Below the pieces are notes generated by a model. The model had not been told where the DNA came from. It did not search any database and saw nothing but the letters and a program-made list of their open reading frames with translations. The position numbers and the translations under genes were made by a program. Below are positions 1 through 64,000 of a stretch of 64,000 nt of DNA, in pieces. Where the stretch lies: the NCBI RefSeq assembly GCF_004310865.1, contig NZ_SIXI01000005.1:248001-312000 (forward strand). Direction: 5' to 3'. Each line of letters starts with the position of its first letter. Position 1 is the first letter of the stretch. This DNA comes from Aquabacterium lacunae (GTDB lineage: Bacteria; Pseudomonadota; Gammaproteobacteria; Burkholderiales; Burkholderiaceae_C).

Positions 1-82
1 ATGTCGAAAATGCTGCGCCCCATGTGCCTTCCGGCCACGTGGCGGCCGGCGTGACCAACCACCGCTGAAGGCGCCCCACCGG

Positions 83-691
83 TCAGTCGCGGTAGGCCTT
101 GCTCTTCATCTTGACGGCGAACAGTTCGCGGATGTTCACCTCGCGTGGGCCGGGGATCAGCTCGAAGCTGTCGCCCGCAGCGAGGGTGCCCGGCGTGCGC
201 ACGCTCAGGTAAAAGCCGCAGTAGCCCGACTGGGCCATCAGCTTGACGGCTTGTGCAAAGCCCATCACGTGGGCGAATTTGTAGCAAGGCTTGCGGGGTT
301 CGCTCACGGCCAGTGTGCAGTCAGGGAACTGCAGCACATCGCCCACCCACACATCGGCCTCCGACACGCCCGACAGGGTCAGGTTCTCGCCGGGCAGCCC
401 GAAGGGCAGGGGGGTGTCCCATGCGCTCACGCCGGCCTGCGCACGCACCGTCTGCCAGAACGCGTAGTGCGCCTGCGGGTAGGCATAGATGGCCTTGGCC
501 AGACCGCCGTGCACGCTGGTGTCGACCTGGTCGTCGCCCTGCAGCCCCATCATGCCCACGGCCACGCGCTCGGGGCTGGCCAGGGAGCCCACCGGTTGCT
601 TGCCAATGGCCGACAGGATGGTGCGCCCCTCGATCTGCAACGGCCGGGGCTGGCCCACCTGGAGGGAGACAATCTGGCGAGTGGGGGTCAT
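83..691 (-). CDS. MOSC domain protein (YiiM-like)
   Basis: MOSC domain protein of about 202 residues. MOSC is the sulfur-carrier domain shared with molybdenum cofactor sulfurases and YiiM-type Moco proteins. The N-terminal stretch IVSLQVGQPRPL, the GLQGDDQVDTSVHGG block and the EPRKPCYKF segment with the conserved cysteine are typical of the YiiM branch. It lies 50 bases downstream of the modC-like gene on the same strand, which fits a molybdenum-related role. The ATG at 691 gives the usual family N-terminus but has no clear Shine-Dalgarno; an in-frame TTG at 730, preceded by AAGG, is an alternative start. The exact substrate is unknown. Confidence 0.85.
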   Translation of the reverse strand: MTPTRQIVSLQVGQPRPLQIEGRTILSAIGKQPVGSLASPERVAVGMMGLQGDDQVDTSVHGGLAKAIYAYPQAHYAFWQTVRAQAGVSAWDTPLPFGLPGENLTLSGVSEADVWVGDVLQFPDCTLAVSEPRKPCYKFAHVMGFAQAVKLMAQSGYCGFYLSVRTPGTLAAGDSFELIPGPREVNIRELFAVKMKSKAYRD

Positions 692-740
692 GTGGTGGGG
701 TGAGATGGGCGGGTCAAACACACGCGTCAAGAGGCCTTGT

Positions 741-1889
741 TCAGTGACGCGCCATGGCGGTCACGGCCATGGCCTTGAAGCTCACGTGGCAGTCCATGCC
801 GGGCGCCAGCTTCATCTGCTGGATGCTGCGGCGCGTCAGCAGCGCCCACACCACCTCGGGTTGTCCGGGCAAATGCGACAAGGCGTCCACGTAATGCTGC
901 AATTCCACCACAACGGCACCGTACGAGCCATGTTCGCCTGCAAGCATCACCTGGGTGATCCGGCCCTTCAGGCAGTTTTCGCCCTGCTGCGATGCTGGGG
1001 TCAGGTGCAGATGCAGGTCGCGTGCGCGCAGCTTGAGCCGCACCGGGCTGCCTTCCGAGGCCATCACCGCAGGCACGGTCACGGTTTGCCCGGCCACCAT
1101 CACATCGGTGAGCAGCCAATCGATGTCATGGTGCTTGACCTTGCCTTCCAGCACGAAGCCTGCCTGGGTGCCGTCCAGGAAAGTGGCCAGAGAGACGTCC
1201 GACAGGATCTGGCTCACGCTGCCCGCGCTGGCCACACGTCCCTCGTGCAGGATCACCACCTCGTCAGCCAGCCGAACCACGTCATCCAGTTGGTCGGGCA
1301 CCAGCACCATCGGGATGCGACACCTGCGTCGGGTTTCGGCCAGGGCCTCCAGCAGTTCGCCGTGTTCATGGTCAGGCACATCTTTCAGGGGTTGAAAGAT
1401 CACCAGGGCCTGCGGTTCTGCCAGCAGGGCTCTGCCCAGGGCCACTTTTTGTCGTTGCAGAGGGCTGAGCAGTTGGGGGCGCATGTGCAGCAGGGGACGC
1501 AGGCCCAGCCAATCGATGGTCTGGTTCAACGCGTCGCCAGATGTTCGGGGTGTGCGTTGGCCCCGGGTCCAGCCGAATCGCAGGTTGTCCAGCACGGACA
1601 GGTGCATGAACAGCAAGCCCTCGCCATCGACCCAGCCGATCCGACGCGCCTGAGCCGGCAGGTTGATGCCTTGCGTTTTGTCGTACAGCACGTCGCTGCC
1701 CAGCGCGATGCGTCCCCCTTGGGCTGGAAGCAGGCCCACCAGCGCCTGCAGCACGGCGGTCTTGCCCGCCCCGGGCCGCCCCATCAAGGCGCAGACGTGT
1801 CCTGGGGCGACTCGGAACTGTGCCTGGATGTCCAGTCCGGGCTGTTGCAGACGCAGTTCGACATTGAGGGCAGCCAGCGTTTTCTTCAT
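741..1889 (-). CDS. modC: ModC-like molybdate ABC transporter ATP-binding protein, degenerate
   Basis: 382 residues: an N-terminal ABC ATPase domain followed by a C-terminal TOBE/Mop-like domain, the ModC architecture. The Walker A motif GRPGAGKT (residues 37-44) is intact. The other nucleotide-handling motifs are not: the Q-loop reads VDGE instead of VFQE (87-90), the signature is LSPLQ instead of LSGGQ (141-145), Walker B ends IFQ where LDE is expected (Asp and catalytic Glu replaced, 164-166), and the switch region reads VPDQ where VTHS/D is expected (His lost). The frame is open and in step with modB (4-base overlap), so it is not an obvious pseudogene. ATP may bind but normal hydrolysis is doubtful. 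No modA is seen here. Confidence 0.75.
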   Translation of the reverse strand: MKKTLAALNVELRLQQPGLDIQAQFRVAPGHVCALMGRPGAGKTAVLQALVGLLPAQGGRIALGSDVLYDKTQGINLPAQARRIGWVDGEGLLFMHLSVLDNLRFGWTRGQRTPRTSGDALNQTIDWLGLRPLLHMRPQLLSPLQRQKVALGRALLAEPQALVIFQPLKDVPDHEHGELLEALAETRRRCRIPMVLVPDQLDDVVRLADEVVILHEGRVASAGSVSQILSDVSLATFLDGTQAGFVLEGKVKHHDIDWLLTDVMVAGQTVTVPAVMASEGSPVRLKLRARDLHLHLTPASQQGENCLKGRITQVMLAGEHGSYGAVVVELQHYVDALSHLPGQPEVVWALLTRRSIQQMKLAPGMDCHVSFKAMAVTAMARH

Positions 1890-2605
1890 GCCACGCCCCC
1901 TCGCGCGCCTTCAGGCAGCGCTCGCCTTCGCCAAACCTGGTGCAGGCCCTCGGAAACGAGTGCCGTGACGGCCGCCAGGCCCAGCCCCACCCAGCCCAAG
2001 GGCTGGATCAGTCTGGCGCTGTCAGGTGATGCGGTTGGTTGCGCCAGCAGCATCGCCACTGTGGCATCTTGCACGGCGTGTGGGCCCAGCGATGCCGCCA
2101 GCACCAGGGCCGCGCTGCCCTCGCCCCAGGCCACGGCAAAGCCCAGCACGGCGGCTGACAGCACCGCCGGGCGCGCTTGGGCCATCGTCACGTTCCACCA
2201 GGCATCCCAACGAGACGCGCCCAGCGTGCGAGCCGTCATGACGCGGCGGGTGTCGACCACCTCGAAAGCCGGGCGCATCAGCCGAACCATCAAGGGCATG
2301 ACAAACAGACTGGAAGCCACCACAAGCCCCTCCGGCAAACCTTGAATGCCGAAACCCAGGCTGTGCAGCCAGGTGCCCAAGGCGCTGTCTTGCACACGGG
2401 GGATCAAGGGCAGCATCAGGGCGCTCAGCAGTGCCGGTGACAGGCACAGCGGCAGCATGATGCATGCGTCGATCAGCCACCTGCCTCGCGTACGGCGGCC
2501 GCCCGACCATGAGGCCAGGGCCACCGAGGCAGGCAGGCAGAGCAGCACGGTCAAGGCCGCAATGCGGGCACTGAAGCCCACCGCCGCCCATTCGATGTCC
2601 GACAT
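1886..2605 (-). CDS. modB: ModB-like molybdate ABC transporter permease
   Basis: About 239 residues with several hydrophobic segments of the binding-protein-dependent permease (BPD_transp_1) type. The cytoplasmic coupling loop is recognisable around TARTLGASRWDAWW, followed by a GFAVAWGEG segment that corresponds to the ARSLGEFG of ordinary ModB, so the loop is partly diverged. The start at 2605 is chosen because AAAGGAG lies just upstream; a longer frame reaches 2722 but has a non-homologous leader. Its stop overlaps the modC start by 4 bases. The substrate-binding ModA gene that normally precedes modB is absent; the next gene upstream is the divergent pckG. Confidence 0.75.
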   Translation of the reverse strand: MSDIEWAAVGFSARIAALTVLLCLPASVALASWSGGRRTRGRWLIDACIMLPLCLSPALLSALMLPLIPRVQDSALGTWLHSLGFGIQGLPEGLVVASSLFVMPLMVRLMRPAFEVVDTRRVMTARTLGASRWDAWWNVTMAQARPAVLSAAVLGFAVAWGEGSAALVLAASLGPHAVQDATVAMLLAQPTASPDSARLIQPLGWVGLGLAAVTALVSEGLHQVWRRRALPEGARGGVA

Positions 2606-2712
2606 GCCCTGTTCTCCTTTCTGGATGCCGGTGGATTGTGCGGCGATCTGGTGGTCCGGGCACCGTGGCCCAGGCGTTTCATCCCCCGGGATGCGGGGCG
2701 GTGGCGCCGGTC

Positions 2713-2728
2713 TGTGACACATCTCACA
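2713..2728 (+). promoter_or_regulatory. CRP-type palindrome upstream of pckG
   Basis: TGTGA, six bases, TCACA: a perfect match to the half-site arrangement of CRP-family regulators. It lies in the 354-base gap between divergent modB and pckG, about 85 bases upstream of the proposed pckG transcription start. Control of a gluconeogenic gene fits; control of modB is also possible. Confidence 0.5.
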
Positions 2729-2732
2729 CGAA

Positions 2733-2753
2733 GTACCGCCGCAATGTACCGCC
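2733..2753 (+). repeat. Short direct repeat in the pckG upstream region
   Basis: GTACCGCC occurs twice (2733-2740 and 2746-2753) separated by GCAAT, 13 bases start to start, between the CRP-type palindrome and the putative pckG promoter. It could be an operator for a second regulator; function unknown. Confidence 0.35.
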
Positions 2754-2771
2754 CCCGCGAAACAGGGGGCA

Positions 2772-2799
2772 TTGCAGGAAATCCCGCATGAACTAAACT
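2772..2799 (+). promoter_or_regulatory. Putative pckG sigma-70 promoter
   Basis: TTGCAG (2772-2777), 16-base spacer, TAAACT (2794-2799). This predicts a start near 2806 and an untranslated leader of about 150 bases before the pckG ATG. I see nothing else definite in that leader. Confidence 0.4.
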
Positions 2800-2959
2800 A
2801 GAGGGCTTCGCTCAAATCAGGCGAGGAGGCCAGTGAGGCTGTCTGGAGGCAGGTTCCAGAGAGCTGGGTCTCGAGAGCGCATTCAGCGTCCGGCGCGTTG
2901 GCGTGCCGGGGATTGCAGTGTGTTGTCGAGACCTGATTTCAACTTTTGGAGCTTTCGTC

Positions 2960-4816
2960 ATGACCACCGCCGCACAGGTGAACGCACCTGCTTACGTCAA
3001 GAACACGAAACTGATCGCCTGGGTGGCCGAAATGGCCGCGCTGCTGCAACCCAAGGACATCTACTGGTGCGACGGCACCACCGAAGAATACGACCGCCTG
3101 TGCGCACAGCTGGTCGAAGCCGGTTCGTTCAAGAAGCTGAACCCCGAGCTGCGCCCCAACAGCTACCTGGCCTGGACTCACCCGTCCGACGTGGCCCGCG
3201 TGGAAGACCGCACCTACATCTGCTCCGACCGCAAGGAAGACGCCGGCCCCACCAACAACTGGTGTGACCCCGCCGAAATGCGCGCCAAGCTGCAAACCGG
3301 CGAGCAAGCGCTGTTCAAGGGCGCCATGAAGGGCCGCACCCTGTACGTGGTGCCGTTCTCGATGGGCCCTCTGGGTTCGAACATCGCCCACATCGGCGTC
3401 GAGCTGTCTGACTCGGCTTACGTGGCCGTCAACATGAAGCTCATGACCCGCATGGGCAAGGGCGTGATCGATGTGCTGGGCACCGACGGCGAGTTCGTGC
3501 CGTGTGTGCACACCGTGGGCGCCCCGCTGGAAGCCGGCCAGAAGGACACCGCCTGGCCTTGCAACCCCGACACCAAGTACATCGTCCACTACCCCGCCAC
3601 CCGCGAAATCTGGTCGTACGGTTCGGGCTACGGCGGCAACGCGCTGCTGGGCAAGAAGTGCTTCGCGCTGCGCATCGCTTCGACCATGGGTCGTGACCAG
3701 GGCTGGCTGGCCGAGCACATGCTGCTGCTGGGCGTGACCAACCCCGAAGGCAAGAAGTACCACGTGGCAGCCGCCTTCCCCTCGGCCTGCGGCAAGACCA
3801 ACTTCTCCATGCTGATCCCGCCCGAGGGCTACAACGGCTGGAAGGTCACCACCATCGGTGACGACATCGCCTGGATCAAGCCCGGACAAGACGGCAAGCT
3901 GTACGCCATCAACCCCGAAGCCGGTTACTTCGGCGTGGCCCCTGGCACCAACACGCTGACCAACTACAACTGCATGGAGTCGCTGAACCGCGACGTCATC
4001 TTCACCAACGTGGCCCTGACCGACGACGGCGACGTGTGGTGGGAATCGATGACCGACGAGGCCCCGGCTCACCTGATCGACTGGCAGGGCAACGACTGGA
4101 CCCCGGCCATCGCCAAGGAAAAGGGCGTCAAGGCCGCCCACCCGAACGCCCGCTTCACCGTGGCCGCCACCAACAACCCGGTGCTGGACCCCGAGTGGGA
4201 CAACCCCGCTGGTGTGCCCATCGATGCCTTCATCTTCGGCGGCCGCCGCTCGACCACCGTGCCCCTGGTGACCGAAGCCCGCGACTGGACCGAAGGCGTG
4301 TACATGGCCGCCACCATGGGTTCGGAAACCACCGCTGCTGCCTTCGGCCAGCAAGGTGTGGTGCGCCGTGACCCGTTCGCCATGCTGCCCTTCATGGGCT
4401 ACAACATGAGCGACTACTTCCAGCACTGGCTGGACCTGGGCGCCAAGCTGCAGGCCTCGGGCGCCAAGCTGCCCCAGATCTACTGCGTGAACTGGTTCCG
4501 CAAGGGCGCTGACGGCAAGTTCGTGTGGCCTGGCTACAGCGAAAACATGCGCGTGCTGGAATGGATGCTGGGCCGCCTGGAAGGCAAGGCCGGTGGTGTG
4601 GAAAACGCCTTTGGCGTGAGCCCCACCTATGAAGACATCAACTGGAACGGCCTGAACTTCACCAAGGAGCAGTTCCAGTCGGTGATCGGCATCGACACCG
4701 CCGCCTGGCAGCAAGAACTGAAGCTTCACGACGAGCTGTTCACCCAGCTGTCGCACAACCTGCCGGCCGCCATGCCCGCCACCAAGGCCAAGCTGGAACA
4801 GCGTCTGGCTGCCTGA
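2960..4816 (+). CDS. pckG: Phosphoenolpyruvate carboxykinase (GTP)
   Basis: 618 residues, the normal length of GTP-dependent PEP carboxykinase, which converts oxaloacetate and GTP to PEP, GDP and CO2 in gluconeogenesis. Diagnostic motifs are FPSACGKTN (the PEPCK P-loop with the reactive cysteine), GDDIAW (metal-binding kinase-2 motif), the [13 protein letters not shown] block and [12 protein letters not shown]. The start at 2960 (MTTAAQ) is preceded by GGAG at good spacing; a longer frame from 2903 adds a non-homologous leader. It is a single-gene unit closed by a strong terminator, with a CRP-type site upstream. Confidence 0.97.
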
Positions 4817-4868
4817 GGCGCCTGAGCCTGCTGATGCGCCCCGGGGCTGTGGCCCCAGGCGCTCGAAC

Positions 4869-4895
4869 AAAAGCCCCGCAGTGCGGGGCTTTTTT
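4869..4895 (+). terminator. Rho-independent terminator after pckG
   Basis: Stem AAGCCCCGC / GCGGGGCTT with a three-base loop followed by a T run. It lies about 50 bases after the pckG stop and, being symmetrical with flanking A and T runs, may also serve the convergent mksB-like gene that ends at 4916. Confidence 0.9.
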
Positions 4896-4915
4896 CTGGG
4901 CGTGTGAACCGAGGC

Positions 4916-7735
4916 TCAGTACCCCGACTCCACCGGCCGGCGCTGCAGCACCCCGATGGGCGGTGCCCAGCGCGAGCCCTTGAGTTTCTTGGAGGTGACC
5001 AGGGTGATGTCGGCCGGCTCGAACACCTCCACGTTGTGCGTGATGGGTGTGGTCAGCACGTACTGCGCGCGGGTGCTGCGCAGGAAGTGGCCCACCAGCT
5101 GGATGTTGCGCACGTCGAGGTGGGCGAAGGGTTCGTCGATGAACACGAAGCCGCCGGTGGTCGATTCTTCGTCTTTCATCAGGCCTACCAGCAGGATCAA
5201 TGACTTGATCACCTGCTGGCCGCCCGAGGCTTCGCCGTCGTTCAGGCCGATGCTGCCCTTGCCGTCGAAGTTGAAGTTCACGCGCAGTTCGGCCTGGCGC
5301 AGGTGGGCGTCGTCGCCATCGAGGTTGGGCAACTCGGCGCTGACCTCCACGCCGGCCAGCTGGCCCAGCTCGACGATGTTCTTGCGGTAGCGGCGCACGG
5401 TCACGCGCAGCACGTCGGTGTAGCGCTCGCGGGCGTTGTCGACTGCAATGGCCGCCTGTGCGTTGCTGACCTTGCGCTGGTTCAGCTCGTCTTCCTGGCG
5501 CACCACGTGGGCGGTCATGAGGGTGAGCTGTTCCTGCACAGTGGCGTCGGTTTCCCAGTGGCCGGTGGCCAGTTCCTGCTCGATGGCTTCCAGGCGCAGG
5601 CGGGCCTGCGTGCCGTTGCCATAGCGCTTGGTCAGGGCCTGCAGGTGCTCGGCCTGGCGCCAGCGCGCCGGGAAGTGCGCCTTCTGCTGTTGCAGGGGCT
5701 GGGCCAGGGCCTGCACGGCGGTGAAGCGTTCGCCCCAGCTCTGGCCATGCACTTGCTGGCGCTGCTCGATGTGGGCCAGGCGTTCCTGGGCCTGGCGGTA
5801 GGCGTGCTCGGCATTGGCCTTGCCCACGATGGCGGCTTTGTGGTCGCTTTCGAGTTGCTGCCAGCGGGTGCCGGCATCGACGCGGGCCTGGCGCAAACCG
5901 GGCAGGGTGGCGCGGGCCTGGCTGAATTCGGCCTGGCGCTCGGCCAGCTCTTGCGCGGCGGTGTGGCCCTTGGCGGCCTGGCGGGCCTGCTTGAGCTGAC
6001 GCTGCACCACTTCCTGTTCGCGGGCCACGGCCGTGAGCTGTTCATCGAGGCTGGCCAGGCGGGCGTCGATCGAGGCGCGGCGTGCGGCCACGGCGGCGGC
6101 GCCGAACTGGTGCTGGCCGGGGTCGACCCACACGCTGCGGCCGCCTCGGCCATCGCGGTGGTAGGCCTCGGGCGTGATCCATTCGCCGCCTTGCTTCACG
6201 CCGGCGTCGGTGTCTGCCACGCATGCGATCTGCGCCAGCTGGCGCAGCAGCCAGCGAGGGGCCTTGGCCGACCAGCGCAGCTTGCTCAGCAGCGTGCCGT
6301 CTTCGGGTTTGGCGGGCGCGTGTTCGGCGTCGGCCACCACGTAGTGGCGGTAACGCTCGCGCTCGGCCAGGGCCATGGCGCGGCCTTCGTCAGAGGCCTT
6401 GTCCAGCACCACCACCCAGCGGCTGCCGCGCAGCACGCCTTCGGCGGCGGCGCGCCACTTCTCGTCGATGATCTCGATGACATCGGCCAGCAGGTGGTGC
6501 GCAATGCCCGCTTCTTTCAGCACGCGGGTGAAGCCGGTCACATCCGGCGGGGGCGGGGCCTGGTGTTGGCCTTTGAGGCCGTCGCGGGCGCGCTGCGCGT
6601 CCAGGCGCTGGTCGCTCAGGCGCTGCCAGCGGGCCTGCAAGGCCTGCTCTTGTTCGCCCAGTTCTTTCAGCAGGGTGCCCAGCTGTTCGGTGTCGCCTTC
6701 CACGTGGGCGAGCTTTTCCAGCTCGTCGGCGTGCTTGCACAGGGCTTCGACCGGGCGTTCGGCCTCGCGGGCCTCGTCTTGCTGGCGGCGGGCCTGGCGC
6801 ACGGCCACTTCCAGCTCTTCCACACGGGTGGCGGCCGCACCCTGGGCCTGGAAGGCGGCCAGGGATTCGGCTTTCAGGTCGGCCAGGCGGCGGTGGTCTT
6901 CGGCGGCCTGCAGGCGCTGGGCATGCAGCTCACGCAGTTGTTTGGCCACCTGCTTGCGCTCTTCCACCCAGGTCAGCACGGGCAGGGCCTCGGTGGCCAG
7001 GGTTTCGCGCTCGGCCAGCTTCAGCTGGTACTGCTGGTACAGGTTCACGCGCGATTCGAGTTCGGCGCGCTGCGCCTTGCCGTGCGAGAGCTCGCGCTCG
7101 GCGGCTTCCACTTCCTGCAGTAGTTGCTTCTGGTGGTTGCGGGCCTCTTCGTAGCGGTCGAGCACCTCCTGGTCACCGAACACGTCGAAGACCAGGCGCA
7201 GCAGCTCCTTGGGGCTGTATTCGCACAGTCGGTCGGTCTGGCCCTGTTCCAGCGCCAGCACGCGGGCGATGGCGCGGCTCAGGCCGGCGCCTTCGAGGCG
7301 CTTGCGCCAGTTGTCCACGCCCATCCAGTCTTTCTCGTGCTTTTCGACCATCGTTTCGATGGACACGTCGCCTTCGAGCATGAGGTAGCGGCGCACCCAG
7401 TCGCCGCCGTTGCGGTCGATGCGGCAGGCCAGCGTGACGGTGTCGCTGTAGAGCAGGCTGCGGGCGAAGGGCCGGTTCGACGCCTGGCGGGTGCGGGGGC
7501 GGTTGTCGACCGTGGCGCGCAGCCAGGCGCTGTCGGCGTTGGCGTGGCGGGCGTAGGTCTTGTAGTTGCGGCCGCCCGAGCAGTCCAGGCCCAGCAGGGT
7601 GCGCATGGCGTCCAGCAGGGTGGTCTTGCCCGAGCCGTTGGGGCCGGCCACGGTGATGATGGCGCCGTCCAGCGGCAGGGTCAGGCGCTGGCAGTAGTCC
7701 CAGTGCAGCAGTTCAAGGCTTTGCAGGTGAAACAT
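4916..7735 (-). CDS. mksB: MksB/JetC-like condensin SMC ATPase
   Basis: 939 residues, close to the size of MksB-type SMC proteins and shorter than MukB. The N-terminal head has Walker A GPNGSGKTT (31-39). Long Gln/Glu/Ala/Arg-rich coiled coils flank a central hinge region, and the C-terminal head has an ABC signature around SGGQQ and Walker B FVFIDEP followed by a D-loop. It is the last gene of a three-gene operon with an MksE-like and an MksF-like gene, 11 bases after the former. Family knowledge implies DNA loop extrusion/chromosome organisation with the kleisin and KITE partners. No MksG/JetD nuclease gene follows; the next gene is convergent pckG. Confidence 0.85.
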   Translation of the reverse strand: MFHLQSLELLHWDYCQRLTLPLDGAIITVAGPNGSGKTTLLDAMRTLLGLDCSGGRNYKTYARHANADSAWLRATVDNRPRTRQASNRPFARSLLYSDTVTLACRIDRNGGDWVRRYLMLEGDVSIETMVEKHEKDWMGVDNWRKRLEGAGLSRAIARVLALEQGQTDRLCEYSPKELLRLVFDVFGDQEVLDRYEEARNHQKQLLQEVEAAERELSHGKAQRAELESRVNLYQQYQLKLAERETLATEALPVLTWVEERKQVAKQLRELHAQRLQAAEDHRRLADLKAESLAAFQAQGAAATRVEELEVAVRQARRQQDEAREAERPVEALCKHADELEKLAHVEGDTEQLGTLLKELGEQEQALQARWQRLSDQRLDAQRARDGLKGQHQAPPPPDVTGFTRVLKEAGIAHHLLADVIEIIDEKWRAAAEGVLRGSRWVVVLDKASDEGRAMALAERERYRHYVVADAEHAPAKPEDGTLLSKLRWSAKAPRWLLRQLAQIACVADTDAGVKQGGEWITPEAYHRDGRGGRSVWVDPGQHQFGAAAVAARRASIDARLASLDEQLTAVAREQEVVQRQLKQARQAAKGHTAAQELAERQAEFSQARATLPGLRQARVDAGTRWQQLESDHKAAIVGKANAEHAYRQAQERLAHIEQRQQVHGQSWGERFTAVQALAQPLQQQKAHFPARWRQAEHLQALTKRYGNGTQARLRLEAIEQELATGHWETDATVQEQLTLMTAHVVRQEDELNQRKVSNAQAAIAVDNARERYTDVLRVTVRRYRKNIVELGQLAGVEVSAELPNLDGDDAHLRQAELRVNFNFDGKGSIGLNDGEASGGQQVIKSLILLVGLMKDEESTTGGFVFIDEPFAHLDVRNIQLVGHFLRSTRAQYVLTTPITHNVEVFEPADITLVTSKKLKGSRWAPPIGVLQRRPVESGY

Positions 7736-7746
7736 GCGGGTGGGGC

Positions 7747-8577
7747 TCAGGCAGGGTCTTGGTCGGCGGTGGCGTCGTCGGGCGCTGCAGGGGTGTTTGC
7801 GGCAGCATCGGCATCGGCATCGGCATCGGCATCGGCATCGGTGTCAGGGGCGACACTCGCTGTGGGCCCACCACCCAGGGTAGCCACCGTGGCGTCGTAG
7901 GCGTCGTCGTCCATCACTTCGGGCAGCTGGGGGGCGAGGTTGCGCGCCTGGCGTAACACGTCGGCCAGGGTGCCTTGCAGCACACGCGGGGCCAGGGCGT
8001 CGTAGTCGAGCAGCAGATCCAGCAGCGGGCCTTCGACGATGTCTTCGCCCTTGCGCACGATGAATCCGTGGGCCTCCAGGCGCTTGAGGTTGGTGTCCAG
8101 GCGGGTCTTCTTGCCCAGCTGCACGCCGAAGTCGGCCAGCAGGGCGCGGTAGCTCACCGGGGGGCTGACGCTGGCGGCGGTGGGCAGCGGGCGGTCGCTG
8201 GCGAACATGTCGTTCTGGCCGTCTTTGGCGCTGTTGGCGCGGGCCGCTTGCCGCTCGCGCTTGGGCAGCACGATCAGGGCCCACAGCACCACCAGCAGCG
8301 ACACCGCGTCGCGCGGCAGGTCGAGGTTGTTGTGGCTGTTCAGGCCGGCTTCGCCGAACACGGCGCCTTCGGCCGGCCGCATCAGGGCCACAGCCACGTG
8401 GTCGGCGTAGAGGTTGTCGACCAGCTTCAGGCCGACCTGGGCCAGCCGCTCTTGCGTGGCTTGCCACAGCTCGTGGTCGATCAGGGCGCGCTTGACCTTG
8501 GGGTGCTGGCGGGGCAGCCAGCGGCGGGCCAGCAGTTCGGCGGCCAGCAGGGCCGCATCGTCCAGGGAATGGCTCAT
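7747..8577 (-). CDS. mksE: MksE/JetB-like condensin KITE subunit
   Basis: 276 residues. The N-terminal half resembles the winged-helix MksE/JetB subunit that binds the kleisin (LLAAELLARRWLPRQHPKVKRALIDHELW, residues shown as two adjoining blocks LLAAELLARRW and LPRQHPKVKRALI). It sits between mksF-like (2-base gap upstream) and mksB-like (11-base gap), the conserved F-E-B order. The C-terminal tail is low complexity: a run of Asp-Ala dipeptides encoded by a perfect hexanucleotide repeat, then an Ala/Pro/Asp-rich end. The tail is probably disordered and dispensable. Confidence 0.75.
   Translation of the reverse strand: MSHSLDDAALLAAELLARRWLPRQHPKVKRALIDHELWQATQERLAQVGLKLVDNLYADHVAVALMRPAEGAVFGEAGLNSHNNLDLPRDAVSLLVVLWALIVLPKRERQAARANSAKDGQNDMFASDRPLPTAASVSPPVSYRALLADFGVQLGKKTRLDTNLKRLEAHGFIVRKGEDIVEGPLLDLLLDYDALAPRVLQGTLADVLRQARNLAPQLPEVMDDDAYDATVATLGGGPTASVAPDTDADADADADADAAANTPAAPDDATADQDPA
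7805..7840. repeat. Hexanucleotide tandem repeat (GCATCG)6
   Basis: Six perfect tandem copies of GCATCG on the plus strand, inside the 3' end of the mksE-like gene, encoding an Asp-Ala repeat. Because the unit is six bases, copy-number change alters tail length but not the reading frame. Confidence 0.95.
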
Positions 8578-8579
8578 GC

Positions 8580-9971
8580 TCAGGATTCGGTGGGGGCTGT
8601 GGCGCCGGGTTCGGGGCGCAGCAGGCCTTGGCTGATGAGTTGCACGTCGGGGTCGTCCACCGCGAGGTGCTGCGCGCTGAACTGCAGCTGCCAGGGCATG
8701 CGGGCGAGGTCACCCGTCTGGCCCTTGAGGGTGCGGGCCTGGCCGTCGCCCAGCAGGGGCAGCAGTTGCAGGCGGTAGGCGGCGTGGGCAAAGCGCCCGC
8801 CCAGCACGGCCTCGTGCAGCGGGTGGGCCTCGGCGTCTTCCGGTGCCGAGCTGCCGTCGGGCAGGGGCGGCGGCGGTGTGCGTTGCCACTGGCCCAGCAG
8901 GTCGATCAGGCCGCCCAGTTCAGGCGGCAGCTGCAGCACGTCGAGTGTGCCGTCGCCGGCTTCGGCGGCGGGCGGCAGGCCGCTGCTGCGCTGCGGGTCG
9001 GGGCGGTCTCGCTCGAACTCGCCTTCGGCCACGTCGACCAGGTCGTGCTGGCTGACGAACACAGGACGCACAGGCAGGCTCAGGGCCTCGCCCATCAGGG
9101 TGTCGAGGCTGGCGTGGTTCTGCAGCCACTGGCGCACATCGCTGGTGGTCAGGCCGGTGCTGCCCAGCGTGACGCGTTGGCGATCGGCCTGCTGCAGGGC
9201 GCGGGTGAACTGGCTGGCCATGGCCAGCAGGCGGGCCTGGGCGGCCCCCAGCGAGCGGGCGGCGCGCTCCAGGCGCGGGTCGTCGTGTTCGGCGCGGATC
9301 AGGGCCGTGAGGGCCTGACCGGCCTTGTCGACCAGCTGCAGCGCGCGCTCGAAGCGGGGCTGGGCCAGGCGCAGGCGGGTTTCCGAGCCACTGGCGATGG
9401 CGTCGGCGAAATCATCGTGCAGGCGCGACAGCTGCGCGTGCAGGTGCTGCAGGTGGGCGGCATCGACCAGGCCCAGCTGCTGCGCGCCGGCCACCTGGGC
9501 CAGCAGCGCGCCCATTTCGTCGTCGTCGGTGGGGGCGTTGTTCAGCGGGGCCAGCAGGGCCTGCACCTGCTGCGCCAGGGGCGTGAGCTGGTAGGTCAGC
9601 TCGCTGGCGTCCCATTGCAGCAGGTCGAGGTCGCGCAGGCGGCGCAGCACGGCCTCCAGTGGCTCGGGATGCACTTCATGGAAGACCTGCATCAGCTCGT
9701 CGCGGCTGAGGCGGCCTTGCGGCACGGCGCACAGGCCCAGGAAGCACCACAGGCGGAACTGCACCAGGGCTTGCGTGCCCGAGAACAGGCCGCGCAGGGC
9801 GTCGATCAGGGGCATGCGCTGGCCCAGCACCCAGGCGCGTGGATGGGCCGGTGCGGCGTCGGGGTCACGGAAGCAGGCCTCGAAGCGGCTCAGCTCGGCG
9901 GCTTCGGCCGCGTCGCTGGCGAGCGCGGCACTGTCTGGCGGTTTTCGTGCGGGCGTGAAGGCCTCATTCAT
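8580..9971 (-). CDS. mksF: MksF/JetA-like kleisin subunit
   Basis: 463 residues, helical and Leu/Ala/Gln-rich, compatible with the kleisin of MksBEF/Wadjet-type condensins. The N-terminal part after residue 40 (WVLGQRMPLIDALRG, then FRLWCFLGLC) resembles the winged-helix region, the middle is predicted coiled coil, and the C-terminal part is Pro/Asp-rich before a short ordered end. It is the first gene of the mksFEB-like operon. Identification rests mainly on gene order and the unmistakable SMC partner; direct motif support for the kleisin is weaker. Confidence 0.7.
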   Translation of the reverse strand: MNEAFTPARKPPDSAALASDAAEAAELSRFEACFRDPDAAPAHPRAWVLGQRMPLIDALRGLFSGTQALVQFRLWCFLGLCAVPQGRLSRDELMQVFHEVHPEPLEAVLRRLRDLDLLQWDASELTYQLTPLAQQVQALLAPLNNAPTDDDEMGALLAQVAGAQQLGLVDAAHLQHLHAQLSRLHDDFADAIASGSETRLRLAQPRFERALQLVDKAGQALTALIRAEHDDPRLERAARSLGAAQARLLAMASQFTRALQQADRQRVTLGSTGLTTSDVRQWLQNHASLDTLMGEALSLPVRPVFVSQHDLVDVAEGEFERDRPDPQRSSGLPPAAEAGDGTLDVLQLPPELGGLIDLLGQWQRTPPPPLPDGSSAPEDAEAHPLHEAVLGGRFAHAAYRLQLLPLLGDGQARTLKGQTGDLARMPWQLQFSAQHLAVDDPDVQLISQGLLRPEPGATAPTES

Positions 9972-10023
9972 GGGGGCAGATTGTGCCGGAAGCTGGGCGT
10001 GACCCGGCCATGCGGCCCGGCGC

Positions 10024-11127
10024 TCAAGGCCGCGGCAGCAACAACCCCCAGCCCACCAGCCCCCGAGGGCCCAGGCCGACCACCAGTTTGCCGTCGTCGC
10101 TGATGGCCTCGATGCTGCCGATCGGCAAACCGATGTCCCGGGGCAAGCCGGTCACCGGGGTGGTGAAAGCGCTCTGCCCACCGTTGCGCCAGACGACGGG
10201 CCCGCTCTGGTCAAAACCGACGGCGACACCGCTGGCGTTCGCGGCCTTCATCAGTGCCAGAGGCCCAGGCACGTCGGGGGGAGGCGGCTCGGTGGGCAGG
10301 GGTTGCGCCTGTCCTTGTGTCCAGACCGTCGGGTGCTGATAGCCCAGTGCATCGATCACGTCGCCGTAGACCCGCCCATCGTCGGCCAGGCGCACGATGC
10401 GGCAACGGTGGCCTGGTGGCGTGGCCAGTGGCTGTGCCACGCCTTGACTGAGCACATGGCATTGCGCGTCTGCGTCGACCTGAATTGCGATGGCGCCACT
10501 GGCGTTGATCGATCGTGCCACCGAGGACCGGTCAGGGCCCAGGCTCAGTTGTGCGTGCAGGTCGGTGGCCACGCCGTTGCGCCACATGGTGGCCCGCTGG
10601 AGTGCGCTGAGCTCCAGTGAACCAGAGGTGACCACCGAGCCCACGACCACCCCGCTGTCGTTGATGGCGCGAGCCCGCCCGGTGCGTTGGTCCAGCACGG
10701 TTCTTTTGCCCGATGCGTTCCACAGGGTGGGCACGGTGTTGGGGTTGGGGCTCGCGCCCACCACGAGCCCGGCGTTGTTGATGCCGTGCACCGCGTAAGT
10801 GGAGGTCTTCTTGTCTGTGCCCAGCTCCAGCGGTGTGGGCTGCCCTGTGGGCGACCACACGGTTGGCAGGGCGTTGTAAGTGGCGTCGTACCTCAGCCCG
10901 CGCCAGTTGAAGTACACGCCGCTTTTGACAAAGGCCAGGCCAGCCACTTTGCCGCTGCGGTTGACATGCAAGCCCAGGCTTGCCTCAACCCGCGACAGCC
11001 CTGGAGAGGCCGATGTCGTGGGCACCAGTGCCACGTACTGGTAAGAGGTTTGTGCCATGGCCCAAGTTGGCAGGCCACACAGAGCGGCCCAGCAGGCCCA
11101 TCGTGTCAGATCTGGGCGGGTGCGCAT
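10024..11127 (-). CDS. Secreted HAF-repeat protein
   Basis: 367 residues with a cleavable signal peptide (hydrophobic core ACWAALCGLPTWAMA, cleavage after AMA) followed by repeats of the type A-x-x-I-N-x-x-G-x-V-V-G with later A-x-x-W, e.g. VHGINNAGLVVG, ARAINDSGVVVG, ARSINASGAIA, MKAANASGVAVG, IEAISDDGKLVVG. This is the probable extracellular repeat of the HAF family, thought to form a beta-propeller-like exported protein of unknown function. It is a single gene upstream of the condensin operon on the same strand, with no functional link evident. Confidence 0.8.
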   Translation of the reverse strand: MRTRPDLTRWACWAALCGLPTWAMAQTSYQYVALVPTTSASPGLSRVEASLGLHVNRSGKVAGLAFVKSGVYFNWRGLRYDATYNALPTVWSPTGQPTPLELGTDKKTSTYAVHGINNAGLVVGASPNPNTVPTLWNASGKRTVLDQRTGRARAINDSGVVVGSVVTSGSLELSALQRATMWRNGVATDLHAQLSLGPDRSSVARSINASGAIAIQVDADAQCHVLSQGVAQPLATPPGHRCRIVRLADDGRVYGDVIDALGYQHPTVWTQGQAQPLPTEPPPPDVPGPLALMKAANASGVAVGFDQSGPVVWRNGGQSAFTTPVTGLPRDIGLPIGSIEAISDDGKLVVGLGPRGLVGWGLLLPRP

Positions 11128-11205
11128 CGTTGTTCTCCCTGAGGCATTGAGCGGTGGACTCTATGCCAGGGGAAGCATCCTCACCAGATGGGTTTACGAG
11201 TGGTG

Positions 11206-12177
11206 TTACACAAGGCTCATCAGGGTTTCGCAGGGAATCTGCTGGCGCAGTGTGGCGTCTGCGCAGGCCGAGACAATGCAACGCCCAGGCGCCCGCGAGG
11301 TGGCGCAGCGCTGCAAGGTGCTCAGGGGCTGTCCGTCGCGGGTGAACAGGGGGACCACGTCGGGGGTCATGGGGTCACGTGTGCGGCGCAGCACCACGGC
11401 CACCTCGCCCGTGTTCAGCTGCACCAGCGAGCCCGGCGGGTACAGGCCCAGCTCGCGGATCAGGGTGGCACCGAAGTAGCCTGCGCTGCGGTGCTGGAAG
11501 ATCTCGCTGGCCACCCTGGGTGAGAGCAGGCCGGGGCGGCTGCCGCGCGGGCTGAGTTTGGCGCCCAGCACATCGCAAGTGCGCAGGGCATCGGCCAGCA
11601 CATGCGTGCCGGTCAGGCCCAGGGGGTAACCAGTGCCATCGGGCTGTTCGTGGTGCTGCTGCACGGCATCGAGCCAGTCGGTGTCGGTCACCCCCAGTGC
11701 TTCGAGCCACCAACGGCTTTCGGTGGGGTGGTGTCGGATGTCTTCGCGCTGCGTCTCGTCCAGGGGGCCGTCGTGCAAGGCCAGCTGACTTTGCAAGGCC
11801 GTGATCGACACGTTCATGGTCAGTGCGGCCAGCACCCCCGATCGCTCGAGTGCCGGGGACCACTCCTTGCGCTGAGCGATCAGGCTCATCAGCAAGGCCG
11901 TGTGCAGGGCGTGCGCCACGCTGTAGCGATGCAATTCGACGCTCGGGGCGTGCACGACATGGAACAGGCCCACGTCCGGCGACTGCCTGGCCAGGTGCAT
12001 GACGGCTGCGGCCGTGGTCTGCAGGGTGTCCAGCGTGTCCAGGCGCGAAAGGGGCTGCATCAGCACCGGGGTGAGCCCGTCGAGCAATTGCTGCCAGTGC
12101 CGCCAGCAACTTTGTGCGAGCGACTCGGAGGCCTCAGGGCCTGCGCAGTCGGGGGCGATGAGATCCGGGCGTGGCAT
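11206..12177 (-). CDS. Degenerate HD-GYP domain protein
   Basis: About 323 residues resembling the HD-GYP c-di-GMP phosphodiesterase fold. The late motif HHEQPDGTGYP matches the canonical HHExxDGxGYP, and a CDVLGAKLSPR segment matches the ADVFDALTS motif. The HD dyad itself is lost: where LHDIGK is expected the sequence reads LTMNVS, and the first metal histidine region reads RYSVAH. It therefore probably lacks normal phosphodiesterase activity; a c-di-GMP-binding or scaffold role is an inference. Start 12177 is preceded by AGGAGGT. No receiver or membrane domain is present. Confidence 0.7.
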   Translation of the reverse strand: MPRPDLIAPDCAGPEASESLAQSCWRHWQQLLDGLTPVLMQPLSRLDTLDTLQTTAAAVMHLARQSPDVGLFHVVHAPSVELHRYSVAHALHTALLMSLIAQRKEWSPALERSGVLAALTMNVSITALQSQLALHDGPLDETQREDIRHHPTESRWWLEALGVTDTDWLDAVQQHHEQPDGTGYPLGLTGTHVLADALRTCDVLGAKLSPRGSRPGLLSPRVASEIFQHRSAGYFGATLIRELGLYPPGSLVQLNTGEVAVVLRRTRDPMTPDVVPLFTRDGQPLSTLQRCATSRAPGRCIVSACADATLRQQIPCETLMSLV

Positions 12178-12268
12178 GGAACCTCCTGCGTCACCAACAG
12201 GTGTTGGCAAGGGCCAGCGTACGTCAGGCGCCGCCTGCAGGACAGGAACTACGGCACACACGCAGCGA

Positions 12269-12282
12269 TGTGCATTTGCACA
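12269..12282. promoter_or_regulatory. Perfect palindrome upstream of the HD-GYP-like gene
   Basis: TGTGCA-TT-TGCACA, a perfect 6-2-6 inverted repeat about 90 bases upstream of the HD-GYP-like start. It may be an operator for that gene; the regulator is unknown. Confidence 0.35.
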
Positions 12283-12307
12283 ATGCATGGCCGTTCAGGC
12301 CATGCAT
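12283..12307 (-). terminator. Hairpin after the pectinacetylesterase-like gene
   Basis: Perfect inverted repeat ATGCATGGCC / GGCCATGCAT with a five-base loop, starting about ten bases past the stop at 12318. It has no U-tract, so it could be a processing or pausing hairpin rather than a classical terminator. Confidence 0.4.
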
Positions 12308-12317
12308 GGACGGTGCC

Positions 12318-13586
12318 TCAGGGCACGTACTGCGCCAGCCAGTCGGCGAACATGTCCGACAGCAGCACGCGCTGTGTGGTGGGCTTTTCTTCCCAGGCGC
12401 GCAGCGGTGTGCCCTTGCCGTCGAGCAGGTTGTTCAGGAACACCTCGACCGAGCGCAGGCCTTTCTCGACGATGCTGGTGCCGCCGAAGGTGACGATGGT
12501 CAGGCAGTGCGAGCCATTGATGTCCCGTGCGTTGGGCACGTAGTAGCCCACGTTGGGCTGCGTGTCGAGCATGTCGCGCCAGGTGGCCAGCTCCTGTCGC
12601 CATTTCACATTGAGCAGCTTCAGGCGGTCGTCGTTGGTCGGGGCCCCGGCGATCTCGGGGTAGAACTTCTGGTAGCTGAAGGCCGAGAAGTTCGTGTCCT
12701 CCTGGAACACGGCGTAGCCGATGCGGTCTTGCGGGTAGATCTTGCCCAGGCCGGTCGACAGGGTGCCCAGGTTGTCCACGCTGCCGGCTTCGGGGTAGCG
12801 CTTGATCAATTGGGTGACCAGGCCATTCTCGCCATCGAGCCCCCACACGTCACGGATCTTGTTGTGCAGCAGCACCGAGGGCGCCTGTTGCGGTGTGGCA
12901 TTGCGCGGCACCGAGAACAGCGGGCCCGAGTCGGCCAGCAGCGCCATCTTCCTGGGCTGGATGGTGTTGCGGAACACCGGGTAGTTGGCCGCCGAACCCA
13001 CGCCGCCGGCCGAGAAACCCGTCAGCAGCAGGTGATCGGGCTTGGGCAGGTTGGCCGCCATCCACTTGGCCACGGCCTCGGCATTGACGGCGCCGCGGTG
13101 CTGGTAGGTCAAAGGGTTGGCCGCATCGACGTTGTTGTACACGGCGGCCTTGTTGCCGGTGTGCACATCACCCGTGCAGTAGGTCAGGTAGACCATGTTC
13201 CAGCTTTGCGTCTGGATGCTGGTGAGCGGGTTGACGCGGGTGGTGAACGGCGTGACCAGCCCCAGGTGGGCCTGGCGGTTCCAGTCGGTCATGTAGTTGG
13301 TGGGGATGCCGTCGGGGTTGACCGCATCCAGCAGGGTGCCCCCCTTGCACGCGGCCTGGTCCCAGCAGGCGCCGCCACCTTCGAACATCACCACCGTCTT
13401 GCTGGTGAAGGGCGTGCGGTTCACGAAAAAGCGGTAAGGCGTGCCGTTGCCGCAGGAGGCGCCACTGCTGGCGGGCAGCTCGACCATCTCCCACTTGAGG
13501 TAGGCGGCCTGGGCGGCCACGGTGGTCAGCAGCGTGAGGGCGACGCCGCGGCCAGCGCCCAGCAGCATGGAAGACAGCGATTGCAT
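12318..13586 (-). CDS. Pectinacetylesterase/Notum-family secreted hydrolase
   Basis: 422 residues with an N-terminal signal peptide ending near AAQAA. It has the family features: an early glycine-rich oxyanion segment followed by Cys-Trp (FEGGGACWD), the nucleophile elbow GFSAGGVGS, and a late histidine in DINGSHC that would complete the Ser-Asp-His triad. The family comprises alpha/beta-hydrolase carboxylesterases, including plant pectin acetylesterases and animal Notum. The substrate here is unknown; no pectinase genes lie nearby, so other O-acyl or polyester substrates are equally possible. Start 13586 is chosen over 13613 because CGGAG precedes it and it begins the signal peptide. Confidence 0.8.
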   Translation of the reverse strand: MQSLSSMLLGAGRGVALTLLTTVAAQAAYLKWEMVELPASSGASCGNGTPYRFFVNRTPFTSKTVVMFEGGGACWDQAACKGGTLLDAVNPDGIPTNYMTDWNRQAHLGLVTPFTTRVNPLTSIQTQSWNMVYLTYCTGDVHTGNKAAVYNNVDAANPLTYQHRGAVNAEAVAKWMAANLPKPDHLLLTGFSAGGVGSAANYPVFRNTIQPRKMALLADSGPLFSVPRNATPQQAPSVLLHNKIRDVWGLDGENGLVTQLIKRYPEAGSVDNLGTLSTGLGKIYPQDRIGYAVFQEDTNFSAFSYQKFYPEIAGAPTNDDRLKLLNVKWRQELATWRDMLDTQPNVGYYVPNARDINGSHCLTIVTFGGTSIVEKGLRSVEVFLNNLLDGKGTPLRAWEEKPTTQRVLLSDMFADWLAQYVP

Positions 13587-13689
13587 GAGAACTCCGTGTG
13601 CAGTCAGATGCACCCAAGTTTCATTTGGTAGCGATCGCTATTGAATTGGGGCTTTCGAGCGATTGCCCCTCCAGGGCTTGTCGCACCGC

Positions 13690-13723
13690 CCCGAACCGGG
13701 GGTGGGTTTGTGCCCGGTTCGGG
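13690..13723 (-). terminator. Strong hairpin downstream of the chemoreceptor gene
   Basis: CCCGAACCGGG pairs perfectly with CCCGGTTCGGG across a 12-base loop, 23 bases past the chemoreceptor stop. No T run follows, so termination is only a possibility. Confidence 0.4.
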
Positions 13724-13745
13724 TGGAAAGGATGCGTGCGACGGG

Positions 13746-15326
13746 TCAGGCCTGGGTGCGGAACACCGCCACGGAGTCGACCAGCTGCCGCGATTGCTGC
13801 TTGAGACTTTCGGCGGCGGCAGCGCTTTCTTCCACCAGCGCGGCGTTCTGCTGGGTGCCCTGGTCCATCTGGCTGACGGCTTCGCCCACCTGCTGCACGC
13901 CCAGGCTTTGCTGATCGCTCGACACGCTGATCTCCTGCACGATCTGCGTGACGCGCTGGATGGCCTGCACCACTTCGTCCATGGTCTGGCCTGCGCGGTC
14001 GACCCGCTCGGTGCCGGTCTGCACCTGGTCCACGCTGGCCTGGATGAGGTCCTTGATTTCCTTGGCCGCTGTGGCCGAGCGCTGTGCCAGGGTGCGCACT
14101 TCACCGGCCACCACGGCAAAGCCGCGGCCTTGTTCGCCTGCCCGTGCCGCTTCCACAGCGGCATTCAGCGCCAGGATGTTGGTCTGGAAAGCGATGCCGT
14201 CGATCACGCTGGTGATCTCGGCGATGCGGCGTGAGCTGTCGTGGATGGCCTTCATCGCGTCCACGGCCTCATGCACCACCGAGCCGCCCTGCTGCGCCAC
14301 CTGGCTGGCCTGCTGGGCCAGCTGGTTGGCCTGCCGTGCGTTGTCGGCGTTCTGGCGCACGGTCGAGCCCAGCTCGTCCATGGACGCTGCCGTCTCTTGC
14401 AGCGCGCTGGCTTGCACCTCGGTGCGCTGCGACAGGTCGCTGTTGCCATGGGCGATCTGCTCGCTGGCGGTGGCCACGCTCTCGGAGGTCTGACGCACCG
14501 AAGACACCACCTGGCCCAGGCTGTGCTGCATGGCCATCAGTTGCGCCATCAGGCTGTCGCGATCGCCTGGACGCAAGCGCACCTGCCCGGTCAGGTCGCC
14601 AGAGGCCACCGTGCGGACCAGGGCCACCGCTTCGGCCGGGTCGCCGCCCAGTTGCTTGAGCGTCTGCCGTGTGATCAATGCCGCCAGCCCCATCCCTGCC
14701 AGCAGCGTCACGCCCAGCAGTGCCAGCACCACGCCCAGCGCGGTGCGGTAGATCTGAGTGGCCGTTTCGCCAGAGGCCTGCCCCTGCTCGAACACGAAGC
14801 TGGCGGTCATGTCGAGATCGGTCAGCACGGTGTCGAACAGGTCCTTGCCTGCACCATCGCTGACGTCCTTGGCATCGGTCTGTTGCCCGCTGCGGCCCAT
14901 CTTCACGATCTTGGCCGTCTGAGCCTGATACGCGGCCCAGGCCTGATCGGTCTTGTCGATCAAGGGCTTTTCGCCTTCCATCAGCTCGTGGCCACGGTAC
15001 TGGCTCAGTGCTTTGCCCACCAGCTCGGCCTGCGCCTTCATCTTGTCTTCGTACTCGGCCATGTAGCCTTCGTCTGCTGCGGTGGTGTGTTTCACCTCCA
15101 GCTCGCGGAAGGCCAGCATGGCCGTGCGGGCTTCACCCAGGGCGCGCACGCTGGGCAGCCATTTCTCGGCCAGGTCGTCCGAGCTGCTGCTCACCCGGTG
15201 CAGGGCAAACAGCGCGGCAGCACCCAGCAGGGCCGTGAGCACGATCACGGCCAGAAAGGACGAGACCAGTCGGGCCTTCAGGCTCCAGGGGCTGGACAGC
15301 CCCTGACGGGCAGATGCGGTCAGCAT
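13746..15326 (-). CDS. Methyl-accepting chemotaxis protein
   Basis: 526 residues. A first membrane segment (about 22-42) is followed by a helical periplasmic region of about 150 residues resembling the four-helix-bundle MCP sensor, a second membrane segment near 195-215, a HAMP-like region and a long cytoplasmic coiled coil. The signalling tip carries the conserved hairpin around [25 protein letters not shown], split here as [18 protein letters not shown] and [11 protein letters not shown]. It would signal to CheW/CheA. The gene for a secreted Cache-domain protein lies 28 bases upstream on the same strand, suggesting a two-gene operon in which that protein could present a ligand to this receptor. 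Confidence 0.95.
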
Positions 15327-15354
15327 GTGCGGTACTCCCCGGGCGTGCGCCCGA

Positions 15355-15852
15355 TCACTTCTTGTAGCCGATGTAGGTGGCGCCGATCACGGCGCCGCTG
15401 CCGTCCTTGATGGGGCGGTAGCAGGCGTTGAAGGGAGTGCCCAGCACGTCGACGTCGCCGCAGTATTCCTTGCCGCCCTTGACGGCCTCGTAAGCCTTGG
15501 CGCGGGCCAGAGGCGTGCCCACGCCACGCTTGCCTTCTGGCGTCAACACGTTGGTCGATACGCGCACGAAGTCATCGCCATCCTTCACGAACACGGTGGC
15601 CGTGGCGCCGCTGGCCTTCTTGATCTCGTCGACCACGTCGTAGTTGCCGTTGATGCGGCGCGCGCCGAAGTACAGGGCGGGCAGGGTCTTGTCACCCTGG
15701 GCCATGGTGCCTTCCACCTTGGGGGCCCCGATCTTGGCCAGCCGCTCTTCGAGCTGGGAGATGGTGGCTTTGGGGTCATTGGCCAGGGCCTGACCGGACA
15801 AGGCCGACAGGGTCAGGCTGAACGCAATGAGGGTGCGGCGGCTGAGGTGCAT
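15355..15852 (-). CDS. Stand-alone secreted Cache-domain protein
   Basis: 165 residues: a signal peptide (core [17 protein letters not shown]) followed by one Cache-type domain resembling the Cache 3/Cache 2 family, seen in [27 protein letters not shown] and the C-terminal [20 protein letters not shown]. No membrane or signalling domain follows, so the product should be soluble in the periplasm. Cache domains usually form the sensor part of receptors; here it is separate, 28 bases before an MCP gene. Start 15852 has AGGAG upstream; a longer frame to 16002 is not supported. Confidence 0.8.
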
Positions 15853-16106
15853 GGAGCTCTCCTGAAAGTGCACGGGTGGGAAGGTGTGGCACAGACAAGA
15901 CGCGCCACGGTCTGTACGTGCTATCGGTTCCTGCACCGCAGAACTGAGCGCCTGACCAGGCTGCGTCCACCTCGACAAGGTCTTGTCGCGTGAACGATTC
16001 ACGCCTTTTCGTGCGCGATTGCACGCGGGGCGCAGCCGTTACCATGCCCCGAGCCAGACGCCTGTGGCGCCTGCTGCCCTCCCACCCCTTGTTTCCGAGC
16101 CTGCCC

Positions 16107-19100
16107 ATGCCCGTCCTGCTGATTGCCAACCGAGGTGAAATTGCCATCCGCATTGCCCGTGCGGCCCAGGAGCTGGGCTGGCGCACGGTGGGCCTGCAGG
16201 CCAGCGACGAGGGCCACCCCCTGCATGCCGAGCATGTGGGCACCTGTGTGGTGCTGCCAGGGCGTGGCGTGCCGGCCTACCTGGACCAGGCCGCCGTGCT
16301 GGCGGCGGCGCGTGCTCAGGGCTGCACCCATGTGCACCCGGGCTATGGCCTGCTGAGCGAAAACGCCACCTTTGCCCGCGCGTGTGCCGAGGCTGGGCTG
16401 GTGTTCGTGGGGCCAGCGCCCGAGGTGCTCGACCTGCTGGGCGACAAGGCCCAGGCCCGTGCGCTGGCGCAGCGCTGCGGCGTGCCTGTCACCGCAGGCA
16501 TCGACCGGGCCACCACGGTGGCCGAGGCCCAGGCCTTCTTCCGGGGTCTGGGTGAAGGCGGCGCCATGATGATCAAGGCCCTGGCCGGTGGGGGCGGGCG
16601 CGGCATGCGCGTCGTGCACACCTTCGACGACATCGCGCCCCTGCACGCCACCTGCCAGGCCGAAGCCCAGGCCGCGTTTGGCCAGGGCGCGGTGTATGTG
16701 GAGCAGCTGGTGGCCCGTGCACGCCACATCGAGGTGCAGGTGCTGGGCGATGGCTCCGGGGCCGTCAGCCATGCCTGGGAACGTGATTGCACCGTGCAGC
16801 GCAACCACCAGAAGCTGCTGGAGATCGCCCCGGCGCCGAACCTCGATGCGGCCTTGCGCCAGCAGCTGCTGGATGCTGCCGTGCGCCTGGCCCAGGCCGT
16901 GACGCTGCGGGGCCTGTGCACCTTCGAGTTCCTGGTGGACCTTGACCAGTCTGGGGCGTTCTACTTCATGGAGGCCAACCCGCGCCTGCAGGTCGAGCAC
17001 ACCGTCACCGAACAGGTCACGGGCCTGGACCTGGTGCAAAGCCAGCTGCGGCTGGCCCAAGGCGCCACCCTGGCCGAGCTGGGGCTGACCCAGGCCGACA
17101 TTCCCCGCCCGCAGGGCTGTGCCCTCCAGGTGCGCGTGAACACCGAGCGCCAGCTGCCCGACGGCCGCGCGGTGCCGGCCACCGGCCTGGTGCTGGCCTA
17201 CGAGCCCCCGGCGGGGCCCGGCATTCGCGTGGATGGCTGTGGCCATGCCGGCATGCAGCCCCACCCCGGCTTTGACACCCTGGTGGCCAAGGTGGTGGTG
17301 CACCACCCGCTGGGCTTTGCGCCCTGTGTGGCCCGTGCGCGCCGCGCCCTGGCCGAGTTTCGCCTCGATGGCGTGGCCCACAACATCGCGCTGGCCCAGG
17401 CCATCCTGGCGCATGCCGATGTGGGCGCGCACGCCGTGAGCACGCGCTGGCTGCAGCAGCAGCTCGCGGCCTTGCTGCCACTGGCCGAGCAGCAGCCGCG
17501 GCCCAAGCCTCTGATCCACCTGCATGCAGGCCCAGCCACGCAAGGTGCGTCTGCAGGTGGGGCCCACGCGGTGGCCGACCTGCCCGAAGGCTGCGTGGCC
17601 GTGTGCACATCGGTGCCTGGCTCGCTGATGGCCTGGCGCGTGCAGCCCGGCGAGGTGGTGCGTGCCGGCCAGTGCGTGGCGCTGGTCGAGGCCATGAAGA
17701 TGGAGTTCGAGATCCTGGTCGAGCAGGGCGGGCGTGTGGACGTGCTGCTGGCCGAGGTGGGTCATGTGCTGGCCGACGGGCAGGCCCTGCTGGCACTCGA
17801 CCCGCGGCACGACGACGGGCAGGCGCATGCCAGCGGTCAGCAGGCGCTCGACCCCGACCACATCCGCCCCGACCTGGCCGAGGTGGTGCAGCGCCACCTC
17901 GTGACCCAGGACGCAGCCCGCCCGGAGGCTGTGGCCAAACGCCACGCCCAGGGGCAGCTCACCGCGCGCGAGAACATCGACCGCTTCGTCGATGCTGGCA
18001 GCTTCATCGAATACGGCGCGCTGGCACTGGCCTCGCAACGCACCCGCCTGAAAGAGGCCGAACTGATCGCCCGCAGCCCCGCCGATGGCCTGGTGGCCGG
18101 GCTGGCCACCGTGAACGCCGCACAGTTCGGTGAGCAGGCCGCCCGCTGCATGGTCATGGCTTATGACTACACCGTGTTCGCCGGCACGCAGGGCGTCATC
18201 AACCACCAGAAGACCGACCGCCTGCTGCACCTGGCCCTGCAGCGGCAGATCCCCCTGGTGCTGTGGGCCGAAGGTGGTGGTGGGCGCCCCAACGACGAAT
18301 ACCCCGGGGTCAGTCTGCTCGACAACATGACCTTCCTGGGGCTGGCCCGCCTCAGTGGCCTGGTGCCCACGGTGGCCATCGTCAATGGCCGCTGCTTCGC
18401 AGGCAACGCAGCCCTGGCGGGTTGCTGCGACGTGATCATCGCCACGCAAAGCACCACCCTCGGCATGGCGGGCCCGGCCATGATCGAAGGCGGCGGCCTG
18501 GGCAAGTTCGCACCCGAAGAGGTGGGCCCGGTCAGCATGCAGGAGCCCAATGGCGTGATCGACATCGTCGTGAAGGACGAGGCTGAAGCCGTGGCCGTGG
18601 CCCAGCGCTACATGGGCTACTTCCAGGGGCGCACCACCGACTGGACCGCGCCCGACCAGCGCCTGCTGCGCCACCTGGTCCCTGAAAAGCGCACCCAGGT
18701 GTACGACGTTCGCGCCGTGATCCGCACCCTGTGTGATGAAGGCTCGGTGCTGGAGTTGCGCCCGCGCTTTGCCAGCGGCATGGTCACGGCCCTGGCGCGG
18801 CTGGAGGGCCGCCCCGTGGGCCTGATCGCCAACGACCCGCGCCACCTGGGCGGCGCCATCGACGCCGATGGGGCCGACAAGGCTGCGCGCTTCATGCAGC
18901 TCTGTGACGCCTTCGACATCCCGCTGGTGTCGCTGTGCGACACGCCCGGCTTCATGGTGGGCCCCGAGGCCGAGAAGACCGCCACCGTGCGCCACTTCTC
19001 GCGCATGTTCCTGGCCGCGGCCAGCCTCACGGTGCCTTACTTCGTGGTGGTGCTGCGCAAGGGCTACGGCCTGGGCGCGCAGGCCATGACGGCCGGCAGC

Positions 19101-19415
19101 CTGCTGGCGCCCGACTTCACCGTGAGCTGGCCCACGGGCGAATTCGGCCCCATGGGCTTTGAAGGCGCGGTGCGCCTGGGCTTTGGCAAGCAGCTGGAAG
19201 CCATTGCCGATCCGGTGCAGCGCCAGCAGGTGTTCGATGGCCTTGTGGCCGAGGCCTACCGACGCGGCAAGGCCTTGAACATGGCCGCCCACCTGGAACT
19301 CGACGACGTGATCGATCCGGCCGACACCCGCCGCTGGCTGTTGCGTGGGCTGGCCTCGATGCCGCAACCGGCGCCACGCCAGGGCCGCAAGCGCCCCTTC
19401 GTGGACGCCTGGTGA
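16107..19415 (+). CDS. Single-chain biotin-dependent acyl-CoA carboxylase
   Basis: About 1102 residues carrying a whole biotin-dependent carboxylase. Biotin carboxylase occupies roughly 1-450 (LLIANRGEIAIRI, glycine-rich ATP loop AGGGGRGM, MEANPRLQVEH), the biotinyl domain roughly 490-565 with EAMKMEF and biotinyl lysine near 531, and the two-part carboxyltransferase from about 600 to the end (PGFMVGPEAEKTATVRH, AMTAGSLLAPD). The order matches the single-chain long-chain acyl-CoA carboxylases. The acceptor acyl-CoA cannot be read from sequence. Start at 16107 fits the family N-terminus; upstream ATG at 16044 and GTG at 15990 are in frame. No separate subunit genes occur nearby. Confidence 0.9.
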   Translation: MPVLLIANRGEIAIRIARAAQELGWRTVGLQASDEGHPLHAEHVGTCVVLPGRGVPAYLDQAAVLAAARAQGCTHVHPGYGLLSENATFARACAEAGLVFVGPAPEVLDLLGDKAQARALAQRCGVPVTAGIDRATTVAEAQAFFRGLGEGGAMMIKALAGGGGRGMRVVHTFDDIAPLHATCQAEAQAAFGQGAVYVEQLVARARHIEVQVLGDGSGAVSHAWERDCTVQRNHQKLLEIAPAPNLDAALRQQLLDAAVRLAQAVTLRGLCTFEFLVDLDQSGAFYFMEANPRLQVEHTVTEQVTGLDLVQSQLRLAQGATLAELGLTQADIPRPQGCALQVRVNTERQLPDGRAVPATGLVLAYEPPAGPGIRVDGCGHAGMQPHPGFDTLVAKVVVHHPLGFAPCVARARRALAEFRLDGVAHNIALAQAILAHADVGAHAVSTRWLQQQLAALLPLAEQQPRPKPLIHLHAGPATQGASAGGAHAVADLPEGCVAVCTSVPGSLMAWRVQPGEVVRAGQCVALVEAMKMEFEILVEQGGRVDVLLAEVGHVLADGQALLALDPRHDDGQAHASGQQALDPDHIRPDLAEVVQRHLVTQDAARPEAVAKRHAQGQLTARENIDRFVDAGSFIEYGALALASQRTRLKEAELIARSPADGLVAGLATVNAAQFGEQAARCMVMAYDYTVFAGTQGVINHQKTDRLLHLALQRQIPLVLWAEGGGGRPNDEYPGVSLLDNMTFLGLARLSGLVPTVAIVNGRCFAGNAALAGCCDVIIATQSTTLGMAGPAMIEGGGLGKFAPEEVGPVSMQEPNGVIDIVVKDEAEAVAVAQRYMGYFQGRTTDWTAPDQRLLRHLVPEKRTQVYDVRAVIRTLCDEGSVLELRPRFASGMVTALARLEGRPVGLIANDPRHLGGAIDADGADKAARFMQLCDAFDIPLVSLCDTPGFMVGPEAEKTATVRHFSRMFLAAASLTVPYFVVVLRKGYGLGAQAMTAGSLLAPDFTVSWPTGEFGPMGFEGAVRLGFGKQLEAIADPVQRQQVFDGLVAEAYRRGKALNMAAHLELDDVIDPADTRRWLLRGLASMPQPAPRQGRKRPFVDAW

Positions 19416-19482
19416 GCCCGTGCTATCTTCGCGCCCCGCCTGACCGAACCCGATCCTGCTTCTGCACCTGATTCCGCGCCCG

Positions 19483-20385
19483 ATGAACATCACCGTCCTC
19501 GAAGAACTCAAGGCCTACATCGACCCCCTCACGCCCGACGAACACGAGGCACTCGAGCGCAGCCTGCTGGCCGAAGGCTGCCGCGATGCACTGGTGCTGT
19601 GGGGCGACATCCTGGTTGACGGCCACAACCGCTACGCCATCTGCACGCAGCACGGCATTCCTTTCGAGACGAAGCAGCATCCGCACTTCCGCTCCATGGA
19701 AGACGTGCACCTGTGGATGATCAACCAGCACCTGGGGCGGCGCAGCGTGTCCGATTACCAGCGTGGCGTGCTGGCCTTGCGCAAGAAGGCCCTGCTGGAA
19801 GCGCGCAAGCAGGCGGCCGTGAAGGCGATTGACCAGGCCACCGCTGCAGCGCCCGAGGCAGCCGTCGCTGATGCCGCCCCCGCTGCGGGTCCGGCGGTCG
19901 GCGCCGTGGCCGCCGACACCCTCGCGCCGTGGGAAGAGGCCGAGCCGCTCAAGAGCCGCGAGGCCATTGCCCGCGCCGCCCGCATCAGCGCCGCCACCGT
20001 GGCCCAGATCGAAAAGATCCAGCAAACGGCCGTGCCCGAGCTGGTGGCCGCCGTGAAGGCCGGTGACATCTCGATTTCTGCTGCGGCCGTGGTGGCCACC
20101 TTGCCGCAAGACGAGCAGCACAACGCGGTGGCCGGTGGCAGCAAGCAGCTCAAGGAAGTGGCCCGCCAGGTGCGGGAGGCCAAATCAGGCAGCCGCACAC
20201 CCAAGGCGCCACCGGCCGAAGAGCTGGCTCAGCAGGCAGCCCAGGCCGGGCAGGACCAGGAGGCGCTGCTGCGCGAACTGACCGAGCCGCGCCCCGACGA
20301 AAGCCCCGAAGCCTTCATCGCCCGCCTGCAGCGCACGGTGCGCGAGCTGTGGCTGGACCGTGCCCGCCTGACCCGCGGCGCCTGA
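19483..20385 (+). CDS. ParB-like partition/DNA-binding protein
   Basis: 300 residues. The N-terminal 70 residues resemble the ParB N-domain (CRDALVLWGDILVDGHNRYAI contains the VDGHNRY box that in ParB-like proteins binds nucleotide). After an Ala/Pro-rich linker the middle resembles a KorB/ParB helix-turn-helix region (AIARAARISAATVAQIEKI, then LVAAVKAGDISISAAAVVA), followed by a Glu/Gln-rich end. Similar proteins are often annotated as plasmid replication/partition related but many are chromosomal orphans. No parA, origin or plasmid gene is nearby, and the first 67 bases upstream are the gap after the carboxylase gene, so the role is unknown. Confidence 0.65.
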   Translation: MNITVLEELKAYIDPLTPDEHEALERSLLAEGCRDALVLWGDILVDGHNRYAICTQHGIPFETKQHPHFRSMEDVHLWMINQHLGRRSVSDYQRGVLALRKKALLEARKQAAVKAIDQATAAAPEAAVADAAPAAGPAVGAVAADTLAPWEEAEPLKSREAIARAARISAATVAQIEKIQQTAVPELVAAVKAGDISISAAAVVATLPQDEQHNAVAGGSKQLKEVARQVREAKSGSRTPKAPPAEELAQQAAQAGQDQEALLRELTEPRPDESPEAFIARLQRTVRELWLDRARLTRGA

Positions 20386-20437
20386 CGCCCAGCTTGACAT
20401 GATTCACTGCCTTCATCCGCCACACCACAGGACACCC

Positions 20438-20944
20438 ATGAGCACCTCTCGCCGCCCCAACCAGATGAGCCGCATGCTGAGCAAGCTCGACGGCCTGCCC
20501 GCTGGCTTGCGCCAATGGCTGACCTCCAAGATGCTCGGGCGCGTGGTGCCCATGGTGGGCACGGCCGGCCTGCGGTTCGAAGAGGTGTCATCGCAGCGTG
20601 TGGTGGTGCACATCCGCAACCGCAAGCCGGTGCAGAACCACATCCAGGGTGTGCACGCCGCCGCCATGGCCCTGCTGGCCGAAACGGCCACCGGCTTTTG
20701 CGTGGGCATGAACCTGCCCGATGACAAGCTTCCCCTCATCAAGACCCTGAAGGTGAACTACCTCAAGCGCGCCCAGGGCGACATGAAGGCCGTGGCCCAG
20801 CTGCGCCCCGAGCAAGTCGAGCAGATCCTCACGCTCGACAAAGGCGAGGTGACCGTGCCCGTTCAGATCACCGACAGCACGGGTGCCGAACCCATCCAGT
20901 GCGAGATGGTCTGGGCGTGGGTGCCGAAACAACGCAAGGCCTGA
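20438..20944 (+). CDS. DUF4442 hotdog-fold protein
   Basis: 168 residues of the DUF4442 family, related to hotdog thioesterases (PaaI-like). Key regions are NHIQGVHAAAMALLAETATG, which corresponds to the hotdog helix with the substrate pocket, and the strand KTLKVNYLKRAQGD. Members are presumed acyl-CoA thioesterases, but catalytic activity here is an inference. The start at 20438 (MSTSRR) is preferred over 20399. It lies 52 bases after the ParB-like gene and is followed by a terminator hairpin. Confidence 0.75.
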   Translation: MSTSRRPNQMSRMLSKLDGLPAGLRQWLTSKMLGRVVPMVGTAGLRFEEVSSQRVVVHIRNRKPVQNHIQGVHAAAMALLAETATGFCVGMNLPDDKLPLIKTLKVNYLKRAQGDMKAVAQLRPEQVEQILTLDKGEVTVPVQITDSTGAEPIQCEMVWAWVPKQRKA

Positions 20945-20958
20945 CGCCAATCGTCCAT

Positions 20959-20990
20959 CGCGTGCAATCCGCACGCGCCCCGTCTTTTTT
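20959..20990 (+). terminator. Terminator after the DUF4442 gene
   Basis: CGCGTGC / GCACGCG with loop AATCC, then a short C-rich spacer and six T residues (20985-20990). The U-tract begins seven bases after the stem, so strength is uncertain. Confidence 0.6.
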
Positions 20991-20997
20991 ACCATTC

Positions 20998-21014
20998 GAT
21001 GCAGCTGTTGCATC
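20998..21014. promoter_or_regulatory. Palindrome at the GDSL-lipoprotein promoter
   Basis: GATGCA-GCTGT-TGCATC, a perfect 6-5-6 inverted repeat. It sits directly upstream of a possible -10 element (TAGACT, 21017-21022), where a repressor would block polymerase. The regulator is unknown. Confidence 0.35.
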
Positions 21015-21091
21015 CCTAGACTGCCCTCGTCAGATTCACACGCAGGGGTCGGCATTCCCCGGCCCGACTGTGTGAACCGAGGAGCAACAAC

Positions 21092-22327
21092 ATGAAGCGA
21101 CACACCTTGGCGGCCCTGGTGGCTGCCGGTTTGCTGGCTGCCTGCGGCGGCGGTGGCAACAGCGGCGAGACCAAGCTCAACCCGGTGGGCCTGAAAGTGG
21201 TGGGGGCCAGCCTGGCCGACTCGGGCACCTTCGGCCTGAAGTTCACCGTGCAATCGGCCAGTGGCACACCTTATGCGGTCTACACCGAGCGCGTGGCGGC
21301 TGCTTACGGCCTTTCCTTGTGCGCCCACTACCGCAGCAGCAACGGCGGTGTGAGTTACACCACCAACGACGCGTGTTTCAACCACGCGGTGGCGGGGGCT
21401 GCCATCAACTTCGGCTTGATGACCGACACCAACAGCGACACGGTGAACGACACCTTCACGGCGGTGCCGGTGGTGCCTTCGAGCATGCTGCGCCAGCTCA
21501 GCGAGCTGTCGGCCCGTGGCATGAGCAGCGGCGACGTGCTGATTGTGGGCGAGGGTTCGTCGAACGATGCGGCCCAGCTGATCACGGCTTACCTCACCGA
21601 TGCACAGACGGCTGGCACGCTGAACACTACCTTGTTCCGACAGGTCATCACCTCGCTGCTGCAGGACGGTGGCACGACCGCTGGCAGTGGCGTGCTGGCC
21701 ACCGACAAGGGTGCAGCTGCCGGTGCGGCCTACATGACCCGACTGGCTCAGACCCTGGTGGCATCCATCAAGACCCAGGCGCTGGACAAGGGCGTGCAGC
21801 GCGTGGTGGTGCTCAACACCCTGGATGTGACCCGCACCCCCAGGCTGCAAGCGGTGTTGAGCACGCTCGATGCGACCCAGGCCGCGCAGTTGCAAGCCCT
21901 GTTCCGGGCCTGGGTGCAGGCCTACAACGCGGCGCTGAACACGGCCGTGGCGGCCCATGGCGGCAAGATCGCCGTGGTGGACCTGTTCACCGCCTTCAAC
22001 GACCAGCTGGACAACCCCGCGCAGTACGGCTTGACCAACACCACTTCGACCGTGTGCTTCGAAACCGTGAACGCAGCGGGGGGCACCAAGACCAACAGCG
22101 TGGTGGCACCCGGCACCATCGGCCTGGGTGACACCAATGTGTCGGTGTCGGTGCCGCAGACCTGCAATGACGCGTATGCGTCGAGCATCATGCCCACGCA
22201 GAACGCCACGGGCGCCGACTGGTGGAAGACCTATGTCTTTGCCGACAACTTCCACCCCACCCCTTACGGACACCAACTGCTCGCCCAGCTGGTGGCCAAG
22301 CGCCTGGCCGAAGCTGGCTGGTTGTGA
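21092..22327 (+). CDS. GDSL/SGNH-family lipoprotein hydrolase
   Basis: 411 residues. The N-terminus is a lipoprotein signal with lipobox LAAC (Cys18) followed by glycines. SGNH hydrolase blocks are present: block I GASLADSGTF with nucleophile Ser40, an Asn-containing block GEGSSNDA, and block V DNFHPTPYGH giving the catalytic Asp and His. It is presumably an outer-membrane or periplasmic esterase/lipase. An RBS (GAGGAG) precedes the ATG. The OmpW gene follows after 16 bases, so both are probably one transcript. Confidence 0.85.
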   Translation: MKRHTLAALVAAGLLAACGGGGNSGETKLNPVGLKVVGASLADSGTFGLKFTVQSASGTPYAVYTERVAAAYGLSLCAHYRSSNGGVSYTTNDACFNHAVAGAAINFGLMTDTNSDTVNDTFTAVPVVPSSMLRQLSELSARGMSSGDVLIVGEGSSNDAAQLITAYLTDAQTAGTLNTTLFRQVITSLLQDGGTTAGSGVLATDKGAAAGAAYMTRLAQTLVASIKTQALDKGVQRVVVLNTLDVTRTPRLQAVLSTLDATQAAQLQALFRAWVQAYNAALNTAVAAHGGKIAVVDLFTAFNDQLDNPAQYGLTNTTSTVCFETVNAAGGTKTNSVVAPGTIGLGDTNVSVSVPQTCNDAYASSIMPTQNATGADWWKTYVFADNFHPTPYGHQLLAQLVAKRLAEAGWL

Positions 22328-22343
22328 GCAAAAGGAATTCGAC

Positions 22344-23036
22344 ATGACACATCGACTGACTGCTGTGGCGGCCGTGACCGCCTGCTGCCTGGGCTTGCTG
22401 ATCGCCCCGACCGACAGCCATGCCGACAGCGGCTGGTGGGTGGGCAAGCTCAGTGCCCGCATCGGGGTCAACGCGGCCTTTCCCCAGGTCGAAAGCGGCA
22501 ACCTCAGCGCGCCATCACCGGCAGGCTCCAAGGTCGACATCAGCAATGCCTACGCCCTGGGTGGCGGGGTGAACTGGAAGGTGGATTCGCACTGGAGCCT
22601 GGACCTGCCTGTGGGCATTCCATTCAAGGCTCGCATCAGCGGTGATGGGGCCATTGCTGGCGTGGGAGAGATCGGTGAAACCCGCGTGGTGCCCGCCACC
22701 GGCTTCGTGCAGTACCGGTTCCTGGACGAAAAAGCCGCGGTGCGCCCTTTGTTCGGCCTGGGGTTGACCTACGTGAACTTCGTCAAGGAAAAGGGCAATG
22801 GCACGCTCACAGCGCTGCTTAACCCGGGCGGCAACCCCGTCACCTTGAAGGTCGAAGACAAGTTCACCCTCACGGCCCAGATGGGTGCCACCTACAACAT
22901 CAATGAACGCATGTTCGTGGAAGGCATGCTGGCCTTCACACCGCTCAAAACGCGCACCACGCTCAGCACAGGGCAGACCATCGACGTGCGTCTGAACCCG
23001 ATCACCGCTGGGTTGTACGTGGGTTACCGGTATTGA
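22344..23036 (+). CDS. ompW: OmpW-family outer membrane protein
   Basis: 230 residues with a signal peptide (cleavage after DSHA) and the alternating strands of the eight-stranded OmpW barrel: KLSARIGVNAAFP at the start, conserved LDLPVGIPFK, RPLFGLGLTYVNF, TAQMGATYNINERMFVEGML and a C-terminal aromatic residue (VGYRY). OmpW proteins are thought to let small hydrophobic compounds cross the outer membrane. Its position after a secreted GDSL esterase suggests uptake of the esterase products, which is an inference. It is convergent with the mrtJ-like gene, with 24 bases between. Confidence 0.9.
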   Translation: MTHRLTAVAAVTACCLGLLIAPTDSHADSGWWVGKLSARIGVNAAFPQVESGNLSAPSPAGSKVDISNAYALGGGVNWKVDSHWSLDLPVGIPFKARISGDGAIAGVGEIGETRVVPATGFVQYRFLDEKAAVRPLFGLGLTYVNFVKEKGNGTLTALLNPGGNPVTLKVEDKFTLTAQMGATYNINERMFVEGMLAFTPLKTRTTLSTGQTIDVRLNPITAGLYVGYRY

Positions 23037-23060
23037 GGTGCAGGCCACATGAGCCGCTGA

Positions 23061-24176
23061 TCAAGGCGTGCCAGAGCGGTACACGCGATTGACCTTGGGC
23101 TGCAGACTGTAGGCCGTGTGTTCCGGCATCGCTTGCAAACCGATCAGCGGCAGGGCCTGCAGCTCGCCGTTGATTCGTGACGTCTCGCTCGCGTCGGCGG
23201 GTCGGCGATGCCACTGCGCCGTGTGACGCACCAGGTCGGCACGCACACCGCGCACCTCGCGCAGCGTGGTCACCTGGTGTTCGTAGCGCACCAAGGGGGC
23301 CTCGGGTCGATCGGTGTCGAACACCATGCGGTGCATCTCCCTGAACGCCTGTGCATCAGCAGATCCGTCGGGTGGTGCGGCGCCTGGCCGCAGCCACGTG
23401 ATCGACAGCAAACCGTGCTCGAACTGCATGGTGGGCAGCGGTGCCGTGTCGGGCGTGCCCAGCAAGGTGGTGTTGCGCCAGCAGCGGGTGGTGTGGTCGG
23501 CCGAGTCGGCCTGAGTCTGCACGACCAGCGTCCATGTGCGTGGCGCACCCGGCGATGTGGGCGGCGCGGCCTGCACCATGGCCAGGCGGATCATTCCAGC
23601 ATCGGCCTGACGGACTGTGACCAGGGCTGGTGATTCGGTGTGCAGCGATGCATGGCCCGCTTCGGGCCCTTGCGTACAGTCGGGCATGTGCGCCCCCTTC
23701 GATGGCGTGCTTGACGCCGGCAGTGTGCCTGCATGGGCCACCCCCAGGCTGCTCACCACCAGCAGGGACACATTGAACCAGGTGTGCACCAGGGCGCACA
23801 CGCTCAACCGTTGAAACCTGAACCACACCATGCCCAGCACCCAGGAGGGAATGAACCACAGCCAGGCCATGGGCCCGGCCATGCCGTGGTGAAGCGCCAC
23901 GAACACCAGGCTCACCAGGCCGTTGGCCACCCAGGGGGCCTGTCGGGGCCAGCGACGGTGCAGCCACCGGACACATTCTGGCAGCAACTGGCGCCGCAGC
24001 GCCCATTCCTCCACCCAGGGCCCCACCAACAAAAACGCCACCCAGTGCACCCACCCCAGCGGTTGCAGGGACAGGCCCAGGTGGCGGTGGGCCAGCCAGG
24101 CCACCCCCAGGCTGGCCGAACCGAGCAGCATCAGCCACCCGGCATCGGCGCGCCGCAAGGGGGAGGCGCTGTGCAT
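23061..24176 (-). CDS. CPBP/CAAX-type intramembrane protease, MrtJ-like, with C-terminal extension
   Basis: 371 residues. The first 145 form the membrane protease: EEWALR (56-61) supplies the glutamates and arginine of the CPBP motif 1, HHGMA (96-100) is motif 2 and HTWFN (131-135) is motif 3. The remaining 220 residues are soluble-looking, with Trp-rich strands, and match no family I recognise. Its ATG overlaps the stop of the upstream CLCA-like gene (TGATG), so the two are translationally coupled. That neighbour ends in a GGGGGC-hydrophobic-RRRK tail, the substrate signal of JDVT-CTERM systems, so this is most likely the sorting protease for it. Confidence 0.75.
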   Translation of the reverse strand: MHSASPLRRADAGWLMLLGSASLGVAWLAHRHLGLSLQPLGWVHWVAFLLVGPWVEEWALRRQLLPECVRWLHRRWPRQAPWVANGLVSLVFVALHHGMAGPMAWLWFIPSWVLGMVWFRFQRLSVCALVHTWFNVSLLVVSSLGVAHAGTLPASSTPSKGAHMPDCTQGPEAGHASLHTESPALVTVRQADAGMIRLAMVQAAPPTSPGAPRTWTLVVQTQADSADHTTRCWRNTTLLGTPDTAPLPTMQFEHGLLSITWLRPGAAPPDGSADAQAFREMHRMVFDTDRPEAPLVRYEHQVTTLREVRGVRADLVRHTAQWHRRPADASETSRINGELQALPLIGLQAMPEHTAYSLQPKVNRVYRSGTP

Positions 24177-26692
24177 CAGCCTTGCTTGCGACGGCGCCAG
24201 GCGGCAAAGCCTGCGGCGCCCAGCACCAGGGCCAGCAGCGAAGCATCGGTCTGGCCAGGCAGGGCCGTGCAGCCACCACCGCCGCCCGACGAAGGTTGCG
24301 CGGCGGCAGGCACCGCAGCCGCCACCACACCCTTGGCGCCTTCCAGCAAGGTGAACTCGACATCGGCCAGGCGCTGGATTTCGTCTTCGATGATCACGTC
24401 CGCGCGGGCGGGCAGGCTGCCGTTGGCACGGATCACGTTCGAGCTGAATTTCGAGGTGTCGGGGATGGTCAGCGCCACGATCACCGCCGCATAGTCACCG
24501 GCCGGCAGGCGGCCGTCGAGGCTGAGCGTGTAGACCCCGTCGTTGGCGCGCTCGTCGGCGCCCGCGCCGTTGTCCTGCATGCTCAGGCCTTCCAGCACCG
24601 TGGTGCCGTCCGACGTGCGCACGATCGACACCTTCACATCACCGCCCTTGATGGGCGTGCTGCCACCAAAGCGCGCCGTGATCACCGGCACGGTCAGCGA
24701 GTCGCTGGCGCCACCGACCACCGAGGCGCCGAGGCTGATCGGGTTGGTGGCGGTCGACGCATCGCTGTAGACCTCCATGTCGAGGCCATCGACGGTGGTC
24801 GATGAGGCTTGGGCCCGCATCACGATCTCCGCAAACTCCATCGGCGAGCGTGTCGCCGCAGGCGCGAGGTCGTTGGTCATCACGTACGTGGCTTCGCCAT
24901 TTTGTGTGTCAAGGGTCAAGCCGTTTTGCGATGTCAAGGTGACGAACACGCCATTTTTGTTGCGAATGCTGAAGGTCAGCTTGTTGGCGTCTTCGGGGTC
25001 GAAGAACCACTTCAGCACCACCTTTTCACCGTCGTACTCCTTGGGGGACAGGATGAAGGTGGTGATCGCCAGGCCACCGGCCCCGAGGGCCGGGTGCGAA
25101 TCCACGTCGATCAGGTTCAGCACCTCGCCGGCTTGCGCAGCAGCGGCCTTGGCCATTTCGCGGGTGGCTTCCTGGGCGTTCTTGGCGGTGTTGAAGTCAC
25201 CGCCGGTTTTTGGGGCCAGGGTGGCCAGGGGCACGGTGTCGGCGGCAGGGGCCACCACGGGTGCGCTGGCCGGCAGGCGGAAGCCCACCACGTTCAGGGC
25301 CACCTTGTTGTCTTTGGCCGTTTGCGCCAGCGTGGCGGGCGCCGTGGCGCCTTGGCGGGTCAGCACCTCCAGGCTGTCGGTGGTGGCGCTGCTGGCCAAC
25401 GGGGTGGTCAACAGGCTGTTGCGGACGGCATTGAAGGCCACACCGATGTCAAAGCTGCCCGAGGTGGCACGCGTGATGCCACTGAGCGCCGTGATGCGCG
25501 CGTTGATGCCGTCGCTGTCATCGCTGAACGTCGGTGCATTCCCGCTGACGATCGGAAAGGCTGTCACGGCATAGCGCGCCTGTTTTTGCACGTCGGTCAC
25601 AGCCGCTTCACGTGTCAGCATGGCCTTGGCGGTGGCAATGGCTTCGTTGAAGGCGCTTTCCGGCAGCGTGCGATCGATCACGATCACCTTGCGTTGCCTG
25701 GGGGCGGGGCCCTGTTCCGGCAATGGGCCGTTGGTGTTGTGAATCTCTTGTCCCGCATCGCTCTTGAAAATGATGCTGAGGTCGCTGGCATGGCCTTGGA
25801 TCTGGGCTTGCCCGTCGCTGGCGTTGGTTTTCAAATCGGCCACGGCCGGAACACTCAGGTTCTTGAAGGCCGCAAACCACTGGCGACGGCCATTGTGGCC
25901 CGCATCGCCCCTGGCCACTTCGCTGTCCAGGGCCGGGTTGCGGATCAGGGTTTCCCAGGCGCTGGCACCCTGGTTGTTGCTGCTCAGGCGGTACACCCGG
26001 CCTTGTGCTGTCTGTGTTTCTGCACCATAGTCTGCGGCCGTTGACAGGCGGGCGAACGTCTCATGGTTGTTCATGATGGTGTTCAACGCGGTGTCGGTGC
26101 TTGCCGGGGATCCGGGGTTGGCCGGGTCCACCGCTTTGCCTGCTTCCACGTATTCGTCGGCCAGGCCCAGGAAGTAGTGGCCCAGTTCGTGGGCCACGAC
26201 CTGGCCCAGGAAGGCTTCGGTGCTGACTTCCGGGTCCTGGCCGCTCGGGGCGTTGTTCATGCCCAGGAAGTTGTAGGTGCTGAAGCCTTCAAAGCCAAAG
26301 CCGCTGAAGCCCGTGGCGTACGAGCGGCCTTCTTTGTTGATCAGCTGGATGTCGACGTTTTCGCCGTATTGCTTATTGCTGAACACATACACGTTGCGCA
26401 GCTTCTGCTTGCCGTTGGTCATCACGAACAGGCTGCGCGAGAGCTGGTTGATCTGCGCGCGGATGTAATCCTTGTTCAGGGTGATGCCTGGAGCGTTGAA
26501 ATGAAGGGGGGGATTTACAAAGTCCCAATCCACGTTCACGGTCAGGTCCACAAACTCCACGCCTTCCTCATTGACCGCGTTGCTGGTCTTGCTCAGCGGG
26601 TGGTTGGCCGCGTGGGTCAGGCTCAGCGGAGTGGCCAGTGTCAGCAGCGAGGCGGCCATCAGCGAGGCCGAGAGTTTCTTGAGCGTCATCAT
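24176..26692 (-). CDS. CLCA-like secreted metalloprotease with JDVT-CTERM-like sorting tail
   Basis: About 838 residues. A signal peptide (cleavage near THA) precedes a zinc-protease site HELGHYFLGLADEY (168-181), the HExxH...LGLxDEY form found in CLCA proteins. A von Willebrand A-like middle region follows, then a beta-rich domain containing DNGAGADERANDGVY (from about 707), which matches the DxGAGAD..xDGVY signature of CLCA C-terminal domains. The last 36 residues are GGGGGC, a spacer, a hydrophobic helix and RRRK, a JDVT-CTERM-like signal. The partner protease gene overlaps the stop. Starts at 26692, 26713 and 26728 are possible; 26692 gives the best signal peptide. A three-unit direct repeat lies 101 bases upstream. 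Confidence 0.75.
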   Translation of the reverse strand: MMTLKKLSASLMAASLLTLATPLSLTHAANHPLSKTSNAVNEEGVEFVDLTVNVDWDFVNPPLHFNAPGITLNKDYIRAQINQLSRSLFVMTNGKQKLRNVYVFSNKQYGENVDIQLINKEGRSYATGFSGFGFEGFSTYNFLGMNNAPSGQDPEVSTEAFLGQVVAHELGHYFLGLADEYVEAGKAVDPANPGSPASTDTALNTIMNNHETFARLSTAADYGAETQTAQGRVYRLSSNNQGASAWETLIRNPALDSEVARGDAGHNGRRQWFAAFKNLSVPAVADLKTNASDGQAQIQGHASDLSIIFKSDAGQEIHNTNGPLPEQGPAPRQRKVIVIDRTLPESAFNEAIATAKAMLTREAAVTDVQKQARYAVTAFPIVSGNAPTFSDDSDGINARITALSGITRATSGSFDIGVAFNAVRNSLLTTPLASSATTDSLEVLTRQGATAPATLAQTAKDNKVALNVVGFRLPASAPVVAPAADTVPLATLAPKTGGDFNTAKNAQEATREMAKAAAAQAGEVLNLIDVDSHPALGAGGLAITTFILSPKEYDGEKVVLKWFFDPEDANKLTFSIRNKNGVFVTLTSQNGLTLDTQNGEATYVMTNDLAPAATRSPMEFAEIVMRAQASSTTVDGLDMEVYSDASTATNPISLGASVVGGASDSLTVPVITARFGGSTPIKGGDVKVSIVRTSDGTTVLEGLSMQDNGAGADERANDGVYTLSLDGRLPAGDYAAVIVALTIPDTSKFSSNVIRANGSLPARADVIIEDEIQRLADVEFTLLEGAKGVVAAAVPAAAQPSSGGGGGCTALPGQTDASLLALVLGAAGFAAWRRRKQG

Positions 26693-26760
26693 GGGTGCGA
26701 GCGTCCTTCTCATGGGTCCAGTGTTCACATCACCTGCGGTTGCTTGCAGGGGGTGGCTGG

Positions 26761-26766
26761 ACTCTA
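26761..26766 (-). promoter_or_regulatory. Putative -10 element of the CLCA-like gene
   Basis: Minus-strand TAGAGT, 26 bases from the end of the three-unit repeat at 26793-26822, the same spacing as at the tpsB promoter. Assigned by comparison of the co-oriented promoters, not by consensus strength alone. Confidence 0.4.
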
Positions 26767-26792
26767 GGCAAGGCCGCGCGCGCCATGTCTTC

Positions 26793-26822
26793 GCATTTCA
26801 TCGCAAATCTGTGCGAATCTGA
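26793..26822 (-). promoter_or_regulatory. Three-unit 10-bp direct repeat (site 1, CLCA-like operon)
   Basis: Plus-strand units GCATTTCATC, GCAAATCTGT, GCGAATCTGA, starting every 10 bases. The seventh base of each unit is C, as in all 12 units of the four sites in this window. Proposed binding site of the OmpR-type regulator encoded at 38534-39292. Confidence 0.65.
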
Positions 26823-26882
26823 TCAAGGGGGTGAACATGGCACAGTTCCCCCCTGATCACGTTGCCCACAAGGGGCAAGGCC

Positions 26883-29800
26883 TCACTTGCGTTCGACCGA
26901 CACGCCACCCACGTCCATGTGGATGGTGGTGCTGCTCGACTGGCCCTGCACCGTGCTGCGGTTCACGCTCTGGCCTTGCACCGAAGAGCCGCTGCCGGCG
27001 TCGATCTGCGTGTTCTGCAGCTCCACGGCGCCCTGGGCCTTGATCTGGCTGCTGCCGCCCGCCTTGATCTGTACACCCTGAACCGTCGACTGGTTCGAGC
27101 TGCCGATGCTGGCGTCGACGTTCAGGCCACCGCCACCGCCACCGCCACCGCCAGAATCGCCACCTGACTTGCCGCCGGCGTTGAAGTCGATCGAAGCGCC
27201 CACATTGCTGTTGCTCTCGGTGTTGCGCAAGGCCTCGGTCTTGACCTTGCCGCCCGTCGACTGGATGCCGACATTGCCGCCTGCGTCCACGCTGGTGCCT
27301 TGCAGGGTCACGTCTTTGGCCGCCTCGATCGAGGTGTTGCCGGTGGTGTTGATCTTCACGCCCTGCTGGGTGGTCTTGGCCGACTGGCCCTTGGCATAGT
27401 CGGCCGACAGGCCCACCGAGCCCGACTTCTCCTTCGTCTTGCCGTCCTTCGAGGCCGACAGGCTGGCGTCCACGTTGGCTTCCATGGTCGACGACTTGTC
27501 GGTGCTGGTGGCGGCCTTGAGGTTCACCGCGCCCTGATCGGCCTTGATGGTGGCGCTGGCGCCCGACAACTCGCTGCCTTCCAGGGTCACGTCGCCCGTG
27601 CGGGCCCGGATGACCAGGCCGCCTGCGCCCGCGTCGATGCTGGCGCCCTTGGCGGTCGAGCTGTCCTTGTTCTCGCCCTTCTCGCCGTGCTTGTAGGCCA
27701 GGTCCACCCCGCCCGTGCCCACCTTGGCTTCACCCGAGTTGCTGCGTTCGTCCTTGCTGCTGGTGCTGGTGTCGCGGGCCGCCTGGATGTCGACGCTGCC
27801 ACCGCTGATCTCCACGCCCTTGCCGGCCTTCATCTGCGTGCCCAGCAGCACGGTCTCTTCCTGCGAGGTCGACTTGATCTTGCCGCCGGCCTTGTAGGTG
27901 GTGACCTGCTGCGTGGTGTCCTTGCTGGATTCCTTGCTGGCCGATTCGTCCAGCTTGGCCTTCACGCCCACCGAGGTGCCCGCGCCAGCATCGCCACCGG
28001 TGACACCACCACTGGCGCCGGCGCTGGCCCCCGCCGACACGCCGATGCGACCGTCGATCGAGCTGCTGCTGCTTTCGCTGAACTTGGTGTTCTCGGCACG
28101 CGTTTCCACAATCTTTTTGGCCGACTGCTCGATGTTGCCTTCTGCGCTCAAGGCGCTGCCCTGGTCGGAGATCTTGTTCTCGGCCTTGCGGGTCAGGTTG
28201 CCACCCGAGGTGAAGGTGCTGCCCTTCATCGTGGTTTCGCCTTCGCGCTTCATCTCGGAACTCTTGGCCGCACGCAGGCCCGCGCTGGCTTCGGCCGAGG
28301 CGCTTGCCGAGCCGTTGACGCTGGCGGCGTTCTTGGCGTTGCCCGAGCCCTTGGCGTTGGCGTTGGCGGTGCCGTCGATGTACACCCCCGACAACTCGGT
28401 CGACGAGCTGCTGGTGGTGATCTTCGAGTCTTCAGCCGCCGTGTTGATGATGTCCTTGGCCTGGATGGTCATGTCGCCACCCGAGCTGACATCGGCCCCA
28501 TGGAAGGAGGCGGTCTCGTCTGCCTTGATCGACATGTTGCCACCCGACTTGATCGACGAGCGCAGGTTGGTGATCGATGTTTCGGTCTCGGTCGAGCTCT
28601 TGTTGCGCGAACCGATGGTGGTGGTGCCCGTGGCCTCGGCCTCAGCCTTGGCGCGGCCACCGGTGGGCACCTTGCCGCCACCCTTGGAGGCGCTGGCCTC
28701 GGCCTTGGCTTCGCCTTCGGTGTAGATGCCCGTACCTTCGGTCTTGCGCGTGGTGGTGGTGGTGTCCACTTCCTTGAAGGTGGTCACGTTCACCGACTTG
28801 GCCTTCACGGCCAGGTCACCGCCTGCGTCGATGTTCGAGCCTTCCACATTCAGCGCATTGGTGGCTTCGATGGCCATGCCACCGCCGGACTTCAGCGATG
28901 AGGCCGAACCCGTGATCTTGGTCTTGGACGTGGTCTGTGTGTCCAGTTCGGTCAGGTTCACACCGGCTGAGCCCTTGGCGTTGGCGCTGGCCGAAGCCTT
29001 GCTGCCGCCTGCTTCTGCGCCCGCCTTGGCTGAACCTTCGGGCTTGTCGATCTTGCCGATCGACATGGTCGTGGTGGTGGTGGTTGAGGTGCTGTAGTTC
29101 TGGCCGGCCTTCACGTTGACATCGGTGGCCTTGACACTGAGCTTGCCGCCCGTGTCCACGCTGGAGCCCTGCAGGGTCAGGTCCTTGGCGGCCTGGATGC
29201 TGGTGTTGCCACCCACGGTGATGCTGCTGCCTTGCGACTTGCCCTCCGAGGTCACGGTCTTGGTCGTGCTCTTGCTGTACAGCGAGCCGTCGGACATCGT
29301 GCTTTCGCTGACCTTGGCGCGGGTTTCGGTGTCTCTCGTGTCGACGCGGTCCACCACCTTCACGCTGCCGGTGGTCGACTGGATGCTGGCATTGCCCTTC
29401 ACGTTCACGTTCGAGCCACCCACCGTGATGTCGTCCTTGGCCTTCATGCCCAGGTTGCCGCCCACGTTGATGCCCGAGCCCACATTGCGCACGGTCTTCG
29501 TCGAGGTGCCGTCGGCATCGAACGAGGTGGTCTTGTTCTGGATCGTGTCGACGGTGATGGCCTTGCCGGCTTCCAGGCTGGCATTGCGGCCGGCGTTCAC
29601 TTGGCCACCCTTGACGGTGATGTTCTCGGCGGCCTTGATGGTCAGGTTGCCCTTGCTCGACCCCATGGTGGCGGTCTTGCCGATGCTGGTGTTCTGGCCC
29701 ACGGCGGCATTGCCCGTGGTGTTGGCCACGGTCTGGTTCACCACCGAGCCCTTGGTGGCTTCGATGCGGGCCGACTCGGTGCCGTCAATGGTGCCGCTGG

Positions 29801-32800
29801 TGTTGGTGACGCTGCCGGCCTTGATGTCCAGGTTCTTGGCCTGGATGGTGCCGCCCGTGTTGGTCAGCGCATCGCCCTGGATGGTGGCTTTTTCACTGGC
29901 CACGATGCTGGCGCCCTTGGTCAGGTTGGCCAGGGTGCTGGGGGCCAGGTACACGCGCGGTGCCAGCACCTTCTGGCCGTTCACCACCACCTCTTCCATC
30001 CAGACCATGTCCTTGTCGAGCTTGGCGATCTGGGCGGCCGTCAGGGGCTTGCCGTAGGTCAGGCCCAGGCTCTTGCCCTGGCTGATGGCGGCGTCCATCA
30101 TGGCCTGCATCTGCGTGGCCTCGTTGCGGGCGCTGCCGATCAGGGCCGAGCCGGTGGCATTGATCACCTGCTGGCGGATCATGTAGGCCTCGTAGCTGGC
30201 GTCACCCAGGCGCTTGAGCTGCATGTCGGGGTTGATGCCGAAACGTTCGGCCATGTACTGCGAGCCGACGAAGTCCGACTGCAGGGCGAATTGCGGGTTC
30301 GATTCGATCAGGTAGCCGGCCTTGGGGTTCTGGCTGACCACGTACAGGCCGTTGGGGTTGGTCGGCAGGTTGAAGTTCACGCCGCCGAAGGTGAGCTTGT
30401 TCACGGCCGAGGCCGCCTGCATGCTCTGGCCATTGCTCAGGGTTGCGCCAGGGCCCGACACAGTCGACGCGCCTTGCACGCTCTGGCTGCTGTCGGTGCT
30501 GCCCGATTGCGTCTTGATGCCCGAGGTGTTCAGCGAGGCCGAGGTGCTGACCTTGCTGGTGTCGGTCGGGAAAGGCGAGCTGACGTTGTTCAGCGTGCCG
30601 CTGGTGAAGCTGAAGTTGTTGGCCTTGATGCCCGCGTTGAACTGCTTGTGGGTGGCCAGGTTCTTGGGGTTGCCGACGGCGTCATTGGCCGCATTGATTT
30701 CGTCCTGACCGCTCCAGTCGTCGTCGCTGGTGCCCCAGACCTGGGTCCAGGCGCTGCCGGGGTTGTAATCCTCCGACGATTCCGAGCCGTTCGGCCGGTT
30801 GAAGCTGCCTGACACATTGGTCATGGCGTAGATCTTGTTTTCGTCGTCGAATTCACCGTTGTCGTTGACCAGCAGGATCTGACGCTCCGAGTCGCGCTTG
30901 AGCAGGCTCATGTCGTCGTTGGTGAAGGTGCCCGAGCCGCCGATGCTCACGTTCGGTGCCGTGATGGTGGCCACCTTGTTCAGGCCGCTGCTGCCGTAGC
31001 TGATGGTCACGGTCGAGTTGCTGCCCGTGCCCACGATCTGGGCCTTCACGGCCTGGTCCAGCGCCTGCTCGGTGATGCCGACCAGCTCTTCCTCTTCCTT
31101 CGAGGTGTAGGTGTCCAGCCAGACGTTCATGCCGCTCTTGAGGCTGCCTTCGGTCGACAAGGTGCTGCGGTTGGTCTTGCTCAAGGGGCTGGTGGTCTTC
31201 CAGGCCTTGGAGATCGACACGCCATTGAACTGCGTTTCGTTGGTGAACGAACCGCCCGCGCTCAGGGTGATGTTGCCGTTGGCCGTGATGGCACCGTGGT
31301 TGCGCAGGTTGCCGCTGGCGGCCAGGCTGACGTTGCCATCCGAACTGAGGTCGGCCCCGGCCTGGTTGACGATGGTCTGGGTGTTGTTCACGGTCACCGA
31401 GGTGGCGCCGTAGACGGTGCCGCTGTTGGTGAAGGTGCCGGCCGCGCTGAGTTGCACCGTGCCACTGCCAGCGATGCCGCCGTTGGCGCTGTTGGTCAGG
31501 CTGCCGCCGTTCGTCACCGACAGGCTCAGGCTTTCCCCGCCAAACAGGGCGCCTTCGTTGGTGAAGCTGGCCGGTGTGCTCAGGCTCAGGGCCTTGGCCG
31601 CCACGATGGCGGCCGTGTGGTTGCTGCCGCTGCCGTTGGTCAGGCTGCTGACGGTGCCGCTGATGTTGCCCGTCGAGCTGATGCGGCCCTGGTTGTCCAG
31701 TGCGGCATTGCTGTTGCCGAAGGTGGTGTTGGCCAGCACCATGCGGCCTGCGCTCTGGTTGCTGACCTGCGCGAAGGCGGACGTCCCGTTGGCCTGTCCC
31801 AGGGCTTGCAGCAGCCCCTGGTTGGTCAGGGTGGCGGTGCTGGTGATGCGGTCGCTGGCCGCCACCTTGCCGCTGTTCGCCCAGGCGCCGCCTTGCACGT
31901 GCACGTGCTGCGCCGTGACCACCGCATTGCTGTCGGTGGTGGTGCCGCTGGTGCTGCTCAGGCTGGCCTGTTGACCTGCCGTGGTCTTGCCCGACAGCGT
32001 CAGGGTGCTCTGGGTGCTGCCCAGGGCCACGTTGGCATCCGTCGACACGATGGCGCCGGTGCTGGTCTGGCTGAACGCGCCACTGCTGCTCAGGTCCACC
32101 GCCTGCTTGGCCTGCACCGTGCCTGACACGGTCGTGCCACCGGTGCCCACCAGGGCATCGATCCGGCCTTGCTGGCTGATCACGGTGCCCGAGATGTTCA
32201 GTTGCGCCAGGTTGCGCAGGGCGTCGCCCAAGGCAATGTCCTGCATCGCATTGACGGTGCCCGCCTGGGTGCCCTGCGTGCCGCGCAGGCGCACGCTGCC
32301 ATCCGACTCGATGCGACCACCCACCTGGTTGGCCCAGGCGGTGTTCAGGTCGTCCATGCGCACGAAGATCTCGCTGGCCAGTGCGGTGGCCGATTTGGCC
32401 TTGATCAGGCCCGCGTTGTCCAGACCACCACTCAGGGTGACACTCGTGCCCTGGATGGTGCCCGTGCTGGTGTTGCCAATGGCGCTGGTGCGGCTGGTGA
32501 TCTGAACCGCCTTTTGCGCCAGCATCTTGCCCTGGTTGCTCACGCCATTGGCCTGGGCGGTCAGGCTTTCGCCTTGCAAGGCGCCGGTGTTGGTCAGGCT
32601 CTGGGTGCTGGCATTGCCCACGGTCAGGGCCTTGGCCGCATCGACCAGACCGGCATTGCTCACGGTGGTGGCCGTCACGCCGATGGCCTGGCCCGTCACC
32701 TGGCCGGTGGCGGTGTTGTTCAGGGTGCCACTCACACTCAGCGTGGTGTTGCCGTCGCTGGCCACCTTGCCGCTGTTGCTCAGGCCGTTGGCCTGCACCG

Positions 32801-34529
32801 ACAGGGCGGCGTTGTTGCCGGTCGCCACCACGGTGCCGCTGTTGGTGTGCTGGCCCGATTGGGTCAGGCTCACGGTGCGGCCTTGCAGTGTGCCCGAGTT
32901 GTTCAGGCTGGTGGTGCTGGCGCTCAGGGTGTCGGCCATCACCTTGCCCTGGTTGGTCAGCTGGGTGCCGCTCAGGTTCAGTGCGCCTTCCGAGGCCACG
33001 GTGCCGGTGCTGCCGTTGTCCAGGTTGCCATTGATCTGCAAAGCCTTGGCCTGCAGGGTGCCCAGGTTGCCCACGGTCGAGGCGCTGACGGTCAGCAGGG
33101 CCTGGCCCTGCAGCGTGCTGCCTGCGGCGATGTCGGTGCGGCCGGTGCTGCTCACGGTGGCGGCGGCGGTCGACGACACCTGGCTGGTGCCTTGCAGGCC
33201 CAGCGAGCCGGTGCTCATGGCCAGGGCGCCCTTGGCGTACAGGTCGGCGTTGCTCAGGGTGGCCGCGCCACCCACGGTCACGGTCTGGTTGCCTTGTGCG
33301 CCCCACACGGCGTTGGCCACCGAGGCGGCACCGGTGGTGTTCAGCGTCACGGTCTGGCCGAAGCGCTGGGCCTTGCTGGCGGCGGTCATGCCCACGTCAT
33401 TGAGCGAGGCGGCACTGACGGCCAGCAGCTCGTCGGCCACCAGCTTGCCCTGGCGCAGCGTCACGTCCTGCTGGCTGCTCAGGTTGACCTGGCGTGCAGA
33501 GACATTGCCTGACAGGTCCATGCCCTGGCTGGCTTCGACCACCACCTGCTGGCCAGCGGCCGACAGGTTGTTGGTGCCACTGATGCGGCCCTCGGCCGAG
33601 ATGCGGATGTCGCCCGCCGAGGCCGACATGTCACCGGCCATGCGCACGCCCAGGCCGGTTTCGGTCGAGACGATGCGGATCTGTCCGGCGTACATGCCAC
33701 CCAGGGTGGCGGTGTCCAGGGCCAGCAAGGGGGCGCCTGCACCCGGCGTGAGCGCCGTGACGGTGTTGTCCAGGTTCCACTGGTTGGTGCCCACGACCAC
33801 GCGCAGCACACCCGGGGTGTTGATGGCCGCTTCGGCCTTGATGCCACGGGCCACCAGCTCCATCAGGGTCTGGTTGTTGCCATTCAGCCCGTTGCCGGTG
33901 ATCAGCAGGTCACCTTGCGAGACGGCAAAGCCCTTGAGCAGCTTGGCCGCATCGAAGGTGGGCACGCCGGTGGTCAGGGTCACGCGGTCGGTGTTGAGGA
34001 AGCCGCAGCCCGAGCAGGTGATGCCGTAGGGGTTGGCCACGATCACATCGGCCCGGCTGCCCAGCACTTCGGTGAAGCCGGCCAGGGTGGTGCGGTTGGG
34101 GGCCACCACCTCGTTCAGGATCACGCGGGCTTCCTGCACCAGGTTGGTGTTGGCCATGACCTGACCGGCCAGCTGCGAGCTGCGCGCCATCTGGCTGGTG
34201 TTGCCATTGTTCAGCACCACGCCCCGGGTGTCGACGTTGTACTGGTTGTACTGGTTGTGCGACAGGCCATTGCTGTTGGCCTTGTTGATGTTCACCACCG
34301 GCACGCCGTTGGGCGCGTTGTACACATTGGTGAGCGTGCCCGCCACCGGTTGAATTTGCGCCTGTGCGCCTGGCGCCGTGACCAGCAGGGCCCCCAGCAA
34401 CGCCGCAGTCATCGCCTTGCCCGAAGCCCCCGGCCCAGCTCGACGGGCGAATTCGGGCACCGCCACATATGTGCCGGTGATTTCGTTGAAGACGACGCGG
34501 TAGATGCGGTTGATGGAGGCGTGGTTCAT
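26883..34529 (-). CDS. Filamentous-haemagglutinin-type TpsA exoprotein
   Basis: 2548 residues. The N-terminus has the extended signal peptide region (ESPR; NRIYRVVFNEITGTYVAVPE), a hydrophobic core and cleavage after AQA. Next is the TPS secretion domain with the characteristic NPYGITCSGCGFLNT block near residue 170. A long beta-helix of Asn/Gly/Ser/Thr repeats (LTNxGxLQ type) follows, and haemagglutinin repeats rich in STTTTT and AGGNM/SIxA units fill the C-terminal third. It ends IHMDVGGVSVERK with no VENN motif, toxin domain or immunity gene, so it looks like an adhesin rather than a CdiA toxin. The cognate TpsB gene is 91 bases upstream. Confidence 0.93.
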   Translation of the reverse strand: MNHASINRIYRVVFNEITGTYVAVPEFARRAGPGASGKAMTAALLGALLVTAPGAQAQIQPVAGTLTNVYNAPNGVPVVNINKANSNGLSHNQYNQYNVDTRGVVLNNGNTSQMARSSQLAGQVMANTNLVQEARVILNEVVAPNRTTLAGFTEVLGSRADVIVANPYGITCSGCGFLNTDRVTLTTGVPTFDAAKLLKGFAVSQGDLLITGNGLNGNNQTLMELVARGIKAEAAINTPGVLRVVVGTNQWNLDNTVTALTPGAGAPLLALDTATLGGMYAGQIRIVSTETGLGVRMAGDMSASAGDIRISAEGRISGTNNLSAAGQQVVVEASQGMDLSGNVSARQVNLSSQQDVTLRQGKLVADELLAVSAASLNDVGMTAASKAQRFGQTVTLNTTGAASVANAVWGAQGNQTVTVGGAATLSNADLYAKGALAMSTGSLGLQGTSQVSSTAAATVSSTGRTDIAAGSTLQGQALLTVSASTVGNLGTLQAKALQINGNLDNGSTGTVASEGALNLSGTQLTNQGKVMADTLSASTTSLNNSGTLQGRTVSLTQSGQHTNSGTVVATGNNAALSVQANGLSNSGKVASDGNTTLSVSGTLNNTATGQVTGQAIGVTATTVSNAGLVDAAKALTVGNASTQSLTNTGALQGESLTAQANGVSNQGKMLAQKAVQITSRTSAIGNTSTGTIQGTSVTLSGGLDNAGLIKAKSATALASEIFVRMDDLNTAWANQVGGRIESDGSVRLRGTQGTQAGTVNAMQDIALGDALRNLAQLNISGTVISQQGRIDALVGTGGTTVSGTVQAKQAVDLSSSGAFSQTSTGAIVSTDANVALGSTQSTLTLSGKTTAGQQASLSSTSGTTTDSNAVVTAQHVHVQGGAWANSGKVAASDRITSTATLTNQGLLQALGQANGTSAFAQVSNQSAGRMVLANTTFGNSNAALDNQGRISSTGNISGTVSSLTNGSGSNHTAAIVAAKALSLSTPASFTNEGALFGGESLSLSVTNGGSLTNSANGGIAGSGTVQLSAAGTFTNSGTVYGATSVTVNNTQTIVNQAGADLSSDGNVSLAASGNLRNHGAITANGNITLSAGGSFTNETQFNGVSISKAWKTTSPLSKTNRSTLSTEGSLKSGMNVWLDTYTSKEEEELVGITEQALDQAVKAQIVGTGSNSTVTISYGSSGLNKVATITAPNVSIGGSGTFTNDDMSLLKRDSERQILLVNDNGEFDDENKIYAMTNVSGSFNRPNGSESSEDYNPGSAWTQVWGTSDDDWSGQDEINAANDAVGNPKNLATHKQFNAGIKANNFSFTSGTLNNVSSPFPTDTSKVSTSASLNTSGIKTQSGSTDSSQSVQGASTVSGPGATLSNGQSMQAASAVNKLTFGGVNFNLPTNPNGLYVVSQNPKAGYLIESNPQFALQSDFVGSQYMAERFGINPDMQLKRLGDASYEAYMIRQQVINATGSALIGSARNEATQMQAMMDAAISQGKSLGLTYGKPLTAAQIAKLDKDMVWMEEVVVNGQKVLAPRVYLAPSTLANLTKGASIVASEKATIQGDALTNTGGTIQAKNLDIKAGSVTNTSGTIDGTESARIEATKGSVVNQTVANTTGNAAVGQNTSIGKTATMGSSKGNLTIKAAENITVKGGQVNAGRNASLEAGKAITVDTIQNKTTSFDADGTSTKTVRNVGSGINVGGNLGMKAKDDITVGGSNVNVKGNASIQSTTGSVKVVDRVDTRDTETRAKVSESTMSDGSLYSKSTTKTVTSEGKSQGSSITVGGNTSIQAAKDLTLQGSSVDTGGKLSVKATDVNVKAGQNYSTSTTTTTTMSIGKIDKPEGSAKAGAEAGGSKASASANAKGSAGVNLTELDTQTTSKTKITGSASSLKSGGGMAIEATNALNVEGSNIDAGGDLAVKAKSVNVTTFKEVDTTTTTRKTEGTGIYTEGEAKAEASASKGGGKVPTGGRAKAEAEATGTTTIGSRNKSSTETETSITNLRSSIKSGGNMSIKADETASFHGADVSSGGDMTIQAKDIINTAAEDSKITTSSSSTELSGVYIDGTANANAKGSGNAKNAASVNGSASASAEASAGLRAAKSSEMKREGETTMKGSTFTSGGNLTRKAENKISDQGSALSAEGNIEQSAKKIVETRAENTKFSESSSSSIDGRIGVSAGASAGASGGVTGGDAGAGTSVGVKAKLDESASKESSKDTTQQVTTYKAGGKIKSTSQEETVLLGTQMKAGKGVEISGGSVDIQAARDTSTSSKDERSNSGEAKVGTGGVDLAYKHGEKGENKDSSTAKGASIDAGAGGLVIRARTGDVTLEGSELSGASATIKADQGAVNLKAATSTDKSSTMEANVDASLSASKDGKTKEKSGSVGLSADYAKGQSAKTTQQGVKINTTGNTSIEAAKDVTLQGTSVDAGGNVGIQSTGGKVKTEALRNTESNSNVGASIDFNAGGKSGGDSGGGGGGGGGLNVDASIGSSNQSTVQGVQIKAGGSSQIKAQGAVELQNTQIDAGSGSSVQGQSVNRSTVQGQSSSTTIHMDVGGVSVERK

Positions 34530-34620
34530 GGCGTACTGCTCAGGTGTTCGGTGGCGGATGCCCCGGAGGGCAAGGCGATGGGGCGATGGCTGCCGTGGCT
34601 CAGAAGTGGCTGGAAGCTGC

Positions 34621-36324
34621 TCAGAAGGCCCAGTTCAGTCGGAACCAGGTCTGGCCCGATTCCAGCTGGTTGAACCAGCGGCCGGGCTGGTTCAGCGCCT
34701 TGGTGTGCATCAGTTCGATCTGGAAGGGGCCGGCGTACAGGTTCAGGCTGGCGAACCAGCCGGACAGCACACCTTCTGGTGTGTTGTCCACGCGGCTGAA
34801 CACGCGGCCGATGTCGTGGCCCAGGGCCAGCTTCAGCTGATGCACCTGGCCGTTGGGCAGCAGCAGCGGCTTGCGCAGGCTCAGCTCGTTGCGCAGGTAG
34901 TGGCCGTGGTCACCGGCCAGCGAATTGCGGACGAAGCCGCGCACCGAGTACAGGCCGCCAATCGACATCTGCTCCGAGCCGTACAGCACGTCGGCGCCGT
35001 ACTGGCCGTTCCATTGGGTCGACCACATGAGGTTCTGGCCGGCCAGCTCGAAGGGGCGCGAGAGGTTCAAGGTGGCGCGGTAGCGCTGAAACTGCGCGCG
35101 CGGCGCCCAGTCGGGCAGGTTGTCGCGGTCTTTCTGGGCGCCCATGAGCGAGGTACCCAGGTCGGCACCCACGCCGCCGTCGATCATCCAGCCGCCCGCC
35201 AGGGTGCTGGCATTGAGGTCCAGGCTGGCCACGCTCAGGGTGCGGCTGCTCACGGCCAGGTACTGGCGCTCCAGGAAGTTGCGGCTTTCCTTGAGCGTGA
35301 AGCCGCCGCTGGCATTGACGCGGCTGGTCTGGTTGCGCCACAGCAGGCGGTCCAGCTTGACCTGGTGGCTCCACGAGGTGCCATCCGACAGCAGGGTCAG
35401 GCCCGAGGGGGCCGTGAAGCTGCTGGCGTATTCCGAGGTGGTGAAGGTGTAGCTGACCGTGTGGTAGCCCAGGGGAACGCTCCAGTTCAGGCCCGCGCTG
35501 CGGCTGCCTTTGCGGTCCACATCGAGGTCGGTGCTCTGCTTGTAGTTCAGGCTGAGCAGGTCTTGCAGGCTGAGCAGGTTGTCCACCGCAATGGTGCCGC
35601 CCCACTGGTGCTCGCCGGTCGAGGTGGCGCCCTGGTTGTCGAGCGACAGCGAACCGCGCACGCGGCCCTCAGGCTTGTTGGTGATGCGCACCACGCTCAG
35701 GCCTGCGGCGCTGCCGGGCAGGATGTCCATGGTGGCGCGGTTGGTGGGCAGGCGGTTCATCTGCTCGATGCCCTGCTCGATGTCCCTCAGGTTCAGCACG
35801 TCACCGGCCTGGATGGGGAAGGCGTGGGCCATGCGGGTCGCGCTGTCGAACACCACGCGCTCGATGCGGCCTTCGACCACCTTGAAACGCAATTCGCCAG
35901 TGGCCGTGTCTTGGTCGGGCAGGTACACCCGGCTGGTGATCAGGCCCCGCACCATCAGGTCCTGTGTCATCAGGGTCAGGGCTTCCTGCAGGGCGCTGCG
36001 TTGCAGGCAGGGGTTCACGTAGCGGCTGGTGACCAGCTCGCGCACATCGCGGGACAACCACTCGCTGCCCTCGATCACCACCTTGTCGGCCTTGACGCAG
36101 GGGCCCGGCTCCACGGCGGGCAGCGGGGGCAGGCCCAGCTCAGGGGCGGTCACTCGGGGGGGCGGCGGGGTGGCCGCGTCCAGGTCGCGACGCAGTTGCT
36201 GTTCCTGCTGCTGCTGGATCTGCTGGGCGCGGCGCTGCGCAGCGTCCAGGTCAGAAGGTGCGGTCTGCGCGTGGGCGAAGGTGGCGCTGATCAGGCCGAT
36301 CGAAGCGGCGATTGTTCTTTTCAT
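34621..36324 (-). CDS. TpsB outer-membrane transporter (ShlB/FhaC family)
   Basis: 567 residues. A signal peptide (cleavage after AHA), a Gln-rich helix (AQQIQQQQEQQLRRD), two POTRA-like domains (about 70-225) and a 16-stranded Omp85-type barrel ending in Phe (RLNWAF). The barrel has the L6-loop motif SVRGF characteristic of TpsB proteins. It would recognise the TPS domain of the adhesin encoded immediately downstream and export it. Start 36324 begins the signal peptide; the frame extends to 36408 without homologous sequence. A three-unit direct repeat lies 115 bases upstream. Confidence 0.93.
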   Translation of the reverse strand: MKRTIAASIGLISATFAHAQTAPSDLDAAQRRAQQIQQQQEQQLRRDLDAATPPPPRVTAPELGLPPLPAVEPGPCVKADKVVIEGSEWLSRDVRELVTSRYVNPCLQRSALQEALTLMTQDLMVRGLITSRVYLPDQDTATGELRFKVVEGRIERVVFDSATRMAHAFPIQAGDVLNLRDIEQGIEQMNRLPTNRATMDILPGSAAGLSVVRITNKPEGRVRGSLSLDNQGATSTGEHQWGGTIAVDNLLSLQDLLSLNYKQSTDLDVDRKGSRSAGLNWSVPLGYHTVSYTFTTSEYASSFTAPSGLTLLSDGTSWSHQVKLDRLLWRNQTSRVNASGGFTLKESRNFLERQYLAVSSRTLSVASLDLNASTLAGGWMIDGGVGADLGTSLMGAQKDRDNLPDWAPRAQFQRYRATLNLSRPFELAGQNLMWSTQWNGQYGADVLYGSEQMSIGGLYSVRGFVRNSLAGDHGHYLRNELSLRKPLLLPNGQVHQLKLALGHDIGRVFSRVDNTPEGVLSGWFASLNLYAGPFQIELMHTKALNQPGRWFNQLESGQTWFRLNWAF

Positions 36325-36406
36325 GAGGTGCGACGGTGTGCATGCACCGAAGCACAGCTCGTGGGCTGGGGACTGCTTCAGCGCCTGGCGGTTGAAAACT
36401 GCAGGC

Positions 36407-36412
36407 ACTGTA
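36407..36412 (-). promoter_or_regulatory. Putative -10 element of tpsB
   Basis: Minus-strand TACAGT, followed by GCCTGCAG. It lies 26 bases from the three-unit repeat; the response-regulator gene has the same TACAGTGC sequence at its own promoter. Confidence 0.45.
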
Positions 36413-36438
36413 GGAGGCTTCGCCGGGTGGCTGTCGCC

Positions 36439-36468
36439 TCAATTCTTTGACATTCTTTGAAAATCTGC
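36439..36468 (-). promoter_or_regulatory. Three-unit 10-bp direct repeat (site 2, tpsB)
   Basis: Plus-strand units TCAATTCTTT, GACATTCTTT, GAAAATCTGC, starting every 10 bases and followed by GC. Same orientation relative to the gene as the other three sites. Confidence 0.65.
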
Positions 36469-36517
36469 GCAGGCACCTGCCCTGGGGGGCGCTTTGTGGC
36501 AATTGCCCGTGAAAAAG

Positions 36518-38530
36518 TCACGGTATCGAGATGGTCACGCACAGCCCCTGAGGCCGAAGGGCGCTGGGTGTGACCTGGCCACCATGGGCCTCGACGATCT
36601 GGCGGCAGAAGAAGTACCCCAGCCCTGTGCCCTGCGAGCCCGTGCTGCGCTGGCCCTGGGACAGTTCGTCACCCAGGTGGTACTGGGCGCCCAGGCGGGC
36701 CATCTCGTCCTCGCTGAGCCCGGGGCCCTGGTCGATCACGGCGATGCGAACACCACCGGACTCATGGGCCTGGGCCACCAGGCGCACCACGCCGTCGTCA
36801 GGCGAATACCGCAGCGCGTTGTCCAGCAGGTTGTTCAGGGCCAGGCGCATCAGTTTCGGGTCGAGGTGGGCGCGCAGATCCCCCTGTGGCATCTCCAGTT
36901 GCACCCGCGCCCCCATGTCGGGGCCCATGGCCTGGATCAGGCTGTTCAGCCATTCGCGCAGGGTCACCTCGGTGGGGTTGGGCGTGATGGGGGATTGGTC
37001 GTCGTGCCCCACGGTCAGGAAGCCGTCGACCAGTGTGCCCAGGCGACGCACCTGCTGACGCACGTTGGCGATGCGCGAATGCAGCTGCTCGCCCGTGGGC
37101 GACTGCAAGGCCTGCAGCAGGTTGGCGCTGCGGTCGATGCTGGCCAGGGGGTTGCGGAACTCGTGCGTGAGCATGGCCACAAAGCGCTGGTGCGCAGCGG
37201 CACGTTCCTGTGCCAGGGTCTTGTCGCTGCGCTCGCGGCTGATGCGCATGCCCATGGCCACGGCCATCACCAGGGTGTGGAACAGGGTGGCGGCCGGGTA
37301 GATCTGGCTGGTCAGTTCGTTCGAGGGCAGCAGCCCCAGCAGTGAAGCGGCCAGCACGATGCCGCCAACCTGGTAGCTCAGGAAGGCGATCAGGTAGACC
37401 ATGCGCAAGCGATCGTGCATGCGGCGCCAGGCCACCCAGGCGCAATACAGGATCAGGGGCGACGACACGACACCCATCAGGAAGCTGATGTTGACCACCT
37501 TGTTGTAGTGCGGGGTCAGGGCCAGGGGCAGGGCCATGGCAAACAGCAGGGCCAGCACGCGGTACATGCGGGCCAGCCGCGGTTGGTGGTTGTCCATGTC
37601 CAGACAGTTCACCCACAGCACCCCTGCGGCGTACCAGGGGCCGGTGGTGCCAAACCCTGCGAACAGGTCGTTCAACCACCAGGGCGGTGCCTGCACCAAC
37701 TGGATCAGCAAGCCTGTTTGCCCCATGTACAGGAGCACCAGCGTGGCCAGGAACAGGCTGTAAAAACCCAGCATGCCATCGCGCAGCCAGATGCTGGTCA
37801 GCGCGTAGGTCAGGCAGCCCAGCGCCAGCACACCGATGAACATGCCCAGCATCGCGCTGGTGTTCACTTCGGTGTTGAAGTAATGGGCGGGGGAGTCCAG
37901 GCTGAATGTGAACCGCATGGTGCCGTCCGTGCGCGAGCGCACCCAGATCAGCACCTCTTCGTCGGGCAGCAGGTTCATGCCCACGGTGTGGTGTCGGGCA
38001 TGGATCTGTCGGCCGTCGCCCAGGAAGTGGTCGCCCAGTTGCAGGTGCTCGATGCGGCCATCGCCACGCTCCAGCCACACTTGCACGTCGTCCAGGTAGG
38101 GCATGCCCACGACGGCCAGCCATCGCCCCTGCTCCACATCGGTCCGCTTGACGGGGACCACATACCAGAAGGCCGTGGACCGGGCCCCTGCGGCATGCGG
38201 CACCGCTCGGGGCTTGAACTGTCCTGCGAGCAATTGCGACCGCGCCTGGGCAAAGGAGGCCTGGGCGCTCTTGTCTTCCCAGTGCGCCAGGGTGGGCGTG
38301 AAGGGCTTTTCGATCGGGCGCCGCACCAGGTTCACCTGCGGCACCAACCTCAGCACGGCCGCATCGACTTCAGCGCGCTGGCCCGGCACCTCTCGGTGAC
38401 TGCGGTCTACAGGCTGCTGCGCAGGCGGGCGAACCAGTGTCGCGAAGATGAGCAGCCAGCTCAGGGCGATGAGGCCCAGGGCCCAGCCCCAGGGTGCACG
38501 TTGCCAGGGCATGGGGCGAGAGGTGGGCAT
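36518..38530 (-). CDS. 7TM-DISM sensor histidine kinase
   Basis: 670 residues. One N-terminal membrane segment (18-33), a periplasmic region of about 190 residues resembling 7TMR-DISMED2 (WLERGDGRIEHLQLGDHF, RSRTDGTMRFTFSL), then seven membrane helices (about 230-420), a HisKA domain with MLTHEFRNPLASI (His456), and a HATPase domain with LNNLLDNALRYS, DQGPGLS and GTGLGYFF. DISM sensor regions are thought to bind carbohydrates or related ligands. The gene starts 3 bases after the response regulator stop, so the pair is one transcript. The likely partner is that regulator. Confidence 0.93.
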   Translation of the reverse strand: MPTSRPMPWQRAPWGWALGLIALSWLLIFATLVRPPAQQPVDRSHREVPGQRAEVDAAVLRLVPQVNLVRRPIEKPFTPTLAHWEDKSAQASFAQARSQLLAGQFKPRAVPHAAGARSTAFWYVVPVKRTDVEQGRWLAVVGMPYLDDVQVWLERGDGRIEHLQLGDHFLGDGRQIHARHHTVGMNLLPDEEVLIWVRSRTDGTMRFTFSLDSPAHYFNTEVNTSAMLGMFIGVLALGCLTYALTSIWLRDGMLGFYSLFLATLVLLYMGQTGLLIQLVQAPPWWLNDLFAGFGTTGPWYAAGVLWVNCLDMDNHQPRLARMYRVLALLFAMALPLALTPHYNKVVNISFLMGVVSSPLILYCAWVAWRRMHDRLRMVYLIAFLSYQVGGIVLAASLLGLLPSNELTSQIYPAATLFHTLVMAVAMGMRISRERSDKTLAQERAAAHQRFVAMLTHEFRNPLASIDRSANLLQALQSPTGEQLHSRIANVRQQVRRLGTLVDGFLTVGHDDQSPITPNPTEVTLREWLNSLIQAMGPDMGARVQLEMPQGDLRAHLDPKLMRLALNNLLDNALRYSPDDGVVRLVAQAHESGGVRIAVIDQGPGLSEDEMARLGAQYHLGDELSQGQRSTGSQGTGLGYFFCRQIVEAHGGQVTPSALRPQGLCVTISIP

Positions 38531-38533
38531 GGT

Positions 38534-39292
38534 TCAGGCCGGTTGAATGATCTGGCAGGTGCCTGTGAACACATAGCCCTGGCCATAGAAGGAACGCAAG
38601 GGCAGGGCCTGGCCCATGTCCTGCTCGACCTTTTTGCGCAAGCGGGCCGCGCAGCCGTCGAGGTTGCGCAGGTTGTTCAGGGTTTCGGGCTTGCCCATGT
38701 GGTTCAGCAGCTCGGTTCGGCTCACGGTCAGGCCGGGGGTGCGCATCAGGCGCTGCAGGAAGCTCACTTCCATCACCGTGAGTTCGACGCCAGTCTGGCC
38801 AGGGCCGTTCAGGGTGCAGTTGGCCACATGCAGCAACCAATCCTGTGCCTTGTCCAATGCAGGGATCGACTGGGCGCTGGGAGCCATCGAGGCCTGCGAT
38901 GCAGCCGCCTGGGTGTGCAGAGCGAGGCGCCGCAACACGCTGCGGCAGGTGGCCTCGATCACCTCCAGCGAGGCGCCCTTGACCAGGTAGGCGTCTGCGC
39001 CCCCATCCAGCCCGGCCACCCGCATGCCTTCGTCACCGAAGGCCGTGAGCATCACGATGCCGGTGGCAGGAAACCTCTGACGCAGCACGGGCGCCACGTC
39101 CAGCCCCGACTGATCGGGCAATCCGATGTCCAGCAGGACCAGGTCCGGCGCATGCATGGCCAGCAGGTTCCACAGGTGCTGGGCCGACGCTGCCCCCATG
39201 GCCATGTAGCCCTTGAGGGTGAGGTAGTCCACCAGATCGATGCGCAGATCCGGGTCGTCTTCGACAACGATGATGCGTGTGGTGGAAGGCAT
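38534..39292 (-). CDS. OmpR-family response regulator
   Basis: About 252 residues. The receiver domain (5-120) has the acidic pair EDD at 11-13, phosphoacceptor Asp55 in LVLLDIGLPD and Lys105. A linker of about 40 residues leads to a winged-helix Trans_reg_C domain (VELTVMEVSFLQRLM, LLNHMGKPE, recognition helix near NLDGCAARLRKKV, and the C-terminal hairpin SFYGQGYVF). OmpR/PhoB-type regulators bind tandem direct repeats of about 10-11 bases. A three-unit 10-bp repeat precedes this gene and three neighbouring surface genes. Start 39292 (MPSTTRIIVVEDD) replaces the longer frame to 39370. Confidence 0.93.
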   Translation of the reverse strand: MPSTTRIIVVEDDPDLRIDLVDYLTLKGYMAMGAASAQHLWNLLAMHAPDLVLLDIGLPDQSGLDVAPVLRQRFPATGIVMLTAFGDEGMRVAGLDGGADAYLVKGASLEVIEATCRSVLRRLALHTQAAASQASMAPSAQSIPALDKAQDWLLHVANCTLNGPGQTGVELTVMEVSFLQRLMRTPGLTVSRTELLNHMGKPETLNNLRNLDGCAARLRKKVEQDMGQALPLRSFYGQGYVFTGTCQIIQPA

Positions 39293-39303
39293 GTTCGGGC
39301 TGC

Positions 39304-39309
39304 ACTGTA
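39304..39309 (-). promoter_or_regulatory. Putative -10 element of the response regulator gene
   Basis: Minus-strand TACAGT followed by GCAG, nearly the tpsB sequence. It is 37 bases from the three-unit repeat, 11 bases (one helical turn) more than at the tpsB and CLCA-like promoters. Confidence 0.45.
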
Positions 39310-39346
39310 AATCGGCCTCAGGCCTGCGCCCTGCATCCCACGCTGC

Positions 39347-39376
39347 GAGATTCTTTGGAAATCTGTGCAAATCTGC
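39347..39376 (-). promoter_or_regulatory. Three-unit 10-bp direct repeat (site 3, response regulator)
   Basis: Plus-strand units GAGATTCTTT, GGAAATCTGT, GCAAATCTGC, starting every 10 bases and followed by GC. Its position upstream of the regulator gene suggests autoregulation. Confidence 0.65.
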
Positions 39377-39397
39377 GCGATGAACGCGCGGTGCGGG

Positions 39398-40480
39398 TCA
39401 GCTGCCAGCCTTGGCCGTGACCGCCTTGCCGCTGGTCAGGCCCAGCTTGGCCAGCAGCGCCTTGTCGGCATCAAACGCCGGGTTGCCGGTGGTGAGCAGC
39501 TTGTCGCCATAGAAGATGGAATTGGCGCCCGCCAGGAAGCACATCGCTTGCACGGCCTCGCTCATGGCCTGCCGGCCGGCCGACAGGCGCACGCGTGCCG
39601 TGGGCATGGTGATGCGGGCCACCGCGATGGTGCGCACGAACTCCAGCGGGTCGAGCTGCGGCAGCTCGGCCAGCGGCGTGCCTGGCACGCGCACCAGGTC
39701 GTTGATGGGCACCGACTCGGGCACGGCCGGCAGGTTGGCCAGCTGGGCGATCAGGCCGGCACGGCCTTCGCGCGTTTCGCCCATGCCCACGATGCCGCCA
39801 CTGCACACCTTGATGTTGGCCGCGCGCACGTGGGCCAGGGTGTCCAGGCGGTCCTGCTGCTCGCGCGTGGTGATGATGTCGCCGTACAGCTCGGGTGCCG
39901 TGTCGAGGTTGTGGTTGTAGTAGTCGAGACCGGCGTCCTTCAGGGATTGCGCCTGGGTGTCGGTCAGCATGCCCAGGGTGCAGCAGGCCTCCAGGCCTTC
40001 GGCCTTGATCACACCGATCAGCTCGGCCACTTTCTCGATGTCGCGGTCTTTCGGGGCGCGCCAGGCAGCGCCCATGCAGAAGCGGCTGGCTCCGGCGTCG
40101 CGTGCGGCCACCACGGCCTCACGCACCTCTTCGGGGCTCATCAGCTTGCTGGCTTCCACGCCGGTGTCGTACTTGCTCGATTGCGGGCAGTAGCCGCAGT
40201 CTTCCGGGCAGCCCCCGGTTTTCACCGACAGCAGCGTGGCGTGTTCGATCTCGTTGGCGTTCCAGTGCTGGCGGTGCACCTGCTGGGCCTGCCACAGCAG
40301 GTCGTTGAAGGGCAGGTTGAACAGCTCGATCACCTTGGCGCGGGGCCAGCGGGCCTGGCTGTCGTCTCCCACGGTGCAATCGCCACCGCAGCCGTGGGCA
40401 TTGAGCGCGGCTTTGGGGATGAACTGAACGGGCTGAGCCTGGGTTTCAGGCGCGGTGGAAGGCGAAGCACAATGGGACAT
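39398..40480 (-). CDS. bioB: Biotin synthase
   Basis: 360 residues. A radical SAM enzyme that inserts sulfur into dethiobiotin. The 4Fe-4S motif CxxxCxxC appears as [24 protein letters not shown] and the RVRLSAGR segment with the arginine ligand of the 2Fe-2S cluster are conserved. The start at 40480 (MSHCAS) is chosen; the frame extends to 40612 with no homologous sequence and into the divergent gene. No other bio genes are in the window, but the acyl-CoA carboxylase at 16107 needs the biotin made here. Confidence 0.97.
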
Positions 40481-40510
40481 GGTGATCGACAGGGCTCGTG
40501 GCCCCGGCAA

Positions 40511-40527
40511 GTCAGGAACAGCCTGAC
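40511..40527. promoter_or_regulatory. Palindrome in the bioB leader
   Basis: GTCAGG-AACAG-CCTGAC, a perfect 6-5-6 inverted repeat, directly next to a possible bioB -10 element (minus-strand TACACT, 40528-40533). It does not resemble the BirA operator; candidate operator of unknown regulator. Confidence 0.35.
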
Positions 40528-40597
40528 AGTGTAGTGGGTGGGGGGGTGAAGGCCTTGCGCAGCGTGAAAAGCCCTGCGCTGCGCTATCCTCGACCGC

Positions 40598-41083
40598 ATG
40601 CGTTTTGAACACCTCATCGAGATCAATTCACCGGCCGCCGCCCTGCAGGGCGTGATGGACACGTTCACCCGCGAGCAGTTGTGGCGCGGGCTCATGCTCA
40701 AGGTGATGTCGCCTGAACGTTTCGACAACGGCCCGCAGCGGGCCGTGTGCATCAGCCCGCAGGCCGATCAGGTGCAGCGCACGCTGCATTTCGGCGAGCA
40801 CGTGCTGCATGACGTGGTGGAGCTGACCCCGATGCAGCGCGTGGTGTTCACACCCCAGGCGCATGGCGAGCTGGCACCGATCCGCCTGACCGTGTCGATC
40901 GAAGAGCCGCAGCCCCGCCAGATGGTGCTGCGCTTCGTGTACGAAGCCCTGGGTGAACAGACGGCCGAAGAGGCCTCGTTCAATGGCTATCGCCACAGCG
41001 CCTGGCTGCACGCCGACCGCGACACGGTCAGCCAGCTGCGCGAGTGGCTGGGCAATGGCGAGCTGTCGCGCGCGGTGAACTGA
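40598..41083 (+). CDS. SRPBCC-family protein (AtaL/DUF1857-like)
   Basis: 161 residues resembling the AtaL/DUF1857 branch of the SRPBCC superfamily: [10 protein letters not shown] at the start, the [19 protein letters not shown] block and a long C-terminal helix ([11 protein letters not shown]). Proteins of this fold enclose small hydrophobic ligands, but no activity is known for this group. The gene is divergent from bioB and convergent with an AMP-ligase gene, and no shared pathway is evident. Confidence 0.7.
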
Positions 41084-41104
41084 GGCTTTCCAGCCTCGGG
41101 CACT

Positions 41105-42559
41105 TCACAGACCGACGCCTTGCGCCTGCAGGCGCGCCAGCAGGTCGATGGCTGTGGCCGCGCGGTCGGGCTTGCCTGACGCGGTGCGGGGGATCTGTGC
41201 CACCTCAATGATCCAGCGAGGGTGCAGCGCGGGGGGCAAGGCCTGTTCAATGTGCTGGCGCACCGCGGTCATGTCAAAGCCGGGTGCAGGCACCACGGCG
41301 CACATCATCACGGGCAGGCCTCGCGCATCGGGGGCTTGGGTGGTCAGCCCCTCCTGCACGCCCGGGGCACTGGTCAGCAGGTCGTCCACGGTCTGTGCAT
41401 TGACCTTCGTGCCGCCCAGGTTGATGACATGGTCGGCTCGTCCTGTGATGTGCAGCAGGCCTGTGGTGTCGAGCACACCCAGATCGCCGGGGTAGAACCA
41501 GCCGTCGCGGAAGCCTTCAGCCTGCGGCTGTGTGTAGCCGTGGGCCATGTAAGGGGTGCGCAGGCGCACTTGACCTTCCTGCCCGGGGGGAAGAGGCTGG
41601 TCCTGCGCGTCAACCACCTCGACCACGACGCCAGGCACCACGCGGCCGGCCGCTTTCGGCGCAGACAGCAGCGTGGCGGTGTCGGCCACGGCCACCGTGC
41701 CCACCTCGGACGACGCGTAGCGGACCAGCACTTCCGCACACAGGCGTTGCTGCAGCAGATGCAGCAAGGGTTCGCGCACCGGGCCGCCACCTGTCACCAC
41801 GGCTTCGAGGCGCGCTGCACGGGCGTTCAGCGATTCGCCCATGCGGGCCAGGTCGGCCAGTTGCGCGGGCGAGCCCGACACATAGGCCAAGGGCTGCTGC
41901 GCCAGCACCTGCCACATGGCCTTCAGGTCGGGGCACAGGTGCGTGGGCTGCCCGGTGTACAGCGGGCGCCATGCGGCGTGCATGCCGGGCAAGGTGCTTT
42001 GGTCGAACAACACAATGATCCCGCCACTGACCGGCAGCTTGGCATGGCGCTGCAGGGCGCGTTCGTGGAGGGTTTGCACGCTGAGCAAGATGGACTTGGG
42101 TGTGCCTGTGCTCCCTGACGATTGTTGCAGCCGGCAGATGGCGTGAGGCCCCTCAAAGGCCTGGGCCGGCAGTTGCCCCGGTTGCGTGGCCAGGGCCGTC
42201 AACCAGGCGGCATCGAGCGCCACCACCTTGCCCAGGTAAGCCGGTGGTTGCACCGGGTGATCGGCCATCAGCCACTGACTGCTCAGGCTGTCGGGCCAGG
42301 GCTGGCCGATGGGCAGCACGCACACGGCGGCCGCGCGGTGCATGCAGGCCAGTGACAAGCAGGCCAGCATGAAGGGGTTCTGAACGCTCAGGCTCACCGT
42401 GTGCCCGGGCTGCACGCCCTGATCCTGCAATTGCTCGGCCATTTGCGTGACCAGGCGCTGCAACTGCGCGAAGGTGGTGGGCCGACCCATGGTGAAGAAC
42501 GCCATGGCCTCGGGTGTGGCGGAGGCCTGCGCGTGCAGTCGGTCGATGATCGGGTTCAT
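41105..42559 (-). CDS. AMP-binding ligase (acyl/aryl-CoA synthetase family)
   Basis: 484 residues of the adenylate-forming ANL superfamily. Core motifs: SSGSTGTPKS (147-156, P-loop-like), YASSEVG (aromatic/acid recognition), WFYPGDLG (ribose-binding Asp), the hinge segment ITGRADHVINLGGTKVNA and the catalytic lysine in TASGKPDR. The acyl substrate cannot be deduced; the protein is shorter than typical acyl-CoA synthetases and lacks an obvious carrier domain nearby. It lies just before the autotransporter on the minus strand, separated by a terminator, so they are independent. Confidence 0.85.
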   Translation of the reverse strand: MNPIIDRLHAQASATPEAMAFFTMGRPTTFAQLQRLVTQMAEQLQDQGVQPGHTVSLSVQNPFMLACLSLACMHRAAAVCVLPIGQPWPDSLSSQWLMADHPVQPPAYLGKVVALDAAWLTALATQPGQLPAQAFEGPHAICRLQQSSGSTGTPKSILLSVQTLHERALQRHAKLPVSGGIIVLFDQSTLPGMHAAWRPLYTGQPTHLCPDLKAMWQVLAQQPLAYVSGSPAQLADLARMGESLNARAARLEAVVTGGGPVREPLLHLLQQRLCAEVLVRYASSEVGTVAVADTATLLSAPKAAGRVVPGVVVEVVDAQDQPLPPGQEGQVRLRTPYMAHGYTQPQAEGFRDGWFYPGDLGVLDTTGLLHITGRADHVINLGGTKVNAQTVDDLLTSAPGVQEGLTTQAPDARGLPVMMCAVVPAPGFDMTAVRQHIEQALPPALHPRWIIEVAQIPRTASGKPDRAATAIDLLARLQAQGVGL

Positions 42560-42603
42560 GGGGTGCGAACAGACGTGGGATGGAGATGGCCGGGGCGGCC
42601 ATG

Positions 42604-42634
42604 AAAAAAGGGCCGCAGCACAGGCTGCAGCCCC
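42604..42634 (-). terminator. Rho-independent terminator of the autotransporter gene
   Basis: Minus-strand stem GGGCTGCAGC / GCTGCGGCCC (one G-U pair), four-base loop, then six T residues. It lies 27 bases after the autotransporter stop. Confidence 0.85.
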
Positions 42635-42660
42635 TTCATTGTGCGTGCCTCGTGGCAGGG

Positions 42661-44907
42661 TCAGAAGGCCCAGCGCAGCTTGAACGACACGGTCTGGTTG
42701 GTGAACTTCTCGCGCAGCTCCAGGTCGTACTGGGTCAGCAGCTCGGGGCCACCCAGGGTGCGCCAGCTCAGGCCCAGGCCCAGCGTCGCCAGCCAGGGCG
42801 CTGGCAGGGCCCCGTTGGTGGTGAAGCTGGCGGCGGGCGCGCCGGCGTACGCGGCGGTCAGCACGCCCTTGCCGTGCGAGTGGTCATAGCCGATGCCAGC
42901 GCGTGCCACCAGGTTGGAGCGATCGTTCAGGGCGCGTTGCAGCGAGGCACCCAGGGTGCTGACATAACTTTCGGTGCGCTTGGCGGCCACGCTCAAGTTC
43001 AGCAGGCCCGCGCCGTTTTCGGTGTAGGCGTCGTCTTCCACCAGGGTGTAGTCGATGCGTGCGAAGGGCGACACCTTCAGGCCATCGGCCAGGCTGTAGC
43101 TGCGCTGCACGCCCAGGCCCACGTGGGCCGTGCTGCTTTCATACGAGGCCGTGGCCGTGGCACCAGCGAAGGCCATGAAGCGGCGGGTGGTGTTGCGGTT
43201 CGACCCCAGGTCGACCTGGAAGTCCAGCGAGGTGCGTTCGTCCAGCTGGTGGGTGCCGTAGCCGATCAGCTGGTGGATGGTGGTTTGTCCGCTTTGCGGG
43301 CTGGTGGCGCCGCGGCCGCCCATGTCGTTCTGGGCGTAGGCATAAGCCAGGCCCAGTCGTGTGGCGGGCGAGGCGTCACCCTCGACACCACCGCTCAGGC
43401 CATACAGGTTGGCCTTGTAGCCGGGCGTGCCGCCCACATCGCCTTGCACGACCTTGCCGCCGAAGGGCTTGAACCACAGCGAGCCGTTGCCGAAGTAGCT
43501 GTTGCCGGCCGAGGCGCCGCGGTTGGCATCGAAGCGCCCCTGGATGACCTGGTTGATGCGACCCATGGCACCCTGCGTGAGCGTGGCCGATCCGCCTGCC
43601 AGGAAGGGCAGGGTCTGTGTCACCGCATTGGACAGCATGCCCGAGTCGGCTTGCACATTGCCGAACAGGTCGAGCAGGGCGCTGTTGGCGTCGATCACGG
43701 CGGCCGCGCCGGAGGCCACTGGCGCGCGAGGCGTCACGGCCGAGGTGGCCACGGCATTGAGGCTGAGGATCAGGTCCCACACCTGGTTGTTGTCGGCGTC
43801 AGACAGGGCCCAGCGGAAGCCGTTGTAATTGCCAGTCAGGGCGTTGCCCAGGTCGGCGGCGCTCAGGCCGCTCAGCACGTCGGTGTAGGTGGTGCTGGCC
43901 ACCGTGGAACCCTGGGCAATGCCAAAGCGCATGGTGCCGAACAGCGGCGTGGCGGCGTCGACAGGGGCCTGAACGAGAAGGGTGGCGCGCCGTGATTCCA
44001 GCGCAGGCTGCATCACCACCAGCTTGCCGTATTGCGAGGGGCTGCGGATGATGACGTTGTAGTTCTCGGGCAAGATGCCGCGGAAGGTCAGGGGCGTGGC
44101 GCCACCCTGCAGGTTGTTGAGGGTGACGATGCGGCCCGCTGCCACGCCGGGATAGGATCGGTCGAAGTTGTTGTAGATACCAAAACCCGTGGAGCCCCCC
44201 AGGAGCATGCCCTCGTTGTTCAGCGTGTTGATCACGCCATAGTTCGAGATAGCCGGATTTGTTGATTGCGCCTGGATGGTGCCAGTGTTCGTCAACGTGT
44301 TGACGACACCAGAATTGGTGATGCTCGCGCTGTACTCCGACCCGCTGGTGATGCTGCCGGTGTTGGTCAGCGTGTTGATGCGCCCTTCCTGGCCGTTGAA
44401 AATCGCACCGTAGCCACTGCTTGTGGCATCCCACACACCGGTGTTGGTCAGCAGGTCGATCGAGCCGATCGTATTGAACAGCGACGCGTTGCCATTGAAG
44501 GTGCCGTTGTTGATGAAGCTGAAGTACGAGGCGTTTGCGTCGAAGTCAGACAGCGCAGGCGAGTAGCTGGCAGTCGATCCGACCATCGTGCCGTTGTTCA
44601 CCCAGGTCACCGCTGTCGCGGGGGAATTGCCCAGCCCCACGTACGCTCTAAGCAGGCTGATCGTCGCGCCGGCGTTCACGGTGACATTGCCTGCCGTCCA
44701 GTCCAGGGGAGCCGGGTTCGACCCTTCGCAGTCGCTGCTGATCGTGTTGCCACCCGCCTGGGTGAGCGTGCAGAGGGTGGGGCCCGAGTTGGAGGGGCCT
44801 GAGGCCGCAGCAGGGGCCGCTTGAGCCTGAGCAGAGGCACCCAGAACCAGCAGCAGGGCGGCCAGGGGCTGGGGCTTGAATCGGGCGGGAAGTTTGCGGG
44901 ACAACAT
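42661..44907 (-). CDS. Classical (type Va) autotransporter
   Basis: 748 residues. Signal peptide (cleavage after AQA), then a passenger with beta-helix repeats of the kind INTLTNTGSI / VNTLTNTGTI / INTLNNEGML, the conserved segment YNVIIRSPSQYGKLVV that precedes the junction in many autotransporters, and a C-terminal beta-domain of about 280 residues starting near GSLWFKPFGG and ending in LRWAF. No protease or lipase motif is seen in the passenger, so adhesion is the likely but unproven role. The start at 44907 (MLSRKLPAR) begins the signal peptide; the frame reaches 44976, but that part overlaps the three-unit promoter repeat. Confidence 0.9.
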   Translation of the reverse strand: MLSRKLPARFKPQPLAALLLVLGASAQAQAAPAAASGPSNSGPTLCTLTQAGGNTISSDCEGSNPAPLDWTAGNVTVNAGATISLLRAYVGLGNSPATAVTWVNNGTMVGSTASYSPALSDFDANASYFSFINNGTFNGNASLFNTIGSIDLLTNTGVWDATSSGYGAIFNGQEGRINTLTNTGSITSGSEYSASITNSGVVNTLTNTGTIQAQSTNPAISNYGVINTLNNEGMLLGGSTGFGIYNNFDRSYPGVAAGRIVTLNNLQGGATPLTFRGILPENYNVIIRSPSQYGKLVVMQPALESRRATLLVQAPVDAATPLFGTMRFGIAQGSTVASTTYTDVLSGLSAADLGNALTGNYNGFRWALSDADNNQVWDLILSLNAVATSAVTPRAPVASGAAAVIDANSALLDLFGNVQADSGMLSNAVTQTLPFLAGGSATLTQGAMGRINQVIQGRFDANRGASAGNSYFGNGSLWFKPFGGKVVQGDVGGTPGYKANLYGLSGGVEGDASPATRLGLAYAYAQNDMGGRGATSPQSGQTTIHQLIGYGTHQLDERTSLDFQVDLGSNRNTTRRFMAFAGATATASYESSTAHVGLGVQRSYSLADGLKVSPFARIDYTLVEDDAYTENGAGLLNLSVAAKRTESYVSTLGASLQRALNDRSNLVARAGIGYDHSHGKGVLTAAYAGAPAASFTTNGALPAPWLATLGLGLSWRTLGGPELLTQYDLELREKFTNQTVSFKLRWAF

Positions 44908-44952
44908 CGAACAGGGCCTCATGCAGTGATACAACCCATCGATTGTGCCGAA

Positions 44953-44982
44953 AGCAAACTTTGCAATTCGTAGCAATTCTTC
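44953..44982 (-). promoter_or_regulatory. Three-unit 10-bp direct repeat (site 4, autotransporter)
   Basis: Plus-strand units AGCAAACTTT, GCAATTCGTA, GCAATTCTTC, starting every 10 bases and followed by GCGA. The first unit is the weakest of the twelve. A -10 element is less clear here (TATCAC, 44926-44931, is a candidate at 21 bases), so spacing differs from the other three sites. Confidence 0.55.
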
Positions 44983-45015
44983 GCGACGTCGTGAAAATGA
45001 ACCGCAGGCTTCCCC

Positions 45016-46686
45016 TCACAGCACGGGGTGCGGCAGCGGTATCTCCCGCATCGTGGTTGAGGTTTCTGTCTGGCTGATGGCGTCGGCCAGTGCCTCGACT
45101 CGCTCCTGCCATGGCGGGGGGGCATCGGTCAGCGCCCGCACCACGCACAGGGCTGCAGCGCCTGCCTCCGCCACGGCGCTCAGGTCTTGCCAGGTCAGCA
45201 GGCCGCCAATGCCCACCACCGGCACCGGGCTGTGCGCCACCCACCAGGCCAGGTTGTGCGCACCCTGCGGGCGCCAGGGCATGTCTTTGGTGGTGGTGGG
45301 TTGCACGGGCCCGCAGGCGATGTAGCTGGCGCCACACCCGGCCGCCCGGGCCAGCTCCCACAGGCTGTGCGAGCTCAGGCCCAGCATCACCCCCGCGCGC
45401 GCGGCCAGCAGCTGTTGCTGATCTTCCGGGGTGAGGGCCAGCAGGTCTTCCTGGCCAAGGTGCAGGCCAAGCTGCGAAACAGGCGCCATTGTGCCCGTCG
45501 GCATGGCCTGTAGTGCGGCTTTCCAATGGTCATTGACGAACAGCTGCGTCGGGCCCTCTTCGGCCGCCGGAGGGGGCGCCTTGTCAACCGCGGCCAGGGC
45601 CTGCGCCAGGTGCGGCCCGAAGCCCTGTGTGGCCTTGTGCCGCAGCTGCACGCAACGCACGCCAGCATCCAGGGCCCATTGCACCTGCTCACCCGTGGCC
45701 ACGATGCCATACAGCCCATTGTGAGGCGGCGTGAACGGCTGAAACAGCGGGCACTCTGCACCGAGCGACCAGGGCAGATCGGTGCCCAGGCCCAGCCAGG
45801 GCAGGGGCGCGCCGCCGTGGGCCGGGCCGGCCGCAAAGCCCGCACGGGCCACCACCGGGCCCGGGCCGTGACCGGCCAGGCGGTGGTGCGTGAGGGCGTG
45901 GTGCGTGAGCATCTTGCCCAGCACACAGGCATCGGCTTCCACATGCCCCAGAGCCAGGGCTGCGGCCACCCCCGCGGCCAGCGTGCAGCCACTGCCGTGG
46001 TGATGGGGGGTGGGCACGCGCGGGTGCACCAGCCAGCCCTGTGCGTGTGGCGCCTGCAGCCAGTCCACGCTGAGTTGCGCGTCGGCCTGGGCCAGGCCCG
46101 AGCCGTCTCCGCCCGTGCACAGCACGGCCCGCGCACCCAGGGCGCACAGGGCCTGGGCCAGCTCATGGGCGGCTGAGGTGTCGTCGGCCGTGCGGCCCAG
46201 CAGGGCCAGCGCTTCGGCCCGGTTGGGCGTGAGCACCGTGGCGCGCGGCACCAGCCATTGGCGATAGGCCTGCACGATGGCTTCGTTGCTGAACCCTGCG
46301 CCGCCCGCGCTCGCCTTGAGCACCGGATCCACCACCAGGGCTGGCGGCTCGGGCAGGGTTGCACGCAGCCGGTCGACCCAGCGGGCCACCGCCACCACCG
46401 CAGCCACCGAGCCCAGCAGGCCGGTCTTGATCACGCGGGGGGGCAGGTCGTCGCACAGGGCTTGCAGCTGGCTGTCGAGCGCCAGCTCGCTCACGGGCAA
46501 CAGTTCGTTCACCCCTTGCGAATGCTGGGCCGTCAGGCAGGCGGCCACGGGGCACAGGTGCACCCCGAAGGCGTCGGCGGCACGCTGGTCGGCGCTCAGG
46601 CCCGCACCGCCAGCGGTGTCGAGGCCGGCGATCGACCAGATCACCGGCGGGCGCGGGGTGTCGTGGACAGTGTGCATGACGGTCAC
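45016..46686 (-). CDS. thiD-thiE: Fused HMP(-P) kinase / thiamine-phosphate synthase
   Basis: 556 residues with two domains. The ThiD part (about 10-275) has IAGLDTAGGAGLSADQ for HMP binding, VVDPVLKASAGG and the anion-hole HHGSGCTLAAG. The ThiE part (about 325-530) has CVQLRHK, VNDHW, LHLGQEDL, GLSSHS, YIACGPVQPTTTK and VVGIGG, covering the phosphate- and pyrimidine-binding sites of thiamine-phosphate synthase. A single protein thus phosphorylates HMP-P and joins it to the thiazole phosphate. It is the last gene of the thi operon, overlapping thiG by 4 bases. A slightly later ATG (residue 4) is also possible. Confidence 0.93.
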   Translation of the reverse strand: MTVMHTVHDTPRPPVIWSIAGLDTAGGAGLSADQRAADAFGVHLCPVAACLTAQHSQGVNELLPVSELALDSQLQALCDDLPPRVIKTGLLGSVAAVVAVARWVDRLRATLPEPPALVVDPVLKASAGGAGFSNEAIVQAYRQWLVPRATVLTPNRAEALALLGRTADDTSAAHELAQALCALGARAVLCTGGDGSGLAQADAQLSVDWLQAPHAQGWLVHPRVPTPHHHGSGCTLAAGVAAALALGHVEADACVLGKMLTHHALTHHRLAGHGPGPVVARAGFAAGPAHGGAPLPWLGLGTDLPWSLGAECPLFQPFTPPHNGLYGIVATGEQVQWALDAGVRCVQLRHKATQGFGPHLAQALAAVDKAPPPAAEEGPTQLFVNDHWKAALQAMPTGTMAPVSQLGLHLGQEDLLALTPEDQQQLLAARAGVMLGLSSHSLWELARAAGCGASYIACGPVQPTTTKDMPWRPQGAHNLAWWVAHSPVPVVGIGGLLTWQDLSAVAEAGAAALCVVRALTDAPPPWQERVEALADAISQTETSTTMREIPLPHPVL

Positions 46687-47516
46687 AGCAGCACGAAGGG
46701 TTGGCCACCGACGGGGGTGGTGGCAATGGCCACGTCGCTGGTGGGCATGAGGCCGGCTTCGAAGCCCGCGCGGCCGCCTTCGATGGCCTGGCGGAAGGCC
46801 CGCGCCATGCGCACCGGGTCACCTGACTGCGACACGGCCGAGTTCAGCAGCACGCCGTCGATGCCCAGCTCCATGGCGGCCGTGGCATGCGAGGGCTTGC
46901 CCAGCCCCGCATCGACGATCAGGGTGACGTCGGGCAGGCGGGCGCGCAAGGTGCGCAGTGCCCAGGGGTTGAGCAGGCCCAGGCCGGAGCCGATGGGCGC
47001 GGCCCAGGGCATGACCACGCGGCAGCCGGCATCGACCAGGCGCAGGCAGGTGACCAGGTCGTCGGTGCAGTAGGGCAGCACCTCGAAGCCATCGGCCACC
47101 AGCTGCCGGGCGGCGGCCACCAGCTCGATGGGGTCGGGCTGCAAGGTCTGTTCGTCGCCCACCACCTCCAGCTTGATCCAGTGCGTGCCCAGGATCTCGC
47201 GGGCCATGTGGGCCAGCGTGATGGCTTCCTTGGCGCTGCGGCAGCCCGCCGTGTTGGGCAGCAGGTGGGCACCACGAGCGCGGGCGGTGTCGCGGATGAT
47301 CTGCACGAAGCCGTTGTCGCCGCCGCCGGGCACGCCCAGCGTGCGCTTGAGGCCCAGCGTGAGCACCTGCGTGCCCGAGGCCTTGATGGCGTCCTGCAGC
47401 ACCTGCGGCGACGGGTATTGCGCCGTGCCCAGCAGGAAGCGGCTGCTCAGGTCGACGTCACCGATGCGGAACGGGCGTGTGCTGGGCTGAGGGGTGGGGG
47501 TGTGCGTGAGGGACAT
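46683..47516 (-). CDS. thiG: Thiazole synthase
   Basis: 277 residues. ThiG forms the thiazole phosphate from deoxyxylulose phosphate, ThiS thiocarboxylate and dehydroglycine. The Schiff-base lysine lies in HWIKLEVVGD, and the phosphate-binding part shows APIGSGLGLLNP and VDAGLGKPSHA. Start 47516 (MSLTHT) follows the thiS stop by one base and is much better than the longer frame to 47657. Confidence 0.96.
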   Translation of the reverse strand: MSLTHTPTPQPSTRPFRIGDVDLSSRFLLGTAQYPSPQVLQDAIKASGTQVLTLGLKRTLGVPGGGDNGFVQIIRDTARARGAHLLPNTAGCRSAKEAITLAHMAREILGTHWIKLEVVGDEQTLQPDPIELVAAARQLVADGFEVLPYCTDDLVTCLRLVDAGCRVVMPWAAPIGSGLGLLNPWALRTLRARLPDVTLIVDAGLGKPSHATAAMELGIDGVLLNSAVSQSGDPVRMARAFRQAIEGGRAGFEAGLMPTSDVAIATTPVGGQPFVLL

Positions 47517-47517
47517 G

Positions 47518-47751
47518 TCAGCCTCCGGTGATGGCCGAGAAACACAGCAGGTGGTCGCCGTGCTGCAGCACGGTCTGGCCGCGCAGGGCGCGGGGCACAA
47601 AGTCGCCGTTGACGGCGGTGGCCACGCCTTGCAGGGCCGCGCTGTCTTGTGCGGCAAACAGCTGCGCGAGGGCGTCGAGCACGGTGCTGCCGGCCGGCAG
47701 TTGCAGGGCGCCCTGGTCGGTGTTCACTGTGATGGATGGGGTGGAGGTCAT
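47518..47751 (-). CDS. thiS: Sulfur carrier protein ThiS
   Basis: 77 residues of the ubiquitin-like ThiS fold ending in the essential Gly-Gly (FSAITGG). It carries sulfur as a thiocarboxylate to ThiG. The start at 47751 (MTSTPSITVN) lies 4 bases after the thiO stop; a longer frame to 47850 falls inside thiO and is rejected. Confidence 0.93.
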   Translation of the reverse strand: MTSTPSITVNTDQGALQLPAGSTVLDALAQLFAAQDSAALQGVATAVNGDFVPRALRGQTVLQHGDHLLCFSAITGG

Positions 47752-47755
47752 GGGG

Positions 47756-48862
47756 TCAACCGGGCAGTCCGTCGGGGGCCAGTGCGCTGTCGCGCAGGGC
47801 CTGGTCCAGCAGGGCAGGGGCCAGCAGCCAGCCATGGCGGTACAGGCCATTGAGGCGCAGCAGGCCCGGCGCGTGGTGCACTTCGGGGTGGTGGTCGGGC
47901 AGGGCCGGGCGCAGGTTCACGTCCAGCCGGTCGATGCGGGCTTCGGCCAATGCGGGCAGCACGCTGTGCGCGGCGGCCATCAGCTCCACGGCGCTGCGCA
48001 GCGACATGGGCGATCGGTCTTCGCTTTCGACCTCGCTGGCACCCACCAGGATGCGCTCGCCCGGCCGCGGCACGATGTACACGCGGTGGCGCGGGTGCAG
48101 CAGGCGCACAGGCCGGCTCAGGCGCACGCCGGGCGCGTGCAGCCACACCAGCTCGCCGCGCACGCCGCGCACGGCACAGTCCGGGCGCGCGCCGGTGCCG
48201 CGCACATCCAGCACGGTGTCGAAGCGCTGGGTGCCATGCATGGCGTCCAGTTGCCCGGGCCGCACCGAGCCCACGGTCTGGCCCCAGTGCCACTGCACCC
48301 GCCCTGTGGCCGTGGCGGTCGCGTGCAGCGCGGTCAGGGTGCGCACCGTGTCGATGTGAGCCTCGCCCGGCAGCAGCCAGGCATGCAGTGGGCCGCTGCT
48401 GCCGTGCAGCTCGGGCTCCAGGCCGTGCAGGGTGTCGACAGGCAGGTGCTGTGGCTGTCGTTCGGAGGGCAGGGTGCCGTCGTCCAGCCGGGCCAGCACA
48501 CGCCGCGCCGCACCCAGGTCAGGGCCATGGGCCACCAGCAGGCTGCCCTGGCGCGTGAACAGCGGGGCATCAGGCGTCTCGTGCACCTGGGCCTGCGCGT
48601 GCAATGCCTGGCTCAGCCTTTCCCACAGCGCGATCGACCGCCACCCCAGGTCGGCCAGGGCCGCGTCGGCCGATTCACGCTCGGCCACCGGGCTGAGCAT
48701 GCCGGCCGCCGTGAAGCCGGCTGCCCCTTGTCCGTTGAACAGCGGCGCAGGGCCGGGCGCCGGGTCGAACACTTCGACCCGGTGACCCTGTGTGGCCAGC
48801 GCCCAGGCCGCCAGGCGGCCCAGCAGCCCGGCGCCCGCGATGCCGATGTGCAGTGCAGGCAT
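47756..48862 (-). CDS. thiO: Glycine oxidase ThiO
   Basis: 368 residues, an FAD-dependent oxidase of the DAO family. The N-terminal Rossmann motif is GIAGAGLLGRLAAW, followed by RVEVFDPAP; the C-terminal part has RVYIVPRPGERILVGAS and the last FAD contact LYRHGWLLAP. It supplies dehydroglycine for ThiG, as expected in aerobic bacteria with ThiO in place of ThiH. It starts 8 bases after the thiC stop. Confidence 0.93.
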   Translation of the reverse strand: MPALHIGIAGAGLLGRLAAWALATQGHRVEVFDPAPGPAPLFNGQGAAGFTAAGMLSPVAERESADAALADLGWRSIALWERLSQALHAQAQVHETPDAPLFTRQGSLLVAHGPDLGAARRVLARLDDGTLPSERQPQHLPVDTLHGLEPELHGSSGPLHAWLLPGEAHIDTVRTLTALHATATATGRVQWHWGQTVGSVRPGQLDAMHGTQRFDTVLDVRGTGARPDCAVRGVRGELVWLHAPGVRLSRPVRLLHPRHRVYIVPRPGERILVGASEVESEDRSPMSLRSAVELMAAAHSVLPALAEARIDRLDVNLRPALPDHHPEVHHAPGLLRLNGLYRHGWLLAPALLDQALRDSALAPDGLPG

Positions 48863-48870
48863 GGTGTGCC

Positions 48871-50997
<2,127 letters not shown>

Positions 50998-51015
50998 TCA
51001 GCGGTACGGCTCTTC

Positions 51016-51108
51016 TTTCGCCGGTATGAACCGGATCAAGTTCAACGGGTTTGGTGATGCCATCTCAGCGCCGGGCATCACATTCGATGCCGGGCACACC
51101 CCGGAGCA
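51016..51108 (-). ncRNA. TPP riboswitch (THI element)
   Basis: The minus strand has the core: CCGGGGTG near 51103, a GGC-CTGAGATGG segment, ACCCGTTGAACTTGATC and GGTTCATACCGGCG followed by an AAAGAAGAG-type end. These are the conserved pyrimidine- and pyrophosphate-sensing elements. A long variable P3 arm (GCATCGAATGTGATGC) is inserted. It lies 180 bases upstream of thiC and presumably blocks expression of the operon when TPP is abundant. The start coincides with the predicted transcription start. Confidence 0.95.
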
Positions 51109-51114
51109 GCTGCC

Positions 51115-51142
51115 ATTGTAGGCACGGCTGGCGGGTGTGCAA
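51115..51142 (-). promoter_or_regulatory. thiC promoter
   Basis: Minus-strand TTGCAC (51137-51142), 16-base spacer, TACAAT (51115-51120). The predicted start near 51108 is the first base of the riboswitch, which supports the assignment. Confidence 0.7.
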
Positions 51143-51154
51143 GTGCAGGGGCTT

Positions 51155-51361
51155 TCAGCGGCCTGCGTCGCGCCGCTCAAAGGGCAGGTTGAAGCTCGCG
51201 CTCGAGGCGGTCTGTTCAGGCAGCGTGGCCATGGTGTGGCGAGCAAACGCCCACTCGATGAAGGCGGTCGTCCATGAGAGCCCCCCGTCGCGCGCTTGCG
51301 AGGCAGGGCCCCAAAGGGCCATGGCCAATGCCAAAGGAGCGATTGCGAACACGGGGCGCAT
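51155..51361 (-). CDS. Small putative secreted protein
   Basis: 68 residues. The first 23 form a plausible signal peptide (PLALAMALWGPASQA); the remaining 45 match nothing I recognise. There is no good ribosome binding site. It ends 13 bases upstream of the thiC promoter and is in the same direction. Coding status is uncertain. Confidence 0.35.
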   Translation of the reverse strand: MRPVFAIAPLALAMALWGPASQARDGGLSWTTAFIEWAFARHTMATLPEQTASSASFNLPFERRDAGR

Positions 51362-51519
51362 GAACGTGATTCGGTACTGCCTGAACTGAGTGCAAACAGT
51401 TTAAGCACACACCGGTGATCCTGGCTCCCCGGGTTCATGCGGGTTGGTGTCGAAATGTGCACGGATCCCACCCGACTGCGGGGTGGGGCTGCCCGTCGCA
51501 AACCTCGGGTTTCCGGGGG

Positions 51520-52755
51520 TCAGGCCGCGCTGGCCGGGCGTGCCGCGGTTTGTCGCGCAGCCTCGCGCTCGGCGGCGGGGTTGTGCTCCCCCCACCGATT
51601 GGCTCGGCGGAAGCTGCCGAAGTCATTGAAGCGCACCCCCATGCGGCGCATCACGGCATGGGCCTCGCCAGCAATCATCTGGCGCACATAGAAGGGCTGG
51701 CCGACAACAAAGTGATGGATGGCGTGGGTCGAACCAAAATTGAAGCAGAACAGTTGCACGGGCCAGAACACCGGGTGGGTCCAGACTTGGCATTGCTGCA
51801 TGACATTGCCTTTTTCAATGTCACCGTAGTAGTGCATGTTCGAGCTCACGAAGTGCAGACAGAAGGTGCGCAGCACATTGGGCCCCACCCAACACACCGT
51901 GGCGGCGTTCACCCACGTCATGGCGCTGTGCACCCACTCGGGCCAGACCACGGGCTGGCCGACCCACTGCCCGCCCAGGTTCACGGCGTGGAACACCACG
52001 AAAGCGTGCCAGGTGCCCCAGCACACATGGCCCAGGGGCATGTACAAGGACATTTTGGCAATCACAGCGCGGCGCACCTCCCCAGGGTTCTGTGGGCGGT
52101 CCACCTCGCGGATGTACAGGCCGGTGTAGCGCATCACCGTGGGCACGCGCAGCACATTGGCCAGCATGCTGTCCACAAGCATCAGAAAGCGCTTGATGCC
52201 CCAGGGCTCGCCGTTGGTGATGGAGCGCTCTTCCAGGTCAGATCGCATGCCCGACACCTTGTGATGGTGAAAGTGCAGGTGCCGACGGCCCCAGGGGTTG
52301 ATGGTCGAAGGGCGCGCGATCCAGCCGATCAGCAGCAGGAAATCCTGCATGGGCTTGTTCTTCTTGAAATACAACTGGTGGATCAGGTCGTGTTCCATCT
52401 CGTGTGTGAATGCAGCCAAGATGGCCACCAGCGGCACTGTCAACCACCAGGCCAGCATCCCCTGCAGGTACAGCACCGCACAGGCCACCATGCCAGCCAC
52501 ACTGGCCAGCTGGATGAACAGGCCGATGGCGTCCTGATGGTCTAGCCACGGGTGGCGGTCCCGCAGGCGGGCGGCAGCAGCCTGCACTTCGGTGCGGATG
52601 ACTTGCGTGCGCTGGGCGTCGGTCATGGAAGGGCTGGAGCCGCTGCCCACAGGCCGACCGATGGTGCGTCTGGCAGGGGCGGGCGTTGACCGAGGAGTTC
52701 GACGAGCGGCGTGTGTCATGAAAAGCTGCTTCATGATGGGGTGAACGATGGGCAT
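51520..52755 (-). CDS. Membrane fatty acid desaturase
   Basis: 411 residues with four hydrophobic stretches and the three histidine boxes of di-iron membrane desaturases: HEMEHDLIH, HLHFHHH and HAIHH. The sequence between the boxes and the C-terminal EAHAVMRRMGVRFNDFGSF resembles bacterial FA_desaturase proteins acting on fatty acids or alkanes; regiospecificity cannot be read. Start is uncertain: 52755, 52734 (MKQLF) and 52626 (MTDAQ) are in frame and none has a strong ribosome binding site. It is divergent from an AraC-type regulator 71 bases away, which probably controls it. Confidence 0.85.
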   Translation of the reverse strand: MPIVHPIMKQLFMTHAARRTPRSTPAPARRTIGRPVGSGSSPSMTDAQRTQVIRTEVQAAAARLRDRHPWLDHQDAIGLFIQLASVAGMVACAVLYLQGMLAWWLTVPLVAILAAFTHEMEHDLIHQLYFKKNKPMQDFLLLIGWIARPSTINPWGRRHLHFHHHKVSGMRSDLEERSITNGEPWGIKRFLMLVDSMLANVLRVPTVMRYTGLYIREVDRPQNPGEVRRAVIAKMSLYMPLGHVCWGTWHAFVVFHAVNLGGQWVGQPVVWPEWVHSAMTWVNAATVCWVGPNVLRTFCLHFVSSNMHYYGDIEKGNVMQQCQVWTHPVFWPVQLFCFNFGSTHAIHHFVVGQPFYVRQMIAGEAHAVMRRMGVRFNDFGSFRRANRWGEHNPAAEREAARQTAARPASAA

Positions 52756-52826
52756 AATTTGCCCGGCTCATGCGCGGGGCGTCTTGTCCGCACGCGCCAA
52801 GGCCTTGATCCAACGCACCTTGTCCC

Positions 52827-53891
52827 ATGTCTGTCGTTGTTCCTGCGCACCGTTCGCCGGCCTTTCGGGCCACCTCGTTGTCGTCATGGGTGGCAGCCGT
52901 CAAGCGCGCGGTCGAAGCCAAAGGGGTGGATGCCGCTGCGTTGATGCGCTCGGTCGGCATGGACCTGGCTCAACTCGACGACCCGCTGGCGCGTTACCCC
53001 GTCGAGCAGACCATGGCATTCTGGCGTGCCGCGCTGGCTCATACGCACGACCCCCTGCTGGGCCTGCACACGGCCAAGTACCTGTCGCCGGCCACTTTCC
53101 ATGCGCTGGGCTATGCCTTGCTTGCATCCTGCACGCTGGGTGAGTATTTCGAGCGGGCGGCACGCTACTTCCGAATCGTCACCGATGCCGGGCAGCTCAT
53201 CTTCGAGCGAACGCCTACCCACGGGCAGATGATCCTGCGCGTCGACCCACAACTGGTGTCACCCGACACACACGAAGTGGTCTGGGCAGTGCTCGATTGT
53301 TTCCTGTTCACCACCGTGCGCACCTGTGGCCTGCTGCATGGCCCAGGCTTCGAGGTGATGGCCTTGCACCTGCAGCGTCCGGTGCCCTCGCAGCGCGAAG
53401 CCTACGAGCGTACCCTGCGCGTGGTGCCGGTGTACGACCAGGCCGACAGCCGGGTGCTCATCTCGGAGGCCGTGCTGTCACGCCCTTTGCCGCACGCCAA
53501 TGCCATGCTGGCACGCATCAATGAAGAGGCGGCCGGAAGGTACCTGGCCGACTTGGGGCAGGGCGATGTCCTCGTGCGACTCAAGCGCCTGCTCCAGGAG
53601 CGCTTACCCAGTGGCGACCCGTCCCTTGAAGATCTGGCGGCCAGCCTGAACATGCCCCCGCGCAGCCTGCAGCGCCGCTTGGCCGGGTTGGGCACCTCGT
53701 TCCGCGACCTGATCCACCAGGTGCGTCACCAGTTGGCGCTGGAGTACCTGAGCCAGCCGCACCACAGCATCAGCGACATCGCCTACCTGCTGGGGTTTGC
53801 CGAAGTCAGTGCGTTCACGAGGGCTTTTCGGCGCTGGACAGGGAGCTCCCCCAGCGCATGGCGTGAGGCGCCGCCGGGACGCAAGGATTGA
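52827..53891 (+). CDS. AraC-family transcriptional regulator
   Basis: 354 residues. The N-terminal part (about 20-210) resembles the Arabinose_bd (PF12625) domain of OruR/VirS-like regulators, and the last 90 residues form the AraC double helix-turn-helix: LEDLAASLNMPPRSLQRRLAG and SISDIAYLLGFAEVSAFTRAFRRWTG. It is transcribed away from the desaturase gene across a 71-base gap containing CATAAT, so it is likely to regulate that gene. The effector ligand is unknown; fatty acids are a reasonable guess by analogy. Confidence 0.9.
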   Translation: MSVVVPAHRSPAFRATSLSSWVAAVKRAVEAKGVDAAALMRSVGMDLAQLDDPLARYPVEQTMAFWRAALAHTHDPLLGLHTAKYLSPATFHALGYALLASCTLGEYFERAARYFRIVTDAGQLIFERTPTHGQMILRVDPQLVSPDTHEVVWAVLDCFLFTTVRTCGLLHGPGFEVMALHLQRPVPSQREAYERTLRVVPVYDQADSRVLISEAVLSRPLPHANAMLARINEEAAGRYLADLGQGDVLVRLKRLLQERLPSGDPSLEDLAASLNMPPRSLQRRLAGLGTSFRDLIHQVRHQLALEYLSQPHHSISDIAYLLGFAEVSAFTRAFRRWTGSSPSAWREAPPGRKD

Positions 53892-53898
53892 TCGTGAT

Positions 53899-54231
53899 TC
53901 AGTGCGGGTCGTGGTCACGGCCCTTGAACGCTTTGGGGCGGATGACGTTGCCATCACGCTCCACACCGCGCCGGGCTTTCTCGATGGCTTCCCGGGCCAG
54001 TCTTTCCGCCTGAACCTGGTCCACCTTCTGCTGTTGCCGTGCTTGTGGCCTGCCTCGCAAGCCACGCCACAGGCCGATGGCTGCAACTTTCAGGCGGTAC
54101 CAGTGGCGCCCGGCGAAGCTGTCCAGGCGCTGCTGTGCCGGCGCCGGCAGCAGCAGCCGCACCAGAAATGCCAAGCAGACCAAGGCGGTCACCCCGGCTG
54201 CGATGCGTTCAGGCCAGTTCATGGCGTTCAT
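53899..54231 (-). CDS. Small membrane protein of unknown function
   Basis: 110 residues with one strong N-terminal membrane helix (ALVCLAFLVRLLLPA) and a positively charged cytoplasmic part rich in Arg, Gln and Ala (AERLAREAIEKARRG). I do not recognise the family. The start at 54231 has GGAG eight bases upstream. It is convergent with the AraC gene (7-base gap) and divergent from mraZ. Confidence 0.65.
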   Translation of the reverse strand: MNAMNWPERIAAGVTALVCLAFLVRLLLPAPAQQRLDSFAGRHWYRLKVAAIGLWRGLRGRPQARQQQKVDQVQAERLAREAIEKARRGVERDGNVIRPKAFKGRDHDPH

Positions 54232-54495
54232 CGTAGTCAACTCCAGCCTTTTGTGCACGCTGGGTGTTTCCCCGTCCATTCCCGCCTGCGCATTCCGTCA
54301 TGCGCATCTGCAGGCCTGCATTCGGGTTGGCTCGAAAGAGGGGTGTTTCTCAACGTTCACTTCCACAGGCCCTTGCAAGTGCTTCATTTTGAACAACTTT
54401 TTGTCGCAAGTTTGCCTGCGAATGTGAATGTAAGTCTTTGATTTCATTCGAGATTTTTGCCTTCGCTCCCCTTGTTCCGGGGGTGTTCATGGTTT

Positions 54496-54535
54496 AAAGT
54501 GTCGGAAAGTGCACTTTAGTGGGGTTTTGTGGTGA
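54496..54535 (+). promoter_or_regulatory. MraZ operator (10-bp-phased GTG repeats)
   Basis: AAAGTG, AAAGTG, TTAGTG and TTTGTG follow each other every 10 bases (54496, 54506, 54516, 54526), reaching into the mraZ start. MraZ is known to bind tandem GTG/TGGG-type direct repeats with this spacing in front of its own gene. The upstream 54232-54495 is the most AT-rich intergenic stretch of the window and should hold the dcw promoter. Confidence 0.7.
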
Positions 54536-54969
54536 GTCTGGTTTTTCAAGGGGCATCAGCGCTGGCGCTGGACGCAAAGGGGCGGTTTGCCGTTCCTTCG
54601 CGCCATCGTGACGCGCTGGCTGCGCTTTGCGCCGGCCAACTCACCATCACACGCCACCCTGACGGCTGTCTGATGGTCTTCCCCCGCCCGGCGTGGGAGG
54701 TCTTCCGTGACAAGGTGGCCGCCTTGCCCATGTCGGCTGCAGGCTGGAAGCGCGTGTTCATGGGCAATGCCATGGACGTCGAGATCGATTCGGCTTCGCG
54801 CGTGCTGGTTTCGCCCGAGTTGCGTGCCGCTGCCGGCCTGGGCAAGGAGCTGATGCTGCTTGGCATGGGCAGCCACTTCGAGTTGTGGGACGCCGAGCGT
54901 TACGCCGTTCACGAAGCCGCGGTCATGGCCCAGCCCATGCCCGACGTCCTGGCTGATTTCTCTTTCTGA
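54529..54969 (+). CDS. mraZ: Transcriptional regulator MraZ
   Basis: 146 residues with two AbrB-like swapped-hairpin domains, [21 protein letters not shown] and [21 protein letters not shown]. MraZ represses the dcw cluster it heads. Two GTG codons in tandem (54529, 54532) can start it; there is no ATG nearby. It overlaps the last GTG repeat of its operator. rsmH follows after 5 bases. Confidence 0.95.
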
Positions 54970-54974
54970 CGGCC

Positions 54975-56027
54975 ATGAGCGACAGCCCCACCGCCTGGCA
55001 GCACACCACCGTCCTGCTGCACGAAGCCGTGCAGGGCTTGTGGGATGCCGACCAGGGCCCGCGTGCGCAGGGCTTGTATGTGGACGGCACCTTCGGCCGG
55101 GGTGGGCACTCCCGCCTGATCCTGTCGCAGCTGCCGCAGGGTGCGCGCCTGCTGGCACTCGACCGCGACCCTGACGCCATTGCGCACGCCACCCAGGGTG
55201 AGCGTGCGGTGGTCGACCCGCGTTTCCGCATCGAGCACGCCGCCTTCTCCACCTGGGGTGAGGTGGTGTCCGACCTGGGGCTGGGGTCGGTGGATGGCCT
55301 GCTGCTGGACATTGGTGTCTCGTCGCCGCAGATCGACAACCCTGAGCGGGGGTTCAGCTTCCGGTTCGATGCGCCGCTCGACATGCGCATGGACACCACC
55401 CAAGGTGAGAGCGCGGCCGATTACCTGGCCCGCGCCTCGGTCGATGAACTCACCCACATCATCCAGACCTATGGCGAAGAACGGTTTGCTCGCGCGATTG
55501 CAAAGGCGGTTGTGGCTCGCCGCGAATCCGGCCACCCCATCCGCACCACGGGCGAGCTGTCCTCCGTCGTGGCTGGTGCGGTCAAGACCCGTGAGGCCGG
55601 GCAGAACCCCGCCACCCGCACCTTTCAGGCTCTACGGATTCACGTCAACGGTGAGCTCGACGAGCTCCAGGCTGCTCTGGAAGCTGCCCTGAAGCACCTG
55701 GCGCCCGGTGGCCGAATGGCCATCATCAGTTTCCATTCGCTGGAAGATCGCCTGGTCAAGACGTTCATCGCCAAGCACTCGCGCGAAGAGTTCGACCGCC
55801 GTGCGCCTTTCGCCGAGCCCAAGCCCATGCTGCTGCGCTCCATCGGGCGCATCAAACCGTCAGAGGCCGAGATCGAAGCCAACCCGCGCGCCCGCTCGGC
55901 CGTGCTGCGGGTGGCCGAACGCACCGACGTGCCTTGGTCCCCTGCTCTGGCTGGCCTGACTTCGGTCGAATCGTCGCGCGCCCATGCAGCTCGCGTGTCC
56001 CGCCGCACCGGAGGGCGTCGCGGATGA
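54975..56027 (+). CDS. rsmH: 16S rRNA m4C1402 methyltransferase
   Basis: 350 residues. RsmH (MraW) methylates N4 of C1402 in 16S rRNA with SAM. SAM motif [25 protein letters not shown], the [18 protein letters not shown] block and [14 protein letters not shown] are all present. It overlaps ftsL by 4 bases. Confidence 0.98.
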
Positions 56028-56329
56028 GTCGCTTGAACATTGCTCTTGCACTGGCCGTGCTTGCCAGTGCCTTCTGGTTGATCCGCACCAGCAACGAGGC
56101 CCGAAGCCTGTTCGTGCAACTTGAGCGCGCGCGCACCGAAGAGCAGGAACTTGAGGTGCAGCACGACCGCCTCAAGGTCGAGCGACGCACGGCTGCCACT
56201 CCGCTGGTGGTGGAGGACATGGTGCGCACCCGACTGAAGATGTCGACGACCAATCCGGCGGTCACCCATTACGTGATCGATGGTGTGGCGCCTGTGGCCA
56301 AGCCTGCTGCGGAAGGGGGTACTCCGTGA
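56024..56329 (+). CDS. ftsL: Cell division protein FtsL
   Basis: 101 residues: one N-terminal membrane helix ([14 protein letters not shown]) and a periplasmic coiled coil ([22 protein letters not shown] split between [11 protein letters not shown] and [11 protein letters not shown]). It forms the FtsQLB complex that activates FtsWI. The start overlaps rsmH, the stop overlaps ftsI by 4 bases. Confidence 0.93.
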
Positions 56330-58224
56330 GCGGCGGGCGGTTGAGTGCTCTGTGGCGCCGGCTGCGCGGCTCGCGCAAGCAGGCGGCTGCACCCATGCCC
56401 GCGGTGCGATATGGCTCCAGCCCACTGCTGGCGGCCAAGACGCCCACCTGGCGCCTGCGCCTGCTCACTGGCGCCCTGGGGCTGGCCTTTGCTGTGCTGC
56501 TGGGCCGTGCGGCCTGGATCCAGATCATTCACAACGACTTCTACCTGAAGCAGGGCGCGAACCGCTACGAACGCCGCATCGAGTTGCCGGCCAACCGTGG
56601 CCGCATCCTCGACCGCAACGGTGAGTTGCTGGCCTCCAGCGTGCCTGCGCCGTCGCTGTGGGCCATTCCGAAGGACTTCCAGGCCACCCGCGAGCAGACC
56701 CGCGAACTGGCGCGGCTGCTCAACATGAGCCCGCAGGAGCTGGCCAAGCGCCTGGACGACAACCCCAACTTCGTGTGGCTGCGACGCCAGGTGGCAGATG
56801 ACGTGGCTGCGCAGGTCAAGGCGCTGAAGGTCAAGGGGGTGCATGCCCTCAAAGAGTCGCGGCGGCAGTACCCGGAAGGCGAGGCTGCGGCGCACATCGT
56901 CGGCTTCACGAACATCGAAGACAAGGGCCAGGAGGGCATCGAGCTGGCTTATGACCGCGATCTGTCGGGGCACGATGGACGCCGTCAGGTCATCAAGGAC
57001 CGCCTGGGCAATGTGGTCGAGAACGTGGGTGACACCGTGCCGGCCATGGATGGCCGCGAAATCCACCTGTCCATCGACGCCAAGATCCAGGCCAACGCTT
57101 ACCAGCGCATTCGCGATGCCGTGGCTCAACACAAGGCCAAGGCAGGCAGCGTGGTGGTGCTCGACGCCGTGACAGGTGAGGTGCTGGCCCTGGCCAATTT
57201 CCCCAGCTACACGCCCAGTGACCGTCGCAACCTGACCGGTGCGCAATTGCGCAACCGTGCTTTGACCGACACCTTCGAGCCCGGCTCCACCATGAAGCCG
57301 CTGATTGCCGGGTGGGCCCTGGAAAGCGGGCGTGTCAAACCCGACTCCATTGTCCCGACCTACCCGGGCAAGCTGCAGCTGGATGGTTCCACCATTTCCG
57401 ACTCGCACCCGCACGGAGACTTGACCGTCGAAGAGGTGATCCAGAAGTCCAGCAACGTGGGCACCGTCAAGCTGGCCATGCAGATGCAGCCCAAGGAGAT
57501 GTGGGAGCTCTACTCGGCCGTCGGCCTGGGCCACAAGCCGCAGCTGGGCTTTCCGGGGGTGGTGACTGGGCGCCTGCGCCCGCACAAGAGCTGGCGTCGC
57601 ATCGAGCAGGCCACCATGAGTTATGGCTATGGTCTGTCGGCCAGCCTCTTCCAGCTGGCGCAGGCCTACACGGTGTTTGCCCGTGACGGCGAGTTGGTGC
57701 CAGTGACTCTGCTCAAGCGGGAGTTTCCCAGTGAAGCCCCCGCCGAAGCCATGCACCAGCAGGTGGCTTACAAGGGCGCTGTGGGCATGGCCCAGGGCAT
57801 GAAAGGACCGGTGCCCGTGCCAGGTACCCGTGTGTTCTCGCCCGACACGGCACGCGCCGTGCGCAAGATGCTCAACATGGTCTGCAGCCCGGAAGGCACC
57901 GCGCCGCAGGCGCAGACCGTGGGCTACAGCGTGGGCGGCAAGACCGGCACCGCCCACAAGCAGGAAGGCCGCGGTTACGCGGGCAACAAGTACCGCTCGT
58001 GGTTCGTGGGCATCGCGCCCATCAGCAACCCGCGCATCGTGGTGGCCGTGATGGTCGACGAGCCCAGCAACGGTGTGTATTACGGGGGGGCTGTGGCGGC
58101 GCCCGTGTTCAGCCAGGTGGTGCAGCAGACCCTGTCACGCCTGGGTGTGATGCCTGACATGGAAGTGCAGCCGCGCATCGTGGCACAGCAAGGCGCCGCG
58201 GTGGCCGTGGAGGAGAGCTTCTGA
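56326..58224 (+). CDS. ftsI: Peptidoglycan transpeptidase FtsI (PBP3)
   Basis: 632 residues, GTG start. One membrane helix (about 45-65), the PBP dimer domain starting at RGRILDRNGELLA, and the transpeptidase domain with the SxxK motif PGSTMKP, the SxN motif SSNVG and KTGTAH. It cross-links septal peptidoglycan. It overlaps ftsL and shares the TGATG junction with murE. Confidence 0.98.
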   Translation: MSGGRLSALWRRLRGSRKQAAAPMPAVRYGSSPLLAAKTPTWRLRLLTGALGLAFAVLLGRAAWIQIIHNDFYLKQGANRYERRIELPANRGRILDRNGELLASSVPAPSLWAIPKDFQATREQTRELARLLNMSPQELAKRLDDNPNFVWLRRQVADDVAAQVKALKVKGVHALKESRRQYPEGEAAAHIVGFTNIEDKGQEGIELAYDRDLSGHDGRRQVIKDRLGNVVENVGDTVPAMDGREIHLSIDAKIQANAYQRIRDAVAQHKAKAGSVVVLDAVTGEVLALANFPSYTPSDRRNLTGAQLRNRALTDTFEPGSTMKPLIAGWALESGRVKPDSIVPTYPGKLQLDGSTISDSHPHGDLTVEEVIQKSSNVGTVKLAMQMQPKEMWELYSAVGLGHKPQLGFPGVVTGRLRPHKSWRRIEQATMSYGYGLSASLFQLAQAYTVFARDGELVPVTLLKREFPSEAPAEAMHQQVAYKGAVGMAQGMKGPVPVPGTRVFSPDTARAVRKMLNMVCSPEGTAPQAQTVGYSVGGKTGTAHKQEGRGYAGNKYRSWFVGIAPISNPRIVVAVMVDEPSNGVYYGGAVAAPVFSQVVQQTLSRLGVMPDMEVQPRIVAQQGAAVAVEESF

Positions 58225-59780
58225 TGGCCCTGCACACACTGAACCATGTGGTCGATGTGCTGGCCTGGCTGCAGCAGCAGGCAGTGCAGGCCCTCACGGT
58301 CGACAGCCGGCAGGTGCCTGCTCTGGCCGCCTCTGGCCGCACGGCCTTTGTGGCCTGGCCCGGTGCCGCACGTGACGGTCGCGCTTTCGTGGCACAAGCC
58401 TTGAGCGATGGCGCCTGTGCCTGCCTGGTCGAGGCCGAAGGCGTGCAGGCTTTTGCGTTCGACGACGCCCGCATCGTGGCCGTGCCCAACCTCAAGGCCT
58501 TGCTGGCCGAGATCGCGCATGGCTTCTACGGCCTGCCCAGCCAGCAACTGAGCGTGGTGGCCGTGACCGGCACCAACGGCAAGACCTCCACGTCGTGGTG
58601 GACAGCCCAGGCCCTCAGTGCCCTGGGGCAACCGTGTGGTGTCATCGGCACCCTGGGCGTGGGTGAGCCCGGCAGTGGTGCTTTCGTGCCCACCGGCCTG
58701 ACCACGCCCGACCCGGTCACCCTGCATGCCACCTTCCGTCAGTTTCTGAACCAGGGCCTGAAGGCTGCGGCCATCGAGGCCTCCAGCATCGGCATCGAAG
58801 AAAAGCGTCTGGACGCCACGCACATCCGTGTGGCGCAGTTCACCAACTTCACGCAGGACCACCTCGACTACCACGGCAGCATGCAGGCCTACTGGGAAGC
58901 CAAAGAGGCGCTGTTCCACTGGCCCAGCCTGCAGGCCGCCGTGGTCAATGTCGATGACCTGCGCGGTGAATCGCTGGTGCCTCTGTGCACTCAGCGGGGC
59001 CTGGACGTGTGGTCATATGCCCTGATGGCGCCTGCACGCCTGCGCGCCGAGGCGGTGCGCTTCCACGCGCAGGGCATGGGTCTGCGCCTGATCGAACGCA
59101 GTGCCGACCTGCAGCAGGTGCTCGACGAAGTCGACCTCGACACCCGCCTGATTGGCGAGTTCAATGCGGCCAACCTGCTGGCCGTGGTGGGCGCCTTGCG
59201 TGCACTGGGTCATCCGCTGCGCGACATCGCCCGTGTGTGCGAGCATTTGAGCAGCGTGCCCGGCCGCATGCAGCAGGTGCATGTGGACGAGGTGGGTGCC
59301 GAACGCCTGCCCCTGGTGGTGGTCGACTATGCCCACACGCCCGATGCCGTGCTCCAGGCCTTGCGGGCGTTGCGCTCCATCACCGAAGCCCGCGGCGGCC
59401 GCCTGTGGTGCGTCTTGGGCTGCGGTGGCAACCGCGACCCGATCAAGCGCCCGCTCATGGGCGCCATGGCCGATCAGCATGCCGATGAAGTCGTCCTGAC
59501 CAGCGACAACCCCCGCCATGAATCCCCGGCGCTGATCCTGTCGCAGATGCTGACCGGCATCACCCGCACCGACCGCATCGCCGTGATCGAGAACCGTCAC
59601 GAGGCCATTGCCCATGCCGTGATGCAGGCCGACCCGCGTGACCTGGTGCTGCTTGCTGGCAAGGGCCACGAAGCCACCCAGGAAGTGGCCGGCGTGAAGA
59701 CGCCGTTTTCCGATGTCGAGGAATCCATGGCTGCCTTGCGCCAGCGCATGAACACCCAGCACCTGAAGGGGCCCCAATGA
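58224..59780 (+). CDS. murE: UDP-MurNAc-L-Ala-D-Glu:meso-DAP ligase
   Basis: 518 residues. ATP loop TGTNGKTST, central domain with the carbamylated-lysine region AAIEASSIG, DHLDYHG, and C-terminal DNPRHE, which is the motif for meso-diaminopimelate selection. The cell wall is therefore of the usual Gram-negative DAP type. It overlaps murF by 4 bases. Confidence 0.97.
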   Translation: MALHTLNHVVDVLAWLQQQAVQALTVDSRQVPALAASGRTAFVAWPGAARDGRAFVAQALSDGACACLVEAEGVQAFAFDDARIVAVPNLKALLAEIAHGFYGLPSQQLSVVAVTGTNGKTSTSWWTAQALSALGQPCGVIGTLGVGEPGSGAFVPTGLTTPDPVTLHATFRQFLNQGLKAAAIEASSIGIEEKRLDATHIRVAQFTNFTQDHLDYHGSMQAYWEAKEALFHWPSLQAAVVNVDDLRGESLVPLCTQRGLDVWSYALMAPARLRAEAVRFHAQGMGLRLIERSADLQQVLDEVDLDTRLIGEFNAANLLAVVGALRALGHPLRDIARVCEHLSSVPGRMQQVHVDEVGAERLPLVVVDYAHTPDAVLQALRALRSITEARGGRLWCVLGCGGNRDPIKRPLMGAMADQHADEVVLTSDNPRHESPALILSQMLTGITRTDRIAVIENRHEAIAHAVMQADPRDLVLLAGKGHEATQEVAGVKTPFSDVEESMAALRQRMNTQHLKGPQ

Positions 59781-61216
59781 CCGCTGCCCCCATGATGACC
59801 TTGGGCTTGGCCCATCAACTGCTGCCCGGCTCGGTGCTGGTGGGTGACCCCGCCACCCCGCTGTGGCGTGTGCACACCGACACGCGCACCTTGCAGGCCG
59901 GTGACTTCTTCGTGGCCTTGCGCGGCGAGCGTTTCGACGCGCATGACTTCCTGCCCCAGGCGCAAGCTTCGGGTGCCGTGGCTGTGCTGGCCCAGCGGGG
60001 CGTGGCCGAATGCGGTCTGCCAGGGCTGGAAGTCAGTGACACCCGTGCCGCCCTGGGCCGCCTGGCGGCCGGTTGGCGCAGCCGCTTTCACATGCCGCTG
60101 GTCGGTATCACCGGCAGCAACGGCAAGACCACCGTCACACAGATGGTGGCCAGCATCCTGCGCGCCTGGATGGCGCAAGGCCCGGGCGAGCAGGCTGCGT
60201 TGGCCACCCAGGGCAATTTCAACAACGACATTGGTGTGCCGCTCACCCTGCTGCGCCTGCGCGAAGGCGTGCACCAGTGCGCTGTGGTCGAGCTGGGCAT
60301 GAACCACCCTGGCGAGATCGAGCAGCTGGCCGCCCTGGCCGCGCCCACCGTGGCCCTGGTGAACAACGCCCAGCGCGAGCACCAGGAGTTCATGCACACG
60401 GTGGAAGCCGTGGCGCGTGAAAACGGGGCCGTGCTCAGCAGCCTGCTGCGCAATGGCGTGGCCGTGTTCCCGGCCGACGACGCTGAGCACACGCCCATCT
60501 GGCGAGAGCTGTCGGCAGGCCGTCGTGTGATCGACTTCGCGCTGAACGATGCGCCTGCCGCCGTGACCGGCTCGGCCCAATGGGTCGACGCTGCCGCACA
60601 GCCGCACTGGGCCATGGCCCTGCGCACCCCGGCCGGAGAGGCCTCCGTTCGCCTGGCCATGGCCGGTGAACACAATGTGCGCAACGCCCTGGCCTCGACC
60701 GCCGCGGCGCTGGGGGCTGGCGCCCCCCTGTCGGCCGTGGTGGCGGGGCTGGAAGCCTTCGTGCCCGTCAAGGGCCGTTCGGCCCTGCTCACCGTCGAGC
60801 GTCCGCAAGGTCGTCTCACCCTGGTCGACGACAGCTACAACGCCAACCCCGATTCCGTGCGTGCCGCCATCGACATGCTGGCCGGCCTGCCGGGCCCGCG
60901 CTGGCTGGTGCTGGGCGACATGGGCGAGGTCGGCACCCAGGGCCCTGCTTTCCACGAAGAAGTCGGGCGCCATGCCGTGGCCCGTGGCATCGACCACGTC
61001 TGGACCGCGGGCAGCCTGTGCCGTCACACCGCCAGCGCGGTCGGCGCGCAGGCCCTCTCATTCGAATCGGCCGCCGACATCGTCGCGGCCCTGCAGTCGC
61101 ACAGCCCCGCAGCGCCCGCCGTGGCCTCGGTGCTGGTCAAAGGATCCCGTTTCATGAAGATGGAAACCGTCGTGGCCGCCCTGCTGGCCCAAGCCGGAGG
61201 TGCCCATGCTGCTTAG
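59777..61216 (+). CDS. murF: UDP-MurNAc-tripeptide:D-Ala-D-Ala ligase
   Basis: 479 residues. [24 protein letters not shown] in the N-terminal domain, ATP loop [34 protein letters not shown] and [10 protein letters not shown] are diagnostic of MurF, which adds D-Ala-D-Ala. It overlaps mraY by 11 bases. Confidence 0.98.
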
Positions 61217-62384
61217 TCTGGCCGCCTGGTTGCAGGCCCTGAACCCCGACTGGGGCTTCTTGCGCGTCTTCCAGTACCTCACCTTCCGTGCCGTGATGGC
61301 CGCCATGACGGCGCTGCTGATCGGCCTGGCCCTGGGGCCGCTGGTGATCCGCAAGCTCACCGAACTCAAGATCGGCCAGCCGATCCGCGAGTACGGCATG
61401 CAGAGCCACCTGACCAAGCGTGGCACACCCACCATGGGTGGCGCGCTGATCCTGATGTCGATCGGTCTGTCGACCCTGTTGTGGTTCGACTGGTCGAACC
61501 GCTTCGTGTGGATCGTCATGATCGTGACCATGGGCTTCGGTGCCATTGGCTGGGCCGACGACTGGCGCAAGGTGGTCAAGAAGGACCCCGAGGGCATGCC
61601 TTCGCGCGAGAAGTACATGTGGCAGTCGCTGATCGGCGTGATCGCGGCCATCTACCTGGCCTTCAGCGTGTCCGAGACCAGCTACTTCAAGGTGATGGAG
61701 CTGTTCTTCGACTGGGTGGCTTCGGGCTTCGCGAAAGACCTGCCGCCCAAGGCCGACCTGATCGTGCCCTTCTTCAAGACCATCAGCTACCCGCTGGGTG
61801 TGTGGGGCTTCATGGCCCTGACCTACGTGGTCATCGTGGGCACCAGCAATGCCGTGAACCTGACCGACGGCCTGGATGGCCTGGCCATCATGCCCGTGGT
61901 CATGGTGGGCTCGGCCCTGGGCATCTTCTGCTACGTGACCGGCAACTCGGTGTTCGCCAAGTACCTGCTGCTGCCGCACATCCCGGGGGCCGGCGAGTTG
62001 CTGGTGTTCTGCGCGGCCATGGCCGGTGCGGGGCTGGCCTTCCTGTGGTTCAACGCCTACCCGGCCCAGGTGTTCATGGGCGACGTGGGCGCGCTGGCCC
62101 TGGGCGGTGCCCTGGGCACCATCGCCGTGATCGTGCGCCAGGAGATCGTCCTGGCCGTCATGGGCGGCGTGTTCGTGCTCGAAGCCCTGTCGGTCATGGT
62201 GCAGGTCAGCTACTTCAAGTACACCAAGAAGAAGTACGGCGAAGGCCGTCGCATCTTGCTGATGGCGCCGCTGCACCACCACTTCGAAAAATCGGGCTGG
62301 AAGGAAACGCAGGTCGTCGTGCGCTTCTGGATCATCACCATGCTGCTGTGCCTGGCTGGCCTGAGCACCCTCAAGCTGCGCTGA
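61206..62384 (+). CDS. mraY: Phospho-MurNAc-pentapeptide transferase
   Basis: 392 residues, about ten membrane helices. MraY transfers phospho-MurNAc-pentapeptide to undecaprenyl phosphate (lipid I). Motifs: [39 protein letters not shown] and [16 protein letters not shown] at 61206 is chosen over an in-frame GTG at 61200; both overlap the end of murF. Confidence 0.98.
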
Positions 62385-62400
62385 CCGCCCCGTTCACACC

Positions 62401-64000
62401 ATGCTGCATCTGAACCAACTCACCGTGCTGATCCTGGGTCTGGGTGACTCCGGCTTGGCCATGGCGCGCTGGTGTGCGCGCTGTGGTGCCACGGTGCGTG
62501 TGGCCGACACGCGCGCCAACCCGCCGCAAGCGCCTCGCCTGGTCGCCGACGTGCCGGGCGCGTCGCTGCACCATGGGCTCAGTCCCGAACTGCTCGAGGG
62601 CGTGAACATCGTGCTCAAGAGCCCGGGCCTGATGCCGGGCGATGCCGCCGTGGCGCCCTTGCTGGCCGCCTGCGACGAGCGCGGCATTCCGGTGCGCGGC
62701 GAGCTGGCCCTGTTTGCTTCGGCCCTGGCCGACCTGAAAGCCACGCGCGGTTATGCACCCCACGTGCTGGCCATCACGGGCACCAACGGGAAGACCACCA
62801 CCACCTCGCTGACGGCGATGCTGGTCGAGCGCTGCGGCAAGCGCGTGGGCTTGGCCGGCAACATCGGCCCGACGCTGCTGGACACCCTGAGCCAGGCGCT
62901 GGACCAGGAGCCGGAGCTAGCCGAGACCGAACCTGTGCCTGTGGCCGAACCCGCGGCTGAAGAGGCGACAGATGTCGTGGCCACGGATGAAGCGGCCTCG
63001 GCAGAGGCGATCCCTGAAGAAGCGCTCACCGAAGAGTCTGTTCAACAAGCACCTTTGTCCGACGACGAAGACGCGCCAGCCGTCGTCCTGGCCCCACCCC
63101 CGCCAGCGGCCCCGGAGTTCCAGGTGCTGCCCGAGGTGTGGGTGCTCGAGCTGTCCAGCTTCCAGCTCGACGGCGTCAGCAACTTCGAGCCCAGCGCTTC
63201 GGTCGTGCTCAACATCACCCAGGATCACCTCGACTGGCACGGTTCGATGCACGCCTACGCCGAGGCCAAGGCCCGCATCTACGGCAAGCAGGCCGTCATG
63301 GTCATCAACCGCGACGAGCCCCTGGTCGAAGCCATGGTGCCCGCGCCCGAGGTGGTGAAATCGGGGGTGCGAGGCCGCCCGGCCCGCGTGGTCGAACGCC
63401 AGGTGGTGCGCTTCGGGCTTGACGCGCCCAGGCGCCCGGGTGATTTCGGCCTGGTCGAAGAAGCCGGCATGGCCTGGCTGGTTCGCGCCCGCGAAAGCGA
63501 TCCGACCCTCAAGCTCAAGAAGGGCGAGACCGAAGACATCGTGCTGCAGCGCCTGATGCCCGCCGATGCGCTGCGCATCCGCGGCCGCCACAACGCATCG
63601 AACGCATTGGCCGCGCTGTCGCTGACCACGGCCATCGGCCTGCCGCTGGCGCCCATGCTGCACGGCCTGCGCGAATACCGCGGCGAGCCGCACCGCGTCG
63701 AGCTGGTCACCACCGTGGGCGGTGTCGACGCCATCGACGACAGCAAGGGCACCAACGTGGGCGCCACCGTGGCCGCCCTGCTGGGCCTGGGTGCCGACCT
63801 GTCGCCCGGCAAGCTGGTCATCATCCTGGGCGGCGACGGCAAGGGCCAGGCCTTCGAGCCGCTGGCCGAGCCGGTCAGCCGCTTTGCGCGCGCCGTGGCC
63901 CTGATCGGCCGTGACGCGGGCCCCATCGAACTGGCCTTGAACGGCAGTGGTCGCCTCAGCGACCCCATGGGGGGGGGCATTCCCATGCAGCGCCATGACA
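62401..64000 (+). CDS. murD: UDP-MurNAc-L-Ala:D-Glu ligase, cut by window end
   Basis: 533 residues visible with no stop; the rest lies beyond the window. N-terminal [18 protein letters not shown] loop [11 protein letters not shown] (125-135), [42 protein letters not shown], and [11 protein letters not shown] followed by ILGGDGKGQ are all typical of MurD. Between AGNIGPTLL and WVLELSSF, where the family has about 20 residues, there is a long Glu/Ala/Pro/Val-rich segment (about 169-240). The gene begins 16 bases after mraY. A run of nine G residues occurs near the right edge (63969-63977). Confidence 0.96.
62905..63120 (+). other. Acidic low-complexity insertion within murD
   Basis: About 72 codons encoding a Glu/Asp/Ala/Pro/Val-rich, probably disordered segment (for example [17 protein letters not shown] and [10 protein letters not shown]), ending in a Pro/Ala run. 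It sits in the central ATPase domain between the GNIG and LELSSFQL motifs and keeps the frame. Its codon use is a little less GC-biased than that of the surrounding gene. Confidence 0.8.

Follow-up and report, generated by a model that had tools for sequence, protein, structure and literature searches.

Three-unit, 10-bp-phased repeats as candidate operators of an OmpR-type response regulator in a surface-protein gene cluster of Aquabacterium lacunae

OmpR-family response regulators recognise direct repeats with a spacing of roughly one helical turn (PMC9275681, PMC3798270), and several described systems resemble parts of the locus analysed here, as far as the available text of the cited papers goes. 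ArcA from E. coli, like the regulator considered here a member of the OmpR/PhoB family, has sites most of which comprise three to five direct-repeat elements, spaced by roughly one turn of the helix; however, its elements lie 11 bp apart from centre to centre and serve a global regulon (PMC3798270), whereas here the step is 10 bp, each site has three units and the set does not extend beyond one cluster. CenR from Rhodobacter sphaeroides is also an OmpR-family regulator with a tandem direct-repeat operator, present at its own and at envelope genes and conserved in relatives, but it uses two half-sites (TGA-N8-TGA), is essential and has genome-wide targets (PMC9275681). Exported surface proteins that are sorted by their C terminus come under two-component control in the cases of PrsK-PrsR and DVUA0057, which act on PEP-CTERM genes (PMC9850573, PMC3333781); the system of PMC9850573 is described there as Fis-type and its pepA is RpoN-dependent, whereas an OmpR-type regulator and sigma-70-like -10 elements are found here. 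BmfSR from Rubrivivax gelatinosus is similar in combining a 7TMR-type kinase with a response regulator that promotes extracellular matrix formation, but BmfR carries a LuxR-type DNA-binding domain and the accessible text describes no operator (PMC3684757). The conserved two-gene pair of MrtJ and JDVT-CTERM protein (PMC11980579) is matched by one operon of the present locus, in which a JDVT-CTERM gene is followed by a CPBP-family protease gene, although regulation of the pair is not described in the part of that paper available to us and the protease found here scores below the MrtJ cut-off. Among the matches listed, in the open-access literature and in a few subscription papers, as far as their text was accessible, no description of the regulator treated below, of its operator or of such a local surface regulon was found.

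Tandem operators of an OmpR-type regulator are ordinary in kind; the interest of this locus lies in a confined set that cuts across export routes and in a phasing that is kept while the units change. The arrangement suggests that two-partner secretion, autotransport and C-terminal sorting, which are export routes unrelated to one another, stand under one local switch, it provides an uncharacterised two-component system with a concrete candidate operator and a list of targets, and relatives with constant phasing and changing units offer a natural series for the study of regulator-operator co-evolution.

The window, a stretch of 64,000 nucleotides that was analysed as a whole, encodes on its minus strand an OmpR-type response regulator of 252 amino acids (38534-39292) with the recognition-helix signature RNLD, which is the proposed binder. 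Its Response_reg (77.1 bits) and winged-helix Trans_reg_C (42.1 bits) domains both score above cut-off, and residues E11, D12, D55, T83 and K105 are invariant across 13 aligned relatives. We take these residues to be the acidic pair, the phosphorylated Asp, the Thr and the Lys of a receiver domain, and the regulator is presumably phosphorylated. When compared with named OmpR-family equivalogs (OmpR, PhoB, TorR, BaeR, ArcA and others), it reached no cut-off among the best 25 of 88 NCBIfam models, the top score being 116.1 bits against a cut-off of 330. The proposed partner is a histidine kinase encoded at 36518-38530 (minus strand), in which 7TMR-DISMED2, 7TMR-DISM_7TM, HisKA and HATPase_c domains were all recognised above cut-off. 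The same genome has genes for eight more regulators of the OmpR type.

The initial annotation had described four 30-base arrays of three tandem 10-bp units, all in one orientation upstream of minus-strand genes, and the exact letters were found in place. In gene direction, site 1 (26793-26822) reads TCAGATTCGC ACAGATTTGC GATGAAATGC, site 2 (36439-36468) upstream of tpsB reads GCAGATTTTC AAAGAATGTC AAAGAATTGA, site 3 (39347-39376) upstream of the regulator gene reads GCAGATTTGC ACAGATTTCC AAAGAATCTC and site 4 (44953-44982) upstream of an autotransporter gene reads GAAGAATTGC TACGAATTGC AAAGTTTGCT, all on the minus strand. The reported unit composition also proved correct: on the plus strand C occupies position 7 in 12/12 units, T position 6 in 11/12 and A position 4 in 11/12, and 10/12 begin with G. 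In gene direction the unit form of all four arrays is NMAGAWTTGC. When three arrays from a congeneric genome (G029) were included, the resulting 21 units from seven sites had G4 and T7 in 20/21 cases each, A5 in 18/21, A3 and T8 in 17/21 each and G9 and C10 in 15/21 each. In leave-one-out weight-matrix scans, sites 1, 2, 3 and 4 scored 28.6, 36.9, 39.3 and 25.5, while the best non-site positions in the window reached 7.8, 6.6, 10.5 and 9.7 with the same matrices and the top scores among 100 dinucleotide shuffles were 20.5, 17.5, 18.7 and 20.8, so that 0/100 shuffles attained the score of the left-out site in each case. A 19-base pattern derived from sites 1-3, which are hence its own matches, had three matches with up to 3 mismatches in the 3.9-Mb genome, namely these sites, and its reversed control had 0. 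A fourth unit adjoining the three was also considered; the next downstream position gave single-unit p values of 0.015-0.56 at 8 sites, a hint that is not claimed as a unit.

Site 1 lies 65 bp from the first codon of a frame (24176-26728, minus strand) for an 850-amino-acid, HELGH metalloprotease-like protein. It contains a choice-of-anchor X domain, and its C-terminal JDVT-CTERM sorting tail scores 37.6 bits against a cut-off of 27. The protein had been labelled CLCA-like; its match to the CLCA model hCaCC is weak (21.7 bits against a cut-off of 900.85), and it is designated here by its JDVT-CTERM tail. The gene is followed by one for a CPBP/Rce1-like membrane protease (23061-24176, minus strand), whose best model is MrtJ with 47.3 bits; as this is below the cut-off of 75, the protease is named MrtJ-like only. 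The two genes (23061-26728, minus strand), not named as a pair in the earlier description, are probably a dedicated sorting pair. Behind site 2, tpsB encodes a ShlB/FhaC-type transporter (34621-36324, minus strand); the longest frame extends to 36408 and overlaps the -10 element, and the start is therefore probably the ATG at 36324. Downstream follows tpsA (26883-34529, minus strand), for an exoprotein of 2548 amino acids with ESPR, TPS domain and haemagglutinin repeats, which had no array of its own in the window matrix scan. A strong hairpin (TGATCAGGGGG...CCCCCTTGATCA; 26820-26859, minus strand) follows the stop codon of tpsA on the side of site 1 and ends within the first bases of the site 1 array; a 76-base stretch containing it has a folding energy of -31.8 kcal/mol (z -2.9), and it could be the end of tpsA transcription, though no T run follows. 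Site 4 precedes the gene for an autotransporter with a beta-domain (42661-44907, minus strand), whose longest frame extends to 44976 and contains in-frame ATGs at 44922 and 44907.

The distances from arrays to -10 elements had been given as 26 bases at two promoters and 37 at a third, and these values hold for sites 1, 2 and 3: TAGAGT (26761-26766) is located 26 bases past site 1, TACAGT (36407-36412) 26 bases past site 2, and TACAGT (39304-39309) 37 bases past site 3, all on the minus strand. Site 4 does not fit this spacing, as no -10 element occurs at 26 or 37 bases and the best match is TATCAC at 21. The array at the autotransporter gene is real, yet its promoter falls outside the 26/37 spacing; the gene may respond to the regulator. 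The -10 element behind site 3 is only 11 bases from the regulator's ATG, and the block TTTACAGTGCAG-CCGA-CATG at the start of the regulator gene (39292-39309, minus strand) is kept in G029; for these two reasons the regulator mRNA may have a leader of just a few bases. An array ending 26 bases from the -10 element would span about -68 to -39, and at 37 bases it would stand one turn higher.

We favour, with a probability of roughly 0.8, the reading that the arrays are operators of the response regulator at 38534-39292, which together with its 7TMR-DISM kinase would activate its own gene and the local set of surface genes. Upon a stimulus at the cell surface, the phosphorylated regulator would occupy three consecutive major grooves on a single side of the DNA, its copies arranged head to tail, immediately upstream of weak -10 promoters. 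The promoters to which it would recruit RNA polymerase are those of its own gene, of tpsB-tpsA, of the JDVT-CTERM/MrtJ-like pair and probably of the autotransporter gene. In NicD, a 7TMR-DISMED2 domain is associated with the binding of carbohydrates, according to the available text of PMC8544897; since the kinase carries this sensor domain, a glycan is our guess for the signal. That the effect would be activation is deduced from position: the arrays at sites 1-3 lie on the upstream side of the core promoter, at distances that differ by one turn of the helix, which would suit an activator. The regulator might instead bind the arrays and repress the set, or act both ways, with which position taken by itself is compatible; however, array ends 26 or 37 bases upstream of the -10 elements at sites 1-3 would fit an activator, and we regard repression or dual action as rather improbable.

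A sequence profile was built from seven arrays, four from the window genome (G000) and three from G029, and run on 42 congeneric genomes. Of 15 matches at E<=1, the seven at E<0.05 were the seven training sites, with E values of 8.6e-4, 8.6e-4, 7.1e-5 and 0.0117 for sites 1 to 4, site 4 being the weakest of the four, and the remaining eight (E 0.37-0.77) were distributed one apiece over eight genomes including G029. As the profile was trained on the sites that it recovered, the result demonstrates specificity and not independent discovery; runs on more than 40 genomes also involved stricter filters, with which some weak matches are lost. Across the whole window genome the motif was not equally common elsewhere, the profile matches being the four sites alone, and the same four alone were obtained with laxer filters in a run on six genomes. 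A search of 120 relatives, including 41 congeners, detected a close relative of the regulator in G029 alone (67% identity, E 2e-91), the next-best relative belonging to another family (E 5.5e-34). Among the 42 genomes of the genus, those with arrays at E<0.05 and those with a close regulator are therefore the same two, G000 and G029. The weak match in G029 (L044:18633, profile E 0.39) is located immediately past a tpsB-like frame, with its orientation pointing into that frame, and was not counted.

At the regulator promoter of G029, GCAGATTTGC AAAGAATTGA are retained, TACAGT follows 38 bases on and the TTTACAGTGCAG block is found near the ATG. The gene divergent from the regulator encodes a TPS exoprotein (ESPR, TPS and YDG domains) and has its own array, with only CACACT 26 bases past it. 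The third array of G029, found with a pattern written after the first two were known, precedes a PEP-CTERM gene on the far side of the kinase gene, and here TACAGT occurs at exactly 26 bases. A matrix made from the window alone ranked these three arrays first in a 20-kb stretch, above 100/100 shuffles. When 15 window proteins were compared by tblastn with 60 kb around the G029 regulator, the regulator and the kinase matched at 63-65%, TpsB at 22% and an AMP-binding protein at 26%, while TpsA, the 850-amino-acid protein and the autotransporter had no match at E<=1e-5 in these 60 kb. On this comparison of sequences, the predicted targets in G029 are different surface proteins and not orthologues of those in the window. 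The initial annotation had proposed that the regulator in the middle of the set controls all of it, and this proposal gains support from arrays that are confined to genomes with the regulator, occur at its own promoter in both and recur at non-orthologous surface genes; binding of the regulator to the arrays is inferred from strong comparative evidence.

The association of 10-bp repeats with the regulator was also analysed without a motif, by searching 300 bp upstream of each OmpR-type regulator gene for a stretch of 18 bases that recurs in steps of 10 bp and comparing with 200 shuffles. This test with coordinates from a table took the place of a matrix-based upstream scan, which placed no regulator frame in 9/22 loci, and it covered 50 loci, 38 chosen by the analyst and 12 added later (L029, L032, L034, L035 and L001-L008 from the window genome itself). 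The nine loci encoding a regulator with the RNLD helix come from several genera and two families, and seven of them gave p<=0.02, with L096 at 0.035 and L100 at 0.87; p<=0.02 was reached at 0/41 OmpR-type loci without RNLD, which include the eight from the window genome, three being at 0.025-0.04. In L095 the best stretch is a TG run, and its CAGAATT array scores equally (13 of 18). For the 38 loci chosen first, Fisher's test gave 3e-5 without and 3e-6 with L095, values that overstate certainty since related loci are not independent. These results bear on the view that the arrays are operators of some other regulator and that the regulator at 38534-39292 is merely one further target, a view that can draw on eight other proteins with an OmpR-type DNA-binding domain in the genome, the family that the survey covered. 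However, arrays and regulator share the same two of the 42 genus genomes, and the upstream 10-bp repeat tracks the RNLD helix and does not accompany other OmpR-type loci, including the eight of the same genome, and we judge control by another regulator to be decidedly unlikely. That the repeats are phased A/T runs which bend DNA, and not protein operators, can be practically dismissed: A/T-rich cores do recur every 10 bp within a window of 67% G+C, but non-A/T positions are conserved (G4, and to a lesser degree G9 and C10), and bending leaves the confinement to the cluster and to regulator-bearing genomes unexplained.

With the arrays read as operators of the RNLD regulator, the wider group of such loci can be considered. 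An adjacent kinase with a 7TMR-DISM_7TM domain was found at each of the eight RNLD loci covered, which are all of the nine other than L104. Unit sequence varies across RNLD loci and the 10-bp phasing stays. The RNLD regulator of L100 (G302) had no 10-bp array upstream (p 0.87) or downstream (p 0.58), which counts against the favoured reading. In the same locus an ESPR-like surface-protein frame (L100:2556-3725) is present downstream of the regulator and its 7TMR-DISM kinase. Tentatively, and at somewhat less than even odds, the RNLD subfamily of OmpR-type regulators and their 7TMR-DISM kinases may form a class of self-contained surface-display switches, of which each copy would mainly drive adjoining genes for adhesins, exoproteins or sorted proteins, with unit sequences drifting between lineages while the 10-bp phasing is kept; by such drift, copies of the switch could stay insulated from each other.

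With the own genome counted throughout, the kinase was found at E<=1e-60 in 4/399 genomes of the family, one of them G053, and the regulator in 12/399 genomes of the family (E<=1e-33), 2/399 of the order (E<=1e-36) and 1/369 of the class; when named genomes were scanned with the regulator, two loci came up, both with weak relatives. In G297, the array ACAGGAATTG ACAGCATTGA ACAGAATTCA, with TAAATT 26 bases on, faces, at a distance of about 270 bp, the opening of the frame for a DUF4347/PATR surface protein. This array, detected by pattern and matrix and not by the seven-site profile, is the top match of the window matrix in its 10.4 kb, above 100/100 shuffles. The repeat GTAGGTTTTG ACAGCATTTG ACAGAAAAGA in G380 faces a divergent gene and is the top match in 20 kb, at a score within the shuffle range. 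The seven-site profile, run with laxer filters on six genomes, gave no array at the regulators of G297, G380 and G765. In G427 and G149, 10-bp repeats of a different unit (the AGGTTTGGTT type, recognised by eye) are located beside genes for a DUF4347 protein and a large coiled-coil protein. In the matrix-based upstream scan, 22, 19 and 35 of 200 shuffles scored as high as G427, G149 and G765, respectively.

The arrays of G765, a genome from another family, are not singled out by the window matrix. Six TCAGA-N5-TCAGA pairs were counted in them, all with the same strand orientation, where shuffles averaged 0.017. A pattern made for this genome had 14 genome-wide matches (reversed control 2). Five are exact and all beside its regulator, and the nine with two mismatches comprise one ahead of a further sorted-protein gene in the cluster, one that overlaps an exact match and seven elsewhere. 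The exact arrays stand before or among genes for exosortase-sorted proteins, and one is the array nearest to the regulator; three of the neighbouring proteins have VPLPA-CTERM tails above cut-off, and two more paralogues were recognised from translations alone. Within L058:11136-14452 of this genome, three tandem paralogous sorted-protein genes have nearly identical arrays in front of them, which looks like joint duplication of array and gene.
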